A program made the translations under genes and the position numbers. DNA of 64,000 nt from Leptasterias polaris (lineage: Eukaryota > Echinodermata > Asteroidea > Forcipulatida > Asteriidae). Where the stretch lies: the NCBI GenBank assembly GCA_037783415.1, contig JAZGTN010000025.1, positions 3,720,001 through 3,784,000 of the forward strand, read 5' to 3'. Positions 1-64,000 of this stretch are shown one piece after another. Numbering within the stretch: the first letter of the stretch is position 1; every line of letters begins with the position of its first letter. The notes below the pieces were generated by a model. It saw nothing but the letters and a program-made list of their open reading frames with translations, was not told where the DNA came from and searched no databases.

Positions 1-1228
1 AAATCAAAATCAACCATTCAAATTAACTTGGTGTTAATTATGGATATTTCGCAAGGAGGTGCGCCCCCAATAGTTTGCCACTTTACAGTGCATTACATCA
101 TTCTTCCACTGGTGTCAGGCAGACATTTTCGAGATATTTTGTATGATATTTGCTACCATGCGGATAAGATACCGGCGAATGCTATATTCCTGAGACTAAA
201 ATTCATAGCACATGGTGCCGGGCAACCTTTTGCAGCGCAGCCTCTAGGTCCAATTTTACAGAGCTGCTTTCGCACAAAAAGTAGCCAAGCACATCAAAAA
301 TTCGATTACCGGAATAAGGCTACCAGCCATATGCGATTTCACGTATACCATCTGTGCCAGGTACATGTGACATAGAAGTATGGCTGATAACCTTATTCTG
401 GTAATCATTTTGTTGTGCTTGGCTATTTTTTACTGCTTAAGCAGCTCTATGAAATTGGGCACAGATCAGCAAAGACATGGTATCCTTGCGCCACCTATTT
501 CATTGAGAATTGTTTTTGGGTGTTTGTCGTCGCTTATGTTGCGAAGGCATTTTACAAGATATCATCCCAATCTAAATCGCAAACGCCAGTTGAAGTCAAG
601 CTCAAGTTATTTAAAAGTTTTCCCTGCCAATGTCTGGTTGATGATATCTTTTATGGCTATGTGAAGGTTGGAAATGCTTTCCTCCCCTTAAAAAAATGTA
701 TGCATACATTGTCGACCGGCATCTTTGGCGCACCGTATTGCTTCCCCCCACCCCCCCCCCCCCCCCCACCCAAAAAACAAATGTTTTTAAATTAAACCAC
801 AACAACAACAACAACATCAAGCAACTTGGAAAGCCAACAATGTTGATAGTTTCAAGGGCGGCCTTAATTAAGACAAACCTTTTTAAGAGTGCTTTTTTAA
901 AACCACTAAGTACCTATTTTTAGCAATGTCAGTTTTTTGTATTAGGTGTTTTTCCTTACTGTTTTTACTTATTTGATTTGTTAGTGTATTTGTACTGTCT
1001 ATAATAACATTTTAACTGTATTTTCTCTAAGGTTTTATAACTGTATGGATTTTAATGTTTTTTTAATTGTTAAGCGCCCAGGAGCATATTTCATGCATGG
1101 ACGCTATACAAATTGTCATTATTATAATCAAACAAACAAACGAACAAGACAGACAAACAATTACAAACAAACAATCAATCAATAAATGAACAAAGTATAA
1201 AATATTGTTTTGCCCTTTTGTTCCTAAG
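1..1228. other. Non-coding left edge (intron of gene A or upstream)
   Basis: No exon recognised. Holds a GGGCCC-type foldback copy (247-460), a poly-C tract (about 745-769), a SINE-like tail (about 1070-1125) and a CAAA-rich run (1131-1190). Confidence 0.6.
247..460. mobile_element. GGGCCC-type foldback MITE, copy 1
   Basis: Diverged left end GGTCCAATTTTACAGAGCTG, right end GCAGCTCTATGAAATTGGGC; ends are inverted repeats. See the copy at 63445 for a well-preserved example. Confidence 0.75.
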
Positions 1229-1337
1229 ATTGAATCGTGCTATATCGGCAGGGAGATACGCCAACGACGTCGGGAAACGGACAACATTTTACACTTTCTT
1301 TCCCGAGTCTCAACACATTAAAGATGTCGAAGACAAG
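1229..1337 (+). CDS. Gene A exon 4 (post-L-motif exon)
   Basis: 109 bp between acceptor TTCCTAAG and donor GTGAGA. Starts by completing an Arg codon (AG|A) and ends in phase 0. Encodes LNRAISAGRYANDVGK...HIKDVEDK. Same length and phase as the matching exons of genes B, C and D. Confidence 0.88.
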
Positions 1338-4300
1338 GTGAGATGGCTCTATATATTGAAATGCACACTTCGTGCTGTAATTGACTTAACGATTTCGGTG
1401 TTCGTTTGGAACAATGCTGGTTAAAATAAAATCCAGACGATAAAATTTGATGTATCCATCGACCTGCAACATTATACATTGAAGAACTGACATTGAAGAA
1501 TTGACATTGAAGAATTGACATTGAAGAATTGGCATTGAAGAATTGACATTGGAGAATTGACATTGGAGAATTGACATTGGAGAATTGACATTGGAGAATT
1601 GACATTGAAGAATTGACATTGAAGAATTGACATTGAAGAATTGACATTGAAGAATTGACATTGAAGAATTGACATTGAAGAATTGACATTGAAGAACTGA
1701 CATTGAAGAACTGACATTGAAGAACTGACATTGAAGAACTGACATTGAAGAATTGACATTGGAGAATTGACATTGGAGAATTGACAATGGAGAATTGACA
1801 ATGGAGAATTGACATTGGAGAATTGACATTGGAGAATTGACAATGGAGAATTGACATTGAAGAATTGACATTGGAGAATTGACATTGGAGAATTGACATT
1901 GGAGAATTGACATTGGAGAATTGGCATTGAAGAATTGACATTGAAGAATTGACATTGAAGAATTGACATTGGAGAATTGACATTGGAGAACTGACATTGA
2001 AGAACTGACATTGAAGAATTGACATTGGAGAATTGACATTGGAGAATTGACATTGGAGAATTGACAATGGAGAATTGACAATGGAGAATTGACAATGGAG
2101 AATTGACATTGGAGAATTGACATTGGAGAATTGACATTGGAGAATTGACAATGGAGAATTGACAATGGAGAATTGACATTGGAGAATTGACATTGGAGAA
2201 TTGACATTGGAGAATTGACATTGGAGAATTGACATTGGAGAATTGACATTGGAGAATTGACATTGGAGAATTGACATTGGAGAATTGACATTGGAGAATT
2301 GACATTGGAGAATTGACATTGGAGAATTGACATTGGAGAATTGACATTGGAGAATTGACATTGGAGAATTGACATTGGAGAATTGACATTGGAGAATTGA
2401 CATTGGAGAATTGACATTGGAGAATTGACATTGGAGAATTGACATTGGAGAATTGACATTGGAGAATTGACATTGGAGAATTGACATTGGAGAATTGACA
2501 TTGACATTGGAGAATTGACATTGAAGAATTGACATTGAAGAATTGACCCAATTCACCTGACGTCACCATCCACGATTGTGCTATTTGGGGTTTAGATTCC
2601 CCGCGCTAGGCCCTTTGACACGAGACAATATTTAACAAGATACCTTAACTAAAAACAATCACAGTGATGTTAAAAAATAGCAAATTCCAGTCGTTTGAAA
2701 GCTATTGCTGTTAAACAACAAGCAAGGACCCTTGTTAATTTCAGCAGAGATCCAGACCTAAAAAAAAATAGCAACCATGTTAAAATCACCACGATATGTA
2801 GTGAAATGGTTACTGTGTGCATTAATAACCAAGGACCCTTGCTACGGCAAAGTCATTATTCTTACGCACAGAACGTGCCACAAGCAGAATAAAGTGTTCA
2901 GTACATGAACAATTATGACCCCCCCCAAAAAAAAAAAAAAAAAAGCAAGGGACGTTGGTAAATTTGTGTTTGTTGCTACTTGGTGCTCGTGTGAAAGGGT
3001 GTTTACTGTGTGTCGTGCTTATTAGCCAACGGAAGCGGTTACCTACCATTATCTTTGCGTGCAATTTGACACCCAAAATGACATTCTATAGGCAGTATCT
3101 ACACTCAGAAAACAAATGGTAAAAAGAGGTTATGTAAAAAAAGTTGTGTAAGAAACTACCTAACTTAAGTAAAACACGGCCAAAAATATGTACTGATTTG
3201 TAATGTAAAAAAATCTATACATGTTTTGAGAGTAAGTATTGCAGTTAACCAAAGTTATGTAAGATTTACCGAAGTAAAGAGAAACTTTACATGGCATTGG
3301 TAGGTCTTACAAGGAACTGTGAAAAGAATCCGATGTTTACATGCAAGTTATGTTTTTTCCCGCGTGTGCGCACGCGCGTGTCTGCGTGACAAGTTGCTAG
3401 TTAGAAACGTTTCAGTCCATACAGTCATGTCGTTCGTGCTCGTCGAGCAAAAGTTACAAGAATGGGGATTTTGCTCCTTGGTGGACGTATTGAAAGGTGA
3501 GTTTCTCAAAAAGTGTTACGATCTACAGTCATATATACTGATGTGTGTCGTATTATTATTTGTTAGTTTTTACAACCATTTCGGCCTACATGTTTGCCAT
3601 GAACTTGAAGATGTCTGCAGCGCTATAGCGCTGCTATAGCAAAACAACATGTTGCAACATCGTTACAACACACGCCCACTTTTTAGCGCTGCAGACATCT
3701 TCAAGTTCATGGCAAACATGTAGGCCGAAATGGTTGTAAAAACTAACAAATAATAATACGACACACATCAGTCTCTGTATATGACTGAAGATCGTATTTT
3801 TTTTTTAGAAACTCACCTTTCAATACGTCCACCAAGGAGCAAAATCCCCATTCTTGTAACTTTTGCTCGACGAGCACGAACAGGCAGTAGGCCTAAGGGT
3901 CGTGTTAGAACAAACTCAAACGTTTAGACGGGAAAAGGGTACAATTTATCGGTAGAAATATGTAATTTTGTACGAATACACACAATCCAAGTAAACATTT
4001 TACCTAAACAAACAGTAAAATAATAATAATTACACAGCTATAAGGTAAATAAAAGTATTTACCCATAAAAAGGGTAACGCGGAATAGTTTTACATGTAAT
4101 AAAAGTATAAGGTTTACACAATCAATGTGTAATATTTTACATATCTAGCGTTTACTTATAATTTAGGTAAATATGTTTACTCCTAAACGAAGTAAGTTTG
4201 TAAGTCTTTGTTGTGTAAGTTTTTACCGTGCAACGAACTGGTAAAAGTTTACCTAACTGATAGCAGGTTCACCCCCTGCCTCTAAAACATGTTTTTTTTT

Positions 4301-7300
4301 TACACAACTTGTGTAAATAATTTTCTGAGTGTACATAATGACGTCAGCAGTGTAAAAATGGTCTACAGGCATTTTTCAACAATCTGGCTATATAGCCATT
4401 GCCGATTAACCTTGGGCAGACAGTTTAATAGGTCTGAGTATAACCGAGATTTGTATTCTTATACTCACAGAATGTTCTTCTGTTCTTTGTGATGTTTAAG
4501 AAGTACGACGTAGAGTATGGATTGAACATGATTAATGAAGTCGAACATCCAAAGCACATAAGCGGAGGCAAAGAGCAGTAAGTTGGAAATATTGAGCACA
4601 TAATATGCAAGATGAATGGAACATAATTGTAAACATAAAGGCTGAGTAAAAAAAGACGAAGTTATGACTAACACTCTTTTCCAATTTGGACTTTTGAAGG
4701 ATTTCCGTGTTTAGCAGAACGGAAAGTTTACTTTATTTTGCACCTTGTCTTCGTTTTGAGTGCGAAGACAAGTCACGAATACCGGTTCTCATCAAACCAA
4801 GGATACCAGACTAATTTGCCATTCTAGTCTCAATTTGGTTCTTTGTTTCAAATGGGATCGAAACAAAATGGCTGTGAACAAAACATTTTTTAATGGGAGA
4901 CCTTTCGGGATGCTTTCAGCGTTATTAAAAACTGATATGTCTATATAGTTTATTTTAAATTTTTCTTCACTACAGTAAAATGGCCAGGCCCGCATCAGAT
5001 CCGAGGAGGTTAAAATTCGTTCACCCCAAGTTTTTCTACCACGTCTTTCACACTTATTTAGATGACAAGGCCTATCGGCCAACTACAGGTAAAACAATAG
5101 AACTCGCCTATTAAAGGGGCTGATCAAAACAAGGCCCAATTTCATAGAGCTGCTTAAGCAGGAAATATTGCATGATACCAGTGATAAATTGTACATGTGA
5201 CATGGTATTTTGGCAGGTAACCCCATTGTGGTAAGCATAATTATTTTGTGCTGAGCTACTTTTTTGTGCTTCAGCAGCTCTATGAAATTGGGTCCTGCTT
5301 GTGGAGCGGGTTTACTTGGGGCTGACCCAGGTGCATGACGTCACGACAAAACAAAAACCATTCTCAATGACCGCCATTTTGTTTGTAATTAAGCGGGACA
5401 CCTTCAGTGAGTCCGCTGACACACATTTTCACCCTTAAACCAGCGACTTTGTGAGCAATAAGTATTTTTTTTATTAGTAGATGCCTACTTTTGTATCGAC
5501 GTGGGCTCGTAAAACAATTTTACGTTGCGGTTTACCTTAAGAACAATTTCTTTAAAATCTTTTCGTGAATCCACGAACAGTTTTGGACGTCATGCACACA
5601 ATGAAAGTAGTTCTGGTCGGCTGTCCCAAGATACAGTGGTGTGAATGCTGGGGGAAGTTGGCGTTCGATTAGCTCAAGTCAGGGGGCTCACCCGGATGAG
5701 CACACCGAGGTCGACCCACGGAAGCTAATCGAACGCACCCTATGGAGAGCGTGCGCGCGTACAGTATGGGTGAGAGTTCATAAGTGTACAGACAGCCAGC
5801 CACAGCCCTGCTTTGATCATGATGACACAGCCACTTTATAAAAAAAATTAAAAAATTAACTACTCAAACCACTTTGTGCACTAATCACGGAATAACTTTT
5901 CCCTTGTAGTAATAGTTTATCAGTCGAATTAACATGGACCTAACACTGCGTCTTACTTGTTTCCTAGGGGCGCACCACACCAAATAAGCCAGAATTAATG
6001 CGCCAAGCTACTTATCATAATTTGTAAACCCACAACTTATTTTTAATTACAACGTTTTGGGGGTCATGCAATTAATAGATTGTGTAAATATAATAATCTA
6101 TCACAACCTGGGGGTTCTGTGCTTCAACCTTTGAGGAGACTTGATAAATTTAGGCGTTAAAGTTGGCCCTATTTGAACGGGAAAGTGGAGAAGTGCTTCA
6201 CGAAAACTGGCAGCAAGTCGGTTTTGGAAAAAAACAAATTTTCGCGTTTTTTTCTTCTGGGGTAGTTAGCAAAAATTCCAAACGGCTGACCTGGCAAAAA
6301 TTGAAAAGAATTCTAAAGTTCAGTCGTCCGAAAATATGTTTGATTGGTTTTCAAGAGGCTGAGAGACTTACACGATTTTTTGAGTATTTTTGAATATTTA
6401 TCATTTAGCATTGGTTCCTATGGGAGTTTATTTAGTGTGGTGCGCCCTATATATACAACATGGCGGCGCCCGTGCAGCCATGTTTGTGTTCTGTTTACAG
6501 ATGTAGGCTTGAAACAACGACAGTAATGAGTTGTGTGGGGGCATTGTGTGTCACTTTGTTGCTGTTTTTACATTGGAAACATAATTTCTTTGACTGTAAA
6601 CTGTTAGTATAGCAATAATGTTTCTATTTCCTCAAATTACAATACATTTATTAACCGAGAATACTTCAACGTTTCAAACTCAAAGAGGGGTTTGCTTTCT
6701 AAACCTTCATGGTTAAACTATGACAAGTAATAAGTATGAGACTGACGGTTTTAGTCACATTCAAAGAATCATGAGCCAACGTGGCTGGTTGAATATGAAA
6801 AAAGGAGAGAAAACCACCAAATAGACTATTTGAAGAGGAGTAGGGGGGTGGTGGATATGGCATCATATGTCAAGTTTCCGGAAGGTGAATGCACTCTGAT
6901 GCGTGTGAAACCCTAGGCCTAGCCCCCAACCAGCAGCCTAAACCCTACACTATACTGCAAAAACCGTAGCCGTCAGCCCAAACCCCAGCCCCCAGCCCAA
7001 CCCTACACCCATCAAGCCGAATCATGCCCCCAGCCCTAACCCTAGCCCCTAGCCGAAATCATAGCCCCAGCCCAAACCCTAACCCCCAGCCGAGCCTACC
7101 CCCAAAGCCCAAAACCCTAGCCGTCAGCCCGGACCCTAGCCCCCAGCCCAAACACCTTATTAGCTTACAGTCTTAACTCTTAACTATAGTCCAATTGTTC
7201 CCGTTCACCCACAATTTATTAACCGTAAAGTGTCTGGAAGGGCATTTTGCAACAAGCCCCGCCCACGCCCCGCCCACCCATTCACCCCCTTATCCCTTAA

Positions 7301-8606
7301 AGCTAGGTAAAATGAAACTTGGAATGACAATTAAACGTGGTAAAATGACCTATGTATATTCTTTTTTGTTATAAAGTTCACCATTTTAAACTCAATATGA
7401 TTACATGGTTAAAAATGTTGGCGGGTAAGCAAAATCTACCCCCCCCCCCCTTCTCAGGCCCTCCCTCTTCAATCCCCTTTCCCTTTTACAGCTTCCACAT
7501 TAGTTAACCCCCTCTTGTCAATTATTAAAAATAATTGTAAGGCGTTTAGAATCGTATAACTAAAAAAAAAGAGATAAGTTTATAACTTGTTGAGTGACTA
7601 GGATTTGGATATAACAACTGACTTGTCATTAGAGTGTACACAGCGTGTAATGCATGTTTTTCTTATCGCATGCTTAGAGTACATGTAAATGCTCCAACAT
7701 GTTTGACCTTGTTGTAGACGAACGCAATAACATTTCCAATTAATTTTTTCAGATATCAAGTCAGTGACTTATTTTCAACAATTTAAGCATAATTTTTTAA
7801 CCATAGAGAATAATTAAGTGCCCTTATAGGGCGCACCACACCAAATAAGCCAGAATTAATGCGCCAAGCTACTTATCATAATTTGTAAACCCACAACTTA
7901 TTTTTAATTACAACGTTTTGGGGGTCATGCAATTAATAGATTGTGTAAATATAATAATCTATCACAACCTGGGGGTTCTGTGCTTCAACCTTTGAGGAGA
8001 CTTGATAAATTTAGGCGTTAAAGTTGGCCCTATTTGAACGGGAAAGTGGAGAAGTGCTTCACGAAAACTGGCAGCAAGTCGGTTTTGGAAAAAAACAAAT
8101 TTTCGCGTTTTTTTCTTCTGGGGTAGTTAGCAAAAATTCCAAACGGCTGACCTGGCAAAAATTGAAAAGAATTCTAAAGTTCAGTCGTCCGAAAATATGT
8201 TTGATTGGTTTTCAAGAGGCTGAGAGACTTACACGATTTTTTGAGTATTTTTGAATATTTATCATTTAGCATTGGTTCCTATGGGAGTTTATTTAGTGTG
8301 GTGCGCCCCTAGGTGACAGCAGACTTAAGTCTGCTGCCACCTAGCGTTGCAAAGACACCAATTGAACCAATGCGATTTTCACTTTATACAGGTGCGCTGG
8401 TCGTGTTCCTAGCCTTACATTTATGTGACGAGGTAACACTATATGGGTTCGGCTACGACCCACGCTTCACCATGCACTACTACGACAACAAATTCGTCGT
8501 CCATACAGCTAAGTCGACGGGATCGCATGACGTAGACAATGAACGAAAGCTCTGGATGAAAATGCACGATGAGGGCGTAATCAGACTTTTCAAAAGGGAC
8601 GTTTGA
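1229..8606 (+). CDS. Gene A: ST6GalNAc1/2-like sialyltransferase (GT29), 3' part only
   Basis: Coding exons 1229-1337, 4471-4577, 4976-5088 and 8392-8606, joined in frame across GT-AG introns; 5' exons (membrane anchor, stem, L-motif) are outside the window. Predicted product transfers sialic acid from CMP-sialic acid to GalNAc of O-glycans in the Golgi (family knowledge). Seen: a post-L-motif exon (RLNRAIS...[15 protein letters not shown]), an exon with MFKKYDVEYGLNMI, the first half of the S-motif (VHPKFFYHVFHTYL...YRPTTG), and a last exon with LALHLCDEV, motif III HYYD and motif VS HDVDNE, ending RLFKRDV-stop. No stops or frame breaks in the visible part. A 14-bp minisatellite and a 1.2-kb foldback element fill its first visible intron; twin MITEs sit in its last intron. 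Exon 5 resembles gene C, but the last exon resembles gene D. Confidence 0.88.
1477..2547. repeat. 14-bp minisatellite, about 76 copies
   Basis: Unit CATTGGAGAATTGA with variants CATTGAAGAATTGA, CAATGGAGAATTGA and CATTGAAGAACTGA. The right part (about 2180-2500) is almost uniform and the left part mixes variants, suggesting recent spread from the right. Because 14 is not a multiple of 3 and the unit lacks stops on the minus strand, all three minus frames stay open. Lies in a gene A intron. Confidence 0.97.
3100..4333. mobile_element. 1.2-kb foldback DNA element in a gene A intron
   Basis: Ends TACACTCAGAAAA (3100) and TTTTCTGAGTGTA (4333) are inverted repeats. Inside is a long inverted repeat with arms about 3427-3624 and 3690-3882 around a short spacer; the rest is dense in GTAAA/TTTAC motifs. 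No transposase seen, so non-autonomous. Ends 137 bp before gene A exon 5. Confidence 0.85.
4471..4577 (+). CDS. Gene A exon 5
   Basis: 107 bp after acceptor ACTCACAG, before donor GTAAGT. Encodes NVLLFFVMFKKYDVEYGLNM and onward, ending with two bases of a His codon. Identical in length to gene C exon 5, and both start with Asn-Val. Confidence 0.85.
4976..5088 (+). CDS. Gene A exon 6 (first half of S-motif)
   Basis: 113 bp after acceptor CACTACAG, before donor GTAAAA. Encodes KMARPASDPRRLKFVHPKFF...KAYRPTTG, with the Gly codon split after its first base, as in all paralogues. Confidence 0.9.
5133..5294. mobile_element. GGGCCC-type foldback MITE, copy 2
   Basis: Ends GGCCCAATTTCATAGAGCTG and CAGCTCTATGAAATTGGGTC, in the last intron of gene A. 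Confidence 0.85.
5658..5740. repeat. Short inverted repeat
   Basis: GGCGTTCGATTAGCT and AGCTAATCGAACGC face each other across about 50 bp. The adjoining GCTTTGATCATGATGACACA (about 5810) resembles the ends of the element at 14359-15481. Confidence 0.5.
5968..6447. mobile_element. 480-bp MITE, first of two identical copies
   Basis: Ends GGGCGCACCACACCAAATAA and TTATTTAGTGTGGTGCGCCC are inverted repeats; TA lies at both flanks, as for Tc1/mariner-type insertion. No transposase. The sequence appears base-for-base identical to 7829-8308. Confidence 0.9.
6905..7155. repeat. Degenerate telomere-like C-rich array
   Basis: Repeats built on CCCTAGCCCCCAGCCCAAA and AACCCTA between the two identical MITEs. 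Resembles decayed interstitial telomeric repeat, but too irregular to be sure. Confidence 0.6.
7829..8308. mobile_element. 480-bp MITE, second identical copy
   Basis: Same orientation as copy 1, offset 1,861 bp, TA on both sides. Its right end lies 83 bp from the last exon of gene A. Confidence 0.9.
8392..8606 (+). CDS. Gene A last exon (S-motif end, motifs III and VS)
   Basis: Starts after TTTATACAG and completes the split Gly codon. Contains the S-motif Cys (LALHLCDEV), [15 protein letters not shown] (motif III) and HDVDNERKLW (motif VS, H-x4-E). Stop TGA at 8604-8606. Confidence 0.93.
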
Positions 8607-8712
8607 CCGTTGTGCCTTAATATTGTCCTTTTTTCTACGGGTCAGTAAATTTTCACTCTGAGAATGTAATTAATATTTTCTCTTTCATTTATGATTCGGG
8701 AGTATTAACGTA

Positions 8713-8718
8713 AATAAA
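8713..8718 (+). promoter_or_regulatory. Candidate poly(A) signal of gene A
   Basis: AATAAA on the plus strand about 107 bases past the gene A stop codon, in AT-rich sequence. A plausible cleavage signal by position only. Confidence 0.45.
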
Positions 8719-10277
8719 TATTTCTGTGCTATAGTGTTTATTATCAGGCTACTACACAAAGTCTTTCTAGCATGGGAATTACCTTCGGTCCACCCAAACA
8801 GACTTTACTTGCCCTGATGTAACTAAAAGTGCCTTCTGACGAGGCGAAACTCAATATTATCAGTGATTTTTATTTTGTTTTGGGTTTTTTGCGGGGGGGG
8901 GGCCTCTCGGGGCCTAGGGTTTAAAGCGCGGACAACGTGCAACACTTCTTTGATCAATGTTGTTGCCGGTGGGGAAGGCGTCTTCAAGCATTTGCCTCAG
9001 CCCCAACATTGGATGTCACATTACGTAAGATATGTTATTTCGTTCGGTTGAACCGGGTGAATTAGAACGAAATTTAGTTCTCAGTAAGGTAAAATCACTC
9101 CGCTGTACGCGGATGAAGATAGGAGAAAATGGGAAGTATAAAAGGAGGTGCTTGGGAATCTTATACTTTGTTCCGATGGAACCCAGAAAGAATCAGTTAC
9201 TATAAGAAGTTCCGTTGTATAGTTACGTTCGGTACTTTACAGGGCAAAATGCAATCCTTTTTTAAATTCAAGATGTATAATGTATATTTAGGCGGGGTTT
9301 TCCAGAGTATGTTCTCGAAAGAGTTTTTATCTCTGGTTTTTCACTCCGCAGGCTAGGGCATCAGAGGGGGGTAACGTTACAAAGAAGTAATTGTGTAATG
9401 GTTACACACTCGGATGATATACGATCCCTTTATCTAAATATATGGGTAAATTAATTAATTCGCGATTTGTTACACATTGTAAATACTAATAACCTATTCA
9501 AGAAGAAGAAAGAAGAAGAATAAAAAGGGTCAGCAATGTCTGTCGGTGGCCAACCCAAAGTTGTAAACAATTGGTGTGATGTTGGGGTTATTGAGAAGTA
9601 CAGATACCGGTTAGCTCCAATCGCCGAGATGCTAAGCGGCTCATCCTTTGACCTTTGACCTGTCGATTGGTGTCATGCGCAACTATTGTTGAGTTTTCGA
9701 AAGCGCATTCCGGCTACAAAGGGGGGGGGGGCATTTTCATTGGATTAGTAATGGAGTAGTATGAAATAAAATGTATGAAATAAATGTTGACTTAAAAAGG
9801 ACGATAATGAAGACAGAGTCAAGTCTACCTTGCCTTTCCTTTGAGTGTAAATGATAGTGCTTTTGTCAGGCAAAATAGTTGTGTTTTGTTTTGTGTTTTG
9901 TGTTTCTCTCGAGGGGCCGGTTTAGCTCCATTTATTACATATTAATTCAATCACTAAAGAGACATTTCTGAGTTTCAAAAAAAAAGTTAAAACAAATTTT
10001 GTTGAAAGTGACAAGCACCCTAGATCTAAAGAAAACCTGATACTCAACGGGAAACAAATATTGGAAGAAATTGTACATAAATTAATTTATTAAATAATAC
10101 TCATGGTTTCGGTATTCACTGAGCAAACATTCTTTTAAAAAAACTGGGTCAGAATTAACTCGGATTCCGAGTTTCAGAAGGCCTGATCCATTTCCGGGTC
10201 GAAAGAGGTTTTTTTAATGGGGTTTCAACTTGGACTATGCGTAATTTTGAAACATTTCTTGGTCATTTTTACCATAT

Positions 10278-10776
10278 GCCGGTGTCACGTCCTAGGCGTT
10301 CCGGCGTACTGAGTGTTCCAGGTGACGTACGCATGAGCGTCCGTACTGCGCGTTCCTGCCGTGTGGGTGACGTAGCCGGTCATTTCAGTAGTCGTGGTCT
10401 CCTTCCCGTCCTCTTAAAGTGTCAGACAATACCGCCATCTTTGTCACATCTTTATACGTGTTCATCTTTGTCACATCTTTATACGTGTTCTTGGTTCTTG
10501 GTTGGTGTAACCTTCTTGGTTCTTGGTAGGTGAACAATTCTTTAAAACGATTTGTACGTTCAACATTTCAACTACTACTACTAGCTATGGAGCTCGTGGA
10601 CGCCGCCATGACAGCTTCTTCGAGAGTCTAGAGAGTAGAGGAACACTCAGTGCGGCACAAAATGGACAACTTTCGCTTGCTGCGCGCAGGCATGACATGA
10701 CGTAATGTTTAATTATATTTTTATTTTGGTCATCCGGAACGGATAGTACGCCGGAATGCTCAGTGCGCGACACCGG
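10278..10776. mobile_element. Candidate foldback element
   Basis: Ends CCGGTGTCACG...GTTCCGGCGTACT and, inverted, AGTACGCCGGAAT...CGCGACACCGG. Ends are imperfect and I see no clear target duplication. Confidence 0.55.
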
Positions 10777-10835
10777 GCCATACTTACACATAAATGATAC
10801 AGGCCCACAGGACCAGGATCTGGGTCGTCAGTTGT

Positions 10836-11039
10836 GGGCCCAATTTCATAGAGCTGCTTAAGCAAAAAATATTGCTTAACAATTGTCTGCTATAAAAGCA
10901 AAAAAAAATTAGCAGGATACCAGTCACAAACTGTACTTGTGACACGGCAGTTTGGCTGATAACCTTAGTCTGGTAAAGCATACTTTTGTTGTGCTTAGCT
11001 ACTTTTTGTGCTTTTAAGCAGCTCTATGAAATTTGGCCC
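10836..11039. mobile_element. GGGCCC-type foldback MITE, copy 3
   Basis: Ends GGGCCCAATTTCATAGAGCT and AGCTCTATGAAATTTGGCCC; interior has the family core around ACTTGTGACACGGCAGTTTG. Confidence 0.9.
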
Positions 11040-11128
11040 TGACCGGGAAGTTCTTAGAAAATAATAAATAGCAAAAATCCTCTGATGAAATGGTTTTTTT
11101 AAACTTTAATAATCATGACTAATGGTTA

Positions 11129-11575
11129 GTGTCGTGGCCGAGCGGATAAGAGCACCGGACTCAAGCTCTGGTGTTTCTGTTCAGCAGAGTGTGGGTTCGA
11201 GTCCCGGTCGTGACACTTGTGTCCTTATTAAGCAAGACACTTAACCATTATTGCTTCGTCCTTCGGATGGGACGTAAAGCCGTTGGTCCCGTGTGTTGTG
11301 TAATGCACGTAAAGAACCCAGTGCACTTATCGAAAAGAGAAGGGGTTCGCCCCGGTGTTCCTGGTTTGATCGGCTGCATATTGCGCCACAGCACCTTGGA
11401 AACCATTACATGGTGCTATGTAAAGAAATAGGCCTCAAAATTCAAAAAGTAGCTCCACATATATACCTTGCAGGAAAATATTGACTGTTGAAGCGCCTTG
11501 AGCGTCACTGAGTGACGGATATGAGCGCTATATAAGAAGCCATTATTATATTATTATTATTATTATATCTAATGT
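11129..11575 (+). mobile_element. tRNA-Leu-derived SINE
   Basis: The head (11129-11216) folds as a tRNA-Leu: A box TGGCCGAGCGG, anticodon loop CTCAAGC (anticodon CAA), long variable arm, B box GGTTCGAGTCC, and GTGTC/GACAC acceptor ends. It runs straight into a body (CAAGACACTTAACC, GTGCACTTATCG) and ends GCGCTATATAAGAAGCC plus ATT repeats, the layout of a SINE rather than a tRNA gene. Confidence 0.85.
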
Positions 11576-12550
11576 ACTGGATTGCCTAATCTTTACATTT
11601 TGTATCTTACTTTTATGGAAGATGAAGAATTCGTCATATAAATGTTACACAAATTGAACTACCTTTGACTTTTCTTTATTACAAGATGTTTGGATACAAA
11701 TAATATTTATTTGTGTAAAATGGTATAGATAAAATTATATATGAACTCCGTTCAATACAACGGGTTAACACAAACATGTAGCTCTCTAGCTGTCGCGGGG
11801 CGGAGTGGTGGGTGGAGGTGGGTGGGACTTTTTGATTGGGCTTAGACGGGCGGGCGTGGCCAATTATGTCACATAGGTCGTTAAGAACGAAATTAGTTCA
11901 TCCCTGGAACCAAGTGAATAGAAACTGACGGAAAGATGAGCCTTATCAAAGGGATCACTCGTCGTCTCGCTGCTGTAAAAAGGGGGTGAGAGGGGAGTGA
12001 GTGGTGGGAGGGGCTGTGGGGCTCCCCGCCCACCACTCCAACTCCCTCCCAGGGAGTGGTGGGGGTGAAGACGTGGTTTCGATAATGGACTAGGCCGGTG
12101 TCATAGGGAAATCTGTCCCCCGGAGATTCTGTCCCCCATATGGGAATTTAACGTGGGCTGGAGGAGGATGATTCAAATGAGGGCGCGACGCAATGGCCTA
12201 TATATCAATTTGATAAGCCAGGCACTCCGTGCGTGACGTATGACTCCTCCAAGATGCCCTTTGACGAATTCCTAGTTCGTTGAGGAGACTCACCATTACG
12301 AGAACTTAAAAAAATGCTGCAACGGATGTGGAAATTTGTATTCAGATAGTCAAGGTATTTTTCTATGTGCAAATTCTTGCCCATTAACTTAAATATAAGT
12401 TGTTGTCCACTTAACTTGTCCAATTATACACGCTTAGTGAGCATATTCTTATCTGGGAACCGTTTACTACGACTTGCAATGGTGTGACGTAATGGATGGG
12501 GTGCCTGGTTCATGGCTCTAGCCATCTGTAATATAACGGATACCAGTGAA

Positions 12551-12768
12551 TCATACGATGTCTCTTTTCAGCAGTCTGATGACGCCCTCTTCGTTCAGTT
12601 TATACCAGATTGAACGTTCACTCTCCACGTCGTGTTCTAGTGTCATGTGGTTTGCGTGCTTAATAAAATGCTGGTCGTAGTAATGGTGGGAAAATCGATG
12701 GTCGTAGCCAAATCCGTACAAAGAGACTTCGTCACAGAGATGCAACGCCAAAAATGTCGCCATAGCAC
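12551..12768 (-). CDS. Gene B last exon
   Basis: Starts after acceptor TCTTCAG. Encodes [20 protein letters not shown], then HHYYD, EHDVESERSIW and ends RLLKRDIV-stop. The most diverged of the four last exons. Confidence 0.92.
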
Positions 12769-15700
12769 CTGAAGACACAAGAATATAAAAAAAACAAAAA
12801 ACAAATCTAACTCTATTTGATATACACAATTATTTATGAAAATTATCATAATTGTAGGCCTATACCATGTTCCCCGAGTGTGACGTAATTCCAGTGTAAG
12901 CCACGCTCACTCCCCACCTAATTTTCTTGCTAATAAGCCATGAAATTTGGCTCTGCTTATAGCAATTTGTTCCTGCTATAGGTAGCCGAATAGGTTTACA
13001 AAAGTTTGCTTCGCGTTAAAGGCCCTGTACACTATTGTAAGATCGAAGAACACAAAATGTTCACAGATTCACACATAACTTACATGATTTAAAGTAAGTA
13101 ATGGTTGAAAGGGTTCCTTAAAATATTTCTGCCTAAAATGCTATCGTTTCTGAGAAATGAGTAAAACAATAGTTTCCATTCACACAATGAAATCCCAAAT
13201 GTCTTATTGCTTTGGCATATTATTATAAACCATACATTGACCTTAATCCTATATACTCTATGCTATTTCAATTGAATCTCTTGTCCTCCAATGTGTGCTT
13301 AAAGGCCCTGTACACTATTGGTAAGATCGAAAAACACAAATGTTCACAGATTCACACATAACTTACATGATTTAAAGTAAGTAATGGTAGAAAGGGTTCC
13401 TTAAAATATTTCTGCCTAAAATGCTATCGTTTCTGAGAAATGAGTAAAACAATAGTTTTTATCGCGCGCGATAATAAACTCGATGTTTGAAAAACAGAAA
13501 ACACATAAGGTCTCTTTTCACTATTTTCTCGTGACCTCGATGACCAATTGAGCTCAAACTTTCACACGTTTGTTTGTTCATGCATATGTTGAATCACACA
13601 AAATGTGGACACTGATTTTAAGCTGTTACCAAAAGTATACAATGCCTTTAAGCAGCGCTATGTAAAGCGCATTGAGACGTTATTGTGAAATGCGCTATAT
13701 AAGAACTGGTTATTATTATTATTATTATTATTATGAAATTGGCCCAACAAGATTACATTTTTAGTGGATGCACATATCTGAAAATGGTTTATCCCTTTTC
13801 TCGGTGAAAGATGTGATTCGCAAATGGGCTTACCTGTTGTTGGCCGGTATTCTGATCCATTCAAGTATTCAGTTGCCACGTAGCGAATAAAATCAGGATG
13901 AGCGATTCTAATTTGGGTCGGATCCACATTTGGTGTTTCGATTTTACTGAGGATGAAAGTAATACAAAAAGAAATGTAGATTTTTATGGCAGCTCTGCGC
14001 TTTTAGCGTATAATGATGTAAATATGTAGTGAACAATTGGCTTTATTTTTATGTAATATAGTTTATTTTAAATCTTCAGACAAAAGTACATAAAGTCAAG
14101 ACAAAAGTAAAAAAACATTTCATCATAGATGTTTCAGACCCAATAAAAACCTCTACTACCAAGTTATAGATAAAATAAAAAATACCAAAAAACTGAATAC
14201 ATAATTTGAAACTAACGTAACTTTTGGAGACTGAATTATAAGACAAATAGAGCCACTAGCAAAGCAAATCAAGAAAGCTTGATTATAAGAAATACAAACA
14301 TTAAGAAGCAAAAATCAAAGACAGCTGATTTTACAAGTTGCCCTAATAACAACATAGGGGCTGTGTCGTCATGATCAAAGCAGGCCTGTGGTTGAACATG
14401 GAATGGGAGACTTTGGAGCGCTAGGTGGCAGCAGACTATACCAGGTAAATGTACATTCAGCCTCGCTACCATGGGTAGTCTTGGTGCAAGACGTCCCTGT
14501 TCTGTATTTCCACGATCCGCCCCATTACAAATTGCCGCCAATAGAGGGCGCTATCATTCCACGAACCGCTATCACAGGAACGTCTGTGATAGCGGTTCGT
14601 GGGTGATAGCGGGTTCGTGGAATGATAGCGCCCTCTATTGGCGGCAATTTGTAATGGGGCGGATCGTGGAAATACAGAACAGGGACGTCTTGCACCAAGA
14701 CTATACCATGGGCAGCGCGCTGTATCGATACCTCTCGTCACTAGCGATATGAGGGTGCAAGGCATGCCTCATTCAAATCTGAACTTCGTAAAACGTTCAT
14801 TAGTCCGTAATATTCAGTCCCTGCCTGATTCCGTGAGGGATCCTTGGTTTCATTAGCAGAAAATAATAAGAATAATAATAATATTCCTGCAAATATGTCA
14901 GCATTTCCATTTATGAGATCTAATCTGTGCTGATCTACGGAGTAGACAAACTTGGTTGCCATAAATATTAGGAACCGGAGGGGAATTTCCCCGTGTTTCT
15001 CTAAAAGAGTTTTTGCGGGTTTTTTGCCCCTCCCATAATCAGCGAATTTTAGATTTCAAAATTGTATATTCACCCTATACACTTTTTCTGAGTTCATTTT
15101 ACCTGAGTAATAGTTATACGTGTACAAGTTTTATAATGTAATATTTCGATGTGCTTTTAATTTACCGTATTTGTAATTATGCTGTATGTTGTAATGTATG
15201 CAGGGCCCCAATGGAAACCAGTTTTAACTGTTTGGGCATACCCTGGGTAAAGAAATGTAATAAATAAATAAATAAATAAATGTACATTGTTTACGTAGTT
15301 CTGAGCATGCGCACAATTCTGAGAACAATAGATTTACCTGCCAAAAGTCTCCCATTGCAAACTATAACACCAAGTTACTGCACGCGCACGCGCGCTCTCC
15401 ATTAGATATGATTATGGGGAGCGCGTTCAGTACAACCATAAGCCTGCTTGTTTTTGATTTTTTTCATGACGACACAGCCTCTTTAAAGGCACTGAACACG
15501 TTTTGTAAATTGTCAAAGACCAGTATTCTCACTTGGTGTACCCCAACATATGCATAAAATAACAAGCCTGTGAAAATTTGGGCTCAATTGGTCATTGAAG
15601 TTGCAAGAAAATGATGAAAGAAAAAACACCCTTGTTGTACAAATAGTGTGCTTTCAGATAGGAATAAAAGGCTTCTGGCCAAAAGTCTTTTATTATTTTA

Positions 15701-18700
15701 GTGAGAAATTACCCCTTTCTCAAAAACTACGTTACTTCAGAGGGAGTCGTTTCTCACAATGTTTTATACTATCAACAGCTCTCCGTTGCTCGTTACCAAG
15801 TAAGTTGTTATGCTAATATATATTTTGAGTAATTACCAAACGTGTACAGTGCCTTTAAGGACATTTCAAACGTTTAACGGGGAAAGGGGGTGTCATTGTT
15901 AACGAAGATTTTGTGCAGATTTTTCCATGAAAAAGAAACCACATTTTTGAGAGAAGAATTTGTTTAAATGCATTTAGGATTTAGCTACGACATCATGTGA
16001 ATAGCCTACCGTTTTACAACTCGTGGTACTCCTTTGCCACTTAAGATATTCAACGCGTAGTTCATGTCAAACACCTTAAACATGACAAGTATAAATTTGC
16101 CATCCTGAAAGAGACAACATAAATAATCAATTATATTGATGAACCACTGGTTACTGCTAAAGTTTGATTGTTTTTTTAAATTCACATTAACAAAAACAAA
16201 CTACATACAAACAAATGCAAAAATCAAAGCACAAAGAAAACAACTCAAGCTGAAACTGTTGCCCAAAATAAATTTAGCAATCAAGCAAAATAATTTGTCT
16301 TGATGAATAAATAAAAGCGAAAAGATAAATAAATAAACCCGCAAACAAAGAATAAACAAACACAATAACTTGTAATTACTCTAAATATTATTTCCTTCAA
16401 GGGGCCAATCAGAATAGTCAACATAAAACATAAATTAAAAAAATAATGATTTGTGGGGGGTGGGGGTCAAAAGAAATAACTAAAAAACGAAATTCAATTT
16501 TTATAAATAAAAGAAAGTCTATAAATTAACGAACGAAAATAAAAAGTACCCAGTTGGCAAAGATCGTCAATTGTGAACGCGTAAGGTGGCCGCCATATTT
16601 TCTTGCTAACCAGTGAATTACGCTTATTAAGCTTAAGCAAATTTTCCTGCTACAGGACGTCCAACCGCAATCAGTATTTGACTCAAGAGTTATTATGTTG
16701 TATTTGTTTATTTGTGTAGAGAGCCCAAGTGCGCCCTCAGTGTTGTTGATTGTAAAAAGTTAACTTTGGGGTCGCGACCTGTAGACCCAGTCTTTTTCTT
16801 TTGGTAGCTTTTAGCACGAGAGAGCACATTATAATTGGTCTGTATTTCTCTCCATTTTGTGGGAAGCATGGCTCTGGCCATGCTCCAAATACTATTTATC
16901 TGTGAGAGATAGTCTCGTAGAACTCTCTGTGAGTATTATTTTGTCTTGAAATATCTTTTGAGTTGAGAAATATTGTGATTTATAGGGCTGTTTCAATCGG
17001 TATATTATTGTAAACTTGTGTGTGTGTAGCCAGCCTCGTGTTGCGCTGACCTTTTGCCCTTTAGCTGTACATAAGTAACGGTGTGCATTTGTAATGTACA
17101 TGTATGCTATTTTGTAGTCTATGTGCTGTATGGCATTGAATTAAATCAGTACAGGAGATCATTGTTTTATATTTAACACGTCATCTATAGAATTTGTTGC
17201 TTTTATTGTATTCTTCTGGTGAATACTCGTCCTTTATAAATAGAGGACCGGCCTCCTTCCCGTGTCTCTACATTTGTTTATTTGTTTGGTTGTTTTTCCA
17301 GTACCTTGTCTACTGGGTGTTGTGGAGCAGTCATCGACTCCGGGAAGAATATATAAAAACTTGTCCTCTTCCCAACATCGTCTTCAAACGTCTTCGTGTA
17401 AGCATGGTTTAATCTGAAAAATAGACGATTGATGACCGAAAATTTTAACAACCTGTGTGAAAAAATTGTCAATCAATCAACTAATTATCATACAATTATT
17501 TATGAATCACACAAAAGGGAACTTTACTGTAGCTGGCTCTGTGGTCTAATGAAACCTGTAACAACAGGTTTTTTCTAGGACAACCCCCCCCCCCCCACAC
17601 ACACACACACACCGCTTAAAACCCGTGTTTACCCCCTCCCCACCCCCACACTCCCCCCCGTGAGATTGAAAATATGTCTCAATACATCAAAAGCCCCCTC
17701 AAATTGTGTCTTTGCCCCGCCTCCCCATACTGTTTTATTTGACCACCGAATTGTACGACATGTTCACGAGTTCATTTTAATGATCACATGCATATTTAAG
17801 AAATCTTATGGGAAAGGATCACATGAATATTAAAGATATATGGGAAATGATCACATGAATATTAAACAAATCTGGAATTATACCACATGAATATTTAAGA
17901 AGCATGAAATGATCAAATGAATATGTAACGTTTCGGGAATTACTACATGAATATTTAAGAAGTTTGAAATGTTCACAATGTTTCAGAATTCTGTGATCGT
18001 ATGAATATTTAACATGAATTAATACATGAATATTTCAGGTCTAGAATGATAAACACGAATATTTAAATTGTATGGCATGAATAATCATGAGACAGACGGT
18101 TAATGTAAGACTTTAAGATTCACCTGAAGACGTAGTCATGGCTGTCAATTTCAGGACCTGCTCTTGAGCCTTTGAGGACACCCCCGCAACCAACCACAGC
18201 GCACCGTAGGCATTCCTTCCGAGTACCGCCGAGATGTGCCGAAGTGTTACGGAAATTGGGATGCGTCACAATTTTGTGAAGAACTGTTGAGAAAACCACA
18301 ATGATCTCTCTTAATATTTTTTCTTCGATGTTCCTTTTTCAATTTTTGCCTCAAATAACACAATTTATAATAAGTAATATTGTATAACTTAATTAAACAA
18401 AGGTCAACGATATCACAGAGAAGATCAATGAAATGAAAAGGAGATGGGCAGGGCACTTAGAAAGGAGGCAAGACAACAGGGCCCAATTTCATGGCTCTGC
18501 TTACCGTAGGCAAAGAATCGGCGTTTACGGAAGCAGGGAATTCTGCGTTTACGTCAAGCGTATTTCACGGGTTAGCAGGGAATTGTTGCTTGTGCGCGTG
18601 CGTAGTCCACGTTACTAGGCATTCTACGCTTACGCAGCTAGCGCAGAAATTCGGCGCCTGCTCGGTAAGCAGAAAATGGTGATCGCAAGCGCAGAATTCG

Positions 18701-21000
18701 CCGGTAAGCAGAGCCATGAGATTGGGCCTAGATGGACCAAGAGACTCACATAATGGCACCCAACAACGACAGACAGGAGAAGAAGAGGACACAAAAGGAG
18801 ATGGAGAGATGAAATCACCAGAGCACAGTAGAATGACAAGTGAGAGACGAGGATTGAAATTGCGGGAGGAGGGTTTCGTCCAACAAGGGATAAACACAAC
18901 CTGATGATAAGTCTTGGTGCAATCCTCTGGGTATTTTCATGCCCGATTGTTAAACTGTACACTGTAATGCGATTCAGCTCTTCGTTGATCAGAGAGCTGC
19001 AAGTGTACAAAACGCCCTCTATCGGTGAATCGCTAAAGAGCTGAACCAACAGGGAAGCAAAATTCGCCGAGGAATCCTTGCACCGAGACTACCTTCTGAT
19101 GATGATGGAGGCCAACTAATCTACGAGTTACTTACGATCAAAGTCGTTTTTATTAATTCCAAACGGTAGAGGAAACTTCGACATATTGTTGGAGTTTTTC
19201 AGGTCATCCCGATCCAGAAAGAGTTTGATGTTTGGTTTGTATCTCTGTCTAAACCACGTGGAGTACTTAGTTATGGATGATGCTTTCATGGGGCAGGTCT
19301 GTTAACAATAATAATAAGAAGAAGAAGAATAATAACTAGTTCTTATATAGCCGTTTTACAATAGCGTCTCAATGCGCTTTACAATAGTGTCCTGGTAAGA
19401 TATGACAATAACATTCCTTTAATCTTGCTCAGCTCCCTGGGGAGTATACATCCCCGAGCTGCCGTGGCGCTCATCAGAAGGCTTTTTCAAACACATTATC
19501 AACCTCTACCCTCGCAGGTACCCATTTATATCCCTGGGTGAAGAGAAGCATTTATAGCGAAGTGTCTTGCTCAAGGACACAAGCGTCACAACCGGACACA
19601 AGCGTCGCGACCGGGACTCGAACCCACACCCCGATGACTTAACCACAAGAACTTGAATCCGATGATGTAGACCACTCGGCCATGACACCCTCGCTAAAAA
19701 GACAACTAGAGGAACAAACAATTTCTGAAAATGCACATCATTTCCAAACCACACTATCATGATATATTTCAGTATTGCATGGACGTTTTAAAACTTACAG
19801 ATTCTTTGAAGGAAGTATCTTCCTTAAAGGGGACCTTCTTTGACAGTGCTCTTTCTCGTCGTGCAACCTCCATCCTCGCTCTCGTTTTAAGCATAGCTGT
19901 ATTTACTATCTCGGCCTTGACTTTCGGGGTGGAGTTCGGAGCCTTCTTTAGCTCTGTTATTAGTATTGCTGTTGGCTCGACGTGTCCTGTATGGCAAGAC
20001 GGAATTGTACATAATCAAAACTCGGACAGTTCAAAACTCCTTGATCTAGGGAATTAAGCTCCTTCAGTCTGGATCTTTCTTATAAACACAGTACGGTTTT
20101 AATTATTGTCAGTGTTAATATTAATATATCATAACTTGATTAGGCCTACATTTAATCATCAATAGGGATTTACTAAAGTTATGACACTGATCAATTTTAA
20201 AGGACGATGGGGGCCCAACTTTATACAGCCTGTAAGAAACTCTTTAAGCCTGTAATAAACTCATTAAGCCTGTAAGAAACTCTTTAAGCCTGTAAGAAAC
20301 TCTTTAAGCCTGTACTAAACTCATTAAGCCTGTAAGAAACTCTTTAAGCCTGTACTAAACTCATTAAGCCTGTAAGAAACTCATTAAGCCTGTAAGAAAC
20401 TCATTAAGCCTGTAAGAAACTCATTAAGCCTGTAAGAAACTCATTAAGCCTGTAAGAAACTCATTAAGCCTGTAATAAACTCATTAAGCCTGTAAGAAAC
20501 TCATTAAGCCTGTAAGAAACTCATTAAGCCTGTAAGAAACTCATTAAAACACCAAATTCCGCTCAGCACAGAAAAATCTTGCTCAGGTTCCCTGCCATTT
20601 TGCTATATAGACCTAGTTATTATGGCTGTGATGACTGGCACCCTATGATTTATTTGGCTACGCAAATACATTTTTTCGAGCAGCAATATTTGTATTTTTT
20701 CTTCAATAGTGACAGCTTATGACATTGAGCCAAGGTAATTAAGACTCGAAATATTAGTCATTGTTTCATCTAATAATCACATGACAAAATGTGTTTTCTT
20801 ATACAATAAATAATGGCGTACATACCTTCGCCATATTCGGTGGTATACGCAGTTGGAACCGATTGCTGTTTCCTGAAAACAACAGTCATTTTGATTTGGA
20901 GTTGAGGGGCCAGCGACATCAAACAGTACACGGCCACTGTGGCAAGTGTTCCTATAGCAACTAGCCCTACTGTCCACCTAAGATGCATTTTGTTGCTCAT
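12551..21000 (-). CDS. Gene B: ST6GalNAc1/2-like sialyltransferase, complete, 406 aa
   Basis: Minus-strand exons in order: 20826-21000, 19799-19986, 19136-19298, 18124-18283, 17305-17413, 16010-16104, 13834-13946, 12551-12768 (1,221 bp with stop). Type II topology: short basic N-terminus (MSNKMHLR), one membrane segment at about residues 9-31, then a Lys/Arg-rich stem. L-motif at about 200-229 ([15 protein letters not shown]...SHDYVFR), S-motif across the last two exons (IAHPDFIRYV...[20 protein letters not shown]), HYYD at 363-366, HDVESE at 380-385. The L and S Cys pair needed for the family disulphide is present. N-glycosylation sequons include NST (stem), NTS and NGS. The stem is split by an extra intron that C and D lack. 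The start is the first ATG before the hydrophobic segment; a second in-frame ATG lies four codons later. Function is inferred from family motifs. Confidence 0.92.
13015..13653. mobile_element. Two adjacent copies of a TTAAAGGCCCTGTACACT repeat
   Basis: Copies start near 13015 and 13300 and share about 160 bp (AGATCGAA...TGTTCACAGATTCACACATA). The second continues to an inverted end near 13653. A reverse-oriented relative lies at 52783-53105. Confidence 0.75.
13655..13735 (+). mobile_element. SINE tail fragment
   Basis: GCGCTATATAAGAACTGG followed by ATT repeats, matching the tail of the SINE at 11129; the head is missing. Confidence 0.6.
13834..13946 (-). CDS. Gene B exon 7 (first half of S-motif)
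   Basis: 113 bp after acceptor CCTCAG, before donor GTAAGC. Encodes KIETPNVDPTQIRIAHPDFI...GSEYRPTTG with sequon NGS. Confidence 0.9.
14359..15481. mobile_element. Nested foldback elements in gene B intron
   Basis: Outer ends GGGGCTGTGTCGTCATGATC and, inverted, CATGACGACACAGCC. Inside, about 14405-15355 is bounded by GGGAGACTTT...GGTGGCAGCAGAC and CCAAAAGTCTCCCAT. Inside that, 14476-14703 is a palindrome with roughly 105-bp arms (AGTCTTGGTGCAAGACGTCC). Reads as three successive insertions. Confidence 0.7.
15483..15858. mobile_element. TTAAAGGCACTG-type MITE
   Basis: Ends TTAAAGGCACTGAACACG and CGTGTACAGTGCCTTTAA inverted. Inverted relative at 60356-60740 and a fragment at 61021-61089. Confidence 0.85.
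16010..16104 (-). CDS. Gene B exon 6
   Basis: 95 bp after acceptor CTTTCAG, before donor GTAGGC. Encodes DGKFILVMFKVFDMNYALNI and LSGKGVPRVVK. Twelve bases shorter than exon 5 of A and C, still in phase. Confidence 0.83.
17305..17413 (-). CDS. Gene B exon 5 (post-L-motif)
   Basis: 109 bp after acceptor TTTTCAG, before donor GTACTG. Encodes LNHAYTKTFEDDVGKRTSFY, then IFFPESM...PVDK. Confidence 0.88.
17582..17613. repeat. Poly-C and CA microsatellite
   Basis: A C run followed by ACACACAC repeats in a gene B intron. Confidence 0.9.
17775..18090. repeat. Degenerate tandem repeat beside the gene B L-motif exon
   Basis: About nine diverged units of 30-40 bp around ATCACATGAATATTTAAGAA. Lies in the intron, ending about 35 bp from the donor of the L-motif exon. 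Confidence 0.75.
18124..18283 (-). CDS. Gene B exon 4 (L-motif)
   Basis: 160 bp after acceptor TCAACAG, before donor GTGAAT. Holds [29 protein letters not shown]: the CMP-sialic acid-binding L-motif with Cys in place of the usual Asn. Confidence 0.93.
18479..18729. mobile_element. GGGCCC-type foldback MITE, variant
   Basis: Ends GGGCCCAATTTCATGGCTCT and AGCCATGAGATTGGGCC; the interior differs from the main subtype and matches 37180-37292. Confidence 0.8.
18908..19092. mobile_element. Short foldback element
   Basis: AGTCTTGGTGCAATCCT at the left and AGGAATCCTTGCACCGAGACT at the right are imperfect inverted repeats; the ends resemble the palindrome at 14476-14703. Confidence 0.6.
19136..19298 (-). 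CDS. Gene B exon 3
   Basis: 163 bp after acceptor GTTAACAG, before donor GTAAGT. Encodes TCPMKASSITKYSTWFRQRY...FPLPFGINK. Same length as the matching exons of C and D. Confidence 0.87.
19327..19692 (-). mobile_element. tRNA-derived SINE, minus strand
   Basis: On the minus strand it starts with a tRNA-like head (B box GGTTCGAGTCCCGG, ending near 19692), then body GTGTCCTTGAGCAAGACACT, and ends with TATAAGAACTAG and an ATT-rich tail. In the intron after gene B exon 2. Confidence 0.75.
19799..19986 (-). CDS. Gene B exon 2 (stem)
   Basis: 188 bp after acceptor GCCATACAG, before donor GTAAGT. Encodes a Lys/Arg-rich stem ending VPFKEDTSFKES, which aligns with the ends of gene D exon 1 (MENRNYKES) and gene C exon 1 ([10 protein letters not shown]). 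Keeps frame on both sides. Confidence 0.78.
20228..20548. repeat. 20-bp minisatellite, 16 copies
   Basis: Unit GCCTGTAAGAAACTCATTAA with CTTT/CATT and AAG/AAT/ACT variants; the last nine or so copies are nearly uniform. Occupies over a third of the gene B stem-splitting intron. Confidence 0.97.
20826..21000 (-). CDS. Gene B exon 1 (cytosolic tail, membrane anchor)
   Basis: ATG at 21000-20998; donor GTATGT. Encodes MSNKMHLR, then the hydrophobic run WTVGLVAIGTLATVAVYC, then the start of the stem. Ends one base into a Gly codon. Confidence 0.8.
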
Positions 21001-21772
21001 GGTTCTCAAGAAAAAAAGGGTATGACAGTATCCAGGGGTTGTACAATAATAATATTTTCAACCGGGTTAAATAAACGTTGCCTGGGTAGGTTGTGTTGTG
21101 ATGGCCAATCAATAACTGACCTGAAGCAGATTCTTTTTCGAAGGCCAAACAAAATGTATTGTTTGCAATTACGTAGGTATAGGAAACAGATGGTTTGATG
21201 CATACGTGTATACTTCGCCGCTTGCACAATGATTGTTTTGTATGTGAAGCTTTGGCCATCACGTGCAAATCATCTACTCCGTGACGTCATACCACCGCCA
21301 TCTTAAAAATTATTTTTAAAAACATTGAGACAGTGACCAAATGTACGAAACCATTATGAATGATTTGTAAAAACCAATATTTTTATCTGTAAGATCAAAA
21401 AAATCGAAAGTACAATAAACATTTATAAACATGTTTATATTTGAAAAAAACATGCAAATCAGAAACAGATAGTCATAGTTTGTAGTAATGTTACACAAAA
21501 TGTTCAAAAATAGTGTTGAATTTGTTGGAAACAAATCAACCTATCAAGGAAGGTATTTCGTTTCAAGAATCTTTACAGAAAATGTTGAATTTGGTCACAA
21601 CATTTTGTAACACGATTGAATGTTTTGCTAACATTCGGCCGTCCATGCCAACCGGCGCACTTTGTTTATCAACAATGGAAAGGTCAATATGCTAATAACA
21701 ATTGTCATATCTGCTGCCATCTACATCTGCTGCCACCTAGCGTTACAAAGTCTCCAATGGCACGGGGTTTTT
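21001..21772. other. Intergenic, between tandem genes D and B
   Basis: Must hold the gene B promoter and the gene D 3' end. I recognise no TATA box and no AATAAA on the minus strand. CTGCTGCCACCTAGCGTTAC (about 21719-21738) is shared with the sequence just before gene A's last exon and with the 14.4 kb element. Confidence 0.5.
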
Positions 21773-21987
21773 TCAAACATCTCTTTTGAAAAGCCGAATC
21801 ACGCCCTCTTGGTGCAGTTTCGACCAGAGCAGCCGTTCGTTGTCCACGTCGTGCGAACCAGTCGAGACGTCTGTGTGTTTCACGAAGCCCGTGTCGTAGT
21901 AGTGCATGGTGAATCGGGGATCGTAACCGAATCCATAGATTGCCACCTCGTCACAGAGATGGAGGGCAAGAAATACTGTCATAGCAC
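21773..21987 (-). CDS. Gene D last exon
   Basis: 215 bp after acceptor CATTTCAG. Encodes [46 protein letters not shown] and ends RLFKRDV-stop. Closest in wording to gene A's last exon. Confidence 0.93.
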
Positions 21988-24900
21988 CTGAAATGAACAA
22001 AGCATGGCGGATTATCTATTACCGAGCTTCCCCGAGGTATAACGAGTTTTCCCGAAGTTTACCGAGAAACAACGAAACGTCCGAACATAGTATAGGTTTT
22101 CTCGGTCAATTTCGGCAAATGAGCAGCCAATTTAACCACGACGCTATTCTATTTCGCGCGAAATCGAATGCTACTGAAAAGGGTCATTCGATTTCGTTTT
22201 ATGACTAGTCAAATGTTCTGTTGTGTCATTCGATTTAACAAAATAATCTTTCAATTTAACAATTCAACAAAGCAGCATTCAAATTCGCAGGAACTTTTTG
22301 AGGCGTGTGTTTAGTCATTCAAATTCATTTATGGGCAGTCATTTCGGGAATTTGTACAATCTAAAAAACGCTTTGTTAAACTTTTGTTTCCTTTCGAATG
22401 TTAAGGGCATAAATAGGGTTAACTTATTGGCACTAGTTTAACACGCATATTTCTAGAAATGGCAGCTCGTGGTCCCTACTCCTCATTCAACAGCACGAGA
22501 TGGTACACTCTGCATTCAAGGCTGCAGTTAAACGCATCCTTGGGTTACCTGAGTGGCAACAATGAGCATAATTTGTTCTTTACTGTAAAGACAGGCTGGC
22601 CAACAAGCAGGAATGAACATGCAGCAGTGGAGGTGCAATCTCCTTCAACAAGCAGCCATTCAGAGCGTTGATGCCATCACCCAAGTGAAGTGCATGCAGT
22701 GGTACAACCATACCCAAACGTATATGCCAAGATGTCTGGCACGCCAACAGATTGATGGTTGAGGAAGAAACAACATCAACAATGAAACAAAAAATAAAAA
22801 AATTAAAACATAAAGAAACAACCCATTCAGACACAAAAACAAATTAGGTCTCGGTCAGTTAACCAAAGATCCCCCCCTAAAAAATAAAATAAAAAATAAA
22901 ATAAAGAAGAAAACAAAGAAGAAAAAAAAAAAACTCAAGGGCCCCATGTAAAGTGTACTGGAAACATAGGCCTAACTAAAGAAAATAAGGTTTGCCTGAA
23001 TTAAAGTGAATTAAAGTTTATCTGTTTATTTGTATTTCTTAAGTCGTACTTATTTGAATTCTCATTTAGCGAAATTGATTGGCTCTTTACGAAATTGAAA
23101 AAAATAAATCAGTAAAAAACTCCAGTCGAACCAGCTTTGCTAAATTGAATGATGATTTAGTGTCACGAAAAAGAATGACGATATGCTAAATTGAACACAG
23201 TGCTAAAGGAATTTGAATGCCTCAAAACTAAATTGAATGGCCGAATTCTGAATTTGAAACGCAGTAACAACTGGAGAGGCAAAATAGCTTTAATTCGAAC
23301 GCACGAAAATGAAATCGGCTGCTCATTTGCTGAATTTGACCGAGAAAACCTATATTAGGAGAATATCCGGACCCATAGATGGAATAACTGTCATAGATAT
23401 AGGGAAATAAATACAGTCATTGCAACTGAAATGGATGAGCATATCAGCCACGAATCAACGAATTTCTCTCGAAATTTGACGAGTTTAAACGGAAATATCC
23501 AAACATATAGGAACCTCCGAACTCGAAGACTAACTCTTTACTGAGATGGTGCAAAGTCGGTCTCGGGCATTGAAATGTGTTGTGTGTCCTTGTCACTAAG
23601 AATAATTGATGGAAAGAAGTATGGAGATTTTATTACCTGAACTTAAAAAACAAATGGTTCACCAAATTGTCCCCGCCGAGTACCGAATAACTACGGAAAC
23701 TTCAGTAGGAGTATAGGGATAGGTACAGCTTAAGTCTGGTGGGCCTACACCTGTGGTTGGTCTGTATGATATTGCATTCAAATATTCAGCAAAGACGTAA
23801 CGGAAGAAGTCAGGGTGCACGATCTTCACTTTGGTTGGATCTACATTGGGTTTGGGTAAGACGCTGTAAGGTAAAACAATCCTCTTTAAGAAACATTCAC
23901 ATATGTTGCTTAGCACAAACTTAGTTTTGCTAAACCTGGGCCCAATTTCATAGAGCTGCTTAACGGTAAGCAAATTTTGGTGCTAACTGTAGCTGCAAAT
24001 TTTGCATAAGCGTAAGCGTATATCACAGGTTAGCAAGAAAACGAGGCGGCCACCTTCCGCGTTCAAAATGGATTTGCATTTTCACGTCGTGCATTTTCAT
24101 GAGCACCGAAAGGTTAGCATGCCTTTTCGCATGCTTACGGTTAGCAGCGCTATGAAATAGAAACTCGTAGGTAAGCACAGAATCGGCCGTTAGACAGCTC
24201 TCTGAAATTGGGCCCTTGTTAGCTGGCTGGCCTGGGTTCCCCCTTAGTCTGGACCCGGAACCTCCTCCTATTATACAATCCAGGAGGTTTACAGACTCTG
24301 TGCATCACCAGAAATACAATAAGTCTGGACACAATGTGGACTATTTAATTAATATCCCTTTGGTGATTGCTTTACTTCTTTCAAGGAAATCTGAAGGCTA
24401 AAAGAAGATTTTAAGAAAACCCTGAAGTCAGGAAAAAAATCATACAAAATCACACGACTGTGTCTGGTTTTGGCGTTGGTCACATTTTTTGTACAAACCG
24501 AGCAAGGGAGTTGGATTGTACGTTATTCCAGGGCAGCCAAGTTTCTATAAAAAATAATTATTAACCTTGCTAAAAGTTTTCTAGAATTTGACAATAATTA
24601 TTACTCTAGGGCCCAACTTCATAGAGCTGCTTACGAGCACAAAATGCAGCTAAGCACAAAACGTTTAAGCTTACCAGATTTTGATTACCAGTCAAATACC
24701 ATGTCGCATATTGTACGTAACTGGTATTCTGCTCATCTTTGCTCTGAAGACATTTTTTAAGCTAAGGCCGTATCCGAATTGGCGGCTACGGCTACGGCTA
24801 CGGCTGTTGCTAAGGGTGTTGCCAAGGACGTCCTATACTTCAATGCACGATGACGCGGAAATCTAGCCGTAGCCGTAGCTGTAGCCGCCAATTCGGACAC

Positions 24901-27900
24901 GGCCTATGTTTTGTGCTTCGGCAGGTCTATGAAATTGGGCCCTGTTTAATATTGAAGTTTACTTTTCTCCAACTAACATCATCTACACTTACTAAAACAA
25001 TCTTTCGAAGTACGTGTATTTCGGTGTGTCTTCCTTGTTGAGCATATTTAACGCGTAGTTCATGTCATACGTTTTAAACATTGTGTAGATGAACTTTGCA
25101 TCCTGTGGAAAAACGGGGAAGTTTGACGATTCCATGAATTATGGTGTTTTTAAATTGCGTCTCTTCAATTTCGAAACGAAAATATATATATATACCGTTC
25201 AAGGAAATGTTATTCAAAATTAAAATTGGCTGGCACGTGCTGCTGTGATTGAGATACACGGAGCCTTTTCCAAACCTCAGCTTATGAATGCTCCGGGCTT
25301 CGTATGATGTTGAAGCACCGTGCAAAAAGCACACTGCTTCATAATTGATGACAGAGCCCAAGCCTAGGTTTGGAAAACGCTCCCTTAGAAACTGTAAGTT
25401 CTTCTATAAGTGTATAACTTGTCAAGCATTTCTTCAGCTGTAATATAGGTTTTCCCGGCCAATTTCAGCAAAAATTCATTCAATTTCATTAACATGCATT
25501 CAAATTCACGCATTTTCCCCTAATCCTCTCAAACTAGGGTTTCTTTTTAGCTCTAAATGCATTCAATTTCGTTTTTGTGCACACATGATTTCGTTTTTCT
25601 CGTTCAGATTCGCTTCGGTCATTCTATTTCGTTTATAGGCATTCAAGACTACACTTTGACCATTCTTAAGTTGAATTTCTACTACGTATTCACAGTTGAT
25701 GCATTCAAATTAAGACTCATTGAAGCGAACATGGTTTTGTTGCTAGTTTGCGTTTTCTTTTTCGTTTATGGGCAACGAATTTCAACTTCTTTGCATTCAA
25801 ATTAAACATGAGTTATGGCTTTACAAGTAAGCCGGAAATTATAGCCCCTTTCTGGCACATAAGATGTCCTTTGTAAAGAGGTGTTTCCATGTATTTTACT
25901 TGTTTTATTGTATCGTTTGTTTTTCGTTATTGATCCTTTTTGCTTTGTTATACACTTCGAAGTTAAAACCTGCACCCAATAACTTTAAAATGAAAACTAA
26001 CTCTTTTGCGAAAGTCTTGATATTTTTTGCCCTGGTATTTATGTTCTTGTCTTATTTGTTTTCTGCTAATGCCCGGACCATGTCAAATTTGAAGTTAACA
26101 AATGTTTTAAAGGAAACAAAAGCTTAAAATTATAAGGGGTCGTTATAAAATCTAAAGATAAATTAATCTTTTTGTTTTCTTGTGGATTTTGTTCACAAGT
26201 CCTTTTCTTCGTGTGTTTGATATACATTTCTTCTATTCGTTTATTTTTATCTGAAGTTGGTTTCTTTAACCTTCAATGATATGACGTGCCAGACAGGCGG
26301 CATGAAAGTTTGGTTATGATTATGCCAAGAGTCACCATGCTAGTTGTAGGTGGGCCTAGTCATGCCTGGTTATTCTCGAATGCTTCAATCAGTGTCTCCC
26401 TGTTAACATTATTCACTACTCTGTACCGACCACGGGCAGCCACCTTTTCATTCAAAATCGCTTAGGCCTAGGAGATAACGCGAAACTAGTGTAGAAATGA
26501 GTTTTCCCTAAAAACATTTGCCTTTATTATAGGCAGCTACGAATCAGAAGGCATATAGCATAGAATTTGAATTTGAATGCAAACATTTTGAAAAAGATTG
26601 CCCATTAATGAAATTGAATGGTTGACCACCTCGTGCCGCTGGCTTTTACGAAATTGAATGAGTCTTGCGGTCTGATGAAATTGAATGATCTTATTTGACC
26701 AGTGAATGCTAAATTGGTGAAATTGAATGACTCCTTTAAACTGTTGAATGCTGTTTCAACGGAGCATTCGTTTTCAAACGAAATTGAATGAGCCAGGAGT
26801 TAAAATGAATGGATTTTTGTTGAAATTGGCCGGGAAAACCTATACTATTAATTTATAACTATAGTTCTTATAATAAATTTCACCAATGGGACAAAGATAT
26901 TCACGTTATCTTTCGCAGCTCCTGGGGGAAGTATACAGCCCTGGGCTGTCGTGGGGCCTTAAACGCTTTTCAAACACAATATCAACCTCTACCCTCACAG
27001 GTACCTATTTGTACACACCCATGAGTGAAGAAAAACAGTTACGTTGGAAAGCATCTTGCGCAAGGACACAAGCTTCACGACTAACTGGGACTCGGACCCA
27101 CATCTTGATGACTAAGCCACAGTAACTTAAGTCTGGTGCACCAGACCGTTCAGCCACGACACGTTATGAGGAAAACAACTCTGCAATGTCAGGTCTTAGG
27201 ACGTGTATCAAACTTAATTGCTAAGCAAAGTGTGATGTGACAATACGAATCACAAGGCAATATTACGTTAAATTAAGTAAAGACGTTTTTGCTGTCTACA
27301 GATATTTTTATTTGTTTTATGAAGCAGTGTGTATATAAAGCAGATTAATCACGGTGAATAATCACTGAAATTGATTAATTGGGTTTTTATTGATAAAAAG
27401 AGGGGAAAAGTATGAAGCATGGCAGTATTGACAACTTACGATGAATCTTAGTGTTGTGAAATCGAGCCCTTTTTTTTTTTATTTTTTATATTAACATCTC
27501 AAACATTCAAAATGGCGGTTTTAATCAAACTTTCCACTTATTACCTTATCAGAAACGTCTCTTACACTCATCGACTCTGGGAAGAAAATGTAGAAACTTG
27601 TTTTCTTCCCTACATCGTTCTGGAACATCCCTGACGAGATAGCTCTGTTCAATCTTTCAGAAAAAATAAATAAAACAGAACACTTTTAGTTACAATCGAG
27701 TTGAATGAGATCTTTGTCCGGTTTTCTTAATTACACGAAGGGTCCAGACTTGTTTGTTCTCCCACAGCCTGGGGTTGGCTACAATTCCACGGTATTATAC
27801 TGGATTGGAAGGGATGAAAAACATCATTTGTTTAATGTTTACTCCGAAAGCTTACTGATTATGAAGTTCATATCCGCTAGCACAAATTTTCTGTGAAATA

Positions 27901-30900
27901 TTTACCTCTGAAATGAACTCGTATTCGAGAAAACTGTATCTGAAAAACCTTTTGAAAATGCAACAGCTGATTTCCGTTGATGGGTCATAAAAAAAAACAT
28001 ACAAAAATTTTCAGCATGTACTGTCTTTAATTGTTGGTTGTATCAGGGTCATTCCATGTCAGACCAACGCACTTTTTTACCTCATGTCTTCCTATTTTGA
28101 TACAAATTTCTGTGCTTGTAGGTCCTGATGAGCAATGAATGCATACCAATTTTTAGCCCGATCCGACCTACCATGTGGTCAGAGCAGAAACCACAACAAA
28201 TTGACATTTTTAGAGTAAAATACCACTCTTTTGGTACAAATATGTCAAAACCATGTCAATTTTCATCGATGATGGTGTTAGTTTAGAAAATTTCAAAATG
28301 TTCACTGATTTGTCGCGATATTTACTACGTTCGCTCAATTATTATACCTATTTTCTGGCAAGCTTTCATGAGTGACTCCAAAGTACCTGATTTTTACCCT
28401 CCTGCAAATTTAAAAGAGGATAAACCCCGTTTAGAAAAAACAGTTATGTCAATTTCCGCTTCATAAAATTGCATATGCTTGTACTAATGGGCGACCGAAG
28501 ATTTGCTACCACACTATTCATGACAGATAAAGGGTTATGGTGGTCGCTTTATATGGGAACATTAGCTGTGTATGATATTTCTGCTCTTTTCGTTTCCATC
28601 GATTTAAACAAAAGACTCTTTTTAAAATATTTGTCTCTGTGTGTTTTTTTTATACTTTAGTCCATCCCCATTATTTTGTTTTTATATTACAAGGCCTTCT
28701 CGGTTCTTGCATTAGTGGTTTTCTTTCAGAAGCATTTCAATTTGGGAGGGTTGGTGGCAAGGGTATGGCCTAAGCCATTATTTTATGTGTAGAGAATAGA
28801 ATCATAATATGATGTTATGTAATAACATGGGAATTTGAATTGACGGCATGTTATGCATGTTCTGAAAACGAATTTTCTGAAAACAATTATGAATGTTCTT
28901 CATTGGGTAGGTAGGCTACCCATGCTTTTCAGGTAGGCCAACTTGCTATTGGGTGTTCGTTCCACCAACCCAGACTTTATGACCTTGTTGTAAATTTAGA
29001 TAAGATTACTTTATCTTTACGTAATCAGATTTTTATATGAATATAAAGTTTACTTATTCACAGTGACTGTAGTTAACCTTTTAGCCACTGGACCGCCCAG
29101 CCGCCCAAAGTGATACACCATAACATACCGTAGTAAGGAAACACTCACAAACTTGTGTATTGCAATAAAAAGTAACATCAAAATAAAATTATAATCCGTG
29201 GTACGCATTGTCAAGTCAATGGCAATCGATCATATAAATAAATTTTAATTTTCCCCTTCACACATGACTTGTAACAATTGTAATGCTAATGATGATGACA
29301 TTTTGAAGCTTTCACCAAAACCACGCTCATTTGTAACCGCAAAAAGGAGTAATTTTCTTTATGATAATACTATCAAACACTATTGGCTTAGCAATTAATC
29401 AGTTTGAGCATTTAATGCCAGATAAAAGGCTTCAAAAACTATTGTGTTCATTTTAACCTTATGAAAAATAATCGCCATAAAAATTACCGGCAGCCGTTAA
29501 CGAGAGGCACTTATTGTTCCCTAGGGACTTAGTTATTCAATGACAATATTCAAGAAAAATACGAAAACTGTTCAAAGGGTATTATATTGTATATCTATAG
29601 TGCGGTGCCCATCTCACGCCCGTCTATGCAAAGAGATATTGTGCTCAGCGCGATCAGTATATCAGTCTGTTCCCATTATAAAGGCAATCAATTTTCCCGA
29701 AAAATCCATGATGTATTTTTTTTTTAAATCAGCTTACAACTTACAAGCCAATCCACTTCAAGTTCTATTGAGTATTGGCGCTAAATTATGGGGCATGGCA
29801 ACAGTCAGAAAGCGTTGAGACTTTTCTTCAAGGGACCCCCTTAATCCATATCATAATAATGATATCTCTGGCAACAATCTCATATCTTTATTGTACCCAC
29901 AAATTTAAATTAATTTATTTTATTCCCAAACATTAGACATTAGTACCCTGTTGTATGTAATATTCATGATTTTTGCTTCCTTTTGTTTACAGGATGGGGC
30001 CTACTAAGAAGAGGCATGGTGGTGGAAGAACTCTGTGGGAGTGTGGCATCAGAAAACTAAGTAAAACAAACAATTCATTGGGAGGCGAAATTTCCAATTG
30101 GTATATTAGAAACAAATTCAAACTAATTCCAATTCAATTAAATCAAGCCATCTGAGTCCAATTGGATTTCGAACTGGACTGAGTTGGTCTAAGATTTTAT
30201 TCCAAATGGAAATGTAGTATTCCAATATAAACCACCTCACACCAACTCAATACCAGCTCAATCCAATTCTTTACAACTGGACATCCAATTGGAATGAATT
30301 GGAAATTGTCGTAAGGGTGATTTCAGAACAACACAATTAGTAGACTGGTACCTCTCACATGGGTGTTAAGTGTTAAGTGCCATGGTAGGTAAAAGCGAAT
30401 GTACGGAGCTCCACGAGGGCCATGCCACTTATCTAGATAACGACATAATTTATCTTGCCAAGTCAACTTTTTAAAACGAAAAAGCCGACTTATCGTGATA
30501 GTTTATCTCACCAAGACGACTTCCTAAAACTAAACGGTTGACTTATCATGATAGTTTATCTCAACAAGACGACTTCCTAAAACTAAACGGTTGACTTATC
30601 CTGATAGTTTATCTCAACAAGACGACTTCCTAAAACCAAGAAGTCGACTTATCCTGATAATTTATGTTGCCAAGACGACTTGCTAAAACTAAAAGGAACT
30701 ATCATGATAAGTCAACCGTTTAGTTTTAGGAAGTCGTCTTGGTGAGATAAACTATCATGATAAGTCGACTTCTTAGTTTCAGGAAGTCGTCTTGGCAACA
30801 TAAATTATCAGGATAAGTCGACTTCACAGTTTTAAGAAATCGTCTTGGTGAGATAAACTATCATGAAAAGTCGACCTTTTAGTTTTAGGAAGTCGTATTG

Positions 30901-33900
30901 TGAGATAAACTATCAGGATAAGTCGACTTCTTAGTTTTAGGAAGTCGTCTTGGTGAGATAAACTATCACGATAAGTCGGCTTTTTCGTTTTAAAAAGTTG
31001 ACTTGGCAAGATAAATTATGTCGTTATCTAGATAAGTGGCATGGCCCTCGTGGAGCTCCGTACGAATGTGACTTAAAGATGAATGTATGTAATACAGGTA
31101 TTATTGGAACAGTGGGCCTATCCTCCCTGAGTCTGGGATTACATGTAGATCTCAAGTGAAATGTTAGTGTCAGACCCTTTGAGGTTGGATTTTTGACCAG
31201 GTTTGCTATTCAGTGTTTACAATTGATCACCAGTGTGTAATACATTAGTTCGGCCCCACGCTTTTCGTCTGAGTGAGGAGGCATCTGTTGCATTAGAGGA
31301 AAAATCTTTGGATTGGGGCTTTTTTATTTATTGGATTTACTAAAAGTAAATTGGGATGTGGTGACAGGGTCACTGTGAATCAAATTTTTAATAAATGGAA
31401 ATATTGCTTTAAAAAAACTGTTTTCACTTTATTTTATTTCCACTTATTCAAATATACTTAATATTGTAACATAGAAACGACCTGTAAGAACCGACAATAT
31501 TAAAATTCAATTTAAAACAGTTAAAATGATTTGACAACTTACCAGTGCCTTGTCTGTTTATTTTTTGTTGGGGGTCTTTAAGAAAGCAAGGTCAACGAAA
31601 CGAATCTACCAATATTTGTCGGAACTAAGCTGTCAATGCTGTATTCAAAAAGAACAATACTCTGCTGTATTTCCTTTGTGTTATTTAACTTGATAAATTC
31701 TTTGTGGGACCCAGTCATTAAAAAAATTACACTGATAATATCCCATTCCAAAAAGGCACATTTAAGTGCCAAATAGTGGCTCAAATTGCCCGACAGAGCA
31801 TCTAGGACCCCAAAGCTTCCGGGGCCCGAGACCCCACGCCGTAATGGCTTCGCGCTCGCCAATTGTCTTTGGAAAAACCCAGCACCCCCTTGCAAAACTG
31901 TGCTCTCGCAGGCCTGTTCACACGAAATGAGAGTTAGGATTGTGTGTACAGGGAACCAGACCATTATATTCCATGAAACCAAATGCAACCAAACCTAGGA
32001 TTAGAGGACAAAACAGTCTGGTTCCTTCACATAAAATGAGAATTAGAACTGCATACTGCCAATGTGTGTGCAGAGAACCTGACAAAGATGCTCCATTAAA
32101 CCAAATGTAACCGAACCGAGGTTGGAAGGACAAAATAGTCTGATCCTTTCACACGAAATGAGAGTTAGGATTGTGTGTACAGGGAACCAGACCATTATAT
32201 TCCATTAAACCAAATGCAACCAAACCTAGGATGAGAGGACAAAACAGTCTGGTCCCTTCACATAAAATGAGAATTAGAACTGCATACTGCCAATGTGTGT
32301 GCAGGGAACCTGACAAAGATGCTCCATTAAACCAAATGTAACCAAAGCGAGGCTGAAAAGAAAAAACAGTCTGGTCCCTTACATGAAAAGAGTATTAGAA
32401 CTGTTATTGCCAGTGTGTATATACGCGTCTGTTTTTACCTGAAGACATAATCATGGCTGTCAATTTCCGGGCCGGCTCCTGACCCTTTGAGTATGCCCCC
32501 GCAACCCACCACGGCGCACCGTAGACACTCCTTCCTCGTCCCGTTGGGGTGGGGCGATGAATTGCTAAACTTCGGATGGCTCAAAATCTTCTGAAACACT
32601 ATAAATGTCGGGAAATTAAACATTTCAATATTATAGGTTTTCTCGGTCAATTTCGGCAAATGAGCAGCCAATTTAACCACCACTATTCTATTTCGCGCGA
32701 AATCGAATGCTACTAAAAAGGGTCATTCGATTTCGTTTTATGACTAGTCAAATGTACTGTTGCGTCATTCGATTTAACAAAATAATCATTCAATTTAACG
32801 ATTCATCAAAGCAGCATTCAAATTCGCCGGAGCTTTTTGAGGCGTGTGTTTAGTCATTCAAATTCATTTTTGGGCAGTCATTTCTGTAATTTGTGCAATC
32901 TAAAAAACGCTTTGTTAATAAGGCATATACGGTTCACTTATTTGCACTTGAGTCACTTTGTACTTCGAAGACGAGCTTTTGCTACAGTTTTACACGCATA
33001 TTTCAATAAGTTTGCAGCTTGTGGTACAACCATACCTAAACATATACGCCAAGATGTCTCGCACGCCAACAGATTGATGGTTGAGGAAGAAACAACATAA
33101 ACAACAAAAACCAGAAAAAACATATAGAAACACCCCATTCAAACACAATACAAAATTAGGCCAGTTAACCAATAAAGATCCCCAAAAAAGGAATATAGGA
33201 GAAAACAAAGAAGAAAAAACATCATGGGCCCCATGTAAAGTCCCCTGGAACCATAAATAAAGAAAATAAGGTTTGCCTGAATTAAAGTGAAGATACGAAA
33301 CAGTTTGCAAGGAAGGTGAATAATACACACCTATTTACTGTTACAATAGAATAAGCAAACCGGTAAATATTCATTGACAACAATTATTTATCAAAAGATG
33401 AAGACAACTGATTTCGCCAAGTCGAATTGACCAAGCCTATTCATTACATTGTGCACGAATTTAGGGTGTGTTTTAGCCAAGATGAGTTTGGTGAAATCTA
33501 CTGCCTTGCCATCAAGAGTAATATTTTCACCATTCCCCCGTTTCAAAAACATGTTTATTAGCCCATTTAAAAACCTTTACATAATGTTCCAGTTTCGTAG
33601 ATTTTTTCCTAAATTCTATGTGTGGATTGGCAGGTAGGGGTTGAACACCACACACACTTACATCTGTGATGCAGTCACTCTGTGGACATCCCTTTGTTCT
33701 GTACACACATAAGTAAAATCCTATTCTTCAACACTGTAAAAAACACTGTGTGGACGTGTGTAAGTCCATTGTTTCAAGTTCCTACATTATGTGGACCTGT
33801 TTTGTTCTTAGGTCCACACTTGGTTTGTAGCGTTAAAACACCAAACCCCACCCAAAGGGCATACCGTTGAAGCACCCTCGCACAACTTACGTTCTTTACT

Positions 33901-35351
33901 CTCTTTCCTGTAGCCGAACGGCAGGCCGTACTTCGCCAGGTTGTCGAAGTTTCCCACGTCCTCTTCGTCCAGAAACACTTTAATGTTTGGCTTGAATCTC
34001 TCTTTGAACCACTTTGAATACATTGCTATTGAAGAAACTCTCTTTGGACAGGTCTAATGTTTAAAACAAAACAAAAATGTGTTTGCTTGACTCAGGGCAT
34101 TGGAAGCACAATAACCACAAGGATCATGTCTCGGCACAATTACAAAAAAAGCTGGTAAGCACAGACATTTTATTTTGCTAAGCAAGTCTCAGCAAGACAT
34201 TCAATGCATTGTACTTTCGCAGGTAAACCATTCCTGCCAAGGCAAAACGTATTTTCGAGCTAAGCATTGTTGCTTTGCTTAACAGCTTTATGAAGCTGCA
34301 TTAACTGGACAAAATTAAGCATGCGTGCTGTCAAAGCTGTTACCTGTATTTTGTTAGTGCTAAACGATATACAAGTCGCCATGCATGAAAGCATATCAAA
34401 TAACTTTACTTTCCATTCACATAATATCGAGTATGGGAGACTTTTGAACGCTAGGTGGCAGCAGACTTGCCAGGTAGATTTCCATTGTTTACGTTATTCT
34501 GAGCATGCTCACATTTCCAAAAACAACGAATTTACCTGGGTCCAATTTCAAAGAGCTGCTTAGCACAAAAAGTAGCTTAGCACAACAAAACTATGCTTAC
34601 CAGAATAAGGTTACCAGCCAAACTACCATGTCATACACAAGTACAATTTGTAACTGGTATCCTTCTCATTTCTGCTAAGCACAAAATTGTTAAGCAATAT
34701 TTTCTGCTTAAGCAGCTCTATGAAATTGGGCCCTGGTAGGTCTGCTGCCATAGAGTCCCCAAAAGTCTCCCATGAATGATAACAATTATAACATGAGACA
34801 CAGAGCTTCTCGAATTAATACAAGCAAGCAAACATGTGGTCACTACAGTAATGTCAATAGGAAATCCTTCATAATACTAATAGACCTGATTTTAACGGTA
34901 GCACCATAATCTCTCTTGTTGGTGATGCTGTTGTTTACAATAGGCTTAGTACAGTAACATGTAAATAAACACAAAATGTTGATGTTTACACACAAATGTT
35001 TCATGGAAACAAACTTACCGATTCTTTATAGTTGCGATTTTCCATAAAAGGGTACTTCACCAACGCTGCTTTGGCCCTCTTTGCTCCCGCAGGGATCAGT
35101 CTCTCCGGGCGTTCCTCCCCTTTGATTTGCTCCTGCAGCGCCTTGTTCACGGGGAGAGCCGGTCCGAGAAGCCCCGACGAACGGGCAAGACCGCCGGTGC
35201 CTCCCTGTGGTGCAACCAGTGAGAGCGCTCGGCTGATATCCACGTCAACGCGGGTGAAAAGCGCCACGACACCGTACAATGCGAGCAATGACACCGATCC
35301 AAGTATTAAGACAGATCGGATGAATCTGCCACTGAAAAGTCTTGCAGCCAT
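21773..35351 (-). CDS. Gene D: ST6GalNAc1/2-like sialyltransferase, complete, 400 aa
   Basis: Minus-strand exons: 35019-35351, 33891-34053, 32439-32598, 27545-27653, 24993-25102, 23751-23863, 21773-21987 (1,203 bp with stop). Type [14 protein letters not shown], a membrane segment at about residues 13-34, then a long stem rich in Gly, Ala and Pro. L-motif at about 190-219 ([19 protein letters not shown]...), S-motif halves [15 protein letters not shown] and [19 protein letters not shown] at 358-361, HDVDNE at 375-380. Sequons NSS and NGT precede the L-motif. It lies about 0.77 kb upstream of gene B's start in the same orientation and is its closest relative in exon 5. The 4.8-kb intron between the L-motif exon and the next holds a 661-bp palindromic element and a 237-bp direct repeat. 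Predicted Golgi glycosyltransferase; acceptor unknown. Confidence 0.92.
22091..23354. mobile_element. TATAGG...CCTATA element, copy 1
   Basis: About 40-bp inverted ends (TATAGGTTTTCTCGGTCAAT; inverted ATTTGACCGAGAAAACCTATA). Subterminal regions carry many short motifs: CATTCGATTTCG and CATTCAATTTAAC on the left, GAAATTGA-type on the right. Centre shares CCAAGATGTCT...CACGCCAACAGATTGATGG with copy 2. In the last intron of gene D. No transposase recognised. Confidence 0.88.
23751..23863 (-). CDS. Gene D exon 6 (first half of S-motif)
   Basis: 113 bp after acceptor CCTTACAG, before a GTGTAG donor (weaker than the GTAAGN donors elsewhere, but position and phase match the paralogues). Encodes [20 protein letters not shown]...ISYRPTTG. 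Confidence 0.9.
23938..24215. mobile_element. GGGCCC-type foldback MITE, longer subtype
   Basis: Ends GGGCCCAATTTCATAGAGCT and AGCTCTCTGAAATTGGGCCC; interior GAAAGGTTAGCATGCCTTTT type, shared with 39465 and 58096. Confidence 0.88.
24609..24942. mobile_element. GGGCCC-type MITE interrupted by another element
   Basis: Outer ends GGGCCCAACTTCATAGAGCT and GGTCTATGAAATTGGGCCC. Interrupted at 24765-24905 by a separate foldback element. Confidence 0.88.
24765..24905. mobile_element. AGGCCGTATCCGAATT foldback element
   Basis: Arms AGGCCGTATCCGAATTGGCG and, inverted, CGCCAATTCGGACACGGCCT, with GGCTAC/GTAGCC tandem triplets inside. About 140 bp. Its nested position shows it is younger than its host MITE. 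Confidence 0.88.
24993..25102 (-). CDS. Gene D exon 5
   Basis: 110 bp after acceptor TTCCACAG, before donor GTAAGT. Encodes [20 protein letters not shown], then [16 protein letters not shown]; starts Asp-x-Lys-Phe like gene B. Confidence 0.84.
25444..26844. mobile_element. TATAGG...CCTATA element, copy 3
   Basis: Ends TATAGGTTTTCCCGGCCAAT and ATTGGCCGGGAAAACCTATA inverted. Left third has CATTCAATTTCG/CATTCAAATT motifs, right end has a run of GAAATTGAATG motifs. The T-rich centre includes an 87-codon hydrophobic reading frame (25864-26127) without recognisable family. In a gene D intron. Confidence 0.87.
26884..27164 (-). mobile_element. tRNA-derived SINE, minus strand, diverged
   Basis: Minus-strand head near 27164 (CGTGTCGTGGCTGAACGG on that strand), body with CTTGCGCAAG and CCTGTGAGGGTAGAGGTTGA, similar to the copy at 19327-19692. 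Confidence 0.7.
27545..27653 (-). CDS. Gene D exon 4 (post-L-motif)
   Basis: 109 bp after acceptor CTGAAAG, before donor GTAATA. Encodes [20 protein letters not shown], then [16 protein letters not shown]. Confidence 0.88.
28030..30395. other. Intron of gene D without recognised content
   Basis: AT-rich intron sequence between exons 3 and 4 of gene D. I see no exon, no clear inverted ends and only short reading frames. Confidence 0.4.
30402..31062. mobile_element. 661-bp palindromic element with 6-bp target duplication
   Basis: Ends TACGGAGCTCCACGAGGGCC and its inverse. CGAATG flanks both sides (30396-30401 and 31063-31068). Each arm is built from tandem copies of a roughly 60-bp unit (TGATAGTTTATCTCACCAAG, ACGACTTCCTAAAACTAAAC) running inward, so the whole can fold into one long hairpin. 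In the large intron of gene D. Confidence 0.9.
31919..32425. repeat. 237-bp tandem duplication
   Basis: Two units, from about 31919 and 32155, then a partial third (ACATGAAAAGAGTATTAGAACT). Within each unit two related half-units start CACGAAATGAGAGTTAGGAT and CATAAAATGAGAATTAGAAC. Confidence 0.85.
32439..32598 (-). CDS. Gene D exon 3 (L-motif)
   Basis: Acceptor chosen as ATTTATAG (AG at 32600-32599), giving 160 bp like gene B exon 4 and keeping frame from exon 2. A stronger-looking GTGTTTCAG lies 8 bases further in but would shift the frame. Encodes [10 protein letters not shown]...[12 protein letters not shown]...SHDYVFR. Confidence 0.9.
32632..33293. mobile_element. TATAGG...CCTATA element, copy 2, truncated
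   Basis: Matches copy 1 from its left end through GTTTGCCTGAATTAAAGTGA and then stops; the right inverted end is missing. Internally shorter than copy 1. Its left end lies 34 bp from the 5' boundary of gene D's L-motif exon. Confidence 0.87.
33891..34053 (-). CDS. Gene D exon 2
   Basis: 163 bp after acceptor ACATTAG, before donor GTAAGT. Encodes [20 protein letters not shown]...[13 protein letters not shown]. Confidence 0.9.
34430..34780. mobile_element. GGGAGACTTT element interrupted by a GGGCCC-type MITE
   Basis: Outer ends GGGAGACTTTTGAACGCTAG and CAAAAGTCTCCCAT, as in the 14.4-kb element. The MITE occupies 34538-34733 (GGGTCCAATTTCAAAGAGCT ... GAAATTGGGCCC). In the first intron of gene D. 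Confidence 0.8.
35019..35351 (-). CDS. Gene D exon 1 (anchor and stem)
   Basis: ATG at 35351-35349, donor GTAAGT after [13 protein letters not shown]. 111 codons covering cytosolic tail, membrane segment ([20 protein letters not shown]) and stem. No intron splits the stem here, unlike gene B. Markedly GC-richer than its surroundings. Confidence 0.88.
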
Positions 35352-35741
35352 TACTTACACGTTTTTATACAAATATTTAGGAGGTATGATTTAAGTCGAA
35401 AAATTATATTCGACGTGATCTGTATTCAATCTGTTGATCAACAGAATATGAAAAACTAAAGGCATATTGATAACAACAGTAATGGACGTGCAGACTTGAT
35501 GGACTTTAGTTCCTTGTTTACATTTCGGTGGAAGGAAGTGCAAACAGGCGAGTACTGTTAGCGAAAATAAACTCAATGAGGTGGACTTTGGATGTAGGAG
35601 GTCAACGGCATTCAATATATTAACATTTTAAAGCTTGGCTTCAGATTTCAGACCGAACGACCACGTAAAAATAAAACCACCCATTTTTTAATTGACTTAA
35701 CAGGTAATCAGGAATAAAGAGGTGTGCTTCACCGATAGGCC

Positions 35742-35954
35742 TATAGACGATGTGACCTCTGACGTCATTTGAAAATCATAACATGATGCGCGCGCATGTC
35801 GCCGGGCAAAACCTTTATGTACTTGACAGCCAGCTAGAAAGTACACGCAATATTACCATGACTACGCGTCTTTTTGCCCGGCGGAACATGACTTGGACAA
35901 CAGACTTGTCAACAGAGGGCGGTTTGAATGTAAACAGAGGTCACATCGTCTATA
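35742..35954. mobile_element. 213-bp MITE with perfect 20-bp inverted ends
   Basis: TATAGACGATGTGACCTCTG at the left and its exact inverse at the right. About 390 bp upstream of gene D's start codon, so close to its promoter. Confidence 0.85.
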
Positions 35955-36157
35955 CATACACGGGCGTATGTTAAGGGTGGTCAGAGGCGTTATTATTATT
36001 AATTTGACCGAAATTGTACACCGATAATTACTATTCCAATCTTTAATATCGGGTAAAAAGATTTGTTGCTTTCTCTATATTTCCGTCTTGCTGTGCTCAA
36101 ATTGTCCCACTGTTTTTGTCGAATTTTGGAAGACAGTTGCCCCTACCCCCTGGGTAT

Positions 36158-36401
36158 TAGACTTGTGGACAAGTCGTTAAATGTCTGTCGCGGTGATAGC
36201 GGAACGGCTTTCTCGCAATATCCCGCGAGAGGGCTGCTCTGTGCGAGATTACTGCTCTCACGACTGGTCGCATTTACGAAGAGTTGGCAGCCAGCAACTT
36301 CGCGCGAGAGCAGTGATCTCGCGAGAGCATTCTTTTACGCGACAGCACCAGATGCGACTCGACTCACCGCGACCATCATTAACGACTTGTCCACAAGTCT
36401 A
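36158..36401. mobile_element. MULE-like foldback element, 9-bp target duplication (copy 1)
   Basis: Ends TAGACTTGTGGACAAGTCG and, inverted, CGACTTGTCCACAAGTCTA. Direct flank CCTGGGTAT at 36149-36157 and 36402-36410. Interior rich in CTCGCGAGAG palindromes. Confidence 0.9.
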
Positions 36402-36958
36402 CCTGGGTATGGGTCGTATAATTAACCAATCTTGTTTTTGCCCGCACGCCGTAGGCCTACTGCTGATGGCCACGCCGCCAGGGGACGCTGGAAACACAAA
36501 GTGTTGTACACAAATACATGAAAATACGGTTGTCTGTTTTACTTGTTTTGAAGAGTCTCCCTCAATGGTTTACACAATTTCCCAAACAGGACAGCATGAC
36601 AAAGTGATGTAGAATATACATATTAAATATTTGTAACTTAACAATTGAGTGAATACTGAAATTCTATTGGAAATTTACAGATATGTAACACATTTCGAAA
36701 CTGCACTAATGTCAGCTTTTGTCTTCGCAATTTTCAGGATTCGGTTTCTGTGAGTTGCAAATATTCGAGGTCAGTATTCTATACACTGTTATGCCATGCT
36801 GTCCTGTCAGGGAAATTGTGTTAATTGTTCAGGGAAGACACACACATCAAAAGTTTTTAAAAAGACGACGGTTTTGTCATGTCTTACTCTTTGTGTATAC
36901 GAAACCTTGCGCTGCCAGCGTCCCCAACCAAGCAATGGCGCCGCGGCGTGCTATGTTA

Positions 36959-37166
36959 TAGTCTTGATTGGCGACGCTGTTTTTTGTTTTAGCCACCGGT
37001 AGAGGGCGCTACATTGACTGTTTGGTCGGGCTGACTCAGAAGGACTGGGCAAGTCTATAAATCTGGATCAAAACTTGATCCAGATGTTCGTGTGATACAG
37101 ATATCTCTTCTCCAGTAATGTTCGTGTAATAACAAAACAAAATTAACGTCGCCAATCAAGACTAGC
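36959..37166. mobile_element. Small foldback element
   Basis: TAGTCTTGATTGGCGACG at the left and CGTCGCCAATCAAGACTA at the right are inverted repeats about 208 bp apart. Confidence 0.7.
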
Positions 37167-37179
37167 CATGTTACTATAG

Positions 37180-37292
37180 GCATTCTACGCTTACACAGCT
37201 AGCGCAGAAATTCGGCGCTTGCTCGGTAAGCGATGAATGGTGATCGCAAGCGCAGAAAATTCAGCGATAAGCAGAGCCATGAAATTGGGCCC
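37180..37292. mobile_element. Half copy of the variant GGGCCC-type MITE
   Basis: Matches the right half of 18479-18729, ending AGCCATGAAATTGGGCCC; the left half is missing. Confidence 0.75.
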
Positions 37293-38960
37293 TGGTCTGA
37301 CATCATACTCGATGGGTTCGAATCCTACCCGAGTACCTTGTGGTTTTTCCTCTCGCATGACTCGGAAGTTAGTGTTTTTCACACTTTTCGATGCAAAAAC
37401 AAAATCACAATACGCCACGTCTTTCAAACCTGGTTGGTAAGCAGTTTGCAAAAGCTAATTTTATTTTCTCAAATTGTTTAATTGTTGCAAATAATACCCC
37501 TTTGCTTACATGTTTGTACAACATCTCCACACCGATGAGAACATTTTACTTCACACTTCCAGTGTTGGGAATCAAAAACATTTCAAGCAATCAGATTTTC
37601 GTCTTCACTACTTAGTTTGGCAATTAAGGGATGGCTTCATAGAGCTGGTAAGCCAAACAATTTTGCTTTAGCGGAAACAAGTTACCAACCAAAAATTCAC
37701 ATGCTGTTTGTTGTCTACAACTGGTTCCCATCAAATTTTTGGCTGAGAAGATTCTTTTCTTTTGTTAAACTGCTTAGCATTTTTTACAGAATTTGGCCGA
37801 GTTATAATATTTGTCTTCATCCAAGTACTTTCATAATACTGCATGGCAAGTTTTTTTCGAGCTCGGAAATCTGGGTTTAACGTTTAAAAAGCTACTGAGG
37901 AGTTTTGCTACTCTCAAAGGTCGGCCCCATCCTAGGCACGAAGGATTGTTTCCGTAGGCATATACGCCCACAATCCAGTAGACCGCCAGAGCGTTCTGCT
38001 GGTCTGCGCATTGTGCTGAGCTACGGGAACATTCCTATACGGGAGAATTATGCGTTAGCATTTTGAATGTTCCAATGGACGCTCTGGCAGTCCAACGGCT
38101 TGGAAATACTGCTGGAATACTTAATAACCGACTTTATGGAATATAACTGACTTTTGAGATGCTCCCTAACATTAGCTCTTTGGCAGGGACCGTTAGAATT
38201 CTGTCTTGGCTGAAGAACCAAGTCCATTCAGGATTTCCTTGATGACATCTTTGAACTCAAGCTCAACTCTCCAAACAGACTAGGCCTTTAACAGAGTGGC
38301 ATTCTGTTATAGAAGCTTCCTGGCTTTCTTCCAAACACTCAGGTAGCCTCCTTACAAACATTTTCTCCCGATAATTTGTTTGGAATGATCACAACATTTC
38401 CATAAAACGGATTCACATTCTTTTTAAAGTTAGTACAAACCTTCAGAAAAGATTTATGTTTTTAGATTCAACTTTGTTGGAAACAAAACATCTTTCTATT
38501 AAATTGAAAGAATTCAAAACCATGACCAGTTTTTAAGCCAGCCAGAAAAATAAAACAAAGATGATTTTTTTTTTCGTTTAATTGTCTGATGGAAAGTGCT
38601 CGACACGGAAAAAAAAATTCCACTAAAAATAGGGTAACTGGTGGAAACTTTCTTGATGCAATATATCTGCATCTTACTGTTTTTAACTTCCCTGTGGAAA
38701 ATATCAATGTTTTACCAACAACAACATACAAGTTTAGAATAATATCACATAAGTTTCATGATTGATTTGTTTACTCGAACTCACAGCTGGCATCGACTTT
38801 GGGCACTCAAATTATCGATGGATATTATTTGTTTAAGCAATAAACCAATAAGAGGCAGAACTATTTATATTTTGCAATATGGAAATAATGTCGAGTTGAA
38901 TTGAATTGAAAACTAGACAAAATAAGAATAATGAAATTTGCATAATACCTCAGCAGTGAC
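37293..38960. other. Intergenic stretch without recognised features
   Basis: No gene found. A weak inverted pair (CCAGAGCGT near 37987, ACGCTCTGG near 38079) hints at another foldback element. Confidence 0.4.
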
Positions 38961-38977
38961 TGGTTTCCCGTCGATAT

Positions 38978-39296
38978 TAGACTTGTGAAAAAGTCGTTAA
39001 ATGTCTGTTGCGGTGATAGCAGAACGGCTCTCTCGCAATATCCCGCGAGAGGTGTGCGAGATTACTGCTCTCAAGACAACAAGTCGTTAAATGTCTGTCG
39101 CGGTAACAGCGGAACGACTCTCTCGCAATATCCCGCGAGAGGGCTGCTCTGCGCGAGATTACTGCTCTCAAGAGTCGGCAGCCAGTAACTTCGCGTGAAA
39201 GCAGTGATCTCGAGAGAGCATTCTTTATTACGCTACAACACCACACGCGACTCGACACACTGCGACAAACATTAACGACTTGTGAACAAGTCTATA
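38978..39296. mobile_element. MULE-like foldback element, 9-bp target duplication (copy 2)
   Basis: Same ends as copy 1 (TAGACTTGTG...CAAGTCTATA). Flank CGTCGATAT at 38969-38977 and 39297-39305. Its left arm is partly duplicated: AAGTCGTTAAATGTCTGT occurs twice, near 38991 and 39081. Confidence 0.88.
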
Positions 39297-39464
39297 CGTC
39301 GATATCAACGCCATGTGGTGAATAAAGATGACCGTGTCTGATTAACGGATATGGCTCCGGCTTGATCATCACCACGTGCTTTGAAGCATAGGAGCCAATT
39401 GGAACATACTTAGCAACAGCCGTAGCTGCTACATCTGACACGGTCTAATGATGCAGACTCAATA

Positions 39465-39972
39465 GGGGCCAATTTCATAGCGCTGCTATTAAATGTAAGC
39501 ACACGAAAAGGAATGCTAACTTTCCGGTGCGTTTTAGTACTGTATAGTATGAAAATGAATGACGTAAAAATGCAATTCCATGGTGACCGCGGAAGCTGGC
39601 TGCCTAATTTTCTTGCTGACCTGTAAAAATAGGCTTACGCTAAGGCAATTTTTTCTACTATTTTGGGGGGGTACTATAGTTAATAGCACGAAAATTTGAA
39701 GCGCTGTGAAATTGGTCTTGATCAGTTAAGCACAGCATAAACTATGCTTAGCAAGAAAGAAGTCACCATCGCAAAGTATACCATGCATTATTCTCGCTTC
39801 TGTTTCCAGCTGAATCGTGCTTAATGGCTAAATGACGTAAAGCTTTGAAAGCCTGTGATTTTGTTTACTGCTTACCGCGGTTTTCTGTGCTCGTACGGCC
39901 AATTATAGAGTATACTTTACAAGGCGCCGAAAGTGCGGGATTGTGCGGTAACAGTGCCATGAAATTGGGCCT
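39465..39972. mobile_element. One or two GGGCCC-type MITEs, longer subtype
   Basis: Starts GGGGCCAATTTCATAGCGCT; GCGCTGTGAAATTGG near 39700 closes the first element, and GTGCCATGAAATTGGGCC near 39970 closes a second, diverged one. Confidence 0.7.
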
Positions 39973-40162
39973 CAGTGCAAAATACTAATTTTAAAAACGA
40001 TGATATACCGTAGTAGGCAATTAATACACAGTTAGTTTAGTAACATGGCACTTTGGCTTGGTTATGCAAAACCGTGTCTCGCGAGTGCTAGTTTTGTATT
40101 TTAACAAAAAAAACATTACCCGAATTTGTGAATACGTCTTATTTTTGCAGGATTAAATTATC

Positions 40163-40599
40163 ATGGCCCAATTTCATAAAGCTGTCAAAGAGTGAAATAC
40201 GGCTTAATTGAGATATACAGCAATCCTTCACCGATCTTGAACTCTTGGTGGCAGCAGACATGCCTCCATTACTGCGGTGTACCTGGGTGGTACTGCGCTG
40301 CCTAGTGACTGGTATAAGGTTTGGGCTACACGGCGATCATTTGATCAGTCGCGGGTTATTAGACTTTTACTTTGCAAATCGCTTAAACCCGTCGCTAGGC
40401 AGCGCAGTGCCACCCAGGTACCACTGCAATAATGGCGGTATCTGCTGCCACCAAGAGTTCAAGATCGGTGAAGGATTGCTGTATAAGCAGGGAACCGGTC
40501 ACAAGAATTATACATAATTATTATTTTGGCAGGTAACCGGTTTTTTCTCTCTCTCAGCTTAGCAATTTTTCCCGCTTAGCATGTTTAATGAAACTGGTT
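40163..40599. mobile_element. Degenerate MITE holding a long palindrome
   Basis: Outer ends GGCCCAATTTCATAAAGCTG and a weak AATGAAACTGG. Inside, arms at about 40200-40312 and 40393-40490 are inverted copies (CAGCAATCCTTCACCGATCT, GGCAGCAGA, GCGCTGCCTAG) around an 80-bp centre. Confidence 0.75.
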
Positions 40600-41106
40600 C
40601 ACAAACACTCACAAAACGAAAAGTGTAGCCTACAGCAGCTTTGTCACTTATTATCGATTGTTAGAAAAACACATGCAGCTGCTGGTGGTATCAAAACTTC
40701 ACAGTTTTTATACCAGCTGGGTATTCAATCAGTTGTTTGCAATTTGTAGCACTGTTAATTCAGCAAAAGCCGGATGGTGAATTGTTTTATCTTCACAAAC
40801 CTGCTGGGATTGCTCTGAAATTTCGGAATTTGCAAATGTTTTTGAGGAATCATCTGGACTGAACACATTGGAAATAAGTATTTTTTTGGTCTGTTCTTAA
40901 AAACAGTCTGCATTATAAATATACATACCAAATGTTGTGACATGGAAATACTCCGGATCCAACAAGACGCGTACTTGGATTTACTATATGACTGGAAATT
41001 TTAACCCGTCTTGGACTGGATAACATTGACGTAGCCATAAAGAGGCGGATCGGAAGGAAAACGAAAGTCTGAGTTTGAAAGTGGATCTAGACTCTGGCTC
41101 TCCATT

Positions 41107-41373
41107 ATGGCATTAAAACTATTCCGACTTCGGCGACTGTACCTTGTCTTTGCGGTTCTGGCAATTTACGGTGGGCTGATGATGTTGTTGACGTTAATCC
41201 CTCTTCTGCGGCAAGCTAAAAATGACGGTAGCCTCAAGGGGTATCAGACAATCAGAAAGGGGGTTTTAGTTGATAGCGAGGCAAGTTTGACTAAACAAAA
41301 TAATAAGGCACGGGATAGAAAGTTACAGTTAGAGAGGCTGCCGTTCGAAAGAGATCCAGCTTACAAACAGTCG
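41107..41373 (+). CDS. Gene C exon 1 (anchor and stem)
   Basis: ATG at 41107; 89 codons; donor GTAAGA after [10 protein letters not shown]. Hydrophobic segment [20 protein letters not shown] after a basic tail. Confidence 0.88.
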
Positions 41374-44300
41374 GTAAGATATTTCATTTTGTGTAAACTC
41401 AATTCTATTTTTTCATTCAGAATCTATTTGTAAGTTGACATTATTCGTTGTGTCGATTGTTTTGTTATTTAAGCCATTGCATAAAAAATATGGTTGTTAA
41501 TACTTCTTTATTATTTGATTGCTAAGTTTTGTGTACCCTTTTTAAGCAGATATATAGATAAAACAACAAAACAAAACAATTGTGCTCTTTATTTAGATGC
41601 ACTGCATTAAAGCGAGCTATAAGATTTGTACACTTTTAGGAATACATATTGATGAAAACTTGTCTTGGAACAAGAATTGAAGTTATTTTCACTAAAATTT
41701 CATAAAACAATTCATGGTCATTCTTTTTTGGAGTAATTACCAAGGGTACATAATACCCTCCCTTTAAAGGCAATTTTCTTACAGTTTCCACTTTGTGTCT
41801 TGTTTTTTAAGGTTTGCCCCAAGACTGTCTCTTCAGTGACCAAATATTCCAAATGGTTCCGGGAAAGATATATTCCTGGGATAAAAATGTTCATAGACAA
41901 GGAGGACATTCGCAGAGTCAAAGAACTAAATGAGTATTCTCTCCCATTTGGGATCAAACAGGCTAACAAGACATGTAAGTTTTAAAAAATTCAAACAAGC
42001 AATGTCCATATACACACTCGTATATGACGTCACAAGCTCAAACAGCGCCCTCACTGAAAAGACGCATCCTCGGCTGATAGGCCGTGTGGTGGCGTCAGTT
42101 AGTGGCTGAGGCCGGAGCACATGAAAAGTCCTAATCTTCAACGTTGCCGCTGCAGCCAAAAGCCATAGCCATTATCACTTGATTCGGACACTAGCTCGAA
42201 CATCCGACGCAATCTAACGTCATCACTTCGAGTGGACATTGTATAAAAACACTTAATCATCCAGCCTGTGCTTTCATAACGAGTCACCCGTACACTAGGT
42301 TTTTTATCTGCAATGACTTGGGACAAGTCTAGTGTTGCACACGTGTCAAGACCAGGTGGTCGCGTTTTGAATTGTTGACACAACGCTTAGTTTTTAACAT
42401 TCCCGTACAAAAATGTAGAGACCCAGTTTTCTCAGAATGATTTCATCAGCTGTTGACAAATATTGCAGTTGGAGGGTATCGATTACAATGGCGATTTACA
42501 CCTTATTAACGTGAAGTTAGAGACTTGCTTTTTCCCACTCACATGAGGACTCTATCTATTGAAAAATTAGTACATCACAAAATTGGATGGGTCTTTTCCC
42601 TTCCTCCTTAAGCAAAATTTTGTGATGACTCTATCCGTAATACCTCATACAAAAAGGTTTATTTCCATCAGTTTTCCGTATATAAAGTGTTTTTATCAAA
42701 ATATGTTTTCTCAATAAACAATTACAATTCAAGGTAAAGAATAGAAAGTGAACTAAAATACTACTAAATATACATTTTCATTGTGACCCTCTTTGGTTCC
42801 AGTCGCTGAAATATTGAACCACACTTCGTTCCGCAACCCGGAACTTCCGCTGCACAACTCCAGTCAGCAATGCATCAAATGTGCTGTTGTCGGGTGCGGA
42901 GGGATCCTGAACGGATCCGAAGCCGGAGCGGAAATCGAAGGCCACGACTACGTCTTCAGGTACAGATTATATTTACTGGAAAAATTAGATTTTTCTATAA
43001 CGTCAGAGTTACTTAACAATCGACCTAATATGCATATTACGCCGGTTGAGTATAGGGCGCCGTCGCCTAAAGGTCAAAGGGAGCCGCTCATTGGCCACTC
43101 CTGTACGCCGTGCGTACAAATACAGGAAGTTGAATAATCTGCATAATTGAATTATTCATTTAAAACGATTCAAACGATTTCCGAATATTTGATTTTTATC
43201 TCGAGGTTGTTAATGTATGGGTTTTTTGTTTTTTCAATTGCAGGTTGAACAGGGCCTTTTCAAGAGGGCGCCATGCCAAGGATGTGGGCAAGAAAACCAC
43301 TTTTTATACATTCTTCCCCGAATCAGAGCACATTTCTGACGTATTTGACGAGGTGAGGTCAGATTCAAATCTGACAATATTGACCTTTAAATTTCACTGA
43401 TTTAAGTACGAATGAACTGGGCCCAATTTCATAGAGCTACTTTAATCAGCAGAAATTCTGCTAAGCAAACATTAGCATGATACCAGTCACAGTTTGTACG
43501 AGTGTGATAGTACTTTGGCTGGTAACCTATATTTTTGTTGTGCTTAGCTACTTGTTGTGCCTAAGCAGCTCTATGAAATTAGGCCCTGTTGATACGGCCT
43601 AAGAAAAGGTAGTGTGTGCTGGTGACTCATGAGGTCAAAGGTTAAATTCTGACAGGAAGACAGAGTCAACTGGTTTTTTAAACTGGTAACCTGAGAAGAA
43701 GGTGATATTTAACATGACGAATGAGTCTTACCGGTGTTCAACATGCTCGTCTGGGTTCCATCGCGAAGGTTGCCAGAAAATGAATCAATTCAAACAAGGC
43801 GCCAGACTATGCTCTCTTCCAGCCGTGACTTGGTCACATGGATCTGTGGGTAAAAAAATAATAATAGTTGCAATATCATAACGGCTTGTACTTTATAGGA
43901 AAGCTTTAAAACAATGTTTTACTTCATTTTTGTTTGTTTGGGGGCTTTTTTCTTCAGAATGTGACGTCCCTCTACGCCATGTTCAAACCTTATGACGTAT
44001 CATACGCTCTGCATATGATTAAAGACATTAAGCCACCAAACGCCTCAGGGGTGAACGGAATGCAGTAAGTATCTTTAGATTTGTTTAACTCTGCACCCTT
44101 TTTTTTCTTTGAAAAGCAATTAACTCTGTACACTGTGAAGAGAATTAACTCTGTGTTCAATTTTTTCTTTGAAGAGTACATATAACTCTGTAAACAAATT
44201 TCTTTGAAGAGTCTGTACACTTTTTTCTTTGAAGAGTAGTCAACTCTGCACACTTTGAAGAATAATTAACTATGTTCATTTTTTTCTTTGTACTATGTAC

Positions 44301-47300
44301 ATTTTGTTCTTCTTTGAAGAGTAAACTCTGTACACTTTTTCTTTGAAGAGTAATTTACTCTGTACACTTTTTCTTTGAAGAGTAATTTACTCTGTACACT
44401 TTTTTCGTTGAAGAATAATTAACTCGGTACACTTTTTACTTTGAAGAGTAATTAACGCTGGACACTTTTCTAAGTAAGAAATAACTCTAAGTTTGTATCC
44501 TTTAAAAATTTAATAAGTGTTGTACACCTTTTGAAAAGTAATTATAACTCTGCTCTACGTAGTTAACTCTGTGAACGTTTTTTTCTTTAATGAACACAAA
44601 TCTACACATTTTTGAAAAAAGATATATAAATTTGAATATTTAAATAAACATTTTGAATAATAAAAAATGGAGAACACCTGATGAAGTCAGTTTCCCTGTT
44701 CAGGAGGTTCACATGACGTCAGTAATGCACAACATGAAATACTCCATATTAAAAGAAAGGGTACAATCTATTATTGATAATATCAACATTGAAAATATTG
44801 ATTATAATTCCGATGTGAAACCTCACTCATTTTAAAGTATCATGTCCAGGCAGATATTCTTTCTGATGTAACCTCTCATTACTATTGAACTCATAAACAT
44901 TATTTCATTCAACAAAAAGAAATAAGAACAAATTTTATTTTAAAAGCCGAAAGCAGACCGTATAAAGTTTTGTTTTCTTGAGTACCAAAATGCAAAGAAT
45001 TTCACAGAGCGGGTCACCACACCCAGCCCGACGTGTTCAGACAAAACACTGTTTGTACCCTTTGATTGCATGATTTCCTAACGCGACGTGTTCCATTCAC
45101 CCGTATGCAAAAACAGCCGCGCGACATCCGACTCACATTTTCACAAAGCGGGTCACAGTTTAATGGGATACACTGGCCCAGGTACACAGGCCCAGGAAAA
45201 TAATTAGTTGTAGACTGCGCGTTGTTCCTACGATGAGTTCTCTCTCTCCCACACACGCTGGAAGAATCGCAGTATTTCGGATGACCAAGGCCTCGAAAAA
45301 TCGTTGCAGTGTTTTAGATTTAGACTGAGGGTGTTAACTCGACGGTCCTCAGGGAGACAATCCATATCGAATGAGCCACAAAGGGGGCGGATTTTTACGA
45401 GTCAATAATGTTTTTCTCTTTTGTAATAGAGACTACAAAGAATTTCTGAAAAGTTTGCATTTTGCACTGAACGCTATGGGAGTTTAATTTAGTGGGGTGC
45501 ATGCACCTTTGTAGAATTTTTGTACATACTTATTAAAAAAGTCTTCTTCTTTTACGTGTCATCGTTTCTGCATCCATAGTTTAAAGGTATATTATACAGG
45601 ATTGGTGGAGCTGACAAAATAGTTGCAAACAGTATAGACCTTATGCATTGACGTCACCAAGCCGCCATCTTAGAGGTAAACTGATGATGAAACAATGGAA
45701 ACGCGCTGATTTGTACGCGCGGCGCACAGGACTGGCCAATGAACATCTTCCTTTTGACCTCTAGGTGAGGGCGCCCTACTCAAATGACGTCATATGCATT
45801 AGGTCTATTCATGTTTTGTGGGATCAACCTAATATCTTACATGAAAAAAACACCTGTGAACATTTATCGGGTGTGTGTGAGTCAGGAGAAAATAGTGAAG
45901 AACCATGCACAATTTTCAGCATGTAAACAACATTTGGGTTGTAAACAACATTTGGGTTGTAAACAACATTTGGGTTGTAAACAACCGAAATCAGCTGTTG
46001 CATTTTTTAAGGTTTTCAGAAACAGTTTTCTGGAATAATGACTTCATTTCAGATTTAAATAATATTTCACCCACAAAAATGGTTCCAGTGACGCATCATT
46101 GTTTATTTTTTCAAAGGTATATTATTAGACAGAAAATGGTATGGATAAAAAATATCGTGTCTTTTAATCCTTGGCAATCCTGTATAAATAAACGTGTAAC
46201 GCTCGAAAATAAGATACACCGAGGTATATAACTTGTTGGTGACGTTTAAAAGTTCACACACTGTTTTAGCAGTCAGTCAGTATGCTTGGGTCGGCGCATA
46301 ACCAGAGTTGTGGGGTTTTTACACAACAGAACAAACTTAAAGGACCCCACAACGTTTTTCTTTGTTAAATTGGGTCACCACAATGTGATTCTCTAGAAAA
46401 TGGAATAACAAAAACACAACGGCGTGTGCAAAAAGTAGGTGTGTGTTTGCTTGCAGTCTTCATTCAGTTTGTGTGTGAAATACTCACGCGAGGTTTGTCC
46501 CCATAAACAAAGACATTTTAGAGCATCTGTGTTGTACGTGGGCAATGGGGTGATCTGGTGCAAGTAATCATCCGATACACAGGTTCACCGGACCAAAAGC
46601 CCCACCGCCTTAACAGATTAGGCTGCCGTCCACTTTGTGTAGGGATAAAAGGATTGGTTGGCTAGCGTCGTTTTCACAGATTGTTCCAATTTTTAGGTTC
46701 AACGTATAACGATAAACGCGGTTTAAACAGACGAGTTAACTACGCGTTGCAATGGACGCCAGCTTGACGGGCCATAAACGTTAGTGACCGTTTCATATGA
46801 GGACATTTCTACGTGATATCTTTGTGCACGTTCTTGTGGAACACTCAGGCCTTGAAAATCAAACAGTTGTGGGCACCACTCATGCGGCTGTTTTTGCACA
46901 CGAGTGAATGGAACACGTCGCGTTAGGAAATCATGCAATCTAAGGGTACAAACAGTGTGGTGTCTGTCCGACTGCAATTCCATGGTTTGTGCACATTGTT
47001 ATGGCAAAGTTGCGAACGTTACGCACGTTATGCGAGGAAGGCTTGGACCGGCTGTTTAATGATATTTCTATCCAGCAAACCCTGTGCGGGTGAATAGAAA
47101 GAACACGTCGGGCTGGGAAACAAGCAATACCGTGACCCGCTTTGTGAAAATGAGTCGGATGTCGCGCGGCTGTTTTTATGGAACAGGTCGCGTTAGGAAA
47201 TCATGCAATCTAAGGGTACAAACAGTGTGGTGTCTGTCCGACTGCAATTCCATGGTTTGTGCACATTGTTATGACAAAGTTGCGAACGTTACGCCCGATA

Positions 47301-50300
47301 TGCGAGGACGACTTGGATCGGCTGTTTGAGGATATTTCTACCCAGCAAATCCTGTGCGAGTGAATGGAACACGTCGGGCTGGAGACTGACCCCACAATGT
47401 CGGTCCGTTACGTTCCCCTTGGAATGTGCAACAAAACAACGCCTCACTCAGCACGACGCCCGCACACACTGCATTAGGGGGTACAATGTGTCTGCACTTG
47501 AACCGGCGGGACTCACTCGAAAGAAGAATTTCAATTGTGAATGCGCCCATTATGTGCATAAAAACACTCATCATGCTTAATAACCTATAAAATAGAACCT
47601 TTTATTTGGTAGAATTTCTAGGCTGTTTTTTCCCCCATTGAAGGAAGTATTATTCTTCGTATATTTATATCCCCCCCCCCCCCCCCCGCAAATTACAGGC
47701 CAAATCGTCTGCGAGCAGCAATGTAAATTACATGTTTCACGCACATGAGGCACGAGAGAAACGGTGAGAATTTCAACCTCAGAAAATGCCTCTATTTTTT
47801 ATTAAATGCGCCTCTGAACGGCAACCAGCATATAAAACCCAAGGTAGAAGGAGAAAAGAAGTCAGGCGTACGGAATTCCAGATTACAGCCGTGCGGACCT
47901 TTCTATCGGCGATAATTTACGCAGCATAGTTCGCGTAGATGACACGCAAAATCCGCCACGAAAAAAGTCCCCACATCGGCGGACAACTGTTTCACAAGCT
48001 TCGAAACGGTGAATCCGTTGTTCAGCGTACAATTTCAAGTGGTTTTTGTGGTGAACTCTTTTAAATAATAATCACTCATTTAAGGGGTCCAGCGATCGAA
48101 AGCGGGGAAGTCAGAAAAGGGGAAGTCAGAAAAGGGGTAGTAGAGTTTTTACATTTTATAAATTAATTGGCTGAAACCCAAACAGGTTTTGTCCCCGAAT
48201 ACGGAGACATTTCTGTTCTTTTTTCTTTAGTGTGTGGTGGTAGGTACAAGAGGACACACCGAAGCTTAAAATACTGGCCATTTTGGGGCTCAAGATTAGC
48301 GGCAGTCTCAGCGAGCGCGAGGTGCCACTCTGTGCACGTTGCTACGAGGAAGTAGCAGCCAGAACCACACTGCATCAAACTGACACTTTGTCCGTATATT
48401 TGGAGACATTCTACTCCATTTTCTTGTGTGTCAGTTGCGCCAATAATTGCGCTAGAAATACTCGTCATTTTGGGGGTTCAACAAACGCAGCTATCCAGGT
48501 TGAGAATGAGGCGTCACTTTGTGCACGTTGTTAGTTAGCACGATCCACAACCTGTTTCAGAGACAATTCTACTCCATTTTGGTGCGTGGCATGGGTGCGA
48601 CTGTAATTACTGAAAAACACGTAATTCGGGGGTTCAACCAACGCCGCTACCTCGGTGAGCATGAGGTGTCACTTTGTGCAGCTGGGTGCGACTGTAATTA
48701 CTTAAAAACACGTCATTTGGGAGTTCAACAAACGCAGCTCCTCGGTGAGAATGAGGCGTCACTTTGTGCACGTTGCTACGGGAAGTGAGCACGAAACACA
48801 TAATGACACTCTGTCCGCGTATTCGGAGACAATTTTACCATTTTCTTGCGTGGCACGGGTGCGACTGTAATTACTTAAAAACACGTCATTCGGGGGGTTT
48901 AAATTCTTTAGATTGTGTATGGTACAGGGTCATTCCTAGTAATTTATGTTGTACACGCGCCACTCGAACACATCGGGCAAGAAACAAAATAAAAATGTGG
49001 GATTCTTTCAGTTGATTTAACGAAGCTAAGCACTAGCGAAATACTGCCAACGTTATATCCTGCTGGTGTGTTTGTTTACAAGTTGGACCAATCATGGAGG
49101 AAGGAAATAGACCAACAATACGATATTTTAATAAACCTTGGTTGGTTTCTTCATAACATCTGGGGGTGTTTCATAAAGCTTAACAATTAATCTTATCTCC
49201 AAATAATCAATCTTATCTTCAAACAATCAATCTTAAACTCCTCAATTTTACAATTAATCTTATCTCCGTTTCATAAAGCAAGTTAAGATTAATATCGATC
49301 TTAACTTTACTCGCCAATCGATCTTAGCCCTACACTTGATCAAAATCAACCTTAGAATCAAAACAATCAATCTTAAGTCTCAATTGACAATTTGGCGGGA
49401 AACTAAGTTTGATTCAGACTTAAGACTAAAATATAAGATTAATTGTTTCATGTTCTTTATGAAACACCCCCCAGATGAAGTAGTTGTTGCTCCGAAAGCT
49501 TATGCAAATATTTGTGTTACTAGTCATATTGCATTTTAATTTCCTTTCTGCAACTAACTATATTATACGACGAGCGAGGAAATGCGTTGAAATACTTTAG
49601 CGCACGGGCTGCTCCACAAAAAGGAAATCGGTCATTTGGTCCCAGCAAGCTCGCCCACAACAATGTCTTCACCATAAAATTGACTATTGATTGACTTACC
49701 TGCTTTTTGTGAAGTTTTGTTTTAAGCCTTAACTGTCATTAAAAAGTTAACTGATGTTGAGAAAATAGCGTAAATAAACGAAAAATAAACCAGATGTAAG
49801 AAAACACACACATTAATTTCGGTAGGCCTTCCAAAATTCAGTAGTAGTTTACCCGTTCAACAACTTCATCCCCCAAAAAGGTTCATTTGAAAAACAACCC
49901 AAATGTAAACTATAAAGAAATTTATACGGCAACAATTGAATGAGAAAAGCTTCCAGTACTGCAAATTTTGTTGTTGTTTTTTTCTTCTAAAATTAGGAAG
50001 GTGTGTTATTTTAATCCGGGCATTTGTGAATTAGTAAAGATAAAAAATATCAGAACATGACTGCAGGGAAATGGGGGCAAGTTTTTAAATCTTTTCCTCG
50101 TAGACGGACGGCGTGTCACCAGGCTAGGACAAAGGAAACAAAACACTGAGACTTAAGACAGACAGAACCTAAAGATCAAGACTAAGACTGACGGATTGCA
50201 AGAGTAAACTGAGTGGGGATTACCCCCAAAAAACTGCCTAACAAGTAGCCAGTTCACAGAAAAACAAATATTCATTCAATCTTAATTATTAAACATAAAG

Positions 50301-50596
50301 ATTTAAGAACGATACTTTCGGGTGAAATATTCCAGTAAGAAACGGCTTGAGTAGGCCTACTAAATTAATGCCATTAGGCCTATGTGTTTAAAACATGAAT
50401 CATATACATGTATGTTTAAATGGTTCAATTCTCTGGATGTAGGAAAAAGATCCCTTCGAAATTGTAAAATTGGGTAGACTTGCTGTTACAAATTTCTTAC
50501 CACACCCCCTCTAACCCCTCTTTCCGCTGACAAAATAAAGAATTAAAGTTGGGCGTAGAACTTGCAGAAAGGTATACTGTGAACCCATCCTCCCCC

Positions 50597-50638
<42 letters not shown>

Positions 50639-53600
50639 CTTTCACCACAGACTAACCAGCAAAACAGAACAGAAACACCCTCTGGCTTCCCTTATCCCGT
50701 ACATACCCCCTTCGAGGGATTGCCCTATCGGACACAAAACCTCTTAAATACCAACCAGTTAAAAAGCGCCGCAACGACGAATACAGACGGCGTACGACGG
50801 TGACCGAGTGCACACCGTCTGGACCGTCCGGGTGCACAGTGAACCTCAGATATGGGAGATTTTTTGCGCGCCGCTTCCCGTGTGCACACACAATCTCACC
50901 ATGCTGCTTTGCTAAACAGCTTTCTGCTAAGCTAAAACAAAGAGGAAACCAGTCACAAAATGGTACACACCACATGTTTTGGGGTAGCTGGTAATAAGCA
51001 AATTGTTTCGTGCTTGTAGTTCCTCAAAGTTCTCAAGCAGCTCTTAAACTGGGCCCCTGACCAATCGAAATAGATAGAGTTAACTCAAACGGTGGGCGAA
51101 TTTTTACTGACGTCTGCGTTTGCAAAGTGTGCACACCGAAATGAGGACTTGGGGTTAGTTGAACCTACGATATAACACATTTTCTGGTGGAATTCACCCT
51201 ATAAAAGTGCGTGCGTAAAATACGGTAGAAAAGTCACCATATCCAAGGACAACATTCTTCCTCGCGCGCGAGTTTTCCCACCACGTGTGACAATGGAACT
51301 ACGCGTGGAGGAAATTTTGACGTTGTATCTCAAAACTGAACGATTTTTAGGGTAACATTTTGAAGTACAGAGTGTGTACGAACTGCAGTAGAATATGTCC
51401 CAATTTACAGGATCAGTGTCGGCCACGGCGTTACAAACTGAAACAGTACTTACATAATCTATTGCACCGGGACACCAAATTGGCAGCTGTATGTCCTAAA
51501 TACACCGTTTTCTTTTGAACAATTCCCCCATGCTCCACGCACACAAATGTGCACATAATTGTCTCCATGTTGGCGGACAACATATACGAAAACTCTTTGC
51601 ACAAAAACGTATGAGTTGCAAAGGCTACATATACATACAGTGAAAGTAGATTGATAACCAACCGAATGATTGATTTTCTAGGGTAACATTATTAAGTATA
51701 GAGTGTGTACGAACTGCAGTAGAATATGTCCCAATTTGCAGGATCAGTGTCGGCCACGGCGTTACAAACTGAAACAGTACTTACATAATCTATTGCACCG
51801 GGACACCAAATTGGCAGCTGAATGTCCTAAATACACCGTTTTCTTTTGAACAATTCCCCCATGCTCCACGCACACAAATGTGCACATAATTGTCTCCATG
51901 TTGGCGGACAACATATATGAAAACTCTATGGGTATGGGACGGAGGATATGATGGGGAATGGTGGGGGTGGAGGAGGACTGGGGACATTTTTGAGAGAGGA
52001 TCATATTTTGGGTGGGGGATGGTGGGAAATGGTGGGGCAATTGTGGGGAGATTATGGGTGATGGTGGGGAGATTGTGGGTTATGGAGGGGTAATTGGGGG
52101 TGGTGGAGGCCTGGGGTCAATTTTACTCATTTGTTATACATTTTGGGGGGATAATTTTTGGTGGGGGATAATTTTTGGTGGGGGATGGTGGGGGAATGGA
52201 GGGGCAATGGTAGGGGTAGTGGGATGGTGGGGGTAATGTATGGATGATGGGGCAATGGTAGGAGAATAGTGGCTTGAAGGGGATGGGGTCAAATTTAAAT
52301 ACATTTTTCTTGGGGGATACATTTTGAGGAGGTGCTTTTTGGGAAGGGTCTGAATAAGGAAACTGAAACAAAGCTTTTTGGTAAAAAAGGACCATTGACA
52401 GCTGGCTTATTCTGAAAAATATTTATAAAAACCATTTAAAACCTCGATTAATGGAAGTACAACAGAATTCTTTTACTTGAAATACTTTCATTTGAAAGAC
52501 AATAATTTGTGTGCAGTGGTAAACAATGATTAAAGGGTGTGTACAACATTAGTAAGATTGATAATATAAATGTTCACAGATTTACACGTAACTTACATGG
52601 TATAAAGATGGTCATGGTTGAAAACTTCACTTGAAATAGTTTTGCTTGAAATGCTATGATAATTTTTGGGAAATGAGTAAAACAATTAGTCTTTATAAAC
52701 CGTGATAAAAAATCTGATGTTTGAAAACAGTGAAAATATATGTTTTTTAACTGTTTTATCATGACTCCAATGACCAACTTAAAGGTATTATACAGGATTG
52801 GCAGAGCTGACAAAATAATCACAGACAGTGTTCATGTTTTGTGTAATCAACCACATACATGAAATAACAAACCTGTGAAAATTTGAGCTCAATTGGTCAT
52901 CGAGGTCACGAGAAAATAGTGAAAAGAGACCTTATGTGTTTTCTGTTTTTCAAACATCGAGTTTATTATCGCGCGCGATAAAAACTATTGTTTTACTCAT
53001 TTCTCAGAAACGATAGCATTTTAGGCAGAAATATTTTAAGGAACCCTTTCTACCATTACTTACTTTAAATCATGTAAGTTATGTGTGAATCTGTGAACAT
53101 TTGTGTTGTACATGTTGGGTCATATCAAGTGTGGTTACCAGTGTTTGACAATTTACCAATGTTGTACATATGTTTTAATCTGTCGAAAGGTCAACCCGTC
53201 AAAACTCAAGATTATCCATCAAAGTTTCTTCCATTATGTCTTCTACAAATAATTAAACCAATGACACCTTCGAAGAAGTTACCAAGTGCATCGTAAAATT
53301 ATAAATGCATTTTACTCAAAATGTATTATCTCTATTTTTTCAGCATCTTGAGAAAGCCCCAGGTCAACCCGTCGAAACTTAAGATTGTTCATCCAAGTTT
53401 CTTCCGTTACGTCCTTGCAAAATATATGGGAGGAGTTTCCTACAGACCAACAACAGGTAAGAAATCACGGAGGGGAAAGGAGGTTCAAATTATTGTAATT
53501 CTTTTTTGTATTTTTGTTGAATAGTGTTTTGTTTCTTGTTCATGATTTTAAAGAGGGAAAACACCTAATGGGGAAAACCCACGGTATCATGGCCCAATTT

Positions 53601-54752
53601 CATAGAGCTGCTTAAGCAGAAAATATTGCTTAACAAATTCCTGCTTACTAGAAATCAGCAGGATACCATTCACAAAAATGTTTACATGTGACATGGTGTT
53701 TTGGCTGGTAACCTTAGTCTGGTAAGCATCATTTCGTTGTGCTTAGCTTAATTTGGTGCTTCAGCAGCTCTATGAACTTGGGCCCAGGTAGGGACTGAAA
53801 ACCGAATCCACAAACGAGCACCTGCCTGAGGTTGGATTCGAACCAGGGTCTACGGAAGTGTAAAGGCATGGAAGGAAACCACTGAGCCAACCTGATCCTC
53901 CCCTTTTTGTGGGATGTGTTTGCCACATTTGTCACTGATTTGACATTGTTGGTGGAACATACTGCAACCTTTTGTATACAAATTTTCTTGACGTCATTTT
54001 CATTTCCCCGTAGCTCTACAAATCCTTTCAGCTTGCATGTTCCTCCTAACGTACTAGAACTTCCTCCAAACACATCTTAAACGTCCCAAGGAACCATCTG
54101 GAAGTGTCCAAGCCTCGATTTATTCCTATAATCTACAACATGCTCCATTGCTCCATGATAGGTGTGATATGATTCGGGGTATTGTTGTTTTCGCAAACAA
54201 GTTTTCGCAAACAAGTCCGCATGCAGATGTGTTTTGTTTTGGTAAATGATGACTAGGTTTTGTTTTTATTGCTACTGAAATTTTCCTTAGCTTCGCCCTA
54301 TTATGTGATCTTATTTAACCTTCAAACTCTTCAACTAACATTTTTTATATTTTCAGTATCTTGTCATTGTTTTCGTACACTATGCTCTATTCAAAATCTG
54401 TTTTTTAAAGTCACTTCCTGTTTTGGGTGATTTGTTGTAGGCTGGAGATAAACAAAATAAAATTAAAACATTAAACAAATTAGTGATAATTAAATTTTGT
54501 GTACAAGAAATGACATCCCTGTTCCATTCTACACTAGGTGCTCTTGTTGTGATCATGGCCCTGCATCTCTGTGATGAGGTCAACATCTACGGATTCGGGT
54601 ACGACCAACGATACACCCTGCACTACTACGATGAACAATTCATCAAGCACCCAGATAATTTTACAGAAATTCACGACATTGACAATGAGCGAAATCTTTG
54701 GAAAAAACTCCATGACGAGGGAATCTTGCGACTCTTTAAAAGGGACGAGTGA
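41107..54752 (+). CDS. Gene C: ST6GalNAc1/2-like sialyltransferase, complete, 376 aa
   Basis: Exons 41107-41373, 41812-41974, 42803-42959, 43244-43352, 43958-44064, 53344-53456, 54538-54752 (1,131 bp with stop). Type [12 protein letters not shown], a membrane segment at about residues 11-34, short charged stem. L-motif at 170-196 ([17 protein letters not shown]...HDYVFR), S-motif split over the last two exons ([30 protein letters not shown]), HYYD at 334-337, HDIDNE at 351-356. Five N-glycosylation sequons (NHT, NSS, NVT, NAS, NFT), more than I see in B or D. Its fifth intron is 9.3 kb and full of tandem and mobile repeats, and a decayed copy of exon 6 lies 155 bp upstream of the real one. 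Divergent from gene D, convergent with DHX8. Confidence 0.93.
41812..41974 (+). CDS. Gene C exon 2
   Basis: 163 bp after acceptor TTTTTTAAG, before donor GTAAGT. Encodes [20 protein letters not shown]...[13 protein letters not shown]. Confidence 0.9.
42803..42959 (+). CDS. Gene C exon 3 (L-motif)
   Basis: 157 bp after acceptor GGTTCCAG, before donor GTACAG. Encodes [11 protein letters not shown], then [18 protein letters not shown] and [10 protein letters not shown]. Confidence 0.93.
43244..43352 (+). CDS. Gene C exon 4 (post-L-motif)
   Basis: 109 bp after acceptor AATTGCAG, before donor GTGAGG. Encodes [20 protein letters not shown], then [16 protein letters not shown]. Confidence 0.9.
43419..43586. 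mobile_element. GGGCCC-type foldback MITE in a gene C intron
   Basis: Ends GGGCCCAATTTCATAGAGCT and AGCTCTATGAAATTAGGCCC, 66 bp after the donor of gene C exon 4. Confidence 0.88.
43958..44064 (+). CDS. Gene C exon 5
   Basis: 107 bp after acceptor TTCTTCAG, before donor GTAAGT. Encodes [20 protein letters not shown], then [15 protein letters not shown]. Confidence 0.88.
44093..44590. repeat. Degenerate 30-40 bp tandem repeat after gene C exon 5
   Basis: About 14 diverged units of TTTCTTTGAAGAGTAATTAACTCTGTACACTT type, here described by its parts: TTTCTTTGAAGAGTAATT then AACTCTGTACACTT. Begins about 28 bp after the exon 5 donor. Confidence 0.88.
45462..45503. mobile_element. Diverged end of the 480-bp MITE family
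   Basis: CGCTATGGGAGTTTAATTTAGTGGGGTGCA resembles the right end of the twin MITEs (TATGGGAGTTTATTTAGTGT...). Compared here only by those parts. Confidence 0.45.
45918..45985. repeat. 18-bp tandem repeat
   Basis: GTAAACAACATTTGGGTT repeated three times plus a partial copy. Confidence 0.9.
46909..47450. repeat. 271-bp direct duplication
   Basis: Units start near 46909 and 47179 and share long stretches (CGCGTTAGGAAATCATGCAA, GTCTGTCCGACTGCAATTCC). Both carry ATGGTTTGTGCACATTGTTA. Confidence 0.85.
47671..47687. repeat. Poly-C tract
   Basis: Seventeen C in a row in gene C intron 5; length may be unreliable in assembly. Confidence 0.85.
49158..49477. mobile_element. 320-bp MITE ending CATCTGGGGGTGTTTCATAAAG
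   Basis: Inverted ends CATCTGGGGGTGTTTCATAA and its near inverse; the interior has repeated AATCTTATCT/AAGATTAA motifs. Confidence 0.85.
49480..50540. other. Gene C intron 5, no recognised content
   Basis: AT-rich; no exon, no clear terminal repeats. Confidence 0.4.
50590..50637. repeat. Long poly-C tract
   Basis: About 48 C with one T interruption just upstream. Produces spurious polyproline frames; true length is doubtful. Confidence 0.9.
50903..51057. mobile_element. GGGCCC-type foldback MITE, left-truncated
   Basis: Core with GAAACCAGTCACAAAATGGT and right end AGCAGCTCTTAAACTGGGCC; the left end is lost. Confidence 0.7.
51342..51928. repeat. Direct duplication of about 257 bp
   Basis: Copies 51342-51598 and 51672-51928, nearly identical (GAGTGTGTACGAACTGCAGT, CAGGATCAGTGTCGGCCACG, CTCCATGTTGGCGGACAACA). 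On the minus strand each carries the same Cys-rich frame ([11 protein letters not shown]...CNRLCKYC). Confidence 0.88.
51935..52335. repeat. Strand-asymmetric G-rich sequence
   Basis: Dominated by GGTGGGGGATGGTGGGG-like runs on the plus strand, directly after the duplication. Many GGG tracts, so quadruplex formation is conceivable. Confidence 0.8.
52526..53105. mobile_element. Two head-to-head copies of the TTAAAGG...TGTTCACAG repeat
   Basis: 52526-52782 runs forward (TTAAAGGGTGTGTACAACAT, TGTTCACAGATTTACACGTA) and 52783-53105 runs reverse, matching 13300-13653 inverted (TATCGCGCGCGATA shared). Ends about 84 bp before the decayed exon 6 copy. Confidence 0.75.
53189..53252 (+). pseudogene. 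Decayed or alternative copy of gene C exon 6
   Basis: Closely matches the middle of exon 6, 173 bp upstream of the corresponding bases. In frame it reads [20 protein letters not shown] and then TAA at 53250-53252, against [20 protein letters not shown] in the real exon. No good donor follows and the YRPTTG end is missing. Best read as a relic of a local exon duplication; a rare truncating alternative exon is possible. Confidence 0.7.
53344..53456 (+). CDS. Gene C exon 6 (first half of S-motif)
   Basis: 113 bp after acceptor TTTTTTCAG, before donor GTAAGA. Encodes [20 protein letters not shown], then [18 protein letters not shown]. Confidence 0.92.
53591..53785. mobile_element. GGGCCC-type foldback MITE in a gene C intron
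   Basis: Ends GGCCCAATTTCATAGAGCTG and CAGCTCTATGAACTTGGGCC, with the standard core (TGTGACATGGTGTTTTGGCT). Confidence 0.9.
53786..53905 (-). mobile_element. tRNA-like SINE head fragment, minus strand
   Basis: Minus strand has a B-box-like GGTTCGAATCC (written inverted on the plus strand at about 53833) and an A-box-like TTGGCTCAGTGGTTTCC near 53890. A similar fragment lies at 58517-58632. Confidence 0.55.
54538..54752 (+). CDS. Gene C last exon
   Basis: 215 bp after acceptor CTACACTAG. Encodes [20 protein letters not shown], then [25 protein letters not shown] and ends [12 protein letters not shown]. Confidence 0.93.
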
Positions 54753-55024
54753 CAGTGAACAATTTCTCCTCGTATAGCAGAGCAAATTGCTACACAAAAT
54801 GCATGAGTTGCTACTCAATGCTCAATATTAGCATTCAGTGTGCACAAAACAAGTTTAGTCTGAATATTTTGCTATGCAAAATTGCCGGATGAAATCGTTC
54901 CCTAAGTGACATTGTGAACTGAAGTGCATTCCCAAGTAAGAGAATGGGTGTGTGTTTTCGATGGTTAAACACCTAGGTTCCAACACCCCTATGTTCCGAC
55001 ACCCCTAGTGTATTTTCCTATACG

Positions 55025-55045
55025 TAACCCTAACCCTAACCCTAG
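55025..55045. repeat. Short telomere-like repeat
   Basis: Three units of TAACCC ending in CCTAG, between two inverted copies of a CCTATGTTCCGACA/TGTCGGAACATAGG sequence (about 54989 and 55068). Confidence 0.8.
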
Positions 55046-55214
55046 CATGTAAATCACGAGGGGGGTTGTCGGAACATAGGGCTAATTTCCAGGTTGAAAG
55101 TTGTCAGTAATCCCGCTGTTGTTAGAAGATAACTTTGTCAGGTCAGTGCAACAAGGTCGCATCTTACATTTTTGTGAAATTGAGTTAGAATATACAAAAG
55201 ATGCTTTTTGTTTG

Positions 55215-55220
55215 AATAAA
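55215..55220 (+). promoter_or_regulatory. Candidate poly(A) signal of gene C
   Basis: AATAAA on the plus strand about 460 bases after the gene C stop codon. Position is plausible; nothing else supports it. Confidence 0.35.
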
Positions 55221-56482
55221 CTGTAAAAGTTTCAGTTTTGTCCAAAAAGATACAGGTCAACAATAATGATGTCATAATTCGCTAACATGTTAAGAGCCAA
55301 AGTTGTATCTCAGACATACGACCTCATTGCACTGAAAATTATGACCTTTTTCCCCATTGAATGCACGCGATGCAAGATTGTGCAACAAGGTCGTATCTCC
55401 AAGATACGACCTTTTGACCAGTCTAAAACCGTGTACAGTGTCCGTGTAACAAGGTCGTCTCTATAATTTTCATGGTAAACATGGCATAAATGTCTTCATA
55501 ATTCATATGTACAAATGGACTTGTCTTTAATAACCGTCCAGTGATTGTTTCAAACGCCCCCAAACCTTAAAAGAGTGGTTTACTCAAAACATCCTAAAGT
55601 GGAGTTATGACCTTGATGCACTTTATCATGGTGGGGGGTTCACTAAACATGTGCTTTCTGGTTCAATCCAGGGTGTTTCAAGAGCTTTTTTCAAGAGTTT
55701 TTGTTTACCCATTTTATTTTTAGAATTAGAAATTTGATTAATTTGCCATTCATTTTAGGGTTTGTTTGGGGGGGGGGGGGGGGGGTTTTGGGGTTTTTTT
55801 GGGGGGGGGTGCTTCAGCGAAAATAAGGGTGTGCCTCAATCCGCCACTGGACTATTTTTTTGAGGGGATCTGTCATTTATTTATTCATGGCAACATGGAA
55901 AGCAAACTATAAAAAGCAGATAAAAATCATCAAAACTTATTACAGCAAAATTGTTTTGTAGTAAGTTTGGGTACTTGTTTAATTCACACTTACTTGACTA
56001 AGTATGTGCTTAAATAAGTTAAGTGTACATTTACATGTCGTCGCTGGATTTAAAAGAAGTTGAAAAATTTAGTAAAATTTAGCCGGGAATTGTATTATGA
56101 TTTAAAATTATGTCATTTGACAGGGACAGATAACGTTTATCCACAATAAAGAAAACAAATGTGACGAACCATTGTTAAATACCAATCCTTCTTCACAGCT
56201 CTAGAAATAAAAAAGACCTTAAAAATTCACACTGTGTTGTTTGGGGGTTTTTTTTCCTCAAAATTATTGAAAACCTTTAACAAATAGTGCTTCACATAAT
56301 TCCTGAAAAAATATATTTACAAAAATGCAGATGCAGACTGCGTTGTTTCCCTCCACATTAAATTGGATTCCCATCAAACACTCCTTTTCCATTGGGTTTG
56401 TGTGCACAGTTAGAAAAGTTTGGGAAAAACAACCTCGTTACAAATACAAAAAGAAAAACAGATTAACCCTCCTACTTTTTGG

Positions 56483-56706
56483 GATACTTGTGAACAAGTC
56501 GTTAAACGTTTGTCGCAAAGAAAGCGGAACGGCTCTCGCAGTACCCGCGAGAGGGCTGCTCTGCTCAAGACTACTGCTCTCACGACTGGTCACGAAGAGT
56601 CGGCAGCCAGCAACTTCGCGTGAGAGCAGTGATCTCGCAAGAGCAGTCTTTATTACGCAACTCGACAATCATGACGACAAACATTAACGACTTGTCCACG
56701 AGTCAA
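56483..56706. mobile_element. MULE-like foldback element (copy 3)
   Basis: Diverged ends ATACTTGTGAACAAGTCGTT and AACGACTTGTCCACGAGTCA; flanks ACTTTTTGG (56474-56482) and ACTCTTTGG (56707-56715), a 9-bp duplication with one mismatch. The interior matches copies 1 and 2. Confidence 0.82.
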
Positions 56707-57237
56707 ACTCTTTGGTAACATCTCCAGTGAGTTGACCAACCATTCAAAATCAATCGACTCCATGGGTTGTGTAGGGTGTGGCACAGCTGTGCACAGAACT
56801 AACTCTACAGTGTATTAACCACATGATATCATAGTTTGTCTATCATTCAAAACCATGGTGGATGATATTGAATGGTCGGAAAGTAGGCAGTGGATCGCTG
56901 GCCAAATGCCAGTTAAAACACCTGAGGACCAGTCAAAGCTCTCTCCATGTGGTCCAGCTGGCATGTTAAGTGTTGAAAAGCTTTCTAGTTCATTTGAAAT
57001 ATGGACTAGTGTAAAAAGGCGATGGACCAGTGAAATGACAAGGCAGCTGGTCCTGCTGGGCGGTCACTAACAAAGTTTAGTGCAAACCCTGGTAGGAGGG
57101 TTGACTGTGCACTGTTTAGATAGATCCACAATAAGATATCATTTTGCAGGCTGGCACAGTTTATCCATCTTTTAAAACCACAGTGGATGATATAGACCCC
57201 TTGCATTGGGCCGCCAACGCTGAGGTCAAACCACGGA

Positions 57238-57790
57238 AACGTGTACGCACTGCCCACAACTCTCAGCCATTCATTGGTAGGTCTTTATTAACCTCGGTGA
57301 GAGCGCTGCTTTGGGCTTGTGACGTCATATACAAAGGGTCTTTTGAATGGTCAGACTGTAGGAGGGTTACAGTTGTCAACGTGTACACACTGCCCACAAC
57401 TCTCAGCCATTGGTAGGTCTTTATTAACCTCAGTGAGGGCGCTGCTTTGGGCTTGTGACGTCATATGCAAGAGGTCTATTGAATGATCAGCCTGTAGGAG
57501 GGTTACAGTTGTCAACGTGTACACACTGCGCACAACTCTCAGCCATTGGTAGGTCTTTATTAACCTCAGTGAGGGCGCTGCTTTGGGCCTTGTGACGTCA
57601 TATGCAAGAGGTCTATTGAATGATCAGCCTGTAGGAGGGTTACAGTTGTCAACGTGTACACACTGCGCACAACTCTCAGCCATTGGTAGGTCTTTATTAA
57701 CCTCAGTGAGGGCGCTGCTTTGGGCCTTGTGACGTCATATGCAAGGGGTCTATTGAATGGTCAGACTGTAGGAGGGTTACAGTTGTCGTC
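57238..57790 (-). repeat. Four-unit tandem repeat in the DHX8 3' UTR, each with a poly(A) signal
   Basis: Units begin near 57238, 57379, 57513 and 57651 (134-141 bp). Each holds, on the minus strand, one AATAAA (plus-strand TTTATT at 57284-57289, 57420-57425, 57556-57561, 57693-57698) and a TGACGTCA site. The array starts 28 bp past the DHX8 stop codon, so the first AATAAA met by the transcript lies about 120 bases downstream of the stop. Confidence 0.88.
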
Positions 57791-57817
57791 TGATGCTCAG
57801 GAATTGTTTCCAAAACT

Positions 57818-58040
57818 CTAGTTTCGTCGCAGCCTCTGTCTTGAGATTCTCCACGAGTTCGGCTCCTCGTACTTATTATACAGCGGCTCAAGACGTTGCT
57901 GCTTCTTGTGCTTGCTCAACTTGGTCGGGTCTGACACCCGGAAGAAGGAGGAGGCAAACTCCACCAGCCACTTGGGGTCGATTGTAGTTACTTCTCTCAT
58001 ATACTCCTTGGTTGTCAAGACCAGCTCGTGGTAGACGACC
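57818..58040 (-). CDS. DHX8: DHX8 last exon
   Basis: 223 bp after acceptor CCTCGCAG. Encodes [40 protein letters not shown] and the C-terminal tail; stop TAG at 57820-57818. Confidence 0.95.
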
Positions 58041-61000
58041 CTGCGAGGAGATAGGTAACGATTGGGTTAAAAAGTGGTTATTTGTATATCTTTCTGGGCT
58101 CAATTTCATAGAGCTGCTTAACGGCCGATTTGGTGCTTAATGAGTGAGTTTCCATTTCAGAGCGCTGCTAACTGTAAGTGAACAAAAAGGCATGCTAACC
58201 TTCTGGTGCTTTAGTACAAAAATGAATGACGTAACAATGCAAATGCATGGTGAACGCACAAGCTAGTGGCCTAATTTTCTTGCTAACCTGTAAAACACGC
58301 TTAGGCTTATAAGCAACATTTTCTGCTGTAGTTAGCCAAAAATTTGCTCACAACTAAGCAGCGCTATGAAGTTGGCCCCTTGTAATGAAACCAAAGGGCC
58401 CTCAAAAGCGATTAGAACTGTAACCCATAGGCCTGAAGATACCAATGTAGAGAAGATAATGAAGAAATGTCAGTTTTTGATGGGGGGGGGGAACCCAAAT
58501 AGGGAATACCCACACAATCAGGTAGGGACTGAAAAATTCATCCACATGCAAGGCTACGGTCCAGGATTAGAACCACTGTCCACAGAGATAAAATGCAGGG
58601 TAGAAAACACCGAGTCAACCTGGATGCCTGATTAGTTTTACTGGGGGGAAGGGGGGGGGGGGGGGAAGGGGGGGGGGGGGACTTTTTCTTTTATATTTTT
58701 TGTTTCAATGAGAGATTGCCTAGCATCACAAGGCCACGAATGGCCACTTCAAGGTGAGGGCTACCACTTAACTGATTTGGGCTATCAACCCAAATCAACT
58801 GTCACCAGAGGCAGGTTGCCATCTACTCCTGGGGCTGAAATAGGATTACCCCCTTCACAGTCCGTAAGGATGTAGGCATGGGTATCAACCACTAGGAACC
58901 TGGCTGGTAGAGCAGAATGCACTACCTTCCCCACTTTTTCTGAAGCAATTATGGTTAAGAGTGTTGCTCAAAGGCACAAGTGTCATGACCGGGTATCGAA
59001 CCCACACTCTGCTGCTGACAACATCAGCGCTTTGGTCTGGTGAACTAGACCCCGCTCAGCCATAACACGCCACAAGTTATCAGCTTACACCAGTGCCAAT
59101 GCTCCAGAGAAATCTTTATGTCTGAAATAACTTGCTTAAAAAAGGAAAAAAGTTGCTCGGCATGGCACTCATGTTGTTTTACTCACCAGTCTGGTTGCCG
59201 GTTGAAGAGAGCACTGGACGGATGTATGTACACGATCTGACTATCAACTAGAGTCCGATACCCCTCCTGTGGATCCTGTTCAATAATTGTACAAATTACA
59301 ATTTAACAAACTTGGCAACATGTTTTGTTTTTAAATTCCATCGTGTGTAATGACCAAATTCAACTTCGAATTCACTTCTCCAAAGTGTGTCACCCCACAC
59401 TATAGAGCTATTAAATTTAAAATAATAAACCACAAGGGGAAACTGACTGGGTAAATTTTAAATGATTTTGGGGTTAAAAAAGAAAAATTTACTAGAGCGG
59501 GATTTGAACCAACGACCTCCGGATTAACGTGCCGGCGCTCTACCAACTGAGGTCATTGGTTCAAATCCCGCTCTAGTCAAGTTGTCTTTGTTCAACCCAA
59601 AATCAGCCATTAAATTTGGTTACACATTGAAAAGTTCTGAACTTTGAAAGTTTTCATTTCTTTAAAGGGACACGTTGCCTTGGATCGGACGAGTTGGTCT
59701 AATAAAAAGCGTTTGTAACCGTTTGTTATGAAATGCATATGGTTTATAGAATGATGTTTTAAAAGTAGAATACAATGATCCACACAAATATGCCTCGAAA
59801 TTGCGTGGTTTTCCTTTTACATCGTGAACTAACACGGTCGGCCATAATGGGAGTCAAATTTTGGACTCCCATAAATGGCCGACCGTGTTAGTTCGCAAAG
59901 TAAAAGGAAAACCACGCAATTTCGAGGCATATTTGTGTGGATCATTGTATTGTACTTTTAAAACATCTTTCTAACCATATGCATTTCATAACAAACGGTT
60001 ACAAACGCTTTTTATTAGACCAACTCGCCCGATCCAAGGCAACGTGTCCCTTTAAAAGGTAGTATACAAGATTGGTAAGGATAAAAACCACCATTGTCTA
60101 ATTTCAGTTTGAAAGCTAACTGAATATGAAGTTCTTTTACTAGAAGTTTTTTTCCATGAAATATTTCCCTCTGAAATTAAGTCACATTAAAGAAAACTGT
60201 ATCTGAAAATCGATAAAATAAAAGCAACAGCTGATTCCGGTTGTCACAACCGAAATAAAAAAACATGCATTAAAATTTACCCGGTCAGTTTCCCTTGTGG
60301 TTTATTATTTGATAAAACAAAAAGTTGTGTGAATAATGTGCATTTGGCACTCTTGTTAAAGGCACTGGACACGTTTGGTAATTACTCAAAATATATATTA
60401 GCATAAAAACTTACTTGGTAACGAGCAACGGAGAGCTGTTGATAGTATAAAACATTGTGAGAAACGACTCCCTCTGAAGTAACATAGTTTTTGAGAAAGA
60501 GGTCATTTCTCACTAAAATATTTGAATCTGAAAAAGAATTCAGGCCTGAAGCCTTTTTCAGGCATCCGAAAGCACATAAATTTGTGCAACAAGGGTGTTT
60601 TTCCTTTCATTATTTTCTTGCAACTTCGATGACCAATTGAGCCCAAATTTTCACAGGTATGTTATTTTATGCATATGTTGGGATACACCAAGTGAGAATA
60701 CTGGTCTTTGACAATTACCAAACGTGTCCAGTGCCTTTAAGCACAAGCTTAAAATTTGACATTTTCCACTTTTCTTGGCTGAACCAGAAAAAGAAAAAAA
60801 ACAATGTACCTTTTTGGCCGCACTTCTGAAGAAACCGCTACAAATGGCCTTCTGCACACGGGCGGTGTTCTTTCCACAGGTAACAACGTCTAGTTTATGT
60901 CTGTGAGCAGGAAAAAGTGAACAACTTTCATTGAACAAACATCATAAATAAGACACAAACCATGGACTATTTTAAATTTAAATACAAAGACACAAAATCC

Positions 61001-62590
61001 TGAAGTTTGGGAAATCTTGCTCGTTACCAACTAAGTTTTTATGCTAATATATATTTTGAGTAATTACCAAACGTGTCCAGTGCCTTTAACAAGAGTGCCA
61101 AATGCACATTATACACACAACTTTTTGTTTTATCAAATAATAAACCACAAGGGAAACTGACCGGGTAAATTTTAATGCATGTTTTTTTTATTTCGGTTGT
61201 AACAACCGGAATCAGCTGTTGCTTTTATTTTATAGATTTTCAGATACAGTTTTCTTTGTTCAACCCAAAATCGTTTGGGAAATCAGACGGATTTCTGTTT
61301 GTTCCAGGGGAGCAGAATGGCAACCCAGAGTAGGGGAATGATCCAGAGGTAGACCATAGAAAAGATGGGGGGGGGGGGGGATGATATATTGAAGATTGCA
61401 GGGAAGAACTGGACCAGAACAGCTAAGGAAAGGGCTACATGGAAGAATCGGATAGAGGGCTGCTCCTGCAGTGGATGGACCATGCCTAAGGTTCTAGGGG
61501 AGCAAGGTTTAAGCATTGAAGTATAAACACTAGAGCGGATACTCAAACTGAAAGTTCAGACCTGGAATTACATGAAGGCCATGACTTCTGTTGCCCTGGT
61601 CTTGGCCTCTGGGCCCCTTCAAAAGTTTCCAACAGACTACAAGACTTTCCAATGGAAGTACCCTTTCCGAAATGCAAATGGCCTTCCCCTCTCAAACATG
61701 AACTTCCAGGGCTCCTGGTCAACCACTTGTTGGAGGGCAATGCCATCCAAAATCTCAACCACTTGACCCCCAATTGCCGTTTCATCACGCACATAAAAAA
61801 TAATATAGAGATATTTTTTTTAGGGGGGGGGGGGGAGGTGACTAAATATGCGTGTGAGTTGACATGGCAATCCTCTCCAAACATTGTGTATGATCGTTCC
61901 GCAAAATAATTTGGCCACTTAAAAAAAATAAAAATTTAAGTCAACTGACAGCGACTCCTACCTGTCCATTATTCCGAGTAGTTGTTTTCGGACGTCCTGC
62001 GCTCGACGGAGAGTCCGTGCCTGGACAAAATTCTCAAAGCACCACGGGTTTGAGAACTTGTTGTTCTTCCAGGAATTGTAGACTGCTAGGAGAGTTAGAT
62101 GGTCTCCCTCAGCTTGTTGGAATTTAGCCTTTCGCTGGTCGGCTATCGCTTGTTTGTCCTATGAAGAATTTTTTTAAATTAGGCATCAAAAGGAAATTTA
62201 GTTATAAAAGGAAAAACTTAAACGTTTGCAAAATCGATATGCTAGCCTACTGTGTGACCAATCGTGTTTTGAATGAAAGATGAAACATGCCAGCCTGCAA
62301 TGTGATGTGATGAATACATCTACACAGTACACAGCCAACTCTCTTACTGTCTGACCATTCAATATCGTTTACTGTGGTTTTGAATCATTGATAAACTATG
62401 CCAGCCACTATTATTAGTTGTTATTAATATTATTATTATTTGTTAACAACGGCGGACTAACCTTGGGTCTGTAGAAGACATTTTGAACGGACAGCATAGA
62501 CACAATGGTTAGGATCTCCTCGCTGCATCCAAGATGGACGGACATGATCAGAACTTTGGACAGCATCGGTTCCAACGGGAACTCTGCCAT
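57818..62590 (-). CDS. DHX8: DHX8/PRP22 DEAH-box splicing helicase, C-terminal 242 aa (partial)
   Basis: Minus-strand exons 62462-62590, 61962-62158, 60810-60900, 59187-59275, 57818-58040, in frame throughout (729 bp with stop); the helicase core and N-terminus lie right of the window. Recognised by near-identity with animal DHX8: [119 protein letters not shown] and [17 protein letters not shown]. These are the helicase-associated and OB-fold parts of the protein, which uses ATP to release spliced mRNA from the spliceosome in the nucleus (family knowledge). The last residues (QRLRRN) differ from the vertebrate tail as I recall it. Confidence 0.96.
58096..58379. mobile_element. GGGCCC-type MITE, longer subtype, in DHX8 intron
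   Basis: Ends GGGCTCAATTTCATAGAGCT and GCGCTATGAAGTTGGCCC; interior AAAAGGCATGCTAACCTTCT shared with 23938 and 39465. Confidence 0.85.
58637..58680. repeat. Poly-G tracts
   Basis: Runs of G interrupted by AA in a DHX8 intron, with another at 58482-58490. Confidence 0.9.
58727..59072 (-). mobile_element. tRNA-derived SINE, minus strand
   Basis: Minus-strand head near 59072 (GTGTTATGGCTGAGCGG on that strand), B box GGTTCGATACCCGG, then GACACTTGTGCCTTTGAGCAA. Same family as 11129-11575. Confidence 0.75.
59187..59275 (-). CDS. DHX8: DHX8 exon (OB-fold region)
   Basis: 89 bp after acceptor TTGAACAG, before donor GTGAGT. Encodes [20 protein letters not shown], then [10 protein letters not shown] with the Trp codon split. 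Confidence 0.95.
59488..59578 (-). mobile_element. tRNA-like sequence closed by an inverted copy of its own end
   Basis: The minus strand reads a tRNA-like CTCAGTTGGTAGAGCGCCGG, ...ACGTTAATCC..., GGTCGTTGGTTCAAATCCCG. The plus strand then repeats GGTTCAAATCCCGCTCTAGT in the opposite direction, making a hairpin. The anticodon loop is irregular (C rather than T before the anticodon position), so it is not a normal tRNA gene. Confidence 0.6.
59661..60057. mobile_element. 397-bp near-perfect palindromic element
   Basis: Arms of about 185 bp (TTTAAAGGGACACGTTGCCT ... CGGCCAT) around a short centre, inverted almost base for base. Foldback MITE in a DHX8 intron; no coding capacity. Confidence 0.92.
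60060..60355. mobile_element. Repeat inverted at 61089-61265
   Basis: Shares AACAGCTGATTCCGGTTGT, CCGGTCAGTTTCCCTTGTGG and TTTGGCACTCTTGTTAAAGG with an inverted copy at 61089-61265. The pair flanks a DHX8 exon. Confidence 0.7.
60356..60740. mobile_element. TTAAAGGCACTG-type MITE, inverted copy
   Basis: Ends TTAAAGGCACTGGACACGTT and AACGTGTCCAGTGCCTTTAA. Reverse-oriented relative of 15483-15858. Confidence 0.87.
60810..60900 (-). CDS. DHX8: DHX8 exon
   Basis: 91 bp after acceptor GCTCACAG, before donor GTACAT. Encodes [20 protein letters not shown], then [10 protein letters not shown]. Confidence 0.95.
61021..61089. mobile_element. Fragment of a TTAAAGGCACTG-type MITE
   Basis: Right terminal 69 bp only (TTTTGAGTAATTACCAAACG, TGTCCAGTGCCTTTAA). 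Confidence 0.75.
61962..62158 (-). CDS. DHX8: DHX8 exon
   Basis: 197 bp after acceptor TTCATAG, before donor GTAGGA. Encodes [20 protein letters not shown]...RKQLLGIMD. Confidence 0.95.
62462..62590 (-). CDS. DHX8: DHX8 exon (helicase-associated domain)
   Basis: 129 bp after acceptor TTCCTCAG, before donor GTTAGT. Encodes [20 protein letters not shown]...[10 protein letters not shown]; phase 0 at both ends. Confidence 0.95.
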
Positions 62591-63039
62591 CTGAGGAAGA
62601 GAAAAAAACAGAAACGAAAATGTTATTATAAATTTGTGGTAATGAAACCAAGGATATATATTTGGTTTGTGGTACCACCATGTGGACATCTACTTGCTAG
62701 GTAGATTTTGTTCTTTGAGAACTTGTCTTGCTATTTATTCTACTGCCGAGGAGTAGATCATTTAAAATTCGGGAGACTTCGGGAGACTTCTCAGTTCTAA
62801 AAAGAACTGTCGTGCTCATTAACTACTACCTGGGCGGGAGGTAGGAAATCGGTTTGTGGATCGAGGGGACTTCTCGTTATTAACTACACTGCCGCGGAGT
62901 GTGTTCTTAATTGGTCTCAACATTTCGACTAGCGTGAAACAAAGGATGCCTTGAAAGAGAACTTACTCACTAAAAGTCAGGAAGCCTGAGGGAAAACACG
63001 TAGACAAGGGTGCTTGCAATGAACCAGAAATGCAGAGGT

Positions 63040-63262
63040 AAACCACTGCTCTTCCACGATAAATGTTCTGGGTTCTTTTACGTGCACTTACTACCCTACC
63101 AAACGGGACCTACGGCTTAATTTGGCATCCGAAGGACAAAGCAATTATGGTAAAGTATTTTGCTCAAGGACACAAGCAACATGACCAGCCAGGCCAGAAT
63201 TCGAACCCACACTCTGTTATTACTTGAATACGATGCACTAGACCTCTCAGCCACGTCACTCC
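63040..63262 (-). mobile_element. tRNA-derived SINE, minus strand, tail missing
   Basis: Minus strand: GGAGTGACGTGGCTGAGAGG, B box GGTTCGAATTC, TGTCCTTGAGCAAAATACTT, CCGTAGGTCCCGTTTGG and AAGTGCACGTAAAAGAACCC. The last matches the body of 11129-11575. Confidence 0.78.
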
Positions 63263-63444
63263 ATGAAATCTATATTTTCTCTGAATATTACTTCCAATAT
63301 GATTTCATTCAGTCTTGTAGTGGAAATATCATGCATGCTTGTTGACAGTGGCGAGAGTCAATGTTGACAAAAATGGTCAGAGAGGAGAATCCAAATTTGA
63401 TTTTCTCCATGTGGCACTGAGACAAGGAGACTACTTACACACCT

Positions 63445-63623
63445 GGGCCCAATTTCATTGAGCTGCTTAAGCACGAAAAGATGCTAAGCACAACAAAATT
63501 ATGCTTACCAGAATAAAACACCACGTTAAATGTACAATTTGGGACTGGTATCCTGCTTATTTTTGCTTAGCTGAAAATTGTAGGCATTATTTTCTGCTTA
63601 AGCAGCTCTATGAAATTGGGCCC
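63445..63623. mobile_element. GGGCCC-type foldback MITE, well preserved
   Basis: Ends GGGCCCAATTTCATTGAGCT and AGCTCTATGAAATTGGGCCC; typical 180-200 bp element, each half able to pair with the other. The most common dispersed repeat of the window. Confidence 0.92.
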
Positions 63624-64000
63624 TGCTCTAGAGTATGAGAGTGTGGTAAGGTCATAGGTCTGAACCCCCTCCCAAAGACCCTGTGAATTTTCCCATGAAG
63701 ATTATTATTATTATTATTATTATTTATTTCTCTCCACTTACAATAATAATGAACAAACACAGCTAAAGTATAAAGTAAGAATTAAACATAATAAAAAAAA
63801 GTGGAGAGGGCAAGGCCGAGGAGGAAAAATATAATTCCTATTACCATAAGGTTCAGCCTGCCCTTGTATAAAAATAAAAAATAAAAAAAAAAAAAAAAAA
63901 AAAAAAATGGTACAGCACTAGCAATACAGTAAAAGGCAATAATGTTGATGGGGAGCTGTTTGATAGACACTGTGCTAGTCTTGCGTGTTGGGCTTTTGTT

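Follow-up and report, generated by a model that had tools for sequence, protein, structure and literature searches.

The window analyzed here, a 64,000-nucleotide stretch of the Leptasterias polaris genome, contains four GT29 genes (PF00777), which we refer to as A, B, D, and C from left to right. We consider it probable that these sea-star genes belong neither to the ST6GalNAc1/2 clade nor to that of vertebrate ST3Gal1, that A, C, and D are ancient and B is younger, and that the cluster is one that sea stars share. This is new detail inside a known enzyme family; the earlier name of the genes, ST6GalNAc1/2-type, needs to be changed, and their history is older than first thought.

Four GT29 genes share an exon plan

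Exons were found by comparing the six-frame pieces of the window with one another, which gave homologous exon sets on both strands, and then reading the flanks of these sets. Gene A lies on the plus strand and is truncated on the left, B and D lie on the minus strand, and C lies on the plus strand; A and B are arranged tail to tail, B is followed by D on the same strand, and D and C are head to head. A sequence-only reading of this DNA had proposed four GT29 genes on both strands between 1229 and 54752, and our models bear this out: all four spliced models match PF00777 at 127.9-228.1 bits (E 6.1e-37 to 1.7e-67; the Pfam cut-off is 23), the first exon of A within the window begins at 1229, and the C stop codon ends at 54752. 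The exons are listed below; where no other basis is given, they were placed by splice borders and phase.

1229..1337, plus: A exon 4, end of the L motif (AG/GT borders, phase 2 in and 0 out; PF00777)
4471..4577, plus: A exon 5
4976..5088, plus: A exon 6, start of the S motif
8392..8606, plus: A exon 7, rest of the S motif, motif III, motif VS, and stop
20826..21000, minus: B exon 1a, start codon and membrane anchor (putative; from frame, splice phase, and hydropathy only)
19799..19986, minus: B exon 1b, stem, ending PFKED..FKES as in the paralogues (pattern PF..D...ES) (frame, phase)
19136..19298, minus: B exon 2
18124..18283, minus: B exon 3, L motif
17305..17413, minus: B exon 4
16010..16104, minus: B exon 5
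13834..13946, minus: B exon 6
12551..12768, minus: B exon 7 and stop
35019..35351, minus: D exon 1, start codon, membrane anchor, and stem (tblastn with P0001, E 1.9e-32)
33891..34053, minus: D exon 2
32439..32598, minus: D exon 3, L motif
27545..27653, minus: D exon 4
24993..25102, minus: D exon 5
23751..23863, minus: D exon 6
21773..21987, minus: D exon 7 and stop
41107..41373, plus: C exon 1, start codon, membrane anchor, and stem (tblastn with P0014, E 5.8e-13)
41812..41974, plus: C exon 2
42803..42959, plus: C exon 3, L motif
43244..43352, plus: C exon 4
43958..44064, plus: C exon 5
53344..53456, plus: C exon 6
54538..54752, plus: C exon 7 and stop
53178..53258, plus: decayed copy of exon 6, within C intron 5 (in-frame stop; 87% over 53 bases against exon 6; tblastn)

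The 22 exons common to the genes (six each in B, C, and D and four in A) all have an AG acceptor, and GT is present at all internal donors. Exons 2-7 measure 163, 157-160, 109, 95-110, 113, and 215-218 bases, and the phases after exons 2-7 are 1, 2, 0, 2, 1, and stop, identical in each gene that holds a given exon. The view that all four genes follow the same exon plan stands for the phases, near-identical lengths, and AG/GT borders of these shared exons but does not extend to the whole of B, in which the stem is split by one intron more than C and D carry. With the addition of first coding exons to those reported earlier (41107-41373 in C, 35019-35351 in D, and the two-part 20826-21000 plus 19799-19986 in B), the frames of B, C, and D are complete at 406, 376, and 400 amino acids, respectively. 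All three have a hydrophobic stretch near the N terminus, with hydropathy peaks of 2.1-2.5 over 19 residues from positions 13-14, which is predicted to be a type II membrane anchor.

Only exons 4-7 of A are in the window, as expected from the earlier description of this gene as incomplete at the left edge. A tblastn comparison of 57 relatives with the window gave 74 matches with E <2 outside the exons then known, of which the best 40 were examined. No GT29 match was seen in 1-1228 among these 40, and exons 1-3 of A thus probably lie beyond the left edge. Nor did the best 40 of the 74 matches contain a fifth GT29 gene, the sole further GT29 piece credited being the decayed exon 6 copy inside C. 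On the right of C, a minus-strand exon in 62417-62689 matches the helicase DHX8 (HA2_C; best PDB match DHX8, 8.1e-21), and the cluster therefore probably ends at C on that side. When 16 other open frames were compared with Pfam, this exon was the one that matched, and it can serve as a synteny anchor on the right-hand side.

A, C, and D are old lineages shared with other sea stars

The tree comprised 69 rows, namely the four window genes and 65 of the 279 proteins fetched, and the protein match lists behind it covered the best 120 of 199, 120 of 141, and 120 of 1925 matches. From P0001-P0049, 38 were kept, whereas one of 266 amino acids, eight amphioxus rows, and two others were dropped by hand. 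A reduced set was made without B, four long rows, and two motif blocks. In the 69-row tree, A grouped with P0010, P0004, P0005, and P0013 (97/80; 97/82 for the A group in the reduced set), C grouped with P0014, P0008, and P0011 (100/100 in both sets), and D grouped with P0001, P0002, P0003, and B (100/99, and again 100/99 for the D group in the reduced set, which lacks B). D is closest to an Asterias amurensis protein (90% identity), whereas C (78%) and A (80%) are closest to Asterias rubens proteins; in each case, Acanthaster and Patiria come next, which places the host sea star nearer to Asterias than to these two genera. The relatives of A, C, and D among the GT29 proteins of A. amurensis, A. 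rubens, Patiria miniata, and Acanthaster planci (P0001-P0014 and others) share tree groups with these genes and are 66-90% identical to them over the compared region. Each of these groups holds Asterias, Acanthaster, and Patiria members, and A, C, and D split apart before Asterias diverged from Patiria and Acanthaster. The sequence-only reading had credited the four genes to duplications in this animal's own lineage, a claim that we abandon, as a private expansion (one clade of just A-D) was rejected with p-AU 4.65e-05. What survives of that account is that the genes encode GT29 enzymes and arose by local duplication with inversion, and, in a GT29 tree with echinoderm, hemichordate, and vertebrate rows, A-D do fall in one clade and not in unrelated GT29 clades. 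The further idea of that reading, that the products sialylate O-glycans and give this animal a richer set than vertebrates have at one locus, is conjectural.

At least five lines in the 69-row tree (A, C, D, the P0012 type, and the P0027 type) each have Asterias, Patiria, and Acanthaster members. Further, the tree rows of a species apparently sit mostly on one contig (6/7 in Patiria, 5/6 in Acanthaster, 3/3 in A. rubens, and 2/2 in A. amurensis), counts that come from the best 120 of 199 matches and in which an equal-sized contig was taken as the same contig, as a stand-in only. From these contig counts and the composition of the A, C, and D groups, the cluster looks old and common to sea stars. 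In the best tree, P0006, P0007, and P0012 are placed beside sea urchin, sea cucumber, brittle star, and crinoid rows; a single clade of the 22 sea-star rows was not rejected (p-AU 0.289).

B joined D and the A. amurensis protein P0001 in the 69-row tree with 99/87, on a branch of 0.64 compared with 0.08 for D, and a placement of B outside the D group was not rejected (p-AU 0.13). No orthologue of B was found, nothing above 60% identity being present among the best 120 of the 141 matches in the B protein search. Most probably, B is a fast-evolving sister of D that arose later, after Asterias had split from Patiria and Acanthaster.

The coding sequences are conserved

Sialylmotifs L, S, III, and VS are whole in B, C, and D, and the part of A within the window carries the end of L followed by S, III, and VS. 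The cysteines of the L and S motifs and the VS His...Glu pattern are present, the VS histidine and glutamate in 4/4 genes. When near-invariant alignment columns were defined with B left out, B, C, and D each kept 27/27 and A kept 16/16 of those that it covers. Among the four genes, pN is 0.23-0.33 versus a pS of 0.71-0.81, a comparison that is informative for direction only, because silent sites are near saturation; dS is saturated in 5/6 gene pairs, and dN/dS for B and D is about 0.28/2.14.

The window genes form no part of the ST6GalNAc1/2 clade

The window genes fell within a clade of 42 rows from echinoderms, hemichordates, and amphioxus (80/94; 96/94 in the reduced set, without B), hereafter the window clade. 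A separate ST6GalNAc1/2 clade of 16 rows (10 vertebrate, 5 ambulacrarian, and 1 further; 99/96, and 99/93 in the reduced set) excluded all four window genes in the 69-row tree and again those retained in the reduced set. A grouping of the window clade with the six non-vertebrate ST6GalNAc1/2 rows, leaving the vertebrates out, was rejected with p-AU 0.00177, a value to be read as a guide only, as the six-row grouping was picked after inspection of the tree. Both clades include rows from Amphiura and Apostichopus, which means that the two clades are paralogues and that the ST6GalNAc1/2 label does not fit the window genes. Sea-star rows in the ST6GalNAc1/2 clade were not found among the best 120 of each protein match list.

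The spacing from HP to PTTG is 18-20 residues in the window clade (42/42), 19 in ST3Gal1 (6/6), 22 in ST8Sia3 (5/5), and 23-27 in ST6GalNAc1/2 (16/16); this long loop as a mark of ST6GalNAc1/2 is a feature found in the present alignment and not one taken from a paper. The window clade is missing the 4-8-residue insert that ST6GalNAc1/2 has before PTTG and, like ST3Gal1, has PES after the L motif. ST6GalNAc1/2 proteins, represented by human ST6GALNAC2 (6apj/6apl), thus differ from the window genes in their separate clade, their longer loop before PTTG, and their lack of PES and FKxxD. On these grounds (the clade, the rejected merged grouping, the missing insert, and PES), the ST6GalNAc1/2 label of the sequence-only reading was given up.

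Two further features were considered and set aside. In the L-motif VVGCGG, the residue that is Asn in 25/27 other rows is Cys in 29, Ser in 9, and Thr in 3 of the 41 window-clade rows that cover it; Cys as a special mark was dropped, as several fish ST6GalNAc1 rows have T, S, or A there. A profile built from 13 GT29 proteins gave ST6GALNAC2 379 bits versus 185 bits for ST3Gal1 but was not counted because it held vertebrate ST6GalNAc1/2 rows.

The window clade resembles ST3Gal1 in part

In aligned columns, T......[YF]PE was found in 38/42 window-clade rows and FK..D..[WYF] in 37/42; both are in 6/6 ST3Gal1, 0/16 ST6GalNAc1/2, and 0/5 ST8Sia3 rows. A passage of PMC1508147 describes TTx(4)YPE and FKxxDxxW as unique to ST3Gal. 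These strict forms occur in 0/4 window genes, whereas the relaxed forms, TTx4FPE or TSx4FPE together with FKxxDxxY, occur in 4/4. Pig ST3Gal1 (2wnb/2wml) resembles the window genes in loop spacing, PES, and the relaxed linkage motifs, and it scores 133.8 bits to D compared with 131.8 for ST6GALNAC2, but differs in that the strict motifs are absent from the window genes, the branch is long, and the grouping is weak. The window clade grouped with ST3Gal1 at 84/72 in the 69-row tree, falling to 45/8 in the reduced set; the ST3Gal rows are vertebrate ST3Gal1 only, and the branch leading to them is very long (2.34). Three arrangements of the window clade, ST6GalNAc1/2, ST3Gal1, and ST8Sia3 were statistically indistinguishable in both full and reduced sets. 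This unsettled order fits the closeness of ST6GalNAc1/2 to ST3Gal and ST8Sia described in an excerpt of PMC5811610.

Discussion

If the window genes behave as their family does, the A-D products would be type II Golgi enzymes that take sialic acid from CMP-sialic acid and transfer it with inversion, with the histidine of the VS motif as the base; one section of PMC10225777 describes the GT29 sialyltransferases as inverting enzymes whose base is a histidine in motif VS. For the linkage, an alpha2,3 bond to Gal or GalNAc as the acceptor is our favored guess from the sequences, one we would back about as readily as doubt; alpha2,6 to GalNAc would be a doubtful second, and some other linkage seems unlikely. 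Automatic names do not settle the matter, as they conflict even inside one orthologue group (P0001 and P0003 are called alpha-2,3 and P0002 alpha-2,6), and the linkage cannot be read from annotation.

Several other readings of the locus were weighed. The genes might be an invertebrate ST3Gal of a described group (GR1 or GRx) that multiplied locally in sea stars, which we regard as possible but doubtful. The relaxed ST3Gal motifs and the weak grouping with ST3Gal1 would accord with this, part of PMC5000683 describes ST3Gal of invertebrates as well as a GRx group that vertebrates have lost, and the portion of PMC5811610 cited above mentions sea-urchin ST3Gal and ST6GalNAc sequences, under which names members of the window clade may be catalogued. 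On the other side, the tree rows include no paper-named invertebrate ST3Gal and no ST3Gal3-6, and both the length of the ST3Gal1 branch and the drop in support in the reduced set speak against a close tie. It is unlikely, in our judgment, that the genes are functionally ST6GalNAc1/2-type, i.e. that they place alpha2,6 sialic acid on O-glycan GalNAc and that the window clade is a sister group sharing the ST6GalNAc1/2 linkage. Trees in which the two clades were held together gave p-AU 0.372 (0.479 in the reduced set), the L motif HDYVFRLN of B, C, and D is that of the hamster ST6GalNAc2 row, human ST6GALNAC2 outscores ST3Gal1 against the last exon of C, and the P0001 model has human ST6GALNAC2 as its top structural match. 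Many relatives also carry alpha-2,6 names from automatic annotation, the cluster could have assumed the role of the sea-star ST6GalNAc1/2 rows missing among the best 120 per list, and DHX8, which adjoins C, is on what we take to be the same human chromosome as ST6GALNAC1/2. These points are opposed by the position of the window genes outside a ST6GalNAc1/2 clade with its own echinoderm rows, by the rejected merged alternative, by the missing insert and the PES, and by the conflict of names within the P0001/P0002/P0003 group.

A loss of function or a non-enzymatic role in one or more of the four genes, B foremost, is very improbable. B has a long branch, distant closest relatives, and an extra intron, and C contains a decayed exon copy, but the frame of B is full, its near-invariant residues and motif His and Glu are retained, and pN is far below pS. 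A more far-reaching proposal is a new GT29 subfamily that amphioxus, hemichordates, and echinoderms have but vertebrates lack, with at least five ancient, clustered sea-star paralogues that would sialylate O3, or O3 and O6, of ganglioside GalNAc; taken as a whole, it is rather improbable. We know of no characterized enzyme for O3 or O3 plus O6 GalNAc sialylation of sea-star gangliosides. In Evasterias retifera gangliosides, as related in a part of PMC8228791, one sialic acid is on O3 of GalNAc and a second on O6 of the same GalNAc; that part names no specific enzyme for sea-star sialoglycolipids. As a clade with mixed ST3Gal and ST6GalNAc marks that has multiplied in sea stars, the window clade would be a fair candidate for Evasterias-type products.

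We return to the reading favored at the outset, of four GT29 genes outside both named clades in an old sea-star cluster. Their products would most likely be Golgi sialyltransferases that diversify sea-star sialoglycans and may supply part of the unusual ones, such as the gangliosides of Evasterias with O3- and O6-substituted GalNAc. A close precedent is ST8Sia EX of amphioxus and sea urchin, which an extract of PMC2564942 presents as an invertebrate-deuterostome GT29 group that was tandemly duplicated (in amphioxus) and is reported lost in vertebrates, although it belongs to another GT29 family (alpha2,8). Among the open-licence literature matches listed, judged by titles and abstract openings, no description of the cluster was found, and a 2023 review (PMC10225777) states that the history of the ST6GALNAC family in deuterostomes has not been reconstructed. 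Because the relative age of the paralogues is known and orthologues occur in laboratory species such as P. miniata, the question of which enzyme forms which linkage could be addressed directly.

Repeats within the window

The last intron of A holds two 480-base direct repeats (5968-6447 and 7829-8308, plus strand) that are 100% identical. Each starts with GGGCGCACCACACCA and finishes in a near-inverse of GGGCGCACCACACCA (14/15), and the outer flanks share CTAG. The pair, spanning 5968-8308, is a young composite DNA-transposon-like insertion that ends 83 bases ahead of A exon 7. Another intron of A contains about 76 copies of a 14-base unit (1476-2547), which are open in three minus-strand frames. 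ARAGORN called a tRNA-Leu (caa) at 11127-11214 on the plus strand, with no Rfam confirmation at the gathering score; translated pieces at this site are similar to others at about 19.5-19.8 kb and 27.0-27.2 kb, pointing to a tRNA-derived repeat. Finally, 13333-13614 and 52826-53107 form an inverted dispersed repeat with 95% identity.
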